DNA from: Zingiber officinale
Taxonomy: Eukaryota; Streptophyta; Magnoliopsida; Zingiberales; Zingiberaceae
Reading direction: 5' to 3'
DNA: 64,000 bases
NCBI RefSeq assembly: GCF_018446385.1
Contig: NC_055987.1
Span: 4,175,705-4,239,704 of the forward strand
The position numbers were made by a program, and so were the translations under genes. Below, piece by piece: positions 1 through 64,000 of the stretch. The notes beneath the pieces are model-generated. The model did no database searches and was not told where the DNA came from. It was given only the letters and a program-made list of their open reading frames with translations. Position 1 is the stretch's first letter; every line of letters starts with the position of its first letter.

Positions 1-1742
1 GAGTCGACCACCACGAAGTTTATTGTCCTGGTCCTCCTGAGCGGCTCTTCCCCCAGTGAGGTGGCCAGCCGGATCTGTCCGACCGGCTGAACTTCGTTGC
101 CCGTAAACCCGTAGAGCGGGGTAGTCATGGGCAGCAGCTCGGCTCGATCAATTTGCAGCTGATCGAACGCCTTCTTGAATATGATGTTGACCGAGCTCCC
201 TGTGTCAACGAATATGCGATGAATAGTGTAATTTGCTATTACCGCTTTAATGAGCAACGCGTCGTCATGGGGCACTTCTACTCCTTCCAAGTCTCCAGGC
301 CCGAAAGTGATTTCCGGTCCACTTGCCCGCTCTTGGCTACAGCCGACCGTGTGGATCTGCAGCTGCCGGACGGCCGCCTTTCGGGCTCGGTTGGAATCTC
401 CTCCGGTCGGTCCGCCAGCGATAACGTTGATCTCGCCCCGGGAAGTATTGCTCCTATTTTCCTCCTCCCGAGCGGACGGTCGGGACCGTTCTCTGGACGT
501 CCGGCGACTCTCCTGTCTTGGGGATCTATGCCGATCGGACGTCTGGTGATGTCGCCTCTCTATGAGGGTCCGGTCGGCTTCCTGGGTCCTTTGCCTACTG
601 TCGAGGGGAGGAGACCGTCGTTCGGCTCTCCGGGGAACAGGATTGGACACAAAGGGAAGGCTTCGGCAATCCCTCGTGTTGTGCGTATCCGTTTGGTGGA
701 ATTTGCAGAACATAGGGGTCCACCTCTTCTTTGGCTTGGGCCGAGCGGCAGCCACCTCTTGTACGTGCGATCCGACGTGAGGGGATCGAATTGCTTCGGC
801 CCTCGGTCCTCTGGGTGGCTGCTGAGCGGTGTGCTGTTTCCGCTCGGCATGAACAGGTGCGCGCTCGCCTGGAATTTCCTTTTTCCGAGCGGCTTGCGCT
901 TCTTCCACATTTATATATTCGTTGGCCCGATGTAGCATGTGATCATAATCTCGGGGCGGCTTTCGGATGAGTGACCGGAAGAAATCCCCATCCACAAGGC
1001 CTTGCGTGAAGGCATTCATCATCGTCTCCGATGTGGCCGTTGGGATGTCCATCGCCACTTGGTTGAATCGCTGGATGTAAGCTCGAAGCGATTCTTTTGG
1101 TTCTTGCTTGATGGCGAACAAGCTAACACTTGTTTTCTGATAACGCCGACTGCTAGCGAAGTGGTGGAGGAAGGCCGTTCGGAAGTCCTTGAAGCTTGTG
1201 ATGGATCCGTCCGGCAGCCTACGGAACCACCGTTGAGCCGATCCCGAGAGAGTGGTAAGAAAGACGCGGCACTTCACTCCATCGGTGTATTGATGGAGCG
1301 TGGCTGTATTATCAAACTTACCCAGATGATCATCCGGGTTCGTTGTTCCATTGTATTCGCCGATCGTCGGAGGCACGTAGTGCTTGGGCAGAGGGTCTCG
1401 CAAAATATCTTCCGAGAATTGGCGATTGGTCCGCTCGGGAGATGAGTCTGCCCGGGGGGCTTTCCCTTTTCTGTCATCCCGCCTTGGCATTTCATCTGAA
1501 GAGGAGCCTCTATCTCTTCGAGCTGGTGCGGCTTCAGGAGTGCGAAACAAGGCCCGATGGAATGCGACGGTGGTTGGAGGTGCTTCCGCTCGGCCATGAG
1601 ACGCAGATGTTGCTTGCTGCTCCGCCCGCTCGGCGGATGCTTTTTGTTTTTGCTCCATGAGTTTGGCGGCCCTTATCTCGACCAGGGCGTCGAGTTCCTC
1701 TGTTGAAAGCGTCACCGTGTGTTGTCGTCCAGCCTCGTCCAT
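1..1742 (-). pseudogene. gypsy gag and retropepsin region
   Basis: The polyprotein begins at an ATG on the complement of 1742-1740, just inside the PBS. The gag part (about 1500-960) carries the Retrotrans_gag pattern, with words such as FLTTLSGSAQRWF, SLRAYIQRFNQVA and MNAFTQGLVDGDFF. A zinc-knuckle-like stretch around FCKFHQTDTHNTRDC lies near 690-730. The aspartic protease follows at the left edge, with the active-site word DTGSSVN near 180-205 and the downstream LYGFTGNEV. In the family these proteins form the virus-like particle and cut the polyprotein. The coding frame is interrupted in a few places; no function is expected. Confidence 0.8.
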
Positions 1743-1793
1743 TGTCTCCGATCGGATGCAAGAGCGTTCCCACAGACGGCGCCAATTTGATCC

Positions 1794-2730
1794 TGTCCGA
1801 ACCAGAAGTCAACAGACGCTGGGCACGTGGCGCTCCAAGGCTCGCTGATGTAGATCTCCAACTAGCGTCGAGATGCTCCGGCTATCCTGCACAGAAGTCG
1901 AGCCGGGAAGGGGATTCCCAGCGACGACCCTCCGACGCTCAAGTCAGGTAAATCACGATGAACAAGGTGGCTCCAGAAGTCTCAGAGTACGTACCAGAAT
2001 CCCCCTGCCGGTGAAACCTGAGGTTCTTTATATAGAGCGGTGTCAAGTTTGGGCACGCGTACCGAAGTGCATAAGTGTCTTCTGTCCTTTCCTAGGTATG
2101 CGGCTGTCAGAAAGCTTACCTGACCCCTACCGCTACAGTCAGAGCATGCCCTCGATGGGACAATGGAATCCCGAAGTGCATAAGTGTCCTCTGTCCTTTC
2201 CTAGGTACGCGGCTGTCAGAAAGTTTACCTGACCCATATCGCTACAGTCAAAGCATGCCCTCGATGGGACAGCAGAATCCCCTGTCACAAGATTCGGAGC
2301 ATGGCACACACGTGAAACCTACAGGTTGTCAAAGAAAGAAATCCTCTGGCCTTTTCCTTTGCTCCAAACTTGTAGTCCGAGCGGACGGATACCTAAACAT
2401 CCGACCGGACATCCGCAATGGTTTACTTGTGCTTTGTGGAGACTAACAAATAGGGGCGCTTTATGACTGCGGTCGGTCAAAAGGTCAGCTCGGTCCATGA
2501 CCTTTTTAACTGAGCGTCGGAACCCCGATTTGACAGGGTACCTCCCAACTCTAAGTGCGAGCCGGACGGACCCCTCCAGGTACTCGATTCCATCGACCGG
2601 CCGACAGTCCAATCGGACCGATCGTCTACGGCCGTCCGTCCGGTCGGACCACACTCTCCTCTGGGTGGGCGGCTATTCCGGTGACTTCCCCTTGGCGTTG
2701 ACTTTGCAAGAAAAAAGGGGGGGAGGCCCA
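1794..2730 (-). repeat. 5' LTR of the gypsy element
   Basis: The LTR ends with CA at the complement of 1794-1795, immediately before the PBS. Its start is less certain; a TG at the complement of 2730-2729 gives about 937 bp. A TATA-like word (TATATAAAG on the minus strand, near 2025-2035) lies about 240 bp before the LTR end and is the likely element promoter. The partner LTR is outside the window, so no target duplication could be checked. Confidence 0.65.
2062..2279. repeat. Two tandem copies of a 109-bp unit inside the LTR
   Basis: The unit starting CCGAAGTGCATAAGTGTC at 2062 recurs at 2171, exactly 109 bp on, with a handful of differences. Both copies contain CTGTCCTTTCCTAGGTA and CATGCCCTCGATGGGACA. 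They sit in the U3 part upstream of the TATA-like box, where tandem duplications of promoter segments are common in plant LTRs. Confidence 0.9.
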
Positions 2731-3617
2731 TTCTTACTACCGGATCAAAAACTATATAAAGATATTAAATTAAAAAATTATACTCATTTAATTGTGGAAA
2801 GAATAGTAAATTTGTATTGAAATTGATGTAATATACATGGAGCCATGTAATTATACGTGGAGAGAATTATAAAAAAAAATCACTTAAAGTTTTAATTATT
2901 GAGAATGTTTCAATGAATTTTTATAATATTGATGTGACATATTAAAATTTTAAAAAAAAATTATTTAAAACTTTAACAATTGAAGATGAGCCAACACCAA
3001 CTTCTTATTATAACATGATAACGCATTAAAAAAACAGATGAAATTTCAAAAAGCAAAGTGAACATTTTTTTACTAACATTAATTTTTCTAATCAAACCGG
3101 AATATTTTTTTCTCTCTCCCTTCTTTCAATTTTAGATCTAAAGCGTCGGGCTTCGACCTCTACGCTCGGCTCGGATAGGCACGTGACAATGATATTTTTT
3201 TTCGCGCGTTTTCATTTCAGTGGAAGCTGACTCAGCCAGGATTAATTAAAAATATTCAATTATGTAGCTTTTAACCCTTCAATAAGCATTAATAAAAAAT
3301 ATTTATTTTATATAATTATAAAGATAAATATTTAATTTGTCTAACAGTTTGTTTGCTTGCTTTAAACCAAGCATTTTGATGATAATGAAAACAAAAGGAC
3401 GTCATTTTAAGATGTTGGATTAATTAAAAATTGTCCTCTCACTGTGGTGCATAGAAGAGTATCAGGTTATAATCTAGATACAAACAGTTAATTATGTTAT
3501 ACTTGACTTTGGTTTTTTAAATAGGACGCGTAATTTAGGATACTGGTCTTCTAAAATACCTATTACAAGAGCTTCCTGATTCATTTTGATGGCCGATTAA
3601 AAATTTCTATAAGATTA
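2731..3617. other. AT-rich gene-free DNA containing a copy of the NLR upstream flank
   Basis: No gene was found. About 3140-3300 resembles the DNA upstream of the NLR at 24880-25290: both have a CTTCG..CCTC..TACGCT stretch, then a CACGTG G-box (3180-3185 here), then CAGTGGAAGCTGACT (3218-3232 here, 25238-25252 there) followed by AGxCAxGATTAA. This is the expected position for the promoter of a further NLR copy whose body would lie to the left, where the gypsy element now is. Confidence 0.6.
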
Positions 3618-4334
3618 AGGGGCATTTGGTATGCGCATGGAAATGAGAATCGGAATGAGAATCATTATATTGTGGAATGGGAATGGGTATGAGCATGGAT
3701 ATCACTCTTAAAAGCAATGTTTGATTAGTTGTATACTTTTTATCGGAATAAATCAATATTTCCTTTTTTACCCTTAAAGGAAAATAAGAGAAAAAAATTA
3801 GATGTGAGAGAAAGATGAATGTGAGAGAAAAATATGATGAAAGAGAATGATGAGAGAGGAAATGTGATGAGAAAGAATGAAGTGAGAGAAAGTGTGATGA
3901 GAGAAAATGAGAAAAGAGAGTGTGATAGAAGAGAGCATGATGAGAGATAAAATATGATGTGAGAGAAATTATGATGGGAGAGGATGAAGAGATAGAAAAT
4001 GTAATGAGAAAAAATGAGGGGAGAGAGAGTGTGTGATGATAGAGATTGAGGAGAGAGAAAGTATGATGAGAGAGAAAGTGTGATGAGAAAAAAAGAGAAC
4101 AGTGAGTGTGATGGGAGAGATGATGAGAGAGAAAGTATGATGAGAGAGAAAGTATGTTGAGGAAAAAAAAAGAGGGAGTGTGACAAGAGAGATTGACGAG
4201 AGAGAAAGTGTGATGAGAGCGAAAGTGTGATGAAAAAAAAAAGAGAAAAGAGAGTGTGATGAGAGATTGAGGAGAGAGAAAATATGAAGAGAGAAAGTAT
4301 GATTCCCATTCCCATGCTCATACCAAACGCCCCC
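3618..4334. mobile_element. MITE with TTA target duplication and purine-rich core (copy 1)
   Basis: Ends are GGGGCATTTGGTATG on the left and CATACCAAACGCCCCC on the right, flanked by TTA at 3615-3617 and 4335-4337. Three-base TTA duplications and G-rich termini fit the PIF/Harbinger-derived MITE group. The interior from about 3800 to 4290 is a degenerate minisatellite of GAGAGAAAGTRTGATGA-type units, almost pure purine on the plus strand. It closely matches the longer copy at 17029-18220 over the first 250 bp but lacks that copy's 3' unique part, so it is a deletion derivative. Long open frames on the minus strand here are low-complexity artefacts. Confidence 0.85.
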
Positions 4335-4401
4335 TTAGTTCTTATATGTTCGTGTACCTGGCTTGATTATATTCATGTCCTCAAATACCCTTGGTTGCGA
4401 G

Positions 4402-7400
4402 TAGGCCCAGCCGAGAGGTCGGGCGGTCCTAGGCGTCTGCCCAGGGCCCAATGTTTTTTGGGGGGGGGCCCAAATTTTATAGATAAGTATATGTATATAT
4501 ATTCATTTATTTAGGAATTAGGTTAAGTTTTACTTTGCTTTTCATCCGCTGGCTGCTGCTCCACGAAATTCATTGTCGGTTGTTGCTCCTTTGGTGAAAT
4601 CGCCCCATTCTGCACCTCTCTCACCTCTGCCGCTCTGCGTCTCCTACTCTCCTTCACCTACGCCGGCCAGCAGCTGCTGCTCGCCTGCTCCTCTCCTCTG
4701 GCGAATCGCTTCGCTAGACTGCACGGCTTACGACTACACCTCTCTCACCTCTACGTCTCTCACCTCTGCCTGTGACTTCCTGTCTCCGTTGAGGCGCCGC
4801 TTCACCTTCGCGACCACGTCACCGCGAGGTTGTGGCGTTGCGCCGTGCGCGGCTGTGCCAGTGCTACTTCAGTCCTTTGCCTCTGCCCTACACGGCTGCT
4901 CCACTCTGTTGCGACTTGCGAGCCGACGATTGCACCATCTACAGATCTATTCATCTTCAACTCTTCGTCTGTAACTGCAAGTGCAAGATTGCAAGTCTAC
5001 AAACTGTACACGGTGTTGTACTAGGATTTTTTGTTAATTAGGTAATTGTTCATAGAATAGTAATTTTTTGTTAATTAATTAATTGTAAATTTGGAATTTA
5101 ATGTTGACTTAATTGTTAAATTAATAAACAGGTGTTTTACTACAGTCTACCGTGTTCGAGGTGAGGTGCATAAGCTGCTAAGTGCTAAGCTTATAAATAA
5201 TTTCAATCCAGGTGCTATTATTCCTTTTATACTCAGACTAAGTTGATTTAAATTATAGCTTTTTAATTGTGATTTTGTGAATTATAATATGTTGCCTAAA
5301 AAACATATTTCTGGATGTGAAAAAAAAAAGAAAAAGACTAGAACAGTTAACTGAATCACAAAGATGTGCTCTTAATAAATTTTTTGTTAAAAGTACAAGT
5401 TCTAATGAAAATATAGAAATTTTAAATAGGGATAATATAGATGAGTCTAAGGAAATACATGATGTTAGCGAGGAGTCTAAGGAAATTCATGATGTTAATG
5501 ATGAATTTAATGAAACTCATGATGTTAATGATGAATCTAATGAAATTCATGATGTTAATGAAGATATAGATAATTTAGGAGAGCATGAAAATGTTACTAA
5601 TATAGTAGATAATGAGAAAAATAATATTGATAAACAATTTATTCCTCCACTTGATATATATGACCCAAGAAATTGTGATAATCTTGATAACAATGCACGT
5701 GATATTTTAGTTGAACAGGGGTCTATAAGAGAAATAAATCTCACATTTCCTTTTGATCACTACTCTAGACAATTTTCAAGTACTTATTATTTTAAAAAGT
5801 TAAGTAATGGAGAGGAAAGAGACCGAAAGTGGTTGGTATTCAGTAAACATGTTGATAAAGTTTATTGCTTTTGTTGTAAGATATTTAAATCTGAAAACAA
5901 TAGAAGTTCTTTAGCGAATGATGAGTTTGGAGATTGGAAACATATCAGTGAACGACTTAAATAACATGAAAATTCTATTGAACATATAACTAATATGAAC
6001 TCTTGGAAGGAATTAAAAATGAGACTAGAAAAAAATCTACAACGAGAAATCTCTAAAGAAAGAGAGCGTTGGAGACAAGTTCTTACAAGAATATTAGCAA
6101 TTGTAAAATGTCTTTCTAAACGTTGTTTGACTTTTCGAGGATCTAATGAGAAACTATGCCAAGAAAGTAATGGAAACATTTTAGGGTTGATTGAAATGAT
6201 TGCTGAAGTTGACGTTGTGATGCAAGATCATATTAGACACATTCAAAATAATGAAATTCATCATCATTATCTTGGTCATAAAATTCAAAATGAGTTGATT
6301 CTCTTTTAGCCGATAATGTTAGAAGTATTATCATTAAGAAAATTAAGGAGACAAAATATTTTTCAATAATTCTTGATTGCATCAAGACAAATGACTTTCA
6401 TAGTATGATGTGTTAATATGTCATCTAGCAATGTGAAAATAGAAGAGTATTTTTTAGAGTTTCTAAAAGTTAATGATACATCTAGTTTTGGACTTTTTAA
6501 TGAATTAAAAAATATATTAAAATCACTTGATCTTAGTATTGAAAATATTAGAGGTCAAGGTTATGATAATGGTTCTAATATGAAAGGAAACACCAATGAT
6601 TTCAAAAGAGGTTGATTGAAATAAACCCAAGAGTGTTATACATGTCATGTGTTTGTCATAATCTTAATTTGACTCTTAGTGATATGACACATTCTTTGTT
6701 AAAACTGTTTCTTTTTTTGGAGTAGTTCAACGCATATATACATTATTTTCAAGTTCTCCTAAAAGATGAAAATTTTTACTTGATAATGTGAAAGGATTAA
6801 CTGCCAAATCTTTTTCAAATACACGTTGGGAAAGGCGTATTAAAAGTGTTTAAGCTATTAGGTTTCAAGCTCTTGAAGTGCAAAGTGCTTTATTAGAGTT
6901 ATATGACATTTGTGATGATGCAAAGTCTAAGAGTGAAGCTGAAAGTATAGTTAACTCAATTGAAAGTTTTGAATTTTTACTTGGTATGATTATTTGGTAT
7001 GATATTTTATTTGCTATAAACATGATAAGTAAGAAGTTACAATCAAAATCTATGTGCATTGATTCTGCTATGAAACAATTAGATGGTGTAATATAATATT
7101 TCGAAAAATATATGAATGATGATTTTGCAACAAGTTTGACTATTGCTAAAAGTCTTGCATCTGATATGAATATACCAATATTTTCAACGAAACGTCGTAT
7201 TTTTAGAAAAAAAATAATTTGATGAGAAAGAAAATGATGAAATTTCACTATCACATGAAGAATCTTTTAGAATTGATTATTTTGTGATTATTGTAGACAT
7301 GGTAATTTTTTCTTTGAAAAGTAGATTTGATGAAATGAAAATATTTGAAAATATATTTGATTTTTTGTTTGATTCGAAAACATTAAAATCATTGGATAAT

Positions 7401-7891
7401 GATGAGTTGAGAAAATGTTGTGTTAATCTGACATCCACTTTTATGCATGATAATTCATTAGATGTTGAGTTAGATGATTTGTTTACAGAATTAAAAATAC
7501 TACAACTAACTTTACCAAATGAGATAATGTCGGCAGTTGATATTCTTAATTTTGTAAAAAATATAGATTGTTATCCAAATGTTGCAATTGCTTATAGAAT
7601 ATTGTTGACTATGCCTATTACCGTAGGATCAGCTGAAAGAAGTTTCTCAAAATTAAAATTACTGAAAACATACATAAGATCAACGATGTTGCAAGAGTGG
7701 TTGAATGAATTAACAATTTTATCTATTGAATAAGAGATTTTAAAAAAATCTTGAAATTAATAATATTATAGATGATTTTGCATCTAGAAAAGTTAGAAGA
7801 AGTCATTATAAATAAATTTTACTTTATTAAAAAAATTAGGGCCTATTTTATCGTTTTGCCCAGGGCCTCCTGAATGTTAGGACCGGGGCTG
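4402..7891 (+). mobile_element. hAT transposon, decayed (TTF zinc finger/DUF4371 group)
   Basis: The 8-bp target duplication GTTGCGAG occurs at 4394-4401 and 7892-7899. The element ends in CCGGGGCTG on the right and begins TAGGCCCAGCC on the left, so the terminal inverted repeats are degenerate. A GC-rich leader (about 4530-5000) precedes a transposase reading frame that starts near 5289. With the element removed, the flanks join into sequence that aligns with 59665-59940, which shows the empty site. Size 3490 bp is typical of an autonomous hAT, but several frame changes make it inactive. Confidence 0.85.
5289..7735 (+). pseudogene. hAT transposase remnant (ZMYM1-like, DUF4371)
   Basis: Likely start is ATG 5289 ([12 protein letters not shown]), with a frame slip in the A-run at about 5320-5336; the downstream frame reads [21 protein letters not shown]. 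An acidic repeat (ESxEIHDVND, about four times, 5443-5565) follows, then a TTF-type zinc finger around 5750-5940 ([22 protein letters not shown]). DUF4371 pieces occur at 5995-6330 and 6418-6615 ([13 protein letters not shown]). The C-terminal hAT dimerisation segment is at 7590-7733 (MPITVGSAERSFSKLKLLK). In-frame stops near 5964, 6309, 6615, 6855 and 7096 and frame changes break it. The family cuts and pastes DNA in the nucleus. Confidence 0.85.
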
Positions 7892-8189
7892 GTTGCGAGT
7901 CTAATATTTTTATAAGGGTTAAAAATATTAGATATGACATAAATTCTTCGGTTGAAAATATTTTTTAATTTTAAAAATTGATCAAATTTTAAAAATCCCT
8001 TGGTTAAAAATCCTTATAAATATATCGGAATTAAACCATGAGTATCTTGATAATAACTACTATCTTTCCACTATCTCATGGCCCTTAGAGCAACTCAAAA
8101 GTTTATAACTAGCTCATACTGTATATATAGGCAACCAAAATTTCTAATGCAATCAATCTCACACTTGCAAGAACAGTTCAACACGAAAC
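7892..8189. other. NLR-cluster downstream segment (left copy)
   Basis: Non-coding DNA which, with 4338-4393, aligns with 57870-57960 and 59665-59940. Shared words include GTTAAAAATATTAGATATGA and GAGCAACTCAAAAGTTTAT (8088 here, 59846 there), and CAACCAAAATTTCTAATGCA. At the right copy this segment lies about 850 bp downstream of an NLR 3' fragment in the same orientation. So here it is the former downstream flank of the NLR at 21035-24571, pushed 13 kb away by the CACTA and other insertions. Confidence 0.8.
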
Positions 8190-8345
8190 AATGATTTTAT
8201 CAAAAAATCGTTATTGTTGACTAAAAGAAGACAACAATTTTTAAAAATCTGTTGTCTTCTATATATCAAATACAATGATTTTTTTAAAATAGTTGTCTTA
8301 TATATATTAAAGATAATGTTTTTTTAAAAAAATTATTGTCTATTA
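8188..8345. repeat. CACTA subterminal hairpin array
   Basis: Four imperfect palindromes of about 30 bp: AACAATGATT..AATCGTTATTG (8188-8218), GACAACAATTTTTAAAAATC..TTGTC (8229-8257), ACAATGATTTTTTTAAAATA..TTGTC (8272-8299), and GATAATGTTTTTTT..ATTATTGTC (8311-8341). They have the same design as the array at both ends of the CACTA element at 40385-45200 (GACAACGCTTT..AAAGCGTTGTC). In En/Spm, subterminal repeats are the TnpA binding sites; that role here is inferred. Confidence 0.75.
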
Positions 8346-8759
8346 GCTATTTTTTAACTTTGAAAACTCCATGAACAACTTTGTTACTTTGTACACTAAA
8401 CAAGGTTGCTCGAACCTTGAAATGCATAACCAAAGACAAAGGGCTCAATTATTTGTAATCTATCCAACAGGAATATATTATTTATATGAACATAAAAAAT
8501 TTCAATGAATCATGACTGTTTGTAGTTGCAGACAGTTATTAAGAGGACAGATAAAATTGAATCCAACATCCTTTTCCTCACATACACAAATAATTTTCGT
8601 TACTTTGGTTCGACTTGTGCAACAAAAAACAACGCAACTAGGCACAGTTGTGGTTGAAACTAACACTCACTCCATCCTCCTTGATCGTGTTTCATGTTCG
8701 AGGATATAGAAGTTTTATTATTATTTATTTATTTGTTTTTTTGCTAGTCATTAGGCTAA
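8346..8759. other. CACTA-internal non-coding DNA
   Basis: No gene, terminal repeat or conserved protein word was recognised. A short open frame at 8512-8709 has no recognisable domain and is treated as chance. Confidence 0.5.
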
Positions 8760-8768
8760 TTTAATGGG

Positions 8769-8936
8769 AGATCAGATATTCTGTCCCGAGATTTCTGTGT
8801 CCCCATATCCCCTCACCGATCGGACGATCATTACAATCTCATGATGTGCATTGCATCCTTGAAATGTGATCTAGTCCGTCTGATCGACGAGGGGACATGA
8901 GGACACGAGAATCTCGAGACAGAGGATCTGATCTCA
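8769..8936. mobile_element. Foldback MITE, about 168 bp
   Basis: The left arm AGATCAGAT..TCTGTCCCGAGAT..CC and the right arm ..ATCTCGAGACAGAGGATCTGATCT are inverted copies about 65 bp long. The copy is flanked by TTTAATGGG at 8760-8768 and 8937-8945, a 9-bp target duplication as for Mutator-type elements; an 8-bp hAT-type reading is possible if the TIR begins one base earlier. Confidence 0.75.
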
Positions 8937-9109
8937 TTTAATGGGGGAGTCATTCTTCCTTTCTAGTGTTTGTTATATTTTATTTCGAGGAAATTTACTT
9001 GTGTAAACGCATGTAATTATTCTGTTTATTTTCATCGTATTAAAATAATTAAATTGCCATTTTAGTGTAAGCGTGTTGATAAGTAAGCCGGATTCTCTAT
9101 ACCATTTTG

Positions 9110-9352
9110 TGTTCAGAAAATCCTTTCATATTGGGCAAAAGGTGATAATGCTCGACTTCAGCGTCCCCGTCGTACCTTGTCCAAGATTATCACGAGGGAG
9201 GTTAATCACGGTAACCAGAGAAGTTAGTGCGTAGTGGGAAGAGAGGCACGGGAACTAGGGATTGATGCCCTAACTACCCCGCGATTCGAACCCATGATCT
9301 CATTGGGTAATTTTCTACGCACTAACCACTCCGGATAACCCCGTGGGACCAG
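9110..9352 (-). mobile_element. tRNA-derived SINE, copy 1
   Basis: Read on the minus strand from about 9352, it has an A-box-like word GGAGTGGTTAGTGCG (near 9335-9320) and a B box GGTTCGAATCG (near 9290-9280). The body then contains GACGGGGACGCTGAAG and ends ..GAAAGGATTTTCTG. Pol III internal promoter boxes at this spacing define a tRNA-derived plant SINE. It has no coding capacity and depends on LINE machinery. Right next to it is a second, divergent member. Confidence 0.75.
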
Positions 9353-9590
9353 AAAATCCTTCCATATGTGACAAAAGACAATTCACTCGCCCCCAGCGTC
9401 CCTAGGCCAACATAGAGAAGGTAAATCACGGATGACTACTAGTCATTAGTGCAAATGGCCAAGACATGAGGGAGGTGATGCTGTCACGCCGAGTTTCGAC
9501 CCCAAGACCTCATGTGACAACATCTCATGTCTTAATAACCATTGCACCGCATGAGGGGACAAAAGTCTTCCATATGTATTGATGGATGGA
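9353..9590 (-). mobile_element. tRNA-derived SINE, copy 2
   Basis: On the minus strand it begins near 9590 with CCCCTCATGCGGTGCAATGG, an A-box region, followed by a B-box-like GGGGTCGAAACTC (near 9505-9493). The 3' body GGGACGCTGGGGGCGAG and tail GGAAGGATTTTCTG resemble copy 1. The pair abut head to tail, so one probably inserted into the tail of the other. Confidence 0.7.
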
Positions 9591-11354
9591 TGATCTCCGT
9601 TAATTACTCTAACCTTGTGCCCTCGGTTAATTGCTCGAACACACTGCCTCCAAAAGCCCCCTCCGACCTCCGTGAAAACTCATCCCCGCAAAACCCCGCT
9701 CTGCGAAAACTCCTCTCCGCCACTTCTCCGCGCCTGCCGCGAAACTCCCACTGCCTCCGAAACTCCACGAAAAACCCATCTCCGCCACTTCTCCGTGCCG
9801 GCCGTGACCTAACCTCCTCCGCCACTCCTCCGTGCCGCCAGTGACCTAACTTCCTCCGCCACTGCTCCACGCCATTTTCCAGTGCTTCACTCCCATCGCC
9901 ATTGAACACTGACGACTCTTTCTCCATTACAAAGCTACCCTCCTTCCTTCGAGGTTCTCTCTCTTACATTCACTCTCTCACTCTATTGTGTGAATTTCTT
10001 GGAGATTCTTTTCCTCCTTATGTTAAGGTTGGTTTGATGTGGAAATCAAAGTTTTTTTTTTTTTTGATATTTGGATTTTTTTTTTTTCGATTCTTGGCTA
10101 TTGGATATGTTTTACAATGCCACTATCTGGGGATTTATGATCACTTGTTAGCAAGATCGCTTTGATATCTGTAATGTGCACCCATTATATCAGTCGTGAT
10201 GCATAAATCTTGTATTGTTATGGTTCTTGTTCTTGGAAACTTGAATTAAAGCCCAAAGAGGCCTCTTTCTAGTTTGCATTAGTTAACTCGAATGTTCCTG
10301 CTTACATGCATCATTGGTACAAGTCATTGTCATAGTTTTAGGTTTTTGAAGATCTTTGATTTCTACGGAGGGTCTAGATTCAAGATTATGCTTAGTAAAT
10401 TACATTGTGGATTTTTATTGTGAAAATGTTGATAGGCGATCTTTAGCTTTTTTAGAATAATAGCCTAACAATCTATTCTTCTTTCTAATCTGGCATAATT
10501 GTACTATTTCTGGTGGTTATGCAGTTCTTGAGTCTTATAAGCACTTGATTGCTGATTATATTACTCCTTAACTAAAGACAACATAAATTTTCAATACAGC
10601 TCGTCTTATTTGGAATTTTTGTTTTTACTAGTAAAATGATATGGAACACGTTTTGCCATCTTTATGCATCTAGGAATACTCTGTTTTGTTTTTTCCTTAA
10701 GACTTGTTTATGGAATAGCTCAGCTTTTGTATTTATCTAGGTTCCGTGACAAATGGATATTCCAATAAGCTGGCTGGTGTACACTTATCATATTGCATCC
10801 TTATAATGAACACTATGGTAGATTTGCAAGTTAAAACAAAGATGAATTCTGATGTATTTTGGATAATTACATTATCAGTTTGATCTACAAGGTCAATGGG
10901 ATTGAAAATTTGTTTAAGCTACATGAATGTCAGATAACTCTACAATAGTGATGTAATTAAATTCTCTATAAAATAAAAGGAAATGGGGTAATGAAAGGGA
11001 CATGGAAGTGTTGCAGATGATCTTGTTGTTCTGCTTCCTGGAATGCTGAAATGAACCGTATTACTAAGTACAATGGCAGAAGTATTCCAATAGCTCTCAG
11101 CAGAAACACTTGTGGCACATACATGCTTAATAATTTATCTTTCAATTGCTTAACCATTGGTAAAAAGTTGCTTAAGGTTTTTGCTATTTTCTCCCTTATT
11201 TACTTGTTTTTGCTTGAAGATTGATTGTACAGCTTTAAACAATCCTATTTTTAATTGTTTCTTGTTTGTTGTGTTAAGATCTTGTTGTATAATGTACAAT
11301 TGTTTTGAAGATAGGTGTTGGCTCATTTCTAGCTGATTAGTACTTGTAATAAAA
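9591..11354 (+). other. CACTA leader, GC-rich first exon and probable intron
   Basis: 9640-9900 is C-rich with repeats of CTCCGCCACTTCTCCG, then 9900-10165 is pyrimidine-rich, then 10165-11354 is T-rich intron-like DNA up to the TnpD start codon at 11355. Open frames at 9542-9844 and 9902-10165 show no domain. A GC-rich leader in the corresponding place is also present in the CACTA at 40385-45200 (44520-44900, opposite strand). Reading it as a 5' leader is an inference. Confidence 0.45.
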
Positions 11355-14300
11355 ATGGACAAAGAATGGATGCCAAAAGATAGACTATCATATGAATATA
11401 ATATTGGAGTAGAGTCTTTCTTGCAATTGACATTGGAAAATGCTGATAATCGTAATGCAATACCTTGCCCATGTATAAGATGTGGTAATATAAAGAAAAA
11501 TGTTGAAACTATAAGAGCGCATTTATATTGTAATGGTATAGATTTGACATATTATACATGGATATGGTATAGGGAAAGATCTATGATAGGGAACTCAATT
11601 AATGGTAATGATCAAGTAGGGTAAGATGAACACTATCTTTTGCTGAGACCCCTATAGATATGGTGCAAACTGCATATGATAGTTATACTAAGAATCCAAG
11701 CCAAGTCAATAAGCTACTTAAAGATGTTGAGAAAAGTTTATATCCTGCATGTACAAAATTCATAAAATTATCTACAATTGTGAAATTATTTAACTTGAAG
11801 GCAAATATAGTTGAGTGATAAAAGTTTCACCGATCTACTTAGTTTGTTTGGAGAAATGATTCCAGATGACAATGAATTACCTTTATCTTTGTATGACACA
11901 AAGAAAAGTTTACAACATTGTATCTTATACCGGAAGGAGCATAAAGATTTTGTTAATTGCCCTATTTACGGAACATCAAGGTGGAAGTTGAGAAACAAAT
12001 CTAAGGTAAAAGGAGTTCCTGCAAATGTCTTGTGGTATTTCCCACCTATTTTAAGATTTCAAAGAATCTTTCAGAATAAGATGATATCCAAGGAATTAAC
12101 TTGGCATGCTGATAAAAGAATTCGTGATGGATACTTATGTCATCCAAGTGATGCACCTTCTTGGAAATTGTTTGATCGCATGTGGCCAGATTTTGCTTCT
12201 GAGCTAAGAAATCTGAGATTGACTATATCAACAGATGGGATCAATCCTCATAGTTTGATGAGTTTTGCATATAGTTGTTGCTCACTTTTAATGATCACAT
12301 TCAATCTTTTACCATGGTTGTGTATGAAGAGAAAATTTGTTATGCTTACTTTGTTGATATCTAGCCCTAGACAATCGGGAAATGATATTGATGTTTACTT
12401 AGCACCTCTTATTGATGACTTAAAATGCTTATGGGATAAAGGTGTTGAAGAATATGATGCATATCAAGAAGAACATTTTGCTATGGGCAATTAATGATTT
12501 TCTTGCATATGAGAAATGTTAGGATGTATTGTAAAGGGATATCATGCATGTCCTAATTGTGCAGAAAAAACTTATTCGACAAGGTTGACACATTGTAGAA
12601 AAATGTCATATACAGGTCATAGAAGGTTTCTACTTTTAAGTCATTCTTATCAAGGGCAAAAGAAGGCATTTAATAGGAATCAAGAGTTTAATCTTACACC
12701 AAATCCATTGAGTGACCATGAAGTTTTGGAAAGAGTTGAAAGGATTAATTATCATTTGGGGAAAATTAGCGGAAAACTACAATCAAAGAGGAATGATGAA
12801 GAAACATGTCGAAAAAAGAAATCAATATTCTTTGAACTCAAGTATTGGAAAGACATACATGTTCAACATATTCTTGATGTGATGCACATCGAAAAAAAAA
12901 TCTGTGAAAGTCTCATGGTACGTTACTTGACATTCCAGGAAAAACAAAGGATGGGGTCATAGCAAGATTAGATCTTATGAAAATTAATTTAAGGATTGAA
13001 TTGGCGCCCAGGATTGGGGAGAAGAGAATGTTTCTACTAGTTGCCTATTGCACTCTAAGTAAAGATGAGAAAAGAAGTATTTGCAATTCTTTATCGGGAA
13101 TAAAGGTCCCTGAAGGTTACTCATCTAATATTAAAAACCTTGTGTCGATGAAGGATTTGAAACTTGTTGGCCTTAAGTCACATGACTACCATTTTTAATG
13201 CAGCAATTACTTCAGTGGCCATTCGCAGTGTCTTGCCAAAACATGTTAGAGATACTATCACTCAATTGTGTTTCTTTTTCAATGTGTTATATAGTAAAGT
13301 AATATACGTCTTAAAGTTGAATGACTTGCAAAGAGAGACTGTGATGATATTATGTTTGCTTGAAAAGTATTTCTCTTTTCATTTTTGATATAATGATTCA
13401 TTTAACTGTTCATCTTGTGTGAGAGGTAAAATTGTGTGGACCCATTTGATATAGACACATGTACCCATTTGAAAGATATATGAAGATTTTGAAAGGTTAT
13501 GTGCGCAATCACGATCAGCCTGAAGGGTGTTTAACCAAATGTTATATTGCTGAAGAGGTTATAGAATTTTGCTCAGATTATCTGTTCAATGTTCACACAA
13601 TTGGGATACTACCAAGGCATCGCGAAGTAGAACGTACTAAGCCTTTATCGGGAGCAATAGTGCACTTCGCTGGTCATGATGAGTTGCAGCAAACACATCG
13701 TTACGTTTTGGCAAATGATGATGAGATTGATCCTTATATCGGGTAAGATCTCCAACTTATCAATACTTTCATGCCACTTGAATACATTCTATTGGTTTAT
13801 TTATTTAAAATATTTCCATTAGGACACACATGGTGGTGTTGAAATTTCCTCATAAAGCTAAGTCCAAAAAGTGGTTACAAGATGATCATAACCGAACATT
13901 CAGTAGCTGGTTGCATGATATTGTATGTTCCAAAAGTACTTGGTATTAGCATATATACAACTCTTGCTATCTTATGCAAAATATAAATATTATTATATTA
14001 TTAAATATAGGTTGAACGTGTAGTTCACCATTCCACCTTTCAAATATCTGAAAGATTGAAGTGGATAGCCCGTAGACTTAGCAAGAAAGTGTTAGAATAT
14101 TCTAGTTATTTGATTGATGGGATTACTTATGCTATGAAAGAACGTGATAATGTACGAGTTGCTCAAAACTTTAAAGTAAGCTTAGTCGCAAAGGCAATAC
14201 AAGTTGCCAGTGCAAACGATAAAAATTCAATTGTGTCTGACATGATTTTTATGGAGTTATTGAAGAAATACGATCACTCGATTACTAGGAATTTAAAATT

Positions 14301-14585
14301 CCAATGTTTAAATGTAATTGAGTGGAGAATAATAATGATATTAAAGTAGATGAGCTTGGTTTCACTTTGGTAAATCCGAAAAGAATTGGATTCAAATCAA
14401 TTTTTTTTTTAATCTTGAGAAGTCAAGCAAAACAAGTATTTTACATTAAAGATCCTGTATAGAGTATTATACTTACAACTCTTAGTAGAGAGTTATTTGA
14501 ATATGTAAATGGGGATGAATTGGAAGACACTGTAATCCACTATCAATCTTTTAGCAAAGGGTTACCATCAATGGATGTTGTAGAG
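11355..14585 (+). pseudogene. CACTA TnpD-like transposase remnant (Transposase_21)
   Basis: Starts at ATG 11355 with MDKEWMPKDRLSYEYNIGVE, the transposase-associated N-terminal domain, including the zinc-ligand word CPCIRCGN. Transposase_21 pieces follow: 11811-12494 (LSLFGEMIPDDNELPLSLYD, GNDIDVYLAPLIDDLK), 12516-12962 (KGYHACPNCAEKTYS, ILDVMHIEKKICESL). Then DUF4218-like pieces at 12977-13198 and 13459-13746 (MYPFERYMKILKGYVRNHDQ), and a DUF4216-like tail (FTLVNPKRIGFKS, SQAKQVFYIKDP) at 14355-14500. Frame changes and stops (for example at 11622, 12492, 12960, 13196) break it. A 13747-13823 stretch may be a true intron. TnpD is the catalytic protein of En/Spm elements. Confidence 0.85.
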
Positions 14586-16538
14586 TAGATGACAATGAAC
14601 CTCCATGCCTTCGTAAAGATTGTGATGGGACTTGGTTCGACAATGTTTAGCCAAATATATTTTGCTTTTGAAGATATGTTTGTAGATAATATTGATATGT
14701 ATCTTGTTTTTGAATATGACTTTGTAGACAATATTGAATTTCTATTTTTTTTCTTTGTGTATGTTGATTTTCTTTTGAAGATGAATTTCTTATTGTGTAT
14801 TTCTTTTAATATTGATATGCTTTTTTACTTTTTTGATCAATAGATTAGATCTGACTCTATGTCATCCTTTGGAAAGCTTAAAATCAAGTTCGATAGTGAT
14901 GACACAATTCATGCTTCGATCAAGAGAATAGGATAACCTGTAATGATTGGGAAGGGTAAAGAAAAAATTGCAACTACGTCCACTAACAAGAACTTGGAGG
15001 GTAAGACAATGCTGGAACTACAAACACTAAAACAACAAGAACATCTAGAGCTCATATCATGGATAAGCTTGCTAGACAAAGGGTTCATGGAATTCGATAA
15101 GAGGTAAGATTCAATAAACTTGGACAGCCAATGGGAGAAGCTGCTATTGAAATTCAAAGTTACATTGACTTCCTTGCTCGAGAAAAGGTCAAGATAACTT
15201 ACAAGACGTGGAAGAAAGTTTCAAATGATGTTAAAGAATTGATATGATAATCTATTAATGTAAAGTAAGTTTGTGTGTTTAGTCAAATGTTAGTATCCAT
15301 ATCGTTATGATATATTTATATTATGTAATTCTTTTTACTGGATTTCCAATTTTATGTTTTATAGTTGAAATCCCATCTCACTCAGACATTCATTTCGAAC
15401 CAGCTTGACAAATCCGAAGAGTTAAATGAACCACCTAGTGGTTATGGTCTTGCAATAGATGATTGGATTTCTTTTGTTATGACTCGCATGTCCGACAACT
15501 TCATTGTAAGTTTAGTTGTTTTGTTCTTTCAAAATAAGTAGACATTAAGATAATTGACGAATTAGTAAATTTCATATGTAGAATGCTTCACTTGATTAGC
15601 AACTAAGTGATCAATAGAAGGAGAGAAGAAAGAACATATATGCTCATCGTCTTACTCGTAAAGGATATGCTAAAGAAATAGTAAGCATATTTCAAAATTC
15701 GTCATCATACAAGACATTTTTTCTTATTGACATCGTGATATTCATATAACAGTTTTTTTCAGCATTTAATAATCATTCTTATTTGACATATATCATTCGA
15801 TTGTCCTAATTCTTAGGCAAATGAATTATGTGACGATGTTAAAATCGATAGAGCTATTATTTGGAACAAATGAAGGGTCAGTAAAAAAGTGAAATTCAAT
15901 GACCAAGAGTTGAAAATAACAATGGACAATATTATGAGAAACTTTCATAAAAAATAATTATTGTATTTCAATGAAATTTTTCAAAGTAGTTAATTTTTTT
16001 TCATTTGGATGACAGGATGAATACATACAACAAAAGCATGAGGGTACACTGGAAATAAAAGGGACAAAAGAAGATATTCTTACCAAAGAGAACATGTTGG
16101 ACGTGTGAGGGTTGTTGGAGGTCATATCACTCTATCATGATGCTTTAATGTTGGTAGAAGATGGAAGACTGACGATGTTGACAGAGATCTAATGATTGAG
16201 TAAAAGAGAGAGTTGGTAGCTTCAAAAACTAGATACACGCATTCAAAAACTAGAAATAATTGTCTACAAAAAAGGTGCATGGGTTAGTGATATTGATGAC
16301 AAAGGCAGTTGCTCGATAAAATTACCTCAACACAATGACAATTATGAATAAAGCAGTTGCTTTACAAGTTGCTTTACAAGTATATAAGTTGTTGTGGTTA
16401 TATATTACTGAAATAAAGAGTTAGCATAATTCAATGACACAACTATTTGTCTTTTAGGGTGAACCTGTTATTTTGAAATTGGATTCTAGCACATACATTG
16501 TTGCATATGGTATAGTTGTTGAGGTCAATGGAGTTAAT

Positions 16539-18397
16539 TGAAGGACTAAAAGAAATTTAGATATCTCCACAATGATATGATATTATTCACTTTGGGCCTA
16601 ATCCCTCATAATTTTATTCTTAGGCTCTACCCAAAAGGTCTCATACCAATAGAGATATTTTTCTCTTAAAAATCCATAATCTTTCCCATATGTTTTCAAG
16701 ATGGAACTATATTTGCAACCTTGCAACCCCAACAATCCCCCCTTCAAACAAAGGACAACAGGATCCTCCATATCTGATTCTCGACCCACTAGGTTTTCTT
16801 GCCCCTCGGTTCAACTGACTTACTAGGACTTCCTTACCTAACTGCAACTAGGACTTCTTACTTGGTGTATGATTCTCTTGATCCTGATATGAGAACACTC
16901 ACTTCCTTTGTTCAAGATCAATATTCTACTTACATGGCTTAATTAGACCATAGCTCTTGTGCACAATCGATGGTTAGACCTCTGGCAATCCAGACTTTGA
17001 TATCAAGTGAAGGACCAAAAGAAATTTAGGGGGCGTTTGGTTCTTTCCTAGGAATAGGAATCGGAATGGGAATCATTGTATTGTGGAATGGGAATAGGTA
17101 TGAGCATGGATATCACTCTTAAAAGCAATGTTTGGTTAGTTGTATATCTTCTATCGGAATAAATCAAAGTTTCCTTTTTTACCCTTAAAGGAAAATAAGA
17201 GAAAAAATTAGATGTGAGAGAAAGATGAATGTGAGAGAAAAATATGATGAAAGAGAATGATGAGAGAGAAAGTATTATGAGAGAGAAAGTGTGATAAGAA
17301 AGAATGATGAGAGAGAAAGTGTGATGAGAGAAAATGAAAAAAAAGAGTGTGATTAGAGAGAGCATGATGAGAGAAAATATGATGTGAGAGAAAGTATGAT
17401 AGGAGAGGATGAAGAGAGAGAAAATATAGTGAGAAAAAATGAGGAGAGAGAGTGTGATGAGAGAGATTGAGGAGAGAGAAAGTATGGTGAGAGAAAAAAG
17501 AACAGTGAATATGATGGAAGAGATTGAGGAGAGAGAAAGTATGATGAGAGAGAAAGTGTGTTGAGGAAAAAAGAAGTAAGTGTGATAAGAGAGATTGAGG
17601 AGAGAGAAAGTGTGTTGAGGAAAAAAGGAGGAAGTGTGATAAGAGAGATTGAGGAGAGAGAAAGTATGATGAGAGAGAAAGTGTGATGAGAAAAAAGAGT
17701 GTGATGGGAGAGATTGAGGAGAGAGAAAGTGTGATAAGGAACAAAAGAAGGAAGAGAGTGCGATGGAAGAGATTGAGGAGAGAGAAAGTATGATGAGAGA
17801 GAAAGTGTAATGAGAAAAAAAGAGGAAAGAGAGTGTGATAGGAGAGATTAAGGAGAGAGAAAGTGTGTGATAAAATGATGAGAGAGAAACAATGATGAGA
17901 GAGAAAAATGTAATGAGAGAGAATAAGGAGAGATAAGTGATATAAAAGAAAAAATAAATAAATAAATTTTGATATTTGATATTAATAGAGAAAATTTTAG
18001 TTTTAAGTCAAGGGTATTTTTGGAATAAGGGAATATTTTGATTGATGAAAATAGGGTAATGGCTCATTGAAGGGGAGGTACATGGGAATGAGTCATTACC
18101 CAATTTCAAGGATTCATTCCCTTATTTGTATTCCTATTCCTATAATCCAAACATTAACAATGGGAATCAATGATTCCCATTCCCATTCCCCACTCTTATT
18201 ACCCTAAACCAAACGCCCCCTTAGATATTTTCACAATGATATGATATTATCCACTTTGGGTCTAAGCTCTAATGGTTTGCTCTTGAGCTCTACCCAAAAT
18301 GTCTCATATCAATGAAGATATCTTTTTCTGATAAACTCATGGTCTTTCCTATGTGTTTTTAATATAGGACTATGTCTGTAATTTTACAACCCCAACA
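16539..18397 (-). mobile_element. TRIM (miniature LTR retrotransposon), split by a MITE
   Basis: Two short LTRs flank a 273-bp non-coding core. The left LTR is 16539-16734 (196 bp); the right LTR is 17008-17028 plus 18224-18397, separated by the MITE. Both run TGAAGGAC..CCCCAACA as read on the plus strand. The 5-bp target duplication TTAAT is at 16534-16538 and 18398-18402. On the minus strand a PBS-like TTGATATCAAAGTC follows the LTR (complement of 17006-16993), close to the usual initiator-Met PBS, and a purine tract GAAGGGGGGAT (complement of 16745-16735) precedes the other LTR. Without the MITE it is about 664 bp. It has no coding capacity and relies on other elements. The ends look whole; the LTRs are clearly diverged, so it is fairly old. 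Confidence 0.85.
17029..18220. mobile_element. MITE with TTA target duplication and purine-rich core (copy 2, full length)
   Basis: Perfect 14-bp terminal inverted repeats GGGGGCGTTTGGTT / AACCAAACGCCCCC, flanked by TTA at 17026-17028 and 18221-18223. The core 17210-17940 is a long GAGAGAAAGTGTGATGA-type minisatellite. A 3' unique part (17945-18180) has subterminal GGGAATCAATGATTCCCATT palindromes. Copy 1 at 3618-4334 lacks that part. No protein; the 17208-17744 minus-strand open frame is low complexity. Confidence 0.9.
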
Positions 18398-18624
18398 TTA
18401 ATTACTTTCTCCATGGTGTTCTGTTACCCAAGGATTGCATGCGTGTATCCACCGATGAAGCAATGCAAAAATCAATACATTTGCCAGTTTTGAATCCCAA
18501 TGAATGTAAAGCTATTGGTGATGCTATTGGAACACGTGGCTTGGCCAATATACTTAGTAACGCAACGACACGAGGTACATCTAAGCTAATATTTCAAAGT
18601 AAATATTCGTGAAATTATTTAGTA

Positions 18625-19175
18625 TTGTATCAAAGCGAAAAGTGCGGAAAAAATGAACAGTAATAGATGTGAGTGAATGTGCGTGTGAGCCTGCCTGGCT
18701 AATGGAGAGGAGCTCCCTTTTTATATTGTCAAATGTAATCTCCGCAATCATTAGGTAACAAGGGTGTCAGGGAATTTCAGTTGCCAGAAGGTGCACGTGG
18801 TAGAGTATCGAAATATTCCCTGACGGCTGGCCTTTATTCTGATAGATTGCTGCAATTCCCTAACAACATTGTCCCTTGGCGAGAATCCAACTGAGCGTAA
18901 TCTGGGAGCCATGTCGCTGAGGAATGAGGGGACTGATCCATAGGTTTCAACCGACTTATAGACCGACCGAGAATAGGCTAGGGCGGTTGCCAGGAGAAGT
19001 GAGAGGGCTGAGCCTTGAATGTCCGATCTGCGTAAAATCGGTCGGGAGTAGAGGAGTGAACTATCTTAACCTGTAGTGCCTGACCTTGACCGTCATCTCC
19101 TCCTGACTTTTGACTGTCACGTTATCTTGACTATCGTCTCCACCCTATTACTGGGGTCATTGGTATAATCCACAC
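18625..19175 (-). repeat. LTR fragment or solo LTR of an unplaced retrotransposon
   Basis: GC content jumps here. On the minus strand a TATA box (ACAATATAAAAAGGGAGCTC, near 18740-18720) is followed by a transcribed-leader-like stretch and upstream by GGTCGGTCTATAAGTCGG-type words, as in an LTR of a gypsy element. No internal coding region adjoins it. Exact ends and a target duplication could not be fixed, so solo LTR versus fragment is open. It is a fossil. Confidence 0.5.
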
Positions 19176-20900
19176 TAAGTGTCACGAATGAATTCCAAAT
19201 TAATTGAGTGTTTAAAAATCCTCAACTTTACAAAAGAAATGATGTAGTATAGGGTCCAAGTTGAATCTTCAAGGAACTAATAGGTGGATACTTGTTCTAG
19301 TTTTCACCTTAAAATAGAGGTTGATGGACTTTTGGTTTAAATCCTAGATTAAAGAATGAAAAGCAAACAAGAAAAGGAAATGACAATTGACTAAATCTGA
19401 TCTAAAACAGGAATTAAAACCTAGCTAAAAACTACTCAACAAGGGAAAAGGGAAAGGAATAACTAATTAAAATAACTAGCATTACTAAATTACAGCCCCT
19501 TCAAATTGAAATCCAAATTGGCTAACAATGAAGAAAATGCAGAATTTTAAACCTAAGCTAGGAATTAAGCAACCAAACAATTAACACTAACTGAAGCTAT
19601 TCCTTAACAAAAATTGAGCTAATTAGCACTTGAGAAACAAATTACAACTTAACAAAACTTAAACTACTCAAAGCAACGCTAGATTATGAAATTAACTAAT
19701 CAAACTTAACAAGGGTTTTCAGAAACTAAGCATGCACACATCTGCAGGAATTGTAGAAATTAATTTGCAAGAACAAAGTTGCAGAGATTGAAATTGCTGA
19801 AACAAAAATTCAAAAACAGAATTGCAGAATTCAGAGTTACAGAAACAAGTTGTAGAACTAAATTGTAGAAATAAGAATTCGGGAACATGAATTAAAGGAA
19901 CAGAATTGCAGAATTGAACTAGTTCATCTCTAAACCTAAATCACACTTCAAAAATTCTCTTCTCTTTGTTGTCACACAAAGAACCAAAGGCGAACACTTC
20001 ATGTAGGTGTCGGAGAAGAAACCCTCAGCTACAAACTCAGTCCCAACATAGTTCAGCACGCCAAAGAAACCTCTCAAGTGAGCTAAACACAATCTAAAAT
20101 TGAGTAATTGGAAAATCTGGATTTCTGGAAACTGGAATCTCTGATTTGTATAGAGGCGATTGGTGATGGATTGTCGTTGGAATGAGCTTAGTAACATAGA
20201 GGAACGCCTCCAATGTTTGCTGATGTGAGATGGAACAACTAGATCGGAGAAACGCCTCCGATTAGTAGCGGAAATAGAGAAATCACGGAAACAGAATTAC
20301 ACTGGAGAAACCTCTCGCCGGCGTTCCCAGGTGATCGGAAGCTGAACGCAAGTTGCTGGAAACCTCAAAACCGATGAAGTCAAGTTGAGATGCAAATCTC
20401 ACGAAGAGATGGGACATGTGATGCACAAAGATGAAATCAGGCACGATGAACCGTAGCGCAAACCATTGTTCACAATGCCGAACCTGGGTTTTTAAACCTT
20501 GGCTTTGAACCGCGTTTTGGGTGTGGTCTAAGGGAATTCTAGGGCTTTTGGGTAGTGGATTGAACTTGGGTTGAGCACAATAGGTTGGCTTCATGAATTG
20601 AGTTGGAGTCAAATTGAACCCAAGTAGAGCATTAGGCTCTTTCACTTGGTTAGATGAATCTTGCTTCCCCTTATAATGATTTGCTTCCTCTTGAACCATG
20701 TGTCAATTCAAACAACTTCAATGTCCTACCAAACCAAATTCACAATGTAAGGAAAAATACCATGATTAAAGAGAGAAATATAATTAAGTTCAAAACAATC
20801 CTGATCTTATAAACATGATAAAAAATGTCAATTAAAATATGTAATTAGTTAGAAAACACGTAATTTCAAACAAAAAAAATATATCAAACCAAAAGAATAT
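19176..20900. other. Unassigned repeat-like DNA downstream of the NLR
   Basis: 19180-19900 is AT-rich with many near-repeats of GAATTGCAGAAxT and AACTAxxTAA. 19920-20700 is more GC-rich, with minus-strand open frames of 92 and 138 codons that show no domain I recognise. It could be the leader or LTR of an LTR element. No terminal repeats were seen. Confidence 0.4.
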
Positions 20901-21034
20901 ATCAAATAATGACTTGTCAGTCATCCACTATTTTCCGTACTAGTATATATATACACGTGAAAAGAGAGATTATGATTCTTCTATTGCGAAGATCAACTAA
21001 AAATACGATAGAAGGAATGCAAAATAAAAGCTCT
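20900..21034 (-). other. NLR 3' untranslated region, conserved in the second copy
   Basis: 20930-21034 aligns with 60795-60905: shared words TATATACACGTGAAAAGAGA, AAAATACGATAG and GCAAAATAAAAGCTCTCTAT. The conservation continues past the stop codon, so this is duplicated gene DNA and likely transcribed 3'UTR. A CACGTG word lies at 20955-20960. Confidence 0.6.
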
Positions 21035-24000
21035 CTATACATGAAAATAACGGGCGTCAAGGGTACTTACTCTCCTCATCTCTCTTTTCGCGTTGAACTT
21101 TTCTGACTGCTCCATCAGTGTTGGATGAACATAGCCTGAGCACTTGAAAACATCTAGTGACATGGGAAGCCCATCCTCTGGCATCGCTTGAATCTGTGGA
21201 CAGTGACATATTTCTAATTTTTTTAGAAGGGGAGAAAGTCCTATCTCTGGCAGTGATTGGAGCTGTGGACAGCAATACACCATTAAATTTTCTAGTAAGG
21301 GAAAGCTATGCAGCAGCTTTGTCGGCAGAGACTGTAGTTTCTTGCAATAAGAGAAGCTTAGAGATGTAACAGCAGTGAGGCTTCGCGCCAAGATCGACTC
21401 CTCAAATATCACCTCCTCAGAACATGACTCAATTTTAAGTTCTGTGATGAATGACAATGAGTTCCTCAGAGGAAACATTTTAAGCAGAGCAGTGTTGTCC
21501 ACATATAATTTACGCAGAGATGACAATCTCCCTGCTTGCTCATCTCCTACATCCAACTGAACCAGCTTAGGACATCCTACGATCCTCAATTCCTTGAGGG
21601 ATTTAAGGAATCCTAAGCACTCCATTGTTCTCAACTCCACACAATTAGAGATGGACAAATATTGCAGTTCTAACAATTGAGCCTGAGGAATAGACGTTAT
21701 GTATGGACAATCCCTTATGTTCAATCGAATAACTAAACGAAGGTTGTGCAAGAAGTCGGTCAAAAGTTTTGCATATTCGCCACTGTTTGCCAATTCCAAT
21801 ACCTTGAGTGATGGCAGTGCATGGCGGCCAACTTCCTCTTCATCTTCCGTTTTGCTATTTAATATGAGATTGGGACACTTTTTTATTTCCAATATTTCTA
21901 GGGAAGGCGGGAAAGGAGGTAATCTCTTTAGTTTGGGACAATTGCTGACAAGTAGTTTGCGCATGCAGGGAAATAGATCTTTGCCCTCAGTCCAAGACCA
22001 CTCCTCCAATGCCGGCAAATTCCATAAATTAAGCACTTTCAACTTTGGAAAACACTTGCCTTCAAATTCATGACTCAGTTGTTTCAAAGCAGGCATGCTG
22101 TACATGATAAGTTCAATTAGATGCAAACGTTGACCAATAAATGGCAGAACGTCATCCCATCCATTGCAATTTACTAATTCAAGTTTTTCCAAATTGGATA
22201 GAACTTTTGGCATCAACCAACTAGGCGACCTACCTCCATTGTACCCTTCAATTTTCAATATTTTAAGTGATTCGTGTGGCTGCAGACCTTCAATTACTTC
22301 CTCTTCCAACTTGGCATCCTTCTCATCATTCCAATCTAACTCCAACTGTTTTAGGTGGACTTTGTTCTTTAACTCAGCATGCTGTGCTTCTTTGCTATCG
22401 ACAACATTCTCAAGATTTTGAATACAAAGTGTACCGTGAAGCTGTGTCAAATCCTTTAGTTGTCCAAGCTTTAGTCTGTCGTCCTCTTCAACACTAAATC
22501 TTTGCAATTCTTGAAGATTAGTTAGTTTCCGTACATCCTTTATCATCACCCAGAATTCATCATCTGCAACAATGTGTCTCAAATTGACCAACTTACCCAA
22601 TTCTTGTGGTATAAACTGTAGTTCAGGACAACATATTACCTTCAGTGTTTGCAAATTATAAAGGTCGCATAATGATCCAGGCAAAATTTTAATTTTAAAA
22701 TTGTATGATATATCAATGTAACGGAGGTGAGTCAATTTACCAATATGTTCAGATAACTCTTGCAAATCACACCAACTTACATCCAAAACGCGAATGCTTC
22801 TTAGTTTTTCAAAAAGGCTATCGGGAGGCAAATTTTTTCTCAACACCAAGGTGCGCAACTTGTTGTATCCTGAGAACTCCAACGGTAATTTTTCTTCTTC
22901 TACTCGTAGATGTCGAGTTGTGGAAGGCGGCTTTGTTTGTCTGTTATTTTCAATCCTACATATCTCTTCCGTAGAAATCATCTCAGCTAAATCATGTATA
23001 AGGTCATGCATCACAAATTCGTCCTCAAATTCATAATCATATCTGAATTCTTGAAAAAAAGATCTGTTTACAAACTCAAGAAAATAATCACTTCCAACAT
23101 CTTCCATCCTCTTTGTGTTTTTATCTTCGATGAAGCCTTCGGCCATCCACATTTGAATCAACTCAGCTTTATAGAATTTGTAATCTTTAGGAAACAACGA
23201 GCAAAAAACAAAACACTGTTTCAGATTTTCATTAAGATATTGATAACTTAAATGCAGGGCTGGCATAATGTCATCTTCATCTTGTTTTACTTTCCATATG
23301 TCGCTCTCCATTACGGTGGCCCAATGTTGCTGACACAAATTTGATTGCAGAACACTGCCAAGTGTCTTTGCAGCTAATGGTGAGCCCTTCAACTTGCGAA
23401 CAATCTTTCTACCAATGTCTTCTAGCTCCGGATATTCTTCAGGGTTAAGTGTGCCAAATGAGGATTTCTTGAACAATTGCCAAAAGGTATCTTTGTCTAA
23501 ACCATGAAGCAAGATTGGTTCCACCAGGCTAACCATTTTAGAAATTTTCATATCTCGAGTCGTAACAATGATTTTGCTACCATAAGCTCCGACTTTGAGT
23601 AGTGCACAGAATTTCTCCCAGATTCTCTTATTATCGCTCCACACGTCGTCCAGAACAAGCAGAAACGTCTTTTGTGCAATATGCTGATGGAGTATTTTTT
23701 GAAGAGATTCTAACCCCATATTGTCATATTGTTTTTGTAGAGTTACTGACTCTATTATAGATTTAGCGAGTCCCTGCACCGTAAAATTGTTAGACACACA
23801 CACCCAAATCTTGAGATGAAAATGATCCTGAACTCTGTTGTCTTTGTGGGCATACTGAGCAAGAGTAGTCTTTCCAGCCCCTCCTATACCGACGATGGGC
23901 AACACGGATAGGGCATCGTTGAGAAATCCCGATGCTGGTTCCACCTGCTTAGCTGACCCTAACAACCAGTCCACCACTTGATTGAGTTCTTTGTCTCTGC

Positions 24001-24571
24001 CAAACAATATGTCCGTCACCGGGGAAGAGCATGATTCTCTGGTCTGAAACTTCATCTGATCTGGTTGCTTCCCTCTATCATTTGGTGGTAACACATTCAT
24101 GATGCTCTTTATACTGTTAGCAATTCTGTCCAGCCTTCCTTGAATCTCCACCACGCTAGCTCTCATGGCATCTTCCTCCAAGGAATGAGAAGAACCAAAC
24201 AACTTTTCTTTTGCAGCAGAAAAAATGTCTGGAAGGCCACTGGAACCACTTTCCTTGTCGTCTTCTTCACCTTTGACTTTCTGCCTGAGGAAATGGTATT
24301 GGAACTCATCAATCAAGTCCTCAGCATCATAAGCAGCATCCTTGAGTTCCTGCATCAATCTCTTCCACTTGGTGTTGTTGCTCCGGCTAATCTGCACCTC
24401 GTCAAGGATGATTTGAGTCTCCAGCAACGAGATGCGCAGTTTATCCATGTCCGCCGCGAAACCCCGGCGTTCGGCAAACAGTTGGATGGATTTATCGCTG
24501 GCCTTATCGATCAAGGTCTGGATGAAGGCCTGCGCGAACCATCCCCCCACCACTGTCAGTGACACCGCCAT
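21035..24571 (-). CDS. CC-NB-ARC-LRR (CNL) disease-resistance protein, complete
   Basis: A 1178-residue intracellular immune receptor in one uninterrupted exon. Residues 10-95 form the Rx-type coiled coil, with DAAYDAEDLIDEFQY (78-92). NB-ARC: P-loop GIGGAGKTT (228-236), kinase-2 LLVLDDVW (304-311, the final W being typical of CNLs), RNBS-B GSKIIVTTRD (331-340), GLPL motif present as GSPLA (396-400), RNBS-D CFVFCSLFPKDYKF (453-466), MHD intact (521-523). Leucine-rich repeats run from about 560 to 1150. All nucleotide-binding motifs are present, so it may work as an ATP/ADP switch. The last ten codons follow a GTAAGT word and may instead be spliced out. Closest type: RGA2/R13L-like CNLs. The pathogen recognised cannot be told. 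Confidence 0.95.
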   Translation of the reverse strand: MAVSLTVVGGWFAQAFIQTLIDKASDKSIQLFAERRGFAADMDKLRISLLETQIILDEVQISRSNNTKWKRLMQELKDAAYDAEDLIDEFQYHFLRQKVKGEEDDKESGSSGLPDIFSAAKEKLFGSSHSLEEDAMRASVVEIQGRLDRIANSIKSIMNVLPPNDRGKQPDQMKFQTRESCSSPVTDILFGRDKELNQVVDWLLGSAKQVEPASGFLNDALSVLPIVGIGGAGKTTLAQYAHKDNRVQDHFHLKIWVCVSNNFTVQGLAKSIIESVTLQKQYDNMGLESLQKILHQHIAQKTFLLVLDDVWSDNKRIWEKFCALLKVGAYGSKIIVTTRDMKISKMVSLVEPILLHGLDKDTFWQLFKKSSFGTLNPEEYPELEDIGRKIVRKLKGSPLAAKTLGSVLQSNLCQQHWATVMESDIWKVKQDEDDIMPALHLSYQYLNENLKQCFVFCSLFPKDYKFYKAELIQMWMAEGFIEDKNTKRMEDVGSDYFLEFVNRSFFQEFRYDYEFEDEFVMHDLIHDLAEMISTEEICRIENNRQTKPPSTTRHLRVEEEKLPLEFSGYNKLRTLVLRKNLPPDSLFEKLRSIRVLDVSWCDLQELSEHIGKLTHLRYIDISYNFKIKILPGSLCDLYNLQTLKVICCPELQFIPQELGKLVNLRHIVADDEFWVMIKDVRKLTNLQELQRFSVEEDDRLKLGQLKDLTQLHGTLCIQNLENVVDSKEAQHAELKNKVHLKQLELDWNDEKDAKLEEEVIEGLQPHESLKILKIEGYNGGRSPSWLMPKVLSNLEKLELVNCNGWDDVLPFIGQRLHLIELIMYSMPALKQLSHEFEGKCFPKLKVLNLWNLPALEEWSWTEGKDLFPCMRKLLVSNCPKLKRLPPFPPSLEILEIKKCPNLILNSKTEDEEEVGRHALPSLKVLELANSGEYAKLLTDFLHNLRLVIRLNIRDCPYITSIPQAQLLELQYLSISNCVELRTMECLGFLKSLKELRIVGCPKLVQLDVGDEQAGRLSSLRKLYVDNTALLKMFPLRNSLSFITELKIESCSEEVIFEESILARSLTAVTSLSFSYCKKLQSLPTKLLHSFPLLENLMVYCCPQLQSLPEIGLSPLLKKLEICHCPQIQAMPEDGLPMSLDVFKCSGYVHPTLMEQSEKFNAKREMRRVSTLDARYFHV

Positions 24572-24636
24572 CTGATTGCAGATCAGAGAGCAGCGTTAGA
24601 TCCTTGCTCTTCTTTCAGATCTGCAAACCAAAAGAG

Positions 24637-24737
24637 CTGCAAAAACAAAACAAAGACCGTAGTAATCAACGGCACACGTCTCGTAGTAGATGGAACTATT
24701 GATTTGATTGATGGCAAATTATAAGAGATTTGATTAC
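24637..24737 (-). other. Predicted intron in the NLR 5'UTR
   Basis: On the minus strand GGAG|GTAATC (donor, G at 24737) and TTGTTTTTGCAG| (acceptor, ending at 24637) frame a 101-bp T-rich intron 66 bp before the ATG. A leader intron of this kind is common in plant CNL genes. A minus-strand open frame at 24734-24922 lies in the presumed leader and is not regarded as a gene. Confidence 0.55.
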
Positions 24738-24900
24738 CTCCAAATAAAGTGGAACTGGAGGTGATCGTTGCTACTTGCTACCGTTGAGTGGGCGATGCTT
24801 CTGCAAACTACAGAATATACTCTCAGGAAGCAAATATTGCTAAAAGGAAGTTGGAGTTCAAAGTAAAGTTGCAGACTTCGGCCTCCTACGCTGAACATGT

Positions 24901-24962
24901 CACGTGATAATAATTTTTTCACTCGTTTTTTTAATCCAAATTGATTAATTTTAGAGTTGACT
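24901..24962 (-). promoter_or_regulatory. G-box and W-box upstream of the NLR
   Basis: A palindromic CACGTG lies at 24901-24906 and a W-box core TTGACT at 24957-24962, about 330 and 390 bp upstream of the ATG. W-boxes bind WRKY factors in defence genes; G-boxes bind bZIP/bHLH factors. The G-box is retained in the related flank at 3180-3185. Function is inferred from motifs only. Confidence 0.4.
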
Positions 24963-27900
24963 TATACGGATCCAAGAATTCAATTATGGAGGGATGATCA
25001 TGATAAACAAAGGACGGTATCTTCCATCTCCACCACTAAAATCACATAATACTAAGGATTCCACTACTAGTAAAGTAGGGTGACCATCGATGCCACCCTC
25101 CCCACTGAATCTGCCCCTGCATCAACTAACAAAATAAATTGATACGTGTTCTAGAAATCTATCTATATAATAAATATTTTACAGCTGAGATTTAAAGCTT
25201 AGATATTTCATTATCGGTTGGACACTCGTTTTCTGTTCAGTGGAAGCTGACTGAGTCACGATTAACTATAAATATTTAATATAATTAAAAAGTGAATATT
25301 GAACGCTTCATTCAACTCAACCAAACTCTCTCCTCTTTAATTTTTTTTTGGGAAGCTTACAAATTAAACACTAATCAAGAATATTTAACTTATAATTATA
25401 TAAATAAATATATCTGTTTGGATGATTAAATTCGTTAATCTCTCTTGCATTCCTTTTTGCCGTCTCACTTTTATAATTTGAAGTTTTATCTGGACCATTA
25501 AATTTATGATCCTGATTCATTTTTTTACCTCGCTTCTTAGTGTCATTTTTTTCAGCTTATTTATTTATTTATTTATAGAAGCTGACTAAATAAAAGTTAA
25601 TTAAAAAAAATTAATTTGTACAACAATATGATATGCTGAGTTAATATGCCCCAATAAGTATTGAGTAAGTTCACACATATACTACACTACACACCGATGA
25701 CACAATTTTTAATGTCTTTTTTTCAACTTATTTTTTTCAAAAGGAATTCTTGATTACCTATGTCATCAATTTTTTTAAATAATATTTTATTAGTAATTTA
25801 AAATTTGAAATACTCTTTATGCTTCATAGAATACAGCTCAATGTAAAAATAATCTTCACTTTAAATTGCAACCAAAATTTCCATCGTCATTGACAGCATC
25901 AAATTTCATGTGCTAACACATGCCCCAATAAGCTTCACAATCCGACTCTAACTGAATCAGATTCTTCTAACACATGGCCCCATGAGCGCACATCGCCAGT
26001 AAGGCCCATGTGATACGCATAAGAGTACCTTTAATGGTCAGAACTTTAATTATTATTTTTTTTACAATTTCAATATGCTACGTTAATGATATAAAAATTT
26101 ATTAAAACTTCTTTAATATAGTTAAAATTCTAAATGATATGACTCTTTATATATATTATATTAATTTTGAGACATAAAAATATAATTAAATTTTTATTAT
26201 TGTACTAAAATTATAAATCTCAAACTTATCTTTTAAGAGTATAGATCATCTGAACCGTAATTTGTGATTTAAAAGATAGATCATTATATTCATTGTTTGA
26301 TAGAAATAAATTCTACTTATTTAATAGATGGGATCTATCTCCATCAATCAATTAACTTATATGATCCATCCTCTAAACCATAAATTACAATGTAAAGAAT
26401 TCTGACTGAGAAGAAAGTATGCTGATAAATTTATCATAAAAATATATGGTAAGGTAGCATCTGAAGTTTCTCATTTACGGCTTTATCAGCCTAGATGGTT
26501 GCATCCTAAAACTTACATATTATATTAGAACAATCATTCATGTAAATACTAATTACATTCATGTAAATACCAATTATGCCCAACTGTGGGGATCCGTATA
26601 GACTGTTATATATATGGATGATAAATCAATTAAGTCAAGTCAAGGTTTATAGTGTTAAAGTTTATTTCATAAGATAATTAAATCAAGTTAAATTGAATTT
26701 AAAATAAATCAAGTTAACGTAATGATTTGATTTGTTTTATATTTTATAAATTTGAGCTTGATTGGTTTGGAGTTTGATTTAAATTTGGTTCATTAAATTA
26801 TAAAGTTTTCAATTCAAATTTATTTGATTATTTAAAATTTTAATATTCTAAATTTGATGGGTTGATTATTGAGTTTGAAAATATAAATTTATTTATTTAT
26901 ATATTTTTTTTTCATCTTCTCGGAGGTGCGATGATTGAGATATAGAATGTTGTCACATAACAAATCTTGATGAGAATGATGGGACGGGTGAATCACCTTG
27001 TCTCATGAAAATGAAATGTTTTTCTCACGGATAACTTGCAAAATATTTTTTTTTTCTTCCCTAATCCATGTAAAATGATACTGAAATGTTTTTCTCAAGC
27101 TTATCGATTGGAAGTTGATAAGCCTATAGAAATTGTATATTAATTTCATTTTCATTTTCATCTTCATAATTAGCGAAATAGCCTAATTATCACGGTAACT
27201 TAAACTCTGTAAAATATAATTTAGTAAATTAAACTCAGCTAACAGTCCATGTGTGGCGTGCGTCTAAAATAAAGGCACAAATGAATCGAACTAGCTCACG
27301 AGCTTTTTGAGACAATTCGAAAAATATTTAATTCATATTCTAATTTATCGAATACGAGCTGAATTCGAACATGTTCAAATTTTTTTCGAGTCGAACTCGA
27401 ATCTAAATTATATTCTTCAATAGTTTGCGAACTTTAATATTTTATTAATATAAGTTAATTATATATTAAATAAATAAATTTCAAATCTTTACTTATTTTC
27501 GAGTAATAATTTAAATAATTCATGAACATGTTTAAATCTTTCGAGCCGAACTCGAATCCGATCCCTAATTCAAACCAAACTCGAACTAAAAATTTTAAAA
27601 TTTCGAATCGAGCTCAAACTTAATTATATCTATTTCTAGCTAAATTTGCGTATTAGATTTTTCTATATATTCATTTTGATTCAATTTATTTACACCCCTA
27701 GTTTAAAACGATCATAGCTCCTAAGTACCACGGGGATGAGTTTCTCTGGACCACCGTTTCTGATCTACTCCTAAACCAAAAAAAATAAATTAGTGGAAGA
27801 TAATGAACTTTACATATTATACAAATGGAGGTTATTACCTTACACTAATATAAATATTGGATTAGGGATGATTCAATATTTACGAATCCCTTCCCGGCAC

Positions 27901-28655
27901 CATGAGCCAGCACAAGACCCCGCCACTAGATATAAAAAAACAATTACTGACACCTAATTATTAAATGGGAAACATAAAAAGGAACGTCTCAAATTTATTA
28001 AATTGTCAGATGACCTCTCTTTAAATTAAAAATAAAATAAAAAGGGTCAGATGAGCATCTTTTTTAAAAATAAAAATCAAAATCAAAATAAAAGGAACGT
28101 AAATCTATTTTTTTTTATCTGAGGACCACAATCAAGGAGGAATCATAACGTGAGCATGTTGAGAAGGGATTGGGAAATACTGACATCTCACCACTCGGTC
28201 TTCTCCTCGCTATCAACAACTATTTGGCTTTATCCATAGTTAGGGTTAGCAGCATGCTTCCTAAAGATGGAGACAGGTAGATATAGAGTTGGTTTTAATT
28301 TGCAGAGGGAATGAAAATCTTATCAGAGCTAGATGTGAAGATTAAAAATCATTATCTCTCAAATTTTTAAAATATAAACTAAATTTGTAAATGATCCGTG
28401 AACGAACCTGGATTGAGTGAGGATGATTTATTTGCCTGTCACAGAAGGAAGAGTATAATTAGTTTAGAGCAAGTACGTACAGGCTCAATTACTTGTTTAT
28501 AATATTTAGATTAATCAGACTTTTGTTTGATGGATAACAAACATTGGCAACTAGGCTGTCCAATTAATTGTTAATGTATGTACTTATGTGTCAAGACCTT
28601 TCTTATATATTTTAATATATAGATAATTATATTATAAAGGTAAGTGTTTATCATT
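24963..28655. other. Gene-free AT-rich DNA; 25180-25600 is NLR upstream flank
   Basis: 25180-25290 matches 3200-3250, and 25290-25600 matches 45590-45718 joined to 52559-52745 (for example TTATCTGGACCATTAAAT at 25486 and 52632). 27260-27640 holds a diffuse run of TCGAACTCGAAT-type words, a common plant dispersed repeat. No reading frame with a recognisable domain was seen in 25600-28655. Confidence 0.6.
26245..26405. repeat. Imperfect foldback repeat
   Basis: CCGTAATTTGTGATTTAAAA..GATAGATCAT on the left faces an inverted relative, ATGATCCATCCTCTAAACC..TAAATTAC, on the right, about 45-50 bp each with roughly 60 bp between. It looks like a worn MITE; no target duplication was confirmed. Confidence 0.45.
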
Positions 28656-29051
28656 AATTATTTATTTTTTTGATGAATAAAGAAGCTCATAATCAATTTT
28701 TCCATATCTAAGAATTCTCTTAGCTAAATATAAGTGAGAAGTTTTTAGAGTTTTCATGTACATGCATACCAAACCAACTTCAAATAATATATCAGGTCTT
28801 GTACATGTCAAATACCTGAGCCATCCCATAGTCCTCTTGTAATAAATTGGATTCACAAGTTTGCCTTCTCCGTCTTTAGCCATTCTAATGTCATATTCAA
28901 CGGGCATATCCATAGCATAACAATCTTCCATTGAGAATTTCTTCAGAATATCTTTAACATATTTTTCTTATGATACAAAGATTTCTTCCTCTCTTTGTTG
29001 TACTTCAATGACGAGAAAGTATCTCATCAATCATATATCTGTCATCTCAAA

Positions 29052-32000
29052 CAGTGGCGGAGCTTACACGGGCCCAGTGTGGGCAGTTGCCCACAGTGGG
29101 CCCGGACAAAAAACAATATATTATTAGTCTTTTTTTGCCCTAAGTCAACCCCATTAAACTAATTGCTCTCTAACCTTGCGACGAACGAATTCTGCAGTCT
29201 CCACGCCGAACCTGCAGAGGGCCAGAGGCCATAGCCAGAGGCCCAAAGGAACACCGAACACGACTACACGAGTTGGGAGAAAAGTATCGTGTGCGACCAC
29301 GGCGTCGGCTACACGCCTGCAAGCTGCGGCAACCTCACAAACGCCTCCCGAGTCCAGAAATACCCATCTTCATTCTTCAGTAGTCAGTCTTTCTCGCCGG
29401 CCGGCGGCCACCACCTCCTTTTCGACTTTATCTTCCTCTTTTGCTGCCGCACTCCATAGCAATCTAAGAAGCCCAAGGACCCAAGGTAACCCTTAAGGCC
29501 TTAACCCTAAATGCTTTTTTCCTGTTCCAAAAAAAAAAACGGCGAACTGGCGATTGGCGAAGCACTTCTAATTTCGAACTTCTGTTTCCACAACTCATAT
29601 TAAATAATTTTCAATAAAAAGTTATCTATATATTTTTTTTTGTTTTCTACTATATGCTGATAATGCTTACAAAATTAAGAACTACAGCCACTGCCCACTA
29701 ATGTGATAGATAACTATGAGAATTTTTTTTTTCTTTTACAATAATTATTCATATACAAGGCTGTGCACGGCAGCATGGGTAAAAAAGTATGGATAAATAT
29801 TAAATCTATGCTATGTTAATTAAATATATAATTTGATAATTTTAGAATTTTGTTTAAGTTTGGATTGTTAATTCATTTTTTATTTATTTATATTAGGAAA
29901 TCACTATGTCTACAATGCATAGATTTTTTAAAAGAAAAGCTCTAGAACCAGAAGAACAAAATACTGGAAATGTTATAGCTGGAGAATTTGATTTTTCACA
30001 ACTACCAGCAGATCCTGGACTAAGGATTCCCATTTGTTCTTATAAGTTATCTTTTCAAGACAACTAAGGGAAAACAAGCAGGAGGAGAGACTTTTGTTAG
30101 TGAAGGATTCACAAATTGGAAGGGTAAAGATAGATTAAATATTCATGTTGGCCAACATGATAGTGAACATCATAAAGCTCGAATGAATTGTGAAACTTTG
30201 ATGAATCAAGATGAGCACATCCAATCAATTTTGCACAAACAGTCAAAGCAAATGCGAAGTGATTATCGTATCTGTCTCACTGCTTCAATTGATTGTATTA
30301 GAGTTCTGTTGCGACAAGGGAATTCATTTCGGGGTCATGATGACACTGAAGGTTCTCTTAATCCGGGTAACTTTCTTATTCAACTGGAGTTTTTAGGTGC
30401 TCATAATAAAGAGATTAATGATGTAATATTGAAAAATGCTCCTAAAAATTACAAGTTAACATCACCGGATATTCAGAAGGATATAGTAAGGGCTTGTGCA
30501 ACTGAAACAATTAATGTTATTATCAAAGATATTGGTAATTCATTATTCTCTATTTTAGTTGATGAATCTCATGATGTGTCAATGAAGGAGCAAATGTCAG
30601 TTGTTTTGTGCTATGTTGATAGTAGTGGGAATATAAATGAGCGTTTTATTGGAATTGAACATGTTACTAGTACTATAGCACTCTCACTTAAAGCTGCTAT
30701 TGATAAAATGTTCGCTAAATATAATTTGAGCATATCTAATGTGAGAGGACAAGGTTTTGATGGAGCAAGTAATATGCAAGGTAAATTTAATGGTCTAAAA
30801 GCACTCATTTTAAAGGAGAACTCATGTGCATTTTACATAGATTGTTTTGCCTATCAGCTTCAACTAGCTTTTATAGCTGTGGCAAAAAAAAATCTTCCAA
30901 TTTCTAATTTCTTTCGTATTGTTGGTGATGTGATAAATGTTGTTGGATCATCCTGCAAACGTTCTGATCTTCTTAAGGAGAAACATTCAGATTTTATTGT
31001 TGAGGCACTAGAGAGGGGTGAAATTTCAAGTGGTCGAGGGCTTAATCAAGAAACTACTCTTCAACGTGCTGGGGATACACGTTGGGGGTCACATTACAAT
31101 TCTTTGAACAGTTTGATTTCTATGTTCCCTGCTGTTAGTGATGTGCTTGAAATGATTTCAGAAGATGATTCCAGTTCTCCTGATAAAAAAACTGAGGCAT
31201 TTAATTTATTGGAGTCAATACTTTCATTTGATTTTGCATTAAATCTACACTTGATGAAACATGTCTTAGGGATTTCGAGTGAATTGTCGACGGCATTACA
31301 AAAGAAAGATCAGGATATTGTAAATGCAATGGATTTGGTACAAGTATGCAAACACCGACTCCAAAATATGAGAGAAGATGGTTGGGATTCATTTTTAGAA
31401 AAGGTTCAGTATTTTTGTCAACAACATTACATTAATTGTCTCAAAATGGATGATATGTTCACACGTTGGGCACCACGTGGTCGTCCCCATCGTAATCCAC
31501 CAGAAGTGACAAATTTACATCACTATCGAGTTGATTTATTTTTTGGTGTTATTGATATGGAACTTCAAGAATTAAATGATCGTTTCTCAGAGGCAAGTAC
31601 AGAGTTACTTCTTTGTGTAGCTTGTTTGTGTCCACAAAACTCTTTTATAGCTTTTGATAAGAAAAAATTGTTGCAATTGGCTGAGTTTTATCCACAAGAT
31701 TTCTCAAGATTTGATCTTCTCGTACTTGATGATCAACTTGAAACTTATATATGTGATATGTGTTCTAACAAAACATTTCAAGGATTGAAAGACCTTGGTG
31801 ATCTTTCAGAGAAGTTAGTTATGTCAAAGAAAAGTATGGTGTATCCATTGGTTTTTAAACTTTTGACATTAGCATTAATTTTACCAGTTGCGACTGCGTC
31901 TGTAGAGAGTATTTTCTGCCATGAGAATTGTGAAAGACAAGTTGCGTAATCGAATGAGTGACGATTGGATGAATGATAGTCTTATTGTCTATGTAGAGAA

Positions 32001-32679
32001 AGATATATTTCTAACGGTTGATAATGAAGCTATTATACAAAAGTTTCAAAATATGAAGACTCGAAAAGAACAATTGTAAGGTAATTATGTTGTGATGTTT
32101 GATTTCATATTGTATGCTTTGTTAATAAAAGAATTAGCTTCTTGACTTAAACTCTTTACAACTCTCTTTTGAAATGAATTTATTCTTTAAAAAATCATGT
32201 AGTTTTACTAATGCTGAATATGTCACGTTATCACTCATAAGTATAAGTTTTAGCTTTGCATTTTGAATTTTCATGGCAAGTGCTAATTTGTCTTATTCAT
32301 TTGCAGCTATATTTCTATACAAATTTCATCAATGTGGATGATATTGGCTTGATGCTTGAAAATTATGAACAACTTTTGAGTGTATCTTATAACCAAGAAT
32401 CTTTTTGCAGATGGTGGAATAGATAGTTTTTTTTTATATTAGGGAGGATAATCCGGTTGGACAAGCTCAACGGGTTAGTTTTCATTTTGTCATTTGCGAT
32501 TTAATTATTATGTCAACTTTTAATCTTTTATGCATCATATTCTGTTCTATTATATATTGCTTAGTCTTTGTTGATCTTTAATTTTATACCATTACAATTA
32601 TAAAATTTAATATTGTTTTACTTTATTAAATATATTTTATTATTGCCTACACTCAACCAATATCCTAGCTCCGCCCCTG
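29052..32679 (+). mobile_element. hAT transposon, well preserved, inside copia element 1
   Basis: Terminal inverted repeats CAGTGGCGGAGCT (29052) and AGCTCCGCCCCTG (ending 32679) differ by one base, and the 8-bp target duplication ATCTCAAA at 29044-29051 and 32680-32687 is perfect. It has a GC-rich leader (29160-29500) and one long transposase frame. At 3628 bp it is near full size; a probable deletion in the zinc-finger region and one frame change keep it from being whole. It is younger than its host copia. Confidence 0.95.
29906..32079 (+). pseudogene. hAT transposase (TTF/DUF4371), nearly complete
   Basis: Starts at ATG 29906 (MSTMHRFFKRKALEPEEQ). The frame then shifts near 30035-30055, where PGLRIPICSY runs into YLFKTTKGKQAGGETF: compared with the family, the stretch holding the first zinc-finger residues seems deleted. 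The long frame (first ATG 30183, open to 31949) has DUF4371 words SILVDESHDVSMKEQMSVVL and NVRGQGFDGASNMQGKFNGL, and the RW pair in RAGDTRWGSHYNSL. The C-terminal dimerisation part changes frame near 31911 and goes on as FSAMRIVKDKLRNRMSDDW to a stop at 32077-32079. With only two lesions, it is much fresher than the hAT at 4402-7891. Nuclear DNA transposase by family. Confidence 0.88.
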
Positions 32680-35600
32680 ATCTCAAACTCCTCCATTAAC
32701 TGCTTGAATTATCTAATCATAGAGATATTATTACCTATAAAAATTAAATCATCAACATAAAGACAGACTGGCAGAATATCTCCATGTGATTCTTCTTCAA
32801 GTATAAAGAATGCTTGCTCATAGGGGCACTTTGTGAAACCTTTCTTTATAATCAATTCTTGAATTCCAAGCTATAAGGGCTTGCTTGAGTCTGTAAAGAA
32901 CTTTCTTTAATTTGTATATTTTTTTTCTTTCCTTTTGATGATAAAACTAGGTGGTTGCTTAATATAAGCATCTTCTTCAAAATTTTTATTTAAAAAAGAA
33001 AAATTTATATCCATCTGATATATTTTCCATCTTCTTTGAGTTGTAAGAGAGATCGGTACTCTTACTGTTTCAAGCCGGGCTACTGGTACCTTTCAACTTC
33101 TCCTTTTGCATTTGTCTTTATTTTGAACACTCATTTGACTCCAATAGCTTTGTGTCATTGCGGAAATGAAGTGAGCTCTCATGTATTGTTTTTCTTTATA
33201 GTATGAATCTCTTCTTCCATTATTTTTTTCCACTTTGCATCCTTGGAGGCTTCTTCATAAGTTGTAGAATCATATCCTATAAATAGACACAAATTATTAA
33301 AAGCATAGTCAACATCAATCACTCAGCTGTAGTCATATATCTCATAGATGCTTTTCATCTTTTTCATGATTGGACTATTTGGATCATCACTTTCTGGTCG
33401 AGTATCAATTTGTTGGGTGATGATACTTCTTCACTCTCTCATTGCTTGTCTTTCTTCTCTTTATAATCTTCTTCAAATAAGGTTTGCTTCATGTCATCAT
33501 TATTATTGTTGTTCCAATTCAATGCTTGTTCTTCATCAAATTCCACATCTCTTGATATCGCGAGCTTTTGAGTTATGACATTGTACACTTTGTACCCACT
33601 AACATTCTCGCAATAGCCCAAGATAATACACTTCTGACTTTTATCTTCAAGTTTTATCCGCTTCTCTTATTGTACTTTTGCATATGCCACACTCCTAAAA
33701 ATATAAAGATGATCTACCTTTGGTTTGTGTAACCTCCAAGCCTCCTCTGAGGTGATGTCTCCAATTCTTTTAGTGGGAAACCCGTTCAATAAATATACAA
33801 CACATGCAACATCATCTCCCCAAAATTCTTTTGGGACATTTTTCTCTTTAAGCATACATCAAATCATATTTAAAATGATTCAATTTTTTCTTTTTGAAAA
33901 AACATTTTATTGTGGTGTTTGAGGCATTGTGAATTGATGAAGAATACTACTTTCTTTGTAAAAATTTTCAGACTCTAATGAGGTGTACTCATCTCCTCAA
34001 TCAGTTCGCAGATATTTTATCTGATATTCACTTTATTTTTCAAGTAAATTTTTAAATTGCTTATATTTGGTGAAAACTTCTTTCTTCTCTTTCAACAAAT
34101 ACACTCAACTTTTTCTACTATAATCATCAATGAAAGTCAAGAAATACTTGTTTCCTCTAAAAGAGATGGGTTTGATGGGTCCACAAGCATAGGAGTGCAC
34201 AAGTACCAGTTGTGAAGATGCTTGTCTCAGATTGTACTTTTTGAATGACTTCCCCTGTTGCTTTCCAACAACACATTTTCACATAGATGGTTGGAACTTT
34301 CAATCTTTGGAAATCCAAATACCATGTTGGTTTTTGAAAGTAGCTTTAATGTTTCAAAGTTTAGATGCCCATATCGAAGATGCCAAAGAGTGGAACTATC
34401 CATAGTGCTTGCCTTGAAGCAATTCTCTTCATTGATGCTTAACTTCAGTGGGAACATCTGTTCTTGGTCATTGTGACATGAGTAATAAGATTATTACTTT
34501 TATCACAAATACTAAGAGTCAAGTCCTTCATTTGTATATCATATTCTTTTTCCAATAATTGATCAATGCTCAAAAGATTATTTTTTTATATCAGGAACAT
34601 AATAAACATCTTAGATGCATACCTTCATTCCATTTTGCAATTCAAATATCATTTTTTTTCCTGTAATTGGCCTTTGTGATAGATCTTCGAAGGTGATATT
34701 GTCTATTGACCTCTCATCAAACTTTGTGAACAACTCCTTTCTCCCACACGTTGTTGATGCTCCTGTATCTAGGAACCATGTAATAGGCTGGACAAATTCT
34801 AACCCATCGCATGTCATCAACAATACTAGTCTTTCATTGTCCACCTCCTTATTGACAAGGTTCCCTTGTTCATCTCCATTGTTAATTAGTGTTATACCAA
34901 CATTCATTATAGTGACGACCATACTTCTTGCAAATATGACATTGATATTTGGTTTTATCATACCTCTATCTAGTGTTTCTACCTTGTCCACGACTTTGAC
35001 CTTGACTTCCACCATGACCTCTTCCATGTCCATGTCCTTCATTTCCATCATTCTGATTTTGAATGTGTCAATTGGAGTTAGAAGTACGATCACCTCTCCT
35101 CTCTATGTAGAATCTCTTCCTCGTTGAGGACCTCCACTAGATGATTCATTATGCTCGAATGATAGTTTGTCTTGGAGTGCTTGCTCCAAAGTTCTTCCTT
35201 CACTTTTCTTCAATATTCTTTGTTTATATGCTTGAAGGGATCACATAAGCTCTTCCACATCCATCACCTCCAAATCTTTTGATTCCTCGATCGCCACAAC
35301 TATGAAATTAAACTTTGAGACTAAAGACCTTTAAGATCTTTTCAATGACTCAAACATGTTTTAGCTCCTCACCATTTTTTCTCATTTGATGAACAATAGA
35401 GATAACTCGGGAGAAATAATTAGAAATTGTTTCTAAAGCCTTTTGTTGTAGGCAAATCTTCTTTACTTTATCTACTCCATCAGATGTTGTCTTCAATATC
35501 TCCCAAGCCTCTTGTGACATTGTTGCTAGAGCAATCAAATCCTTCTTTTCTCTTTTCTTCATCGTCTTAAGAGCTTGCTCATTCCCATTGCTTGTTTCGG

Positions 35601-35755
35601 CTATAGTATAGCCGATCTCCACAAGGTTCCATACATCAAGGGAACCTAACAGTCTCCATTTGTATACTCCACATTCTGTAGTTGTCTTTGGTTAACTACG
35701 ACACTTAGAGGGAACTCGTCAAAGCCATTGGTGTATATGGCTCTAATACCAGATT

Positions 35756-36174
35756 TGTTGGACTTTTGGTGGAACTAGGATGAAGAAACAAGAATGTAAG
35801 AGAGACTTTGTAACAAAGTATGAGGATGGGAGAAACACTGTATGAAGAAAAATGTTTACTACTTACTTTCATTATCATACAAGGTCCCTATTTATACACT
35901 TAGATTCATGCTTCTACATTTTTCTACAATTACACTACATCATTAAATACAAGACAATTATATTTTGTTCTTTTATATACTAATGATTCTTGTCATAAAA
36001 AGTTTCATTGAATTTAGTAGGATAATTGAACTTTGCTTAGTTGATGAAGAGTTACATGAAGTCAAATTGATTTTGATAACTTCCTTGTATGGTTGATGAA
36101 GTCAAGTTATTCTTGACATTGTTCTTGCATTTGAAGAAGTAAATTTATCTTTGGAATAAGTTTACATGCCAACA
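35756..36174 (-). repeat. 5' LTR of copia element 1
   Basis: A 419-bp LTR, TG..CA bounded, with inverted TGTTGG/CCAACA ends, directly followed on the minus strand by an initiator-Met PBS. Its partner is missing in this window. Confidence 0.8.
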
Positions 36175-37440
36175 ACGTCTACTTTATTTATCTCAATATC
36201 ACTAACAATATTCAAATGAATTATTATTTTCTTAGGTCTCCGACTCTTTTACATGCATCTACTTAATAAATTTAACTCAATCAAATGGAAATTCTATTAG
36301 TTGTCTTTAACTTATTCATATCATTTTTGTCATTTTATTGCGTATTGGAACTCACTCCATTTAATTGTTTTAGGATATAAATATTTTTTTATATTTATTG
36401 GTTTTGTTAACTCTTACACATTCATCTGGACGGTCTCATCTATCTTACACCAAACAAGTATTGACATGGAATGATCTTTCAGTCTTCCCCTCGCTGCAAG
36501 GATTAACTCTCATTAAATTAAACTGTAGAGGGGAGCTTAGGTTTTTTAGAATGATAAAACAAGTTGTTGTTGGAATTACTTAATATTGTTTAAAGTTCAG
36601 GAAGCATTTTGAATTAATTTCCAAATATAAAATGGTTCATTCGCCAACTCCTGCTCAATTAGGGAAGTTAAGCCACATCTACATCAGTATATCCTCACAG
36701 TTTGATCTGAAAAAACAGGGTGTCAAGAATAGCAAAGACAATATAATGTGAGAAATGAGATCTTTAATCTTATCTAGATTCTCTTTAAAACATAGCAACC
36801 AAGATGTACACATGCCGCGTCAAAGAGGAATTGCAATAGAGCACTTCGAATTCTGATCTAGGAAGCAATTATATCCCAACAAATTTTATTAAAAAAATAA
36901 TAGTGCTTGATTAAGATCTCAAACTCTTGCACGTCATAAATAATATATTACAGAACGATTGTGTTAATACAAAAAAGAGGGAAACAAAATTGGCGTTGAT
37001 ATCATTAAGGGAAAGCCAAATACTTCAGTGTAGATTTTTCAGGAACGAGAGCATGCACCTTAGCAATTAACATAGAAATTAACAGAGGCCACGGAGCTCA
37101 TTAGAGGCTGATTGCTTAATGATCATAAAAAAGACTTGGATCTTCTCTCAGATTTTCTTCAGGATGTTAAGACAAAGAGGAAAGAAACATGGGTTCTTTG
37201 AGTGCATCAGTGGTTAAAGCATTCAAAACTCCTAGGACGGAGACGAATACTCACATCCTTCCTCCTAATGGCGCCACATTTGTCCAGCTTTCTTAAAATA
37301 TATAACAAGTTTTTTAAATATAAAAAATGTAGTATGGGCAAATCTATCAACTGTGATACCAAACGTATAGCAATCAAATTTCAAACCTACAACCATATGA
37401 GAATATAATCTTCAGACAAAACTCGCCATTTTACACAATG
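36175..37440. other. Gene-free DNA between copia element 1 and the CASP-like exon
   Basis: AT-rich. The short open frames (36398-36583, 37202-37408) have no domain. If the CASP-like gene at 37504-37634 was ever whole, this stretch would be its first intron, but no second exon is visible here. Confidence 0.4.
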
Positions 37441-37503
37441 CAGCTCAACAATTATGCAATAACAACAAATCTGGAAAAGGAAGTGAAGAAATCGAGTCCG
37501 TAC

Positions 37504-37634
37504 CAGAAGGCGGTGTAGTTGGAGAACTCCAATGCAAATCCCATAACCTCAATGGAGGCCCCTGCAAAGACGCACTGCCCGATCCTCAGTAGCAGTCCAT
37601 TCCATGTTCCAGGGCTTCCAACCAGCACCTTCAT
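37504..37634 (-). pseudogene. CASP-like protein (CASPL5 type), first exon only
   Basis: On the minus strand ATG at 37634-37632 opens [20 protein letters not shown], continuing [19 protein letters not shown] and YTAFW, the N-terminus and first membrane helix of plant CASP-like family 5 proteins, four-helix plasma membrane proteins related to Casparian strip organisers. A donor CTG|GTACGG ends the exon at 37504. The family continues with YLIASMG.. in a second exon; none was found as far as 28656 on the minus strand. So this is either an orphan exon or a gene whose remaining exons were displaced by the copia insertion. The reading frame itself is clean. Family members have about 150-200 residues. 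Confidence 0.65.
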
Positions 37635-37636
37635 CA

Positions 37637-37690
37637 CCGCCGCTGCCGCTGCCGCCGCCGCCGCCGCCGCTGCCGCCGCCGCCGCCGCCT
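37637..37690. repeat. GCC trinucleotide repeat in the CASP-like 5'UTR
   Basis: An almost pure run of GCC triplets with a few GCT interruptions, directly upstream of the exon's ATG (GGC on the transcribed sense strand). Poly-alanine open frames on both strands across it are artefacts of the repeat. Confidence 0.85.
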
Positions 37691-37879
37691 CCTGCCAAGC
37701 AACCCTAGATCTCCTCACACCACACTCCTAGTGGATCTCAACCCTTCACGCATCTGTTCTCGCTTAAGTCTATTCACACCCTGAAATCTCTATCAATCAC
37801 TCTTGCCGTCTCGGGTTTGACACGGGCATTGATTGCCTCTGGCTCATATTGCTCTGCAGGGAAAGGGACGCATAAGTAG
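37691..37879. other. Probable 5' leader of the CASP-like exon and junction DNA
   Basis: Pyrimidine-rich on the plus strand, with CTAGATCTCCTCACACC and AACCCTTCACGCATCTG. No TATA box was confidently seen. Confidence 0.3.
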
Positions 37880-40399
37880 AAATCAAAAAAACAAAATTAG
37901 GATTTACTTTATTAGTAATGAAATGTTACACAATATTTATATAGTTAGTTTAAATAAAAAAAATAATCTACCTTTAATAGCTAATAAATAGAAAAATCTA
38001 ATAATAATAATAATATAATCTAACATTCTCTAGCATTGAGAGTTTATCCGACAAGAAACCAAAATGTGAAGAGGAATGTGTTTCGTTAATCTGTATATTA
38101 GAATGAACAAATGACAATGTGATGATGTCAATCTGAAGGTGATGACGAGTAATATGACAAACAATTTCAATATGTTTCGTTTGCTCATAAAAAACTAAAT
38201 TACATGTGATTTGAATAACACTTTGATTATCACAATATAACGGAGTAGGTTGATAAAAAGATATAGTCATATCCGCAAGCAACCAACACAATAAAACTAT
38301 CTCACAAGTAGTTGAGGTATTGACACGGTACTTGGCTTCTATGGAAGATCTAGAAATAACATCGTGTTTCTTACTCTTCCAAGAAATAAGGCAATCACTA
38401 AGAAAAAAGTAAAACTCAGTTGTAGATATACAATCCATAGAATCACCAACCCAATCAGTATCAGAGTATACATGTAACTCCAGAGATGAAGTAGAAGAAA
38501 ATAAAAGCTTTGAAATTGAGTACCCCGAAGATACCTGAGAATACGAAGAATAGCAGTCCAATAAATTGTAGTTGGTGTAGTGACAAATTGACTAATCACA
38601 TGAATAGCATATGCAATATTTTGACAAGTCGTGGTGAGATAAACCAATCTCCCAACAATAGTTCAGTACAAACTAGGATCAGGCAAAGGTAGGTCATCAG
38701 ATGGAGAATATTAAGCATTAGTCTCAATAGGAGTATCAACGACTCTATTATCAGTAAGACGTATACATTCAAATAGATCAGATATATATTTTGACTGGGA
38801 TAAAATAAAACCTTTTGACGAATAGGCACCCTTAATGACCAGAAAGTAACATACTAAACCCAAGTCTTTCATAGCAAAATAACGAGTCAACTCAGATTTC
38901 AAGGAAGCAATTCCATCATAACTATCACCAGTAATAATTATGTCATCAACATATAATGATAAAAGAATATGGCATGCACTCGTACATTTGACAAACAATG
39001 TTGGATCATGATTATTAGGATAAAAAACAAGCAAAGTAATCATTATAGAGAACTTCTCAAACCAAGCATGAGGTACTTATTTGAGACCATAAAGCATTTT
39101 ATTAAGCCTGTAAACTTCACTAGGTTGGTGTGAAACACCAGGAGGAGGTGTCATATAAACTTCTTCATGAAGATCGATAACCATTTAGAACTGCATTATT
39201 GACATCCATATGAGATATTCTCCATTGACAAACAAAAGCAACAACAATCAAAGTACGAACAGTCATCATTTTTGTAATAGGAGCAAATCTTTCTCATAAT
39301 CCATGTCATACTCTTACGAATAACCTTTAGCAATAAGACAATATTTCTTTGTATCATTCAATAGATCCATCATATTTAGTTTTGATCTTATATGTTCAAC
39401 GAGAACTAATGGTGTGTTTTCCTGGGGTCAACCGTACCAAATCTCATGTATGAGTCTAATGCAAAGTAGTTAGTTCAGCCATAACATTCTGTCAAAGTGG
39501 GTTACGAATAACTTCTTTATATGATACAGGCTCAGAAAGACAATGAACAGATGTAACAAATGAAGCAAAAAGAACGAAGATAATAAGAGTAAACAAAATC
39601 TGATAGTTTAGTATACTTACGAACATGAGTGGACTGGCGACGATGGAGAGAAAGATCATCTGCAACCTCAAGAGATAATTAGGTAGTGGTAGAAGGAGGA
39701 GCATGTGGAGTGGATATCTCAGGAAGCAAAGTATCAGATTCAGTTGAGCTATCAGTAGGGGCTATGGGTGAAGCTTTCTCAATGTCGGTATTGAAATGAT
39801 CAATGGAAAATAGATATGACTTTGTCATATTATGTAAACTAGCAGGAACAAAAAAGAATGAAATATGCTCAAAAAATATAATATGATAAAATACATATAA
39901 TTTTTTACTAATAGGATTAAAGTAACAATATCCTTTTTGACCAACATCATAACTCAAAAAGACACACAGAGCAGACGGAGGGGCTATTTTATTATGCTCA
40001 ACATGTGGACGAAGGACGAAGCAAGTACAATCAAAAACACACAAAGAGGAATAGGTAAGAGTATGCCCATATAATTTTTCAAAAGGTGATAAGCATAATT
40101 GTGTGAGGTTGAAATTCTATTAATCACGTGAATAGTAGTAAGAATTGCTTCCCTCAAAAGACACTAGAAACACTAGCAGACAATAAAAATGAACGGTATG
40201 CTTTAATAAGATGTCTATGTTTCCGTTCAGTCACACCATTCTGTTCAGGAGTATCGGTACACGAGGTTTGATAAATAGTACCATCATAAACAAGTAAACG
40301 TAAAAAATGATTCAAAGTGTATTCACCCTCTAAATCACAACGAAAGCACTTTATGATACTATAATGTTAAGTTTTCATAAGAGACACTACAAGAAAAAA

Positions 40400-40655
40400 G
40401 CTAATAGATAACGCTTTAAAAGCGTTGTCTATGTGGCTAAAAAAACGTTGTTAAAAGCACTCTTGTTAAAAGTCTGCTCAAAGACAACGCTTTAAAAGCG
40501 TTGTCGTTTGTAACAAAGACAACGTTTTTGCAACGCTTTAAAAGCATTGTGTATTTTTTGCAAAAACATCATTATTGCAACACTTTAAAAGCGTTGTTGT
40601 TTTTGGCAAAGACAACACTTGTGCAACGCTTTAAAAGCGTTATCTTTTTTTAAAA
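40400..40655. repeat. Left subterminal hairpin array of the CACTA
   Basis: About five units of GATAACGCTTTAAAAGCG..TTGTC type, among them AACGCTTTAAAAGCGTTGTC around 40413-40432 and 40486-40505, and CAACGCTTTAAAAGCGTTAT at 40623-40642. Each folds on itself. The array mirrors 44945-45175. Confidence 0.9.
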
Positions 40656-43600
40656 AAATTATAAAAAATCTATTTACAAAATTATTTTTTTATATTTACA
40701 AAACTATTAATTTTCTTTTACCATGTCTAGATTTGAATTTGACATATAAAATAGCATTAATTAGCTCGGCTAATGATTTCAAACTCGTACCAAACAATAG
40801 AATTCAACTACAAAGTATTAGTATTTACAGGAGAATTCAATTATACAGAAAGACTAAATATTTCTGTTTCAAAGTAGTTAGTGACATTCAAATTTAAAAC
40901 AAAAAAAACACAAAATAGCTAGCCGACCACGAAGACAACGATCTGCATGCTTACTTCTACTAGATATACTGATCAAAATGAATTGTCTGCTTGAGACTGG
41001 GACAAAACACCTACCACTGTGTATCTGTCACAGAAAAAATAATACCATCAGTATTATGCAAAAGAAATTTTCGATGGTATAGCTGAAAACAAAGGTTACA
41101 GTTCACACCATACAATAATTTTTAAGAGAAAAAGAATTAAGCATAAAATAACGGGGAATAGAGCAAACGAAAAGTACATGTGCTACTTTGTTCCCGCCAT
41201 GGAAATATGGCAAAAAGAATAGCATAATTGGAGATGCTAGGGAAACCACTATAAGACCTAAATACATAATTGGAGATGCAGTGCAAAAAGAATAACATAT
41301 ATTTCATTTGAGTACTTACACCTGAACTAAAGTCGAAATCAGCATATGTTCTGATTTCTTTGGTTTGTAGAACTTGTAGCTTTATCAAACACAATTAGAC
41401 TTGAAGTTTTCTAGTAGCAAATGCAGTTTTTTGGTGTACTAAACTATACATATAAAATATGGCTTCGATTCTAGAGTGCAAAGAAAGGATTTAAAAATTC
41501 AACATGTCAACATGAAGGTAGCAAAAAACTATTTTTGAACCAGTAAACAGGGTATTTTCTACAAGATATTGAACCCGACTCTTGGATATTACCTGCCCTT
41601 TGATCGAGCATCTAGAAATTGATGAGTTCTGTCAATCTTATTTTGTTTGACCTAAAAAGGTACGACAATCCCAAATTCATATTCCTAAACTCTTATTTGG
41701 CCTAGGCAGCGCTCTTTTCCAATCACTCTCTTAGTCATCCTCCCTCCCTTCACATGTTGGCAACTTCTCTGTATGTTGAGTAACGTTCCTCACTGTATAT
41801 CTACATTCTTCATTGTCACTGAGTGAAGGTTCCAGGCAATCTTATAAAATCTGACAAAGGCTGATTTTTGTTGCAAAAGGGCTTTTAGTGGCAAATGGCA
41901 AAAGTAGGCTTGATTTTTGTCTATAATATGCTGGACATTTTGAGTTCATATCAGCTCATAAACTACTTAGTGGTCGTTTTGAATTCTAATGGTCAAGTTT
42001 CTTGCTGGTAAGAATCCAGAAAAGCCGTTTATGTGCTTTACAAACTCATCTGATGTTTTTGGGCCATCAAGAAGTTTTTGTGGAGAACTCCTTTATGCTA
42101 ATTTTGAACTAAAAAGGATTAAGAAGTGCTTCATCGCATATCAGGAAATTAATGTGTGTGTGTGTGTTTTTTTTTTTTTTTGACCTAAATGACCTATTGT
42201 GTCATAATAAAAGAAAAGTACAATATCAAATGCCAAAATAATACAATTCTAAGTTCTAACAAACCCATATATATTCAGAAATAGGCTGTCAAAACATTAG
42301 TGAATCTCATAATATTAGAAAGACAAGTAGTGAAAAGATAATTAGAAAGACAAGTAGTGAATCTCATAACATTTCTTTAACTTTGAGAGTGTAGGAAAAA
42401 ACTAACAAGGGTAGATTGCATCTCATAAGATGTACAAAGCATTGGAAGGGAAAGACAAGCATAGCTGAAAATGAATTTCAAAGAAGCAAGAAGTTGCTTC
42501 TTGCTAAAGATAATGAACTTACATAAACTTTAACTAAAACAAGGTAATGAACTTACATAAACTTGAATGCAGCTACTCATAAATATGATCTTGTATACAT
42601 TCTACCAACTCCGATCGTACCTCATCAATTTCTTCTCGAGAATACTCTACTTCTGTAAACTGTGAACATTAATGAAAAAAAATCAACATTGACTTTGCAA
42701 ATTTTAAATAATTTATTTCAAATAATTTGAGACATAAGCAAGAAAACATTTCTATAGATCGTAGTGAATCTCTCTTGATAATTTCAACTTCTTTAACAAT
42801 TTGTCTCATAAATCGCATCACATAATAATCACATTATTTGACATCTTGTTGTCGAGGAGTCTATGGTAATTAGAGACAAATTATTAATGATAAACATATA
42901 CATTAAAATATATGTTATATATAATTACACATACCTTTACTACTTCTCACGTAGCCTTTTTTCTACCTTTCCTTCTCTTGTTTGAATTAAACAATCTTAA
43001 GGCCCTTCATACGTTAATGATTTTTTATATATGAGTTTTGTCCATTCTTGTAACAACTAAATAACTAACAATGAGCTAACACCTTCAAAATAGTTGTAAA
43101 TAATATACAAAATATTAACACAAAGACAAGTTTAAAAACAACAGATAACAAAGGAAAGGCACCGCGTGAATATTATTGGTTTAGTCAAATTTACCCAATA
43201 AATTCAGTGTTTAAATTTGAAATCGACTTGTAAAAAAATCAAAATCAGCTGTACATTTATTTGAGGATAGTTGTGTTATTTTACTGAGAGGATTGATGAG
43301 ATAAAATGTCCTTGTTATATAAAATAAAAAATGAAAGAGGGAAATGAAGGAAGGGTGAAAAAATGTTTTTAATTTTTTTCCTTTTTTTTTTAAAAAAAAA
43401 CTCTAATGCATGTAGTTTCATCAGAAACAAAAGGTACATGAGGAGGAAAGAAAAGAGACATCTAGAAAGAACAAAAAATATTCAAGTCTAGAACAGAGAA
43501 TAGCAGTGTTGGAGGTTTTGAAAATCTTTACACTGGAAAAAATTATATACACAAGCTGGGCAACCTACTAGGCACAGAGTGGATTTAGTGTGAGATCATA

Positions 43601-44519
43601 GCTGGTGAGACACAAGAGTAATCAGCTAATTTCAAACCAGAAAAAACTAGCTAAATGAGCTTCTAGAGTGTGTCACAAACCTACAACAACAACAAAAAAA
43701 AGGCCCTGCTACTTAAATGATTTCGCCCATGTTGGAAGCGCTAACTTGCCATAATTGAAGGAAAAGAGGCTAAAAGAAAAGTTCATTAATCAGTGAGTTG
43801 GGTTTGTTCAGTGGGGAGGAAAAGAAACTAAAGGTGATTGAGCAGATTCCAAGTCAAGCCACAATGATACTGAAGTTTCTTTTTCTATAACAGGTCATAT
43901 GCGGATCCATGCCAATTTCTATAAATCTATCATGTTACTCGGCTATACCTAGGACAATATTTTCCCTTTCTTCTTTGGATCTGTGGTTTAAGTAGGTAGC
44001 GAATTATTCAGTATGAAATGTCTAAGGAGAATGGAAATACATTCTTTGGAATCACACCTCCAAAAGTTCAACAAAGAATGATTTGCTTCTTTTTTGAAAG
44101 GAGTTTTTTCTTAAAAAAAAAAGGCAGAAATCTAGAACGTGTTATGGTTTAAAGAGAAGAAAAGGACGCACGTTGCCACCATTTCCACTTGCCTCCTCAT
44201 CTTTTAGAATGATGGTATGGACCAGAGTGCTCGATCTGATGCTGCAATGAAAGTAGAAGAGTAGTTTTACATCATTCTCCAAGACATTCACGAATCTCAA
44301 AATTTCACAAAAGGTCTCAAATTCTCACAAGGAAGCTACCGAAAGCATAACCACAAAAATCACAAGGAAGCTACCGAAAGCATAACCACAAAAATCACAA
44401 GGAAGCTACCGAAAGCATAACCACAAGGAAGCTACTGAAAGCATAACAACTTAAAAGGTACTAGGACAAGGAATCATTGGGGTTATAGTAGCATACCAGA
44501 AGACACTAGTGGCGACGGG
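40656..44519. other. CACTA interior without recognisable genes
   Basis: AT-rich, with short open frames only (for example 40619-40897, 41989-42183). A GT microsatellite lies at 42151-42167. No captured host exon could be identified by eye, although the mixed composition would allow one. Confidence 0.5.
44315..44445. repeat. 35-bp tandem repeat in the CACTA
   Basis: CACAAGGAAGCTACCGAAAG then CATAACCACAAAAAT recurs about three times with a shortened fourth unit (CACAAGGAAGCTACTGAAAG). Confidence 0.85.
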
Positions 44520-44792
44520 TCGCCTCAGCGTCGGGGACGAAGGAAGCGAAGAGATGGGTTGATCTGCCGTGATCGATCGCCTCAGCGTCGGGATATACCG
44601 CTTGACGAAGGTGGGATCAAAGAGATTGGGCAGTGTGAAGGAAGCGTGAATGAGGCGATGGAGGCGAAGAGATTAGGGCATTTGCTATTTGACGAAGAGG
44701 TGAAGGAATTCAGAGGAGAGGAGTTCGCCGGAGAGGGGTTTACTGGAGAGGAGTTGGAAGGAGAGGGCGTGAGAGGAGTTGGATGGAGAGGG

Positions 44793-44875
44793 TGTGAGAG
44801 GGGTTCGGGAAGATAGGCATGAGATGAGGAGTTGTGAGAGGGGTTCGGGAAGATAGGCATGAGATGAGGAGTTGT
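44793..44875. repeat. 40-bp tandem duplication in the CACTA leader
   Basis: TGTGAGAGGGGTTCGGGAAG followed by ATAGGCATGAGATGAGGAGT occurs at 44793 and again, without a difference, at 44833. The identity suggests a recent duplication. Confidence 0.9.
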
Positions 44876-44944
44876 GAGAGTGAAACCTAAGGGTACTTGA
44901 TCCAACGGTTTGTATTATCTCAGATTTAGATGAGAGCTTAACAA

Positions 44945-45175
44945 TAGACAACGCTTTTTAAAAACCGTTATCGTAGACACTAAAAAAATACTAATAGACA
45001 ACACTTTTCAAAAAGCGTTGTGTTTGACCCATAAAAATCACTAATAGACAACGATTTTTAAAAAAACGTTGTCTATTAGTAAGAAAATAAAGAAATAGAC
45101 AACGCTTTTCACTAAAAGCGTTGTTAAAAAGAAAAAGACAACGCTTTTAAAAAAAAGCGTTGTCTTTTAAGTGTT
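44945..45175. repeat. Right subterminal hairpin array of the CACTA
   Basis: Five to six palindromic units such as GACAACGCTTTTTAAAAACC, CAACGATTTTTAAAAAAACG and GACAACGCTTTTAAAAAAAA with inverted GCGTTGTC halves. Same word family as the left array; presumed TnpA-type binding sites. Confidence 0.9.
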
Positions 45176-45560
45176 GTAAAATCCTAATTTTCTTGTAGTG
45201 AGATCTAAAGTTATTGAAAATAGTAAGATAATCAAACTCATGTTTCATAAGATAGACTCAACAGTATCGAGTGTAATCATCAATAAATGAAACATAATAT
45301 CTTGACCCCCCCCCCTTTTGTAGGAATATGAGAGAGTCTCCACTCATCAGAATGGATAAGATAAAATGGAACAGACAAAAAAAAAAGACTTTTAGAAAAT
45401 AGTAAGGAAGGAAATTTAGTCAGTTTACAACCACTACAATATGAAATATCATAATATTTTAAAGGTTCTAATACTTTTGTAGAACCTAAAAACTACAAAT
45501 GAGACGCTAAAATATCATAGAGTTTGCATAACGTCATGCTTCATCGGACCGCACCATTAT

Positions 45561-45718
45561 ACGTTGTATCATGTAATATAATACAAAAATGAACCTATCT
45601 GAATTGAACGCTTGATTCAATTCAACTAAATTCTCTCCCCTTCATTTTTTTAATGGAAGTTTACTAATCAAACATTAATTAAGACTATTTAATTAATTTA
45701 TAGTTACATAGATAAATA
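45561..45718. other. NLR upstream flank, third copy, left half
   Basis: From about 45590 the sequence follows 25294-25410 (ATTGAACGCTT.ATTCAA, AATTCTCTCC.CTT) up to the copia insertion point. The right half resumes at 52559. No NLR body accompanies it. Confidence 0.75.
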
Positions 45719-45989
45719 TAATGATAATAATAGAAATAATCTCTAATTGATTTCAATCAATTGAGATTTACTATATTTGCACACAATCAAGATCGACATT
45801 ATTCAAATAGGAGAAATAATATTTCCAAGTCTATTATGTTACTATGTTTATAATTATTATGATTGTATGCCTTATTTAATCTTTCTATTATTGTTTTGGA
45901 CAATTTGTATAAATAAGTCCATTGGCTTTAGTAATAAGATTATCAAAAATATTTATGCTATTTCTCGCCTCTACCTATTGATTTCAACA
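45719..45989 (+). repeat. 5' LTR of copia element 3
   Basis: 271 bp, starting TAATGATAATAATAG and ending TTTCAACA directly before the PBS. The start was set by alignment with the 3' LTR and by the target duplication. Confidence 0.85.
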
Positions 45990-48900
45990 TGGTATCAGAG
46001 ACATCTTCTTTTCCTCTTAATTTTTCTCTTCTGAATTTTTGTTACTGCAACTACAGGAATTTCTACATCAAGGTTTGATATCATCATCTATAGTGCAGCA
46101 ACCTCAGCATCTTCGGCAATAATAATTTTTCTTCTTCTTTCATCAGCAACTCTTGTTTATCGACGGTAGCAACTTCGACAACATTAATTGTAGCAAGCCA
46201 GTGCTTCTATTCACCACCGATAGCTGCCTAAGCCAACGCAGAAAAGCCCTCTGCTTTCTTATTGCCGTCGAAAAGTTACTATACCGCCCACAACAAGTGG
46301 TCGTCGCCGTCCACCAAGCTTCTGATTTGCCGCTTCTATTGGACAACAAGGTTCTGGTGCCAAGTATTATTTCCAGTCATCAAAAATTCTTCCAGGAAGG
46401 TCTATTACTATCAAGGGATGAGTTGTTTATTTTCGATGTCTGATGCTCAATGTTATCAAGGTGGCCAAAAGCAAAGTTTAAACCGATGTCAAATTTGTCA
46501 CATCGTTGGCCATACTGGTATTCATTACTCTAGAAGATTTGATTGGTCTTATAGTTGGAGAAGATCGATGTTAGATTTGTCTTAGAGTTGGACATATTGA
46601 TATTCAATGTCCTAAAAGATTTGACTCAAATTTTGCTGGTAGTCCTGCAGTATTGGGACAACTAACTATATCACATGGAGTGCATGCATCTTCAAATCGA
46701 CCAGTCAGCCACCACCTTCTTGGCATTCTATAGCTCGGTCATCTCATTCTTCAACTCTTAAGAACCTAGGATGACATCCGGATTCTAGAGCAACTCATCA
46801 TGTTACACCGAAGTATAATATTCTCACAGAAGCTTCGCCTTAGGATGGACCCGACATGGTACAAATAGGTAATGGCTCAGGTTTGTAAATTATTCACATT
46901 GGAAACACATCTTTTCACTCATGTGGTCATACTTTTCACATGCGCAACACTCTTCATGTTCCTTCTATTACTAAAAATTTGCTTTCCGTCTGTCAGTTTG
47001 CACTTGATAATAATGTGTTCTTTGAATTTCATCCTCATCATTGTCTTGTGAAGGATCCCACAACAGGAAATATTCTACTTCGAGGAAATATTAAAGACGA
47101 TCTTTATCATCTTCAGCCCACCTATACTAATGCGTTTGTTGGAGAACGCATTGATAAGTTCTCTTGGCACGCATGCCTTGGTCATCTATCTCTACATGTT
47201 GTTCAGAATATCATTAACCAGTATGATTTACCAATTTCTTTAGCCTCCTCTTCTCTATGTGAAGCTTACATGAAGGCAAACTCTCATAAATTACCTTTTG
47301 TGTCTTCTTCTCGCACTTCCAGTTTTCCTTTAGAAATTATTCACTCTGATGTGTGGGGTCCTGCTCCTATTCTATCTAATCAAGGTTTTCTTTATTATGT
47401 TATTTGTATTGACAATTTCAGCAAGTTTACTTGGATTTTTCCTAAGAAAAGAAAGTCTGATCTCTTTGATTTTTTTTTTCTTTCAAAAATAAGTTGAGCG
47501 CTATTTTGATCGTAAAATCCTCTCCCTTCATTCTGATTGAGGTGGAAAGTATCAATCACTTCATCGTCATCTTACTTCCTCTGACATCCTTCATCGAGTC
47601 TCTTGTCCCCACACTCCTTAACAAAATGGGTCCGCCGAGAGAAAACATCGTCATGTGATTGAAACTGCCTTAGCTCTTCTTAATCATGCCTCGGTTCCAC
47701 ACTTAAATATTGGGATGGTGTCGTCCAAATCGCAGTCTACCTTATCAATCGTTTACCCACTCCACTATTTCAAAATAAGTGTCCCTTGGAAAGACTTTAT
47801 AATTATCTTCCAGATTACTCCTTCTTTCGTATCTTTGATTGGGCATGTTATCTTTGGCTACGACTTTACTTTAAGCACAAGTTAAACCCTCACTCTTTAC
47901 AATGTGTTTTCCTTGGTTATAGTAATTTGATCATGTGTACCATTGCCTCCATATTTCGACCAGTCGGATATATATTTCTGGACATGTTACTTTTGATGAA
48001 TCTCTATTTCCATTTGTAATTGCTACCTCAGATCCTCCTTCAGATAATCAAGGCAACTATCTAATATCACCAAGCAATATACTAGAAGCCCCACATATTG
48101 ATTCATCAGGATATATTGAAAGTACAAGGGGGGATGGTATCTTGGGTCCTGCTACATCTCCACAAGTTCTTGTAGACTCGGCAGCTAGTGGTGATCCACT
48201 CTCTAGTTCTGATTCTTATCCGTCTGACCACTCATCTCCGAGTAGCTCTGATGATGATATTCCTTGGTGAATGCTTCCTCTAAGCGATATTTATGCACGA
48301 TGTCAATCAGTTTCCACTCGTTATCCTCTTCCATGTGCTTTTATTGCTTCTTCAAATTTTGTTGAACTTTCTAATTTTACATAGGTAGTCAAAGATCCAA
48401 ATTGGCGTGCTGCGATGACTATAGAATTTGATGCTCTTCTTCGTAATGCAACCTGAAGCTTAGTCCCACGTACCCCATCTATGAATATTGTGGGATCTAA
48501 ATGGGTTTATCGAATTAAGTATCGTGCAGATGATTCTATTGAACGTTACAAAGTTCGCCTTGTTGCTAAAGGCTTTAATCAACAGCCAGGTATTGACTTC
48601 AATGATACTTTTAGTCTAGTCATTAAAATTACAACTATCAGATTGCTACTATCTATACCTATAAGCTCCAATTGGCCAATATGCCAATTAGATTATCCAA
48701 TGCTTTTCTTCATGGACACCTTGAAGAAACTGTTTATATGGAGCAACCTCCTGGATTCATCCACCCGCAACTTTCAACACATGTGTGTCAACTTCAGAAG
48801 TCTATATATGGGCTTCGACAAACACCTCGTGCATGGTTTCATCGTCTATCTACCTGACTTCATACTCAAGGATTTTTTGGCTCAAAAATAGACTCTTTCC

Positions 48901-49371
48901 TATTCTACAAATATAATGAGGAATTTTCAATATTTTTTCTAATTTATGTGGATGCTATATTAATAACTGGTAGTGATCAAAACAACATTATTACTTTACT
49001 ACATCTTCTCTGTCAAGAGTTTCATATTCGGGATCTTAGCAATGCTCATTTTTCCTTAGTATAGAGTTTCTCTCACATTGTGAAGGTTGTCTTCTCTCTC
49101 AGATCAAATACATTACTGGACTCCTACAACGAGCTAAAATGGATGGTGCACGCTCTATCTCCACACCAATCATTGAGGATGGTTTCACTGCACCTTCATC
49201 CTTATCTTCGATGTCTGCCCCCCAGATCTACCGTAGTATTGTTGGTGCCCTATAATATATCACAATTACACAACTAGATATTGCTTTCGCTCTGAATCGC
49301 GTCTGTCAATTTATGCATGCTCCTATTAAACATCATTGGGAATGTGTTAAGAGATTCTTCGATATCTCAAA

Positions 49372-51776
49372 TGTTGGAGTGTATACTGAAAGCCTAAGAT
49401 TTTGTAAACATTTATGTTAAATAAAGAATCACATTTGGTCAATTTATCTACATTTGTTTGTAGTTGTTCAATTAATTTATATTGTAGATAACATAGTATG
49501 TGGTGTCACATATAGAAGATGATGTTATCTGTACCTTATAAATTATAAACAGTAGCTCACGACCAAAATGGAAAGGAACAAACCATTGGAAGGTCGTAGT
49601 GTAATTAGGAATTAGTTTATCTTGACTATATAATTACACTAGTACACTTAGAGTGTATTGAGTAGGACCATTTGAGGTTGTCTCTTTTATACTGACTTTA
49701 TAAAGGAACAAATACCTCAGTTATTATGGAAGTATGTGCTCTTAATCCTAATATAATAACAAGCACATATATTTGATATTTATTTCTTTAATTTATCAAT
49801 GGGTGAGATTTAGTTCGATGAATCAATAAACCCGATAAGTTGGGAAATGATATCATTTATAGTGTGTGTTGTTGATTATAGAAGGAAACTGTGTCTTAGA
49901 GATACTAGGTTGATAATGTCCTCAAGAGGAGCTCATAAGGATTGTCATGTTAAACCCTGCAGGTGGACTTAGTCCGACATGACGATAAGGTTGAGTGGTA
50001 CTACTCTTGGACTAAGATATTAATTAAATGAGTTGTCAGTAACTCACTTAATTAGTGGGCATTCGATATCTTAAACACAGGGAAACTAACACACTCATAA
50101 TAAGAAGGAGCCCAAAAATGTAATTTGGGATTGGTGCGGTAGTTCAATAATAGTTCTCTAGTGGAATGAATTATTATTGATAAAATTAAGTTGTGTATTC
50201 GGGGCGAACACGGGATGCTTAATTTTATCGGGAGACCAAAACCAATTCCTCCTCTCGGTCCCTATCGTAGCCTCTTATTTATAGAGTACTATACCCACCT
50301 ATACCCACTTTCTATACCCACCTAATAGGGGTCGGCCAAGCTATCTTGGGAACCAAGCTAGGGCCGACCTAAGCATAAATTGGTGTGGCCGGCCCTAGCT
50401 TGAACCCAAGCTAGAGGAGCCGGCCATATTAAATTAAAAAGGATTTTAATTTTAATTTTTATTATGTGGAAGATATAATTTATTAAAGAGAATTAAAATT
50501 AAAATATCTCTCTTGTAAAAGATCTACAAAAGATTAAAGAAAGAGATTAGATCTCTTTCCTTATTTGTAGATTGGTGAGATATTTTATTTTCTTTTTAAA
50601 AATTATTCACATGTTGTTAAATTAAAATTATAGAAATATTTTTTATCAACCATGAAGAGATTTTTGAAGAGAAATTTTATTTTTAAAATTTCCGGAAACA
50701 AATTAGGAAGTTTTAATTTGTTGATTAAAACTTGTCTAATTTATTTCTTTTGATGTGGCCGGCCAATATTGTTTTAATTGGAATTTTATTTTATTTTTCT
50801 CAATTAAATCATGTCAAGGAAATTAAGGAAATTTTATTGTAATTAAATTTCCTAATTTGCCAAGGCCAAGGAATATAAAAGAAGGGGTGGGGGTGCCTTC
50901 ATGGGTGACAACCTCTATTATTTCTCTCCCTCTTTTGTTCCTTGGTGTGGCCGGCCATCATCATCTTCTCCCTCTCTTCCTCTTGTGGTGGCCGAACCTC
51001 TCTCTCCCCTTGGAGCTCTTGTGGTGGCCGGATACTACTTGGAGAAGAAGAAGGAGAGAAAGCTAGCATCTCTTGGAGCTTGGTTGGTGTTTTGATCTTC
51101 TTCCTTGGTGAAGCTTCCTCTTTGTGGCCGAACCTAGCTAGGAGGAGAAGAAGGTGGTTGGTGGTTTCTCATCTCGGAAGATCGTTGCCCACACAACGTC
51201 CGAGGTTTGAAGAGGAATACGGTAGAAGATCTAGAGGTCTTTCTAGAAGGTATAACTAGCAATTTTTCCTTTCCGCATCATACTAGTTATTTATGGAAAT
51301 AATACCAAATACAAGAGGCTTACGATTCTAGTATTTCGAATATGTTTTTCGATGTTGTATTCTTTTGTTTTATTTTTCCTTGTGATTTGATTGTTCTTTT
51401 CGGTTAACCTAAAGTTATTTAGGAAAATTAAATATTAGCTTTCCATAAAAGGTTTTGTCTAGTCGGTGGTGGTTGCTCCCATATCCAAGAAGGTCGTGTG
51501 CCTCGCCACGTTAGTACTGGGAACCAATTATGGAAATTAATATTTAATGGAATTAATAACTTAAGGTGATTTGGGTCGAACGTGTTAAGTTCCGCAGGAG
51601 ACCCAAGTCAAAACCTAAAAGAACGAATAAATTAAGTTTTGGATCAAACGTGTTAAGTTCCGCAGGCGATCCAAAATTTAATTTAAAAGAACACATGGTA
51701 GCTAGGAAAAGGTTCAGACCTTTATACAAAATTTTTGTATAGTGGAACCTCTAGGTTTTCCGAGTAGCAACCAACA
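49372..51776 (+). repeat. Solo LTR, 2405 bp, nested in copia element 3
   Basis: Begins TGTTGGAGTGTATACTGAAA and ends GTAGCAACCAACA, with a perfect 5-bp target duplication TCAAA at 49367-49371 and 51777-51781. Inside are a TATA-like AATATAAAAGA (about 50871), several GTGGCCGGCC words (50390-51020), and two copies of GTGTTAAGTTCCGCAGG about 75 bp apart (near 51580 and 51646). No gag or pol is present, as expected after LTR-LTR recombination of a long-LTR element. Small open frames at 50857-51259 are leader-like, not genes. Confidence 0.9.
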
Positions 51777-52313
51777 TCAAAGACACTATTCTACATGGTC
51801 TTCTTTTATATCGTCAGTCTTCACGAGAGTTGATTGCATACAGTGATGCAAATTGGGCTGGATCTCCTGAAGATAGACGTTCTACTAGTGGATATGCTAT
51901 ATTTCTTGGGCAAAATCTTATTTCCTGGCTTTTAAAGAAGCAACCTACAGTCTCTCGCTCGAGTACTGAAGTTGAATATAAAGCTATCGCTAACACAACG
52001 TCAGAAATTATTTGACTACAATCTCTTCTTTCAGAATTACACTTTTTCCCAACTGCTACGCCTAAAATATGGTGTGATAATATTGGAGCAACTTATCTTA
52101 CGGTAAATCCTTTTTTTCATGCTCGTACCAAGCATGCAGAGATTGATTTTCATTTTGTTTGCGAGCGTATGGCGACTCGACAACTTTCGATTTCTTATAT
52201 CTCTACGGAAGATCAAATTGCTGATATATTTACTAAGCTATTATCTAGACAACGTTTCACCAAGTTAGCACTCAAACTCAACGTTCAGGCACTCCCGTTG
52301 AGTTTGTCGGGGG

Positions 52314-52553
52314 TAATCATAATAATGGAAATAATTTCTAATTGATTTCAATCAATTAAGATTTATTATATTTGGCACACAATCACCATTATTAATTCAA
52401 ATAGGAAAAATAATATTTCTAAATCTATTATGTTACTATGTTTTATTTAATTTTTTTTATTATTATTTTAAATAATTTGTATAAATAAGTCTATTAATTT
52501 TAGTAATAAAATTATCAAAAAAAAAAACTTTATGTTCTTTATTGATTTCAACA
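52314..52553 (+). repeat. 3' LTR of copia element 3
   Basis: 240 bp, starting TAATCATAATAATGG after a short G-run polypurine tract and ending TTTCAACA. It is poorer in G and C than the 5' LTR. Confidence 0.85.
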
Positions 52554-52558
52554 AAATA

Positions 52559-52854
52559 GATCTATCTAAACCATTAAATTCATTAATCTCTCTTGTATTC
52601 TTTTTGCCGTCTCAATTTTATAAGCAGAAGTTTATCTGGACCATTAAATTTATCAATCTTTAATTCATTTTTTGCCTTTTCTTAGTGTCATTTTTTCAGC
52701 TTTTTTATTTGTAGAAGCTGGATAAATAAGAGTTAATTAAAAATCTCCCTTTGGACTCCAGAGGCGGCCCAGATTCGCCGGCTAGCGTGCGCTGCGGCGG
52801 GTCGCACCGTTGACTAGACTCCACCGTGTCGCCACGGGTAACGTTGGACAATAA
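52559..52854. other. NLR upstream flank, third copy, right half, then a GC-rich stretch
   Basis: 52559-52745 continues the alignment with 25410-25600 (ATTAATCTCTCTTG.ATTC, TTTTTGCCGTCTCA). 52746-52854 is GC-rich (GATTCGCCGGCTAGCGTGCG) without recognised content and forms the landing site of the Harbinger element. Confidence 0.75.
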
Positions 52855-52859
52855 GGCTA

Positions 52860-53687
52860 TGTTTACATGAGAGGGCGGAATAAAAATTAGGGAAAGTTTT
52901 TCACGGTGGAAAACTTTTCACTGTTTACTTTATTAAATTTTTGGAAGGAAAAGGAAACATAATCTATCAGTGGTTGAATTTGAAACAAAAAATCATTACT
53001 GTCAAATCGGGCGGAAACCCAAGGATGGAAAACCAAAAGACGCATGTACCCTCTCTTCTTGACAAAATTACACACTGTATACGTGACTCTTCATTTCTTT
53101 TTCCCATCTTGTTTTCTCCGTCCGAAGAAGCAGCGTCCGTCACCGACTCACCTATCTACGGCAACTTCTTCGATCTTTCGTCGGCAACGTTTCTGTCTTT
53201 CCTCGGCAACTTATAGCAGCATCTTGTTTTTCCTCGGCAGTCTTTTGTCTTCCCTCGGCAACGTGACTGCATCCTCCTCTGTTCTTTCTGTGACGTTCTG
53301 CGATACTGGTAACATGCTTCCCCTTCTTAGCTTTTTGTTTGATTTCTTACAACAGCCATCGTTCTTCATCCATCTAGCCAACAAATGTCACCTTTTTTTT
53401 TTTTTTGGCCACATCGTCCTTCTTCGTCATGTTCGGCGACAAATACTTTTTTGAGTTATATTGAAAAAGCTTGCACATATTTTCGATTTACCAAAAGTGC
53501 CAGCATTCCTTTATAACACGTGAGATAAGGTTCATTAAAAAAAAAAAAAAATCTGATTCATCGATGGTGTCAAATTCAGTAAAGGAAGAGTTTTTAAATT
53601 TCTAATAAGGTGTCTTTAATTTTTATTTTACAATAATTTAGTACTTTGATTTTTTTTTACAGTAACCTATAGTATTATTATTATCCT
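52860..53687 (+). other. Harbinger 5' leader
   Basis: Between the left terminal repeat and the transposase. 53040-53460 is pyrimidine-rich with repeated TTCCTCGGCAAC words (about four times, 53195-53262). Open frames here (53044-53454 and others) have no domain and are regarded as leader. Confidence 0.5.
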
Positions 53688-55088
53688 ATGTACAGGTTTA
53701 ATAAGATGGAGTGGGATAATGGTGAAGAAGATGATCAAAATATTGATGATTATTATGATGAGCATGATGATAGTTCGGATCAAAGTTCGGATGATGAAGT
53801 TTTTATAAACAGGAATTGTGTACTTGGTTTTTGGATGGTTTTGAAGGATATGAGAAAATATGTACATAAAGGTTTGATGGAGAGTAATGAGCAAAAAGAT
53901 AATGTTCGACGTGTTTTGTTGCACAATCTTATGACTTCTAGCGATGCATGCCATAGCATTCTTAGGGTGAATTTAGCTGGTTTTAGGCGCTTGTGTGAAA
54001 TATTAAAGCACAACAATAGGGTAAAAGGCAATAGGAATTCAAGTGTTGAAGAAAAGGTTGCTAAATTTTTATATTTGCTCGGTCATGATGTCAAAAATAG
54101 AGAATTGAGTTTTTTCTTTCGTCGTAGTACAAGGACTACTAGTAATCACTTTCATGAAGTCTTGAAAGCCATTATTAGCCTTCATGCTGAATTTATAAAG
54201 CAACCAGATGGATCTGAAATTCCTCCTCATATAGAGAGTAGCAACAGATTCTATCCTTACTTTAAGGTATTTTTTTTTATCATTTTGAACTTCAGAAGTT
54301 TTGTAATATATTTTGTAGCCACATATGTCGATTGTCTCTTAATTGCAGGATTGTGTAGGTGCATTAGATGGAACTCATATACGTGTTAAGGTATCTGATG
54401 TAGATGCACCTCAATATAGAGGAAGAAAGGATTGGCCAACTACCAATGTGTTGGCTGGATGCTCCTTTGATTTGAAGTTCACATATGTTCTAGCCGGATG
54501 GGAAGGAACTGCCTCTGATTCTCGAATCATAAAAAATGCTCTATCTAAACGTGATAAATTGATAATTCCTCATGGTATATAGTTTACAATTAATGTTTAT
54601 TAGTAGACAATATTTGAAAGTAAATATGACTAACTTATATCTTTGATTTGGTGGTAGGTAAATATTATTTAGTTGACTCTGGGTTTATGTTGAAGAGAGA
54701 CTTGATTACCCCTTATCGAGGAATTCGTTATCACTTGAAAGAATATTCGAGATGTGACCCTACAAATGCAAAAGAGTTATTCAATCTTCGACATGCAACT
54801 CTTCGCGGTGCAATCGAGAGAGCTTTTGGGGTTTTAAAAAAGAGATTTCCAATTATTGCTAGTGGAACAGAGCCTTATTATGAAGTTGATATTCGTACCG
54901 ATATTATCTTAGCATGTTGTATTCTTCATAATTTTTTAATGGGGGTGGATCCAGATGAGAGATTAATTAATGAAGTGGATCATGAATTGAGTGCAACTTC
55001 TAACAATGAAGCAAGTCACAATGAAAGACAAGACGATGACTGGAGGCAAGGAAGCATGGTTAGAGATAACATAGCTAATGCTATGTAG
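53688..55088 (+). CDS. PIF/Harbinger DDE transposase (DDE_Tnp_4), three exons
   Basis: Exons 53688-54266, 54349-54574 and 54658-55088, all with GT..AG introns, give 411 residues. The acidic N-terminus (DDQNIDDYYDEHDDSSDQSS) is followed by a helix-turn-helix-like region (EEKVAKFLYLLGHDVKNREL, near residue 120-140). The DDE catalytic residues are all present: D200 in CVGALDGTHI, D250 in WEGTASDSRI and E322 in LRGAIERAFGVLKKRFP. The family excises DNA and inserts it at TTA/TAA, matching the TAA flanks here. The start may instead be the next Met (53706), as TGTACAG just upstream could be a splice acceptor. No disabling change was seen. Confidence 0.92.
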
Positions 55089-55424
55089 TTAGATTACAAT
55101 ATTAACTAAAGAAGGGTTATTTCGATTTATTAGAAAATTATCAAAAGAATCATGATGTTATGATGTAATATATTGATTATGAGTCATTTTTATTTTACTT
55201 CTTATATGCTAGTAATGTTTGATTCGAACAATGTAATGGATTGAATATGTTTTTTTGATAACTCTTAAGGTTAGATGTTGATCTATTGGATTTTATTTTA
55301 TTTTTATACCTGTAATTTGCTTGTCAAACCAATATTATTATACTTGAATGTTTACAATTGTGAATAAGATTTGATTTTTTTTTTCCATGTTCATGTGTGC
55401 ATTTGATGTAGGTCTTGATTAAGA

Positions 55425-56652
55425 ATGGATACACCAATTGAACAAGTGAAGAGAGATGTGATTAAGTGGATGGAAGAGATGGATAGAATTTTCATAGATG
55501 CTATGTTAGAACAACAAGTTAATGGTAACCGAATAGGTGGCACTTTCACATCTACTGCGTACAAAGATATGGTTGTCATTTGTAGTGAAAAGATTGAAAT
55601 CCCATTGACGAAGGATAATTTGAAGAACAGAATTAAAACATTAAAAAGTCATTTCAATTCATGTTATGATTTGTTTAAGAATGCAAGTGGAGTTCAATGG
55701 CATGCTGAAAGTAGAAGATTTGAGGCCGAGGAGGCGGTTTGGAAGCAACTTATTGATGTAAATATTAATTCATTTTTAGTCAATCATTGTATTTCTAAAT
55801 ATGTTTAAAAAATTGTCTAGATTAATCCATTAATCAATTATTTTCATTTCTTTTCTTCTAAATATTTTGGTCAAACTATTTCACTTTTGACAATGTCCTG
55901 ATACATTATCTACATTACTTTTGACAAGTTCATTTTGCTTGTAGATGACACCAGATATGTATGACATGCATCTATATATTCTATAAAAAGTATTATGTAT
56001 GGCATGCATCTGTTTTTTGCTTCCTCTGTTTCATGGATTCACCTACCAACTTGATTGATTTGCTTCACTCGGACCAACCATAAATGTAGTTATCATTGTA
56101 TTTCTAATTATGTTTAAATTTGTCTAGGCTAATCCATCAATCAAGAAGTGGAGATATACCCCGGTACCTCATTATGAGAAGCTGTTAGAGTTGTTTGCTC
56201 ACGATAGGGCAAATGGTCAAAGAGCTTCTATTGCTGCAGAAAGAAATGTTGAAATTATTTTAGAGGAAGAACAAAGAGATCTTGGATTAGATGATGAACA
56301 TGAGACTTTCGAAGTGATCCCTGATAGTCCACCATTTGACGATCGATCAAGGAAGAGAAAGCTTGCATCTATTGATTCATATGGCAGTAAGAAAAATTCA
56401 GTCATCGACATTCATGTCAAGGAAGTTGTTACTGCAATTGATCGTTCAACTTCAGTGATTGAAAATAGGTCATTTCGCCAACAAAATGTGAATGAGAAAC
56501 TCTACAAAGCTCTAGTTTGTGCTGGTGTTCCAGATAAAAATATACTTGCTGCGTATCTATTTCTAGGAGAGAACAAGGAGAAGATGATGCTTTTCATGGG
56601 ATGCCCACCAGAGAAGAGGTTGGAATTTCTAAAAATGATATTCTCTTTCTGA
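55425..56652 (+). CDS. Harbinger Myb/SANT-like protein (Myb_DNA-bind_3), two exons
   Basis: Exons 55425-55757 and 56128-56652 (donor GAT|GTAAAT, acceptor TTTGTCTAG|GCT) give 285 residues. The N-terminal trihelix-type Myb/SANT domain shows FIDAMLEQQVNGNRIGGTFT and KTLKSHFNSCYDLFKNASGV. After the junction, ANPSIKKWRYTPVPHYEKL matches the family's conserved continuation. The C-terminal part (EKLYKALVCAGVPDKNILAA, FLKMIFSF) is typical of the plant L10-interacting Myb-like proteins. In PIF/Ping-type elements this second protein helps the transposase reach the nucleus and bind the ends. The partner transposase lies directly upstream. Confidence 0.9.
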
Positions 56653-57349
56653 TTTTGATCGACTATGTCACATGATAGTCACAATTTTGTAAAGCTCTAG
56701 AATATTTGGTACAAAAAAGTGAACTACTTATTTTGGTATCAGGAAGTACAAACTTTGTAGTGTAATATTTTAGTTGGCAACAATTTTATCGTATTTGTAG
56801 ACTATTTTCAAGTAATATTTGTGATTGGCAATTTCTGATTTATATTATGGTTGACAACTATTTAATAGTGATTATAAATTATTTGCAAGTAAAATTTATT
56901 GTTGATTCCTTTTGTAGTTTAATATTTTAGTTTACAATAATATTATTATATTTGTACTTTAATATTTTAATTGACAACAATATTTTTTAAGTTTGTGTTT
57001 AACTGTAATAAATATTATTTTTTTAAAAAAATATTGATAAATTTAAACGGCATAATTTATTTTGATTAATAACAATTTTTAATTATCAAGATAAAATAAA
57101 TATTAATTTAAAATATATGTCACGGAAGAATATTTTAAGTCTTCTATAAGTTGAGAAGGATAGGATATTTTGGTCAAAAAATAATTTATTTTCTTTCCAT
57201 TTATCTAAGTAAACAGTATCAAGGATTGATTATATTCACTTTTCTTGATCAAGGTAAACAAATATAGTAAGTTATGGATTCCTTTCCCTTTCGATACCTC
57301 TAGGTTTGTTTAATTCATCCATGATCCACATCATCAGGTAAACATAGCC
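56653..57349 (+). other. Harbinger 3' tail
   Basis: Non-coding, AT-rich; repeats of TAGTTTAATATTTTAGTT and TTTATCGTATTTG type in 56760-57000. No gene. Confidence 0.5.
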
Positions 57350-57352
57350 TAA

Positions 57353-57864
57353 GCGTCGCGACGCCCAACTGGCTGAGTGGCTGTGTATGTTCTTTCCAAA
57401 ATATGTCAATCTTAATAGACGACTCTTGATTTCGTTGAATCTTGATTCCATATGGTTCGAATTGACCTTATTTTCCCCAATATTCTTTGGGTCAAACCGC
57501 GACAGGTAAAATAATAAATTATAAAATAATATAATAGTTTAAAAATTGAGCGAGAGACAAAAAAAAAAAAAAAAAAAAATCATCATTGTGTGTAATTAAT
57601 CCTTTTTTATTCAAAATGGGGGGAAGTCCATTGTTCAGTTAGGAACAGCGATATTAAATATGGATATATAAATATGAATCGTTATATAAGATATAAAATT
57701 TACGCACGGAGAGTTTAAAAATATTTACGAGGCTAACCGTCCGTCAGAATTTATTTAAGTTAGTCTGCTGATCAATAAAAAAATTAAAGCCGGGTCGGTA
57801 GAATTAACACAATAATTAGATATTTAGATTATTTGATATTGAAGGGTAGAAAGAGAAAATTATA
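57353..57864. other. Non-coding DNA right of the Harbinger element
   Basis: Begins with GC-rich GCGTCGCGACGCCCAACTGG, the other side of the Harbinger landing site. An A-run lies at 57560-57578. No gene or terminal repeat recognised. Confidence 0.4.
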
Positions 57865-59940
57865 TTATAGTTTTTATAAGGGTTAAAAATATTAGATATG
57901 ACATAAATTTATCAGTCGAAAACATTTTTAAATTTCAAAAATTGATCACATTTTGAAAAATTAGTAGAAGACACTCTATCCACTTCAGTTTTCCCCTCCT
58001 AACTTTTTAGTGTGCAATTTGCTTGGCAATTCATTTCTGTGATAGTATTTGGATACTAATTCATTTTATGAACAACTAGTGTTTAGTTGTTATCATGGTG
58101 TTGTTATCCTATCTTAGGAAACAAACTTTTAATGTAATCTCGACACAGGCCTTAGCAAAACTTAGTCTAAAACAGGCCTTAGCAAAACTTAGTCTAGATT
58201 CTTACTCGGGCTTAGCTCAATCGACACTTGGACTTGATGCCTACTCGAATCACTCAACAGTCGGGGCACTTGACGACTTGGCAGTTTGCTCGGCATTCAA
58301 TCAACTCCGGCCACTCAATGGTTGGGGCACTTGGGGTGCTCGGCCTCCTGCACTCATCCTCGGACCTTGAGTGCTTGGCACTCAATGTGTCTAGTCTTGA
58401 CACTCATCCTCAGACCTTAGGTGCTTGACACTCAGGGTGCTCATAATAGTTCTCATAAAATCTAAGCCGTATGAATTCTAGACAACCGAAATAAGAATTC
58501 GAATAGGAAAAACATGAACATATAAGCATGGATCTTGGTTTCATCGAGAACATGACATAAGAAAATAAACACATAAACATAATAAACAAAGAACCTGATT
58601 GAAGAGTCATATCCTTGTCTTTAGTGTCGTTAGCTTGATCTCTATGGAAGAAGATGCAGCAGAAAAGAATGTCTTTCAAGAAACTTAGGAGATGATGGCG
58701 CTGTAAAGTTTTTTTGTCAATGGGGAATAATAAACTACATTAAGATGATTCTATAAGCTCTTGAGAATCAATCATATATATAGTGGACATTTATTATCAA
58801 CCCATAGATAATAATAGATGTGGAACTATAGATCCCTATATATGGTGAACATCTATTATCAGCATATAGATGATAATAGATGCGAGACTAAAGGTTCTAT
58901 ACATACAAGGTCTACATCCAACAAACGAATAAGCCTAAGTTAGATCACTTTAAAGGGTTCAAATCATATTCACATATGCAACTTACAAATAAGCTCACCT
59001 AATAGGGATAATTATATCTAACAGCTCGACCTTCAGCATTTGTCATGCAGATCCTAATAATATTGCCCTGCTAGCTTGAGGAAGACTGCCCTGTTGGCCG
59101 GAGAATTACTACCTTGCTGGCATGAGGAATATTGCCCTGCCGGCCTTCAGTACGAGGTAAACTCGGTTATCATCATCAATATATTGAGAGTAGTACTTTT
59201 TTGAAAATGAATTAAAATTTTCAAACACATCCATTTTTAAAAAATCACTGTTCTTAATGTATTGAGTCAAATTGAATTTTGAGAACATGCATATAATCAG
59301 GAAAACTAACTAAACATATAAGAACTAGTTTCATGTCAATCCGAAATCGTTTAGTTCATCAACCAATTTTACTTAAAATCGATTTTGAAAAAAAAAAGTA
59401 AATCGATCGACTGATTTTAAAAAAATCAGTCAACGGATTTGTTAAAAATTTAGACGTTCAAAAAATTTTAAAAACATTTGTGTTCAAAATATTATTGCTC
59501 TTAATATATTGGGTCAAATTAATGTTTGAGAGCATAAATATAATTAGGAAAAGTAGACGAACACATAAGAACTAGTTTCATGTCAATCCAAGATCATGTG
59601 GTCTATCAGTCGATTTTGGACAAAATTGATCGATGGATCAAATAACCTCGGATTGGCATAAAACTAATTTTAATGTGTTTGTGTACCTCCCTGATTATAT
59701 TCATACCCTCAAGTCAAAAATATTTTTGAATTTCAAAAATTAATTAAATTTTAAAAAATTTGTATAAATATATCATAGTTAGGAATTGAATTGTGAATGT
59801 CTGTATGATAACTAGGTACCCTTTTATTGTACCATATCTCTATGAGAGCAACTCAAAAGTTTATCACTAGCTCATACTGTATATATATGCAACCAAAATT
59901 TCTAATGCAATCAATCTCACACTTACAGGAACATTTCAAT
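57865..59940. other. NLR-cluster downstream segment (right copy) interrupted by repeats
   Basis: 57870-57960 aligns with 7905-7995, and 59718-59940 with 7955-8189. The two pieces overlap in content, so the block between (57961-59717) is an insertion or local duplication. That block contains a 26-bp tandem repeat (CAGGCCTTAGCAAAACTTAG, 58146 and 58173), repeats of CTTGGCACTCAATG/CTTGACACTCAGGG type (58365-58440), a roughly 62-bp duplication with ATAGATxATAATAGATG (58785-58905) and a TGCCCTGC.GGC repeat (59065-59145). These look LTR-like, but no coding region was found. Confidence 0.6.
59240..59715. repeat. Direct and inverted repeat block (ACTAGTTTCATGTCAATCC family)
   Basis: TTGAGAGCATAAATATAATT..ACTAGTTTCATGTCAATCCAAG (59531-59603) has a direct relative at 59278-59346 and an inverted relative at 59643-59714 (CGGATTGGCATAAAACTAAT..AATATATTCATACCCTCAA-type). 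The arms of the inverted pair are about 70 bp, with about 40 bp between. Confidence 0.6.
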
Positions 59941-60784
59941 GCACAAAACTTCATGCGGATCTGAGAAAGGACCTATTATTCACACTGAGATATATAGATA
60001 TGTGGATTTGTTATGCTGGGCGCTTTCCATGCGCGCTCAACATGCGCACCTAGGAGGCCACCCGCTTCGACAAGGGGACGCCCCTTTACGCGCGCAAGCT
60101 GGGGGCACCCAGCCTAGCATGTCTCTAAAGATATATGTGTTATATAAATTTACGATGCAACCAAAATTCTTATTTCAAAAAATATTCAATATATTGAAAC
60201 AATGAATATTACAAAGAAGCTATTATTCTTTAAATATCTTTATTTTTTATTTTTTTTATAAACAGTAAGTGAATATCTATCACAAAGTCTAGGAGTTATA
60301 AATTAAGTATAAGTAGAAAATAAATTCTACATTTAAATATAAAAAGCCACAAATTCTATAATAATAGTTATAGAATATTCAAATGTTAAAATGACACATA
60401 AATATCATAATATTTATTTAGCAAGTTTGTGAAAATTAAAGAAATGTACACATGACACGTTAAATAAATTTTGTTCCCAGAGTAAGTGATTCTAAAGACA
60501 CTATATATCTTCATAAGAACATATCGTGAAGTTATCACATGAATATTATTATCAACAAACTTCAATAGATGCTTTTACTGCTTGTCTTATGCATAGTATG
60601 CCCATGAAGAATCAGATCCTTGTTGTGATAATTAATTGAGCCGTTCAGGTTCTCATTTCAATTCCAACCTTGCCTTCATGAGTAATCATGCGAATTACAT
60701 GCAATACAAGAGACAAATAAAGAATGATCAGCAATGTAAGTAATGCTAATTATCAAAGATCTAAAAAAAATTGTATGGCAAAGA
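59941..60784. other. Non-coding DNA downstream of the NLR fragment
   Basis: Mostly AT-rich. A 115-bp GC-rich island at 60015-60130 has CATGCGCGCTCAACATGCGC and an imperfect inverted end pair GCTGGGCGC / GCACCCAGCCTAGC. No gene. Confidence 0.4.
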
Positions 60785-61277
60785 AAAGTTGATGAATCGT
60801 ATATATACACGTGAAAAGAGAAACTATGATTCTTTTATTGTGAAGATTAGCTAAAAATACGATAGGAGGAATGCAAAATAAAAGCTCTCTATACATGAAA
60901 ATAACATACATCAAGGGTACTTACTCTCCTATTATATCTATCCGCGAAGAACTTTTTTGATTGCTCCCATAGCGTCGGATGAACATCGCCTAAGCAATGG
61001 AAAAAATCTAATGACTTGGGAAGCCCCGCCTCGGGCATCGCTTGAATCTGTGGACAATTCCATACACGTAGTGTTTTGAGAAAGGGAGAAAGTCCTATCT
61101 ATCTCTGGCAGCGATTGGAGCTGTGGACAGTTGTCTATTTGTAATTCTTCTAGGAAAGGAAAGCTATGCAACAACTCTGTCGGCAGAGATTGTAGTTTAT
61201 CGCAATAACAAAACCTTAGATATTGTAACAGCAGGGAGCTAGGCTTCGCACCAATATGACCACCTCAAATATCCTCA
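60785..61277 (-). pseudogene. NLR 3' fragment (last LRRs and 3'UTR), truncated
   Basis: Aligns with the 3' end and 3'UTR of the complete NLR (20930-21410). Minus-strand words LLHSFP.LE, CPQLQSLPEI and CPQIQAMPE match the last LRRs. A 4-bp duplication in TATCTATCTATCTC near 61094-61107 shifts the frame, so the copy is dead. The final codons differ as well, ending ..EQSKKF. The alignment ends abruptly at about 61277, where the chromovirus LTR begins. It belonged to a second cluster member with the same orientation as the intact gene. Confidence 0.9.
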
Positions 61278-63667
61278 CGAACTACAGGGGGACTAGCGAC
61301 TAGAATTCTCCGGACATCCTCAACCTGAAATAGTAATAACCACGGGGTGAGTCAACTCTTCAGCGGGTAAATACTGACATGCATAGTAAGAAATATAACA
61401 AATAGCACTAATCATGCGTACAGTCTCCTGATATAAGAAAGATAAATGCAACTTGAATAAATAGGAGAACAACTATACTAAGCAGGGCCTGGTGTATGGA
61501 TAATAAACCAAGAGGTGTAGGAATCCTATATGCATGTCAAATAAATGCATCCATCCAATATACAGCATATAAGTGCAGCAAACACAAGCAATAAATGCAT
61601 CAATGCGTATGATGCCAATGACATATCCTGGTCACCCCTAGTGCCAGTCAGCCATCTCATACACGATGGTGAGACAGAGTGGGTAGGGCTGTGACAACCG
61701 AGCACTCTGTCATCACCGCTCCTGATGAGTGACCGAGTGGATGGGATGTTGTCGGAGTACACCTATCCTCCTTACTCCAAATCATAAGTGGGGGAGCTCA
61801 ATGCTCTCATCACCCTGAGCAAGTCCAGAGAGGGATCCCTGTCCTGCTACAACGCTGCGCCACACTACCCATGAGTGGACCAACGGAGCCCTTGATAGAG
61901 CAACCTGCTACAACACACCATGCCTGATAAAAACCACTAACTCATGAGTGGTTGTGTGTGCAGATCCATGTAACTGGCGATGTGCTTAACAATAATGGAG
62001 TCGACTATCGTACAACATGCAATCATGCGAGATGGTGCATGATAATAAGCATGGGAATATCCTGAACCTATCCATCTCTACAAAATGTGTACCATAGGAC
62101 AAAGAATCAAATCAAAGGTACACAGATCAGATAAGGTATCAAAACCTAGGTCTTGAACATAATAAAGCATGGTTATGTCACTACCTCTATAAGCATATAT
62201 AATCAGGTGGTAGTAACATGAAATGCATAACAGGTAAACAAAACAAGCATGTAACAGGTATCTGGTAGTGACAAACTGATGCAGATATGAAACATAATTC
62301 TTATTACTTGTTAAAAAATTACTATGCATATCAAATGACATATCTAAAAAGATAAGTCAAAGTACCCGCCTACAATAAGAGGATCGTATCCGAAATAGAT
62401 CACTCGTCGAGACACCGTCTCGAATCAAAGTCCTCCGTCAAACAATATATATATATAATTTAGCTAAATTCATATAAATAGCTAAATAAAATCTCTAATA
62501 CTAAATTAGGGCAAAACCCTAATCAACACATAACCAACTAATTACACAATCCAACTCATACCTAATTCAACCCAATTAAGTATCTTACCTCAATCTCACA
62601 GCCCCTAATACTGATCCACAGCCAGGGATGTCGTTGTCGGAATAGGATTAGCTGCTGGAACCCAATAAATAACCTGCACTTCACTACCTATATCAAAATG
62701 GAGCTCAAGAAATCATCACACCAAACGATAACCTAATTCCAGAACCCAATTTGTGCACCTTACCTATTCTTCTCTTACTGTTTGTGACGCCCAAAGATCT
62801 AGCGATGCAAACTTCCGGCTAACAGGGATGTGATGGCTGAAAACCAGCAGATCCTCAAAGACCACTGCTAGGGCACAGAAGACAGGCTCGGATGTGGCTA
62901 CGGTGGCCCTGCACCGGCGATGAAGAGCCTCGGCACCGGCATGATCGAGGCCGAGAGGAGACGATGGGTTGAGACGCCGAGAACAGAGGGTGAGACTAGG
63001 GCTTGGAGGTGGCGGTTGTGCTGCCAAATCACAGCAGAGGGGGAGCGATCTATCAAGGACGACTGTGAGGTGATCGGCGGCTTCCGACCAGTGTCGGCCA
63101 TTGTAACCGGGGCAACGCGAGGGGAAGGGAAAGTCGGTGATGCTCTGCCGGAAGAGAGGAAGAGATAGGGAAATAGAAGCTTGATTGTCATCGCGAGAGG
63201 TGAGGGGGGAAGGATCGGGAGGGTGGCTCGACCGGCGATGGCTCGCTCGTCGCCGACGCTTGGGCAAGGACGGAGGAGAAGAGAGGAAGAGGATTGGGCA
63301 AAGGCGAGGAAGGCAATCAGGTTCAGCCTCGAAGAGGAAGAGAGACCCTTGGCCGAGGGGTTTAATCGTGAGGGGGGGGGGGGGGGGGGGGGAAACCATC
63401 ACGGAGCGGTTTGGGCAAGGGAGGAGACGACGCGACGCTAGGGCACGAGCACGCGGGGGAGGAAAACGAAGGAAAAGGAATAAAAGAAAGAAAAGGAATA
63501 AAAAATAAACATTTCCTCGTTAAAATTGGGTAGCCTAAACAGACTTTCCTGGGACTCATTTTTTATTCCCGTAAACTCGTCATACGGTCTCCGAAAAATT
63601 CCGGAAAAATTTCTAAAAATTTCGGAAAATTTTATTATGGTTATTTACCTTTTTTCGGTATTTTACA
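61278..63667 (-). repeat. Long LTR of the chromovirus
   Basis: Contains GC-rich stretches (61620-61760 and 62780-63480) and a G-run at 63372-63392. The minus-strand open frame at 62764-63402 is proline/arginine-rich without a domain and is taken as LTR leader sequence. The left border is fixed only by the end of the NLR alignment. Confidence 0.6.
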
Positions 63668-63774
63668 TTTTTCCTCACTAATAAAAATTTGGTCCCAAAT
63701 TTCATATCTACCATCAGCAAATACTAACAACAGATAAAGAATATAAATGTTGAACGGTAAATTAACCCACATAC

Positions 63775-64000
63775 CTCATGTGAAAATGTGGGGGTATCGA
63801 GCTCGGATCGTATCCTCGAGCTCCCAGGTAGCCTCCTCGTCCGAATGATGCTGCCATCCAACTTTAACCAGTCGGATAGTCTTGTTCCGCAGCTGACGCT
63901 CTTTCCGGTCCAGAATCCATACCGGAACTTTCTCATATGTGACGTCAGGCTGAATGAGAACTGAGATATCTGTCAGCACATGTATCGGGTCGGGTATGTA
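63775..64000 (-). CDS. Chromodomain end of the chromovirus integrase (partial)
   Basis: Minus-strand frame entering from the right edge and ending at a stop near 63774 after YPHIFT. The words HVLTDISVLIQPDVTYEKVP and LVKVGWQHHSDEEATWE match the C-terminal integrase/chromodomain of plant chromoviruses. Only this end lies in the window. Confidence 0.85.

Follow-up and report, generated by a model that had tools for sequence, protein, structure and literature searches.

The stretch of DNA analysed here, referred to as the window, comprises 64,000 nucleotides of one contig (C2) of the ginger (Zingiber officinale) genome. It holds one intact NLR gene, flanks and gene ends of neighbouring NLR units (named A to D) and several transposable elements. 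Bare coordinates are window positions, while the prefixes C1: and C2: give positions on contigs; the features are listed below.

1..2747, minus strand: right end of E1, a Ty3/gypsy-type LTR retrotransposon (LTR pair, target duplication, domains)
2748..3618, minus strand: distal upstream flank of unit A (90-91% to the upstream flanks of C1:4395190 and C2:3990172)
3616..4331, no strand: terminal-inverted-repeat element of low internal complexity at the A/B unit junction (similar inverted ends, TTA on both sides)
4403..7892, plus strand: hAT-type DNA transposon within the unit B downstream flank (Dimer_Tnp_hAT in 7218-7733)
7893..8189, minus strand: block of the unit B downstream flank (paired with 57867-57961 and 59717-59949 in D)
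9265..21034, minus strand: rest of the unit B downstream region (collinear for the most part with unit B's copies on C1 and C2)
21035..24571, minus strand: gene B, CC-NB-ARC-LRR, an intact single open frame of 1178 aa (ORF and domains)
24596..26308, minus strand: upstream flank of gene B, holding a dispersed insertion of about 153 bp at 24967-25119
45552..45718, minus strand: orphan upstream flank of unit C, part 1 (nearest flanks 89-91%)
45719..52553, plus strand: E2, an old, degenerate Copia-type LTR retrotransposon splitting flank C (LTR-like ends, target duplication, domains)
52554..52746, minus strand: orphan upstream flank of unit C, part 2 (pairs with 25406-25607)
52853..56652 (ends approximate), plus strand: dispersed repeat and DDE_Tnp_4 transposase fragment between flanks C and D
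57867..60787, interrupted at 57962-59664, minus strand: downstream flank of unit D (matches its C1 counterpart)
60788..61273, minus strand: NLR coding 3' end (LRR end) of unit D, a stub only (82% to 20946-21410)
61266..64000, minus strand: E3, a gypsy-type LTR element abutting the unit D stub (LTR-like repeats, domains)

Gene B encodes an N-terminal coiled-coil/Rx_N domain (PF18052, 1.3e-14, residues 15-100), an NB-ARC domain (PF00931, 1e-45), a WH_DRP domain and C-terminal leucine-rich repeats (LRR_R13L1-DRL21, LRR_14 and others). It carries in order the motifs GIGGAGKT, LLVLDDVW, GSPLA and MHDL, which we take to be the P-loop, kinase-2, GLPL and MHD motifs. Judging from this domain make-up, it presumably works as an ordinary intracellular immune receptor, with the NB-ARC domain as switch and the LRR for sensing. 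The nearest solved structure by sequence is RPP13-like protein 4 (phmmer E=1.9e-60, residues 38-856), presumably ZAR1. ZAR1 has a CC-NB-ARC-LRR layout, which gene B has in common with it; however, the two are distant, the LRR of B is longer, and the likeness is one of sequence alone. Copies of gene B are found at C2:4015575 (98.4%) and C1:4462839 (97.6%), and the insertion at 24967-25119 is missing from its two closest copies. Downstream, the hAT-type insert is bordered by an 8-bp duplication (TTGCGAGT at 4395 and 7893), and its region is common to C1 and the second C2 copy at 92-93%. The remaining downstream region contains a Transposase_21 fragment (11811-12494), which we assume to be CACTA-type, and a terminal-inverted-repeat element (17030-18220) related to that at the A/B junction (self-match 3615-4303/17026-17687, 82%).

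Gene A (C2:4162081-4165770) lies 10 kb left of the window, beyond E1, and is broken by a frameshift and stops. E1 is a young element with 960-bp LTRs (1788-2747 and, left of the window, C2:4167045-4168004) that show 5 differences. The target duplication AAAAC stands on both sides, RVT_1 and RNase H domains lie in the part left of the window, and the E1-free site is contiguous in C1 and in the second C2 copy. The original prediction counted 3140-3300 as the upstream flank of a unit of its own; the upstream motif is indeed there, but a separate unit is ruled out, the block being a second, distal motif copy of unit A in its flank on the far side of E1. Sequence comparisons indicate a mosaic make-up of genes and flanks. 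From about nt 900 onward gene A is 98.7-100% identical to C1:4434511, and all compared units have a proximal flank similar to that of A; beyond about C2:4166300 the flank of A is 96-100% to C1:4395190 and C2:3990172 and 40-47% to C1:4434511. Additionally, C1:4551888 matches B at 98% over its first 300 nt, but farther along its nearest relatives are other units. Such mosaic identity points to exchange between units.

Comparison of the window with itself by blastn gave 21 off-diagonal pairs (E<1e-5), all direct, versus 0 in each of 20 dinucleotide-preserving shuffles under the same test; the block pairs are therefore not due to chance. The recurrence of flank and 3'-end blocks in one orientation, as originally claimed, was borne out by the main pairs: 20946-21410/60800-61273 (82%), 7907-7995/57871-57959 (90%), 7955-8189/59717-59949 (78%), 25406-25607/52554-52743 (81%), 25274-25412/45571-45720 (75%) and, over 54 bp only, 3207-3260/25227-25280 (85%). 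Two of the claimed blocks fared less well. The later part of 24880-25600 recurs but its first ~350 bp are without a partner in the window, and 4338-4393 has just a weak match at 59665-59712 (80%, E=1.4e-4, two small regions being compared) together with inverted matches at 59278-59327 and 59525-59574. The proposed splitting of blocks by insertion is confirmed by target duplications and by the uninterrupted site in other copies (45718/52554). A tRNA search in the bacterial setting found none.

Flank C is split by E2, whose LTR-like ends (45719-45949/52314-52521) are 79% identical, with the target duplication AAATA on both sides. E2 holds an RVT_2 fragment (48457-48888), an SH3_retrovirus domain (47684-48016) and a weak gag_pre-integrs match below its cut-off (46889-47497), and the 45718|52554 junction is contiguous in many other copies. 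The DDE_Tnp_4 fragment farther right is presumably PIF/Harbinger-type. No coding remnant of gene C was found in 26300-45571, either by blastn against B's unit or by tblastn, so that the case for a lost unit C is built on about 350 bp of flank. A further flank copy lies 2.5 and 3.8 kb upstream of two genes, C2:4074917 and C2:4430568, and block C could instead be such a distal copy belonging to gene B, moved far off by transposons, with no unit lost. The lack of a gene C remnant agrees with this, as do weak upstream-motif matches 2.8 kb upstream of the C1 copy of B and a flank tree in which the placement of C is without strong support. However, the primary flanks of C1:4434511, C2:4284406 and C1:4551888 resemble flank C at 89-91%, whereas the two second copies, which form a separate, supported pair in the tree, reach 83-85% and the flank of B itself 83%, and no C-like block was found on C1 between B's and D's counterparts in the whole-genome search. 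Several primary flanks are only 85-86% to C, hardly nearer than the second copies. A displaced second copy is thus a possible but unlikely origin of block C, and the preferred reading remains that it is the flank of a unit of its own.

Unit D is better documented. Its flank at 59665-60787 is 92-94% to C1:4549164-4551801, directly downstream of the NLR C1:4551888 (best 40 of 135 candidates scored), and its stub matches aa 1070-1177 of B by tblastn. The C1 counterpart has a 1123-aa ORF; the coding end of D is only about 86% to this counterpart, though the flank reaches 94%. The rest of gene D was not found by tblastn beyond E3 in the C2 sequence up to 4249704, and, among the matches listed (best 40 of 63 and best 40 of 100 candidates scored), no NLR body or 5' end lies on C2 between the D stub and the 4284-kb gene except a 3' end (E, C2:4281839). 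E3 has an LTR-like repeat at 61266-61910 with a 93% partner at C2:4247066-4247709, as well as RVT_1, RT_RNaseH and Retrotrans_gag domains; no target duplication was recognised.

Beyond the window, the array consists of two arms of opposite orientation and lies on two contigs. The single orientation originally proposed holds for the right-hand arm, where the listed matches on C1 and C2 agree for 18/18 5' ends, 20/20 3' ends and 19/19 upstream flanks; the left arms run in the opposite orientation (15/17 5' ends, 19/19 3' ends and 9/9 upstream flanks among listed matches). Several related NLRs thus stand close together, mostly in one orientation per block, with intact genes and pseudogenes coexisting. 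Close gene pairs between the contigs are 99.5, 99.4, 99.0, 98.5, 98.3 and 97.6% identical, and, from these values and the parallel order, C1 and C2 look like two haplotypes. Some partners on the two contigs do not look like alleles: another two nearest pairs reach only 94.4-94.7%, and C1:4551888 and others are without a close partner.

The original prediction described a dismantled cluster with only one full gene left. Inside the window this is true, gene B being the one; for the array it is not. Sequence was fetched for 27 copies (the large-piece loci among the best 39 of 1302 candidates, smaller fragments left out), of which 20 keep an ORF of at least 1120 aa, a loose test of intactness, and 7 are shorter. 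On this basis "dismantled cluster" goes too far, while ordered tandem NLR remnants in one orientation with transposons between them stand. Some findings do speak for decay. Among the listed matches, an NLR 5' end stands on the expected side within 5 kb for 22 of 34 upstream flanks (within 0.8 kb for 17) and is missing over that distance for 12; of the 40 3' clusters, 9 are without a 5' end within 9 kb. This becomes 10 if 3' end E is included, which was counted as an orphan by hand; the 5' end 5 kb off belongs to the next gene. An ORF of 1120 aa is absent from gene A and from six more of the fetched copies, and in-frame stops are marked in some copies with longer frames (C2:4284406, C1:4675425 and C1:4076494); in these the frame does not end where B's does. 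In the orphan tally, which covers upstream flanks and 3' ends only, the three right-arm orphans all fall in one 61-kb stretch starting in the window. Other right-arm orphans are a B-type downstream block (C1:4410616) with no NLR 3' end within ~20 kb upstream of the block and an upstream-motif match (C2:4083781) with no NLR 5' end within ~12 kb among listed matches. That the whole cluster is dead or dying is nonetheless very improbable given the 20 of 27 long frames and the four C1/C2 gene pairs (98.3-99.5%) in which both members keep such an ORF.

Whole-genome searches covered the 3.09-Gb genome. All 27 matches to 3140-3300 lay inside the cluster on C1/C2, as did 34/34 matches to part 1 of flank C (45552-45718) on the same contigs, and 55/56 and 11/12 matches to further unit-specific blocks; every first-look candidate was scored in these searches. 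For the gene B upstream flank (best 40 of 285 candidates scored), 77/84 matches were in the C1/C2 region, and the other 7 all hit the 24967-25119 insert. The confined matches occupy C1 3.8-6.4 Mb or C2 3.1-6.6 Mb. It could be argued that the paired blocks belong to dispersed transposable elements lying near NLR genes by chance, and three exceptions to confinement point that way: the insert itself (at least 7 matches outside the cluster, on C2, C8, C11, C12 and C19, among the best 40 of 285), part of 60171-60657 (60266-60657 has relatives of ~74-76% on many contigs; best 40 of 135 scored) and an 89-bp downstream-flank block with one extra match on C8. The remaining matches, however, sit in the NLR region, mostly at fixed distances from NLR ends, as the 22 flanks with a nearby 5' end illustrate, and hundreds of dispersed copies unlinked to NLRs did not appear for the unit-specific blocks. 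Because block matches are confined to one NLR-bearing chromosome region, the blocks are NLR flanks; their identity as dispersed repeats is ruled out, the noted inserts excepted, and the explanation by chance neighbourhood is largely refuted. An assembly artefact of collapsed or chimeric tandem repeats, for which two left-arm copies (C2:3196884 and C2:3224168) with 100% identity over 2910 bp might speak, deserves practically no credence, as the A-B unit order recurs on C1 with the counterparts 28 kb apart, insertions show clean target duplications, and divergences of 2-20% are not assembly noise.

With a probability of about 90%, the blocks in the window therefore derive from four adjacent units (A-D) of a large tandem array of CC-NB-ARC-LRR (CNL) immune-receptor genes, whose non-coding flanks and broken gene ends they represent. 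Flank sequence travels with this NLR family in one chromosome region on two contigs, and transposons have broken up or shifted the flanks of units A, B and C. Three to four former, broken-up units had been proposed; four are indeed touched, but only C and D are remnants, B is intact, and A's broken gene lies outside the window. Given many seemingly whole genes in a large cluster, the window shows normal turnover of a gene family into which transposons have inserted, not a dead cluster. Units would arise through tandem duplication, may swap pieces by unequal crossing-over or conversion, and would die by frameshift, deletion or insertion. Transposons probably account for how the units are spaced and split; for C and D, whose bodies are missing, deletion or unequal exchange would be needed as well, and C and the body of D may have been lost in this way in the C2 haplotype. 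It is conceivable, though improbable, that orphan flanks and 3' stubs are more than debris and serve as local donors and recombination anchors, which would turn stretches such as those with C, D and E into points of exchange. If so, gene ends would keep being reshuffled, and haplotypes would differ in NLR content, as for D.

The locus offers a clean, readable case of NLR turnover, with the same units legible on two contigs, and target duplications together with uninterrupted sister sites allow the insertions to be ordered. If C1 and C2 are haplotypes, NLR D seems to keep its coding body on one only. The general process is already well described, and the value is local, lying in cluster annotation and in a caution: that part of an NLR array is poor in genes and rich in TEs does not by itself show that the array is dead. 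Tandem birth-and-death, TE insertion and haplotype differences are well known, for example from banana RGA08 (PMC3017797). In the part of that account considered here, this NB-LRR cluster of Musa balbisiana, described for two haplotypes of one genotype, contains RGA genes and pseudogenes, duplicated intergenic sequence and many repetitive insertions, with unequal recombination, intragenic exchange and gene content differing per haplotype. The ginger array shares the genes and pseudogenes, duplicated intergenic sequence, repetitive insertions and putative haplotype differences, a likeness of cluster organisation as described. However, it exceeds the banana cluster about tenfold in length (1.4 Mb on C2 versus 131-152 kb) and has two arms of opposite orientation, with units often tens of kb apart. 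Tandem NBS-LRR duplication with pseudogenes also marks the rice chromosome 11 R-gene clusters, where the sections drawn on give 26-33% pseudogenes in two cultivars and describe the pattern as birth-and-death (PMC6972905); those are other genes in another plant, and accessions were compared there rather than two contigs of one assembly. The common bean I cluster, as far as the portion cited describes it (PMC13392006), resembles the ginger array in its tandem NLRs, copy-number differences and retrotransposon damage, there inactivating an NLR. It differs in consisting of TIR-NLRs, whereas CC-NLRs are found here, and its insertion is recent and tied to loss of resistance, unlike the ginger array.

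Comparing the window with itself yielded 21 pairs off the diagonal at E<1e-5, every one of them in direct orientation, and no such pair appeared in any of 20 dinucleotide-preserving shuffles. The original prediction had seen in this stretch the skeleton of a dismantled tandem NLR cluster; all the block pairs it named were recovered by self-comparison, mostly to within some tens of bases of the stated positions, with the qualifications that the block at 24880-25600 has a partner in the window except for its first ~350 bp and that the pairing of 4338-4393 is weak. The features involved are as follows.

Features of the four neighbouring CC-NB-ARC-LRR (NLR) units, A to D, touched by the window (C2 is the contig of the window; plain coordinates are those of the window)
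C2:4162081-4165770, outside the window: broken NLR of unit A
2748-3618: distal upstream flank of unit A, whose gene lies outside the window
E1: gypsy-type LTR element with RVT_1 and RNase H domains; LTRs of 960 bp with 5 differing sites
Unit B downstream region: hAT-type element with an 8-bp duplication
Unit B downstream region: Transposase_21 (CACTA-type) fragment
17030-18220, unit B downstream region: TIR element with a TTA duplication
21035-24571, minus strand: gene B, 1178 codons; domains Rx_N, NB-ARC, winged helix and LRR
45552-45718 and 52554-52746: upstream flank of unit C, ~350 bp
Element splitting flank C: degenerate Copia-type, RVT_2, duplication AAATA
59665-60787: downstream flank of unit D, 92-94% to the immediate downstream flank of C1:4551888
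60788-61273: 3' coding stub of unit D, ending at E3
E3: gypsy-type element with RVT_1 and Retrotrans_gag

The blocks could in principle be dispersed repeats unrelated to NLRs, the outcome that the original prediction had named as telling against it, and the whole 3.09-Gb assembly was searched. With all first-look candidates scored, block 3140-3300 matched 27 times, always on C1 or C2, the two contigs with NLR arrays (C2 3.09-4.52 Mb, C1 3.83-4.74 Mb), as did upstream block 45552-45718 in 34 of 34 matches (30 within 3.0-5.1 Mb, four at 6.3-6.6 Mb); 55 of the 56 matches of the NLR 3' block and 11 of the 12 of the downstream block lay in the C1/C2 array region. Because the matches are confined almost wholly to C1 and C2, the blocks are unit-specific rather than dispersed repeats, with three exceptions: the insert 24967-25119 (dispersed matches outside the array), part of 60171-60657 (distant relatives across the genome) and an 89-bp block (a single further occurrence on contig C8). 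The B upstream flank gave 84 matches among the 40 of 285 candidates scored, and the seven outside the array region all fell on the insert (~24967-25119), which is absent from the two nearest copies of gene B. Within the downstream flank of the units, 60266-60657 is ~74-76% like a dispersed repeat on many contigs, and an old element thus seems to predate the expansion of the array.

The NLR protein found 66 matches among the 39 of 1302 candidates scored, 57 of them inside the array region and nine, at 41-48% identity, on C2 at 0.86 Mb and on C13 and C14. The nearest solved relative of gene B by sequence is RPP13-like protein 4 (ZAR1). Within the part of the gene that encodes the CC domain, a 180-bp piece (24299-24478) has copies at 85-86% in at least four places on C9 and at least one on C17, with identical ends and in both orientations; possibly these are an NLR fragment moved by a transposon.

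The C1 and C2 arrays run parallel, with six close gene pairs at 97.6-99.5% identity, and two looser pairs at 94.4-94.7%, while some genes have no close partner; the contigs are most simply read as two haplotypes. In each array, right-arm genes lie on the minus strand and left-arm genes nearly all on the plus strand: the right arms share one orientation (5' ends 18/18, 3' ends 20/20, flanks 19/19) and the left arms the opposite one (15/17, 19/19 and 9/9, respectively). Gene B is, as predicted, the sole whole gene in the window. A dismantled skeleton does not describe the whole array, since 20 of the 27 copies with a fetched locus retain an ORF of 1120 aa or more (shorter in seven), a few of these 20 having in-frame stops against gene B and ending elsewhere than B does. 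Two left-arm copies 27 kb apart (C2:3196884-3199793 and C2:3224168-3227077) are 100% identical over 2910 bp, either because they duplicated very recently or through an effect of the assembly. Beyond both arms lie six upstream-flank copies (C1:4998216, C2:4802749, C1:6332004, C1:6407722, C2:6493125 and C2:6629637), none with a matching NLR 5' end found within 5 kb.

E1 separates the unit A flank at 2748-3618 from gene A; it has a 5-bp duplication, AAAAC, on both sides, and the uninterrupted site is present in C1 and in another C2 copy. Taking 1.3e-8 substitutions per site per year, a grass rate that may not apply here, the 5/960 LTR differences suggest an insertion ~0.2 million years old. Gene A is 98.7-100% to the NLR copy C1:4434511 from nt 900 onward. 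Over its first 600 nt and its proximal flank, the compared units all resemble it to roughly the same degree. Past ~C2:4166300, its flank is 96-100% to C1:4395190 and C2:3990172 but only 40-47% to C1:4434511; either A or the flank of C1:4434511 may have been rearranged.

Over most of its length, the B downstream region aligns collinearly with C1:4443500-4466758 and C2:4000555-4019523 (91-99%), and therefore much of its transposon load seems older than the duplication; the TIR element at 17030-18220 is missing from the C2 copy. This element is related to another at 3616-4331, located at the A/B flank junction, and both have long low-complexity interiors whose long reading frames may well be meaningless. 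In the stretch from B to flank C, 30024-31949 holds a 641-aa open frame with DUF4371, presumably from a hAT-like transposon. A fourth B-type downstream block (C1:4410616-4410932, 94%) lies between two A-type genes without an adjoining B-type gene, a possible further lost unit.

The closest sequences to flank C are the flanks of C1:4434511, C2:4284406 and C1:4551888 (89-91%), against 83% to B's flank, 83-85% to second-copy flanks and 85-88% to several other primary flanks; its position in the flank tree has weak support. Searches of 26300-45571 for remnants of gene C found no trace of it. For D, no NLR body or 5' end occurs among the C2 matches listed before the 4284 kb gene, and the sole NLR match listed in that interval is a further 3' end, E. 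On C1, the counterpart of D has an ORF of 1123 aa.

The orphans tallied in the right arms are flank C, out of 19 upstream flanks, and two 3' ends out of 20: D, and E (C2:4281839), which was counted by hand. All three lie within C2:4.221-4.282 Mb, the right part of the window plus the next 42 kb, and by this tally no other stretch of that arm is as worn. Two pieces outside the tally, the downstream block of B type at C1:4410616 and an upstream motif located at C2:4083781, have no near gene among the matches listed. Over all matches, with 40 of 63 candidates scored in the 5'-end search, an NLR 5' end is missing within 5 kb of 12 of 34 flanks and within 9 kb of nine of 40 3' clusters (ten with E), one of the nine being on C14, outside the array.

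The array shows insertions with target duplications, mosaic sequence and a C1/C2 difference at D; C1:4551888 is 98% to gene B over its first 300 nt and further on nearest to other units. Tandem duplication and unequal exchange would have built and deleted units, and transposons would have widened the gaps between them. NLR copy number in cacao rose through local duplication, with transposon content not explanatory (PMC12405883), an NLR in a dynamic cluster of common bean was inactivated by a retrotransposon (PMC13392006), and pseudogene shares in two rice cultivars are 26.3% and 33.3% (PMC6972905). The banana RGA08 cluster has been described with the same set of features as the ginger array: a pair of haplotypes that differ in gene content, duplication of intergenic sequence, inserted repeats and unequal recombination (PMC3017797). 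The turnover in ginger is of a kind already described in other plants, and this array is a further case.
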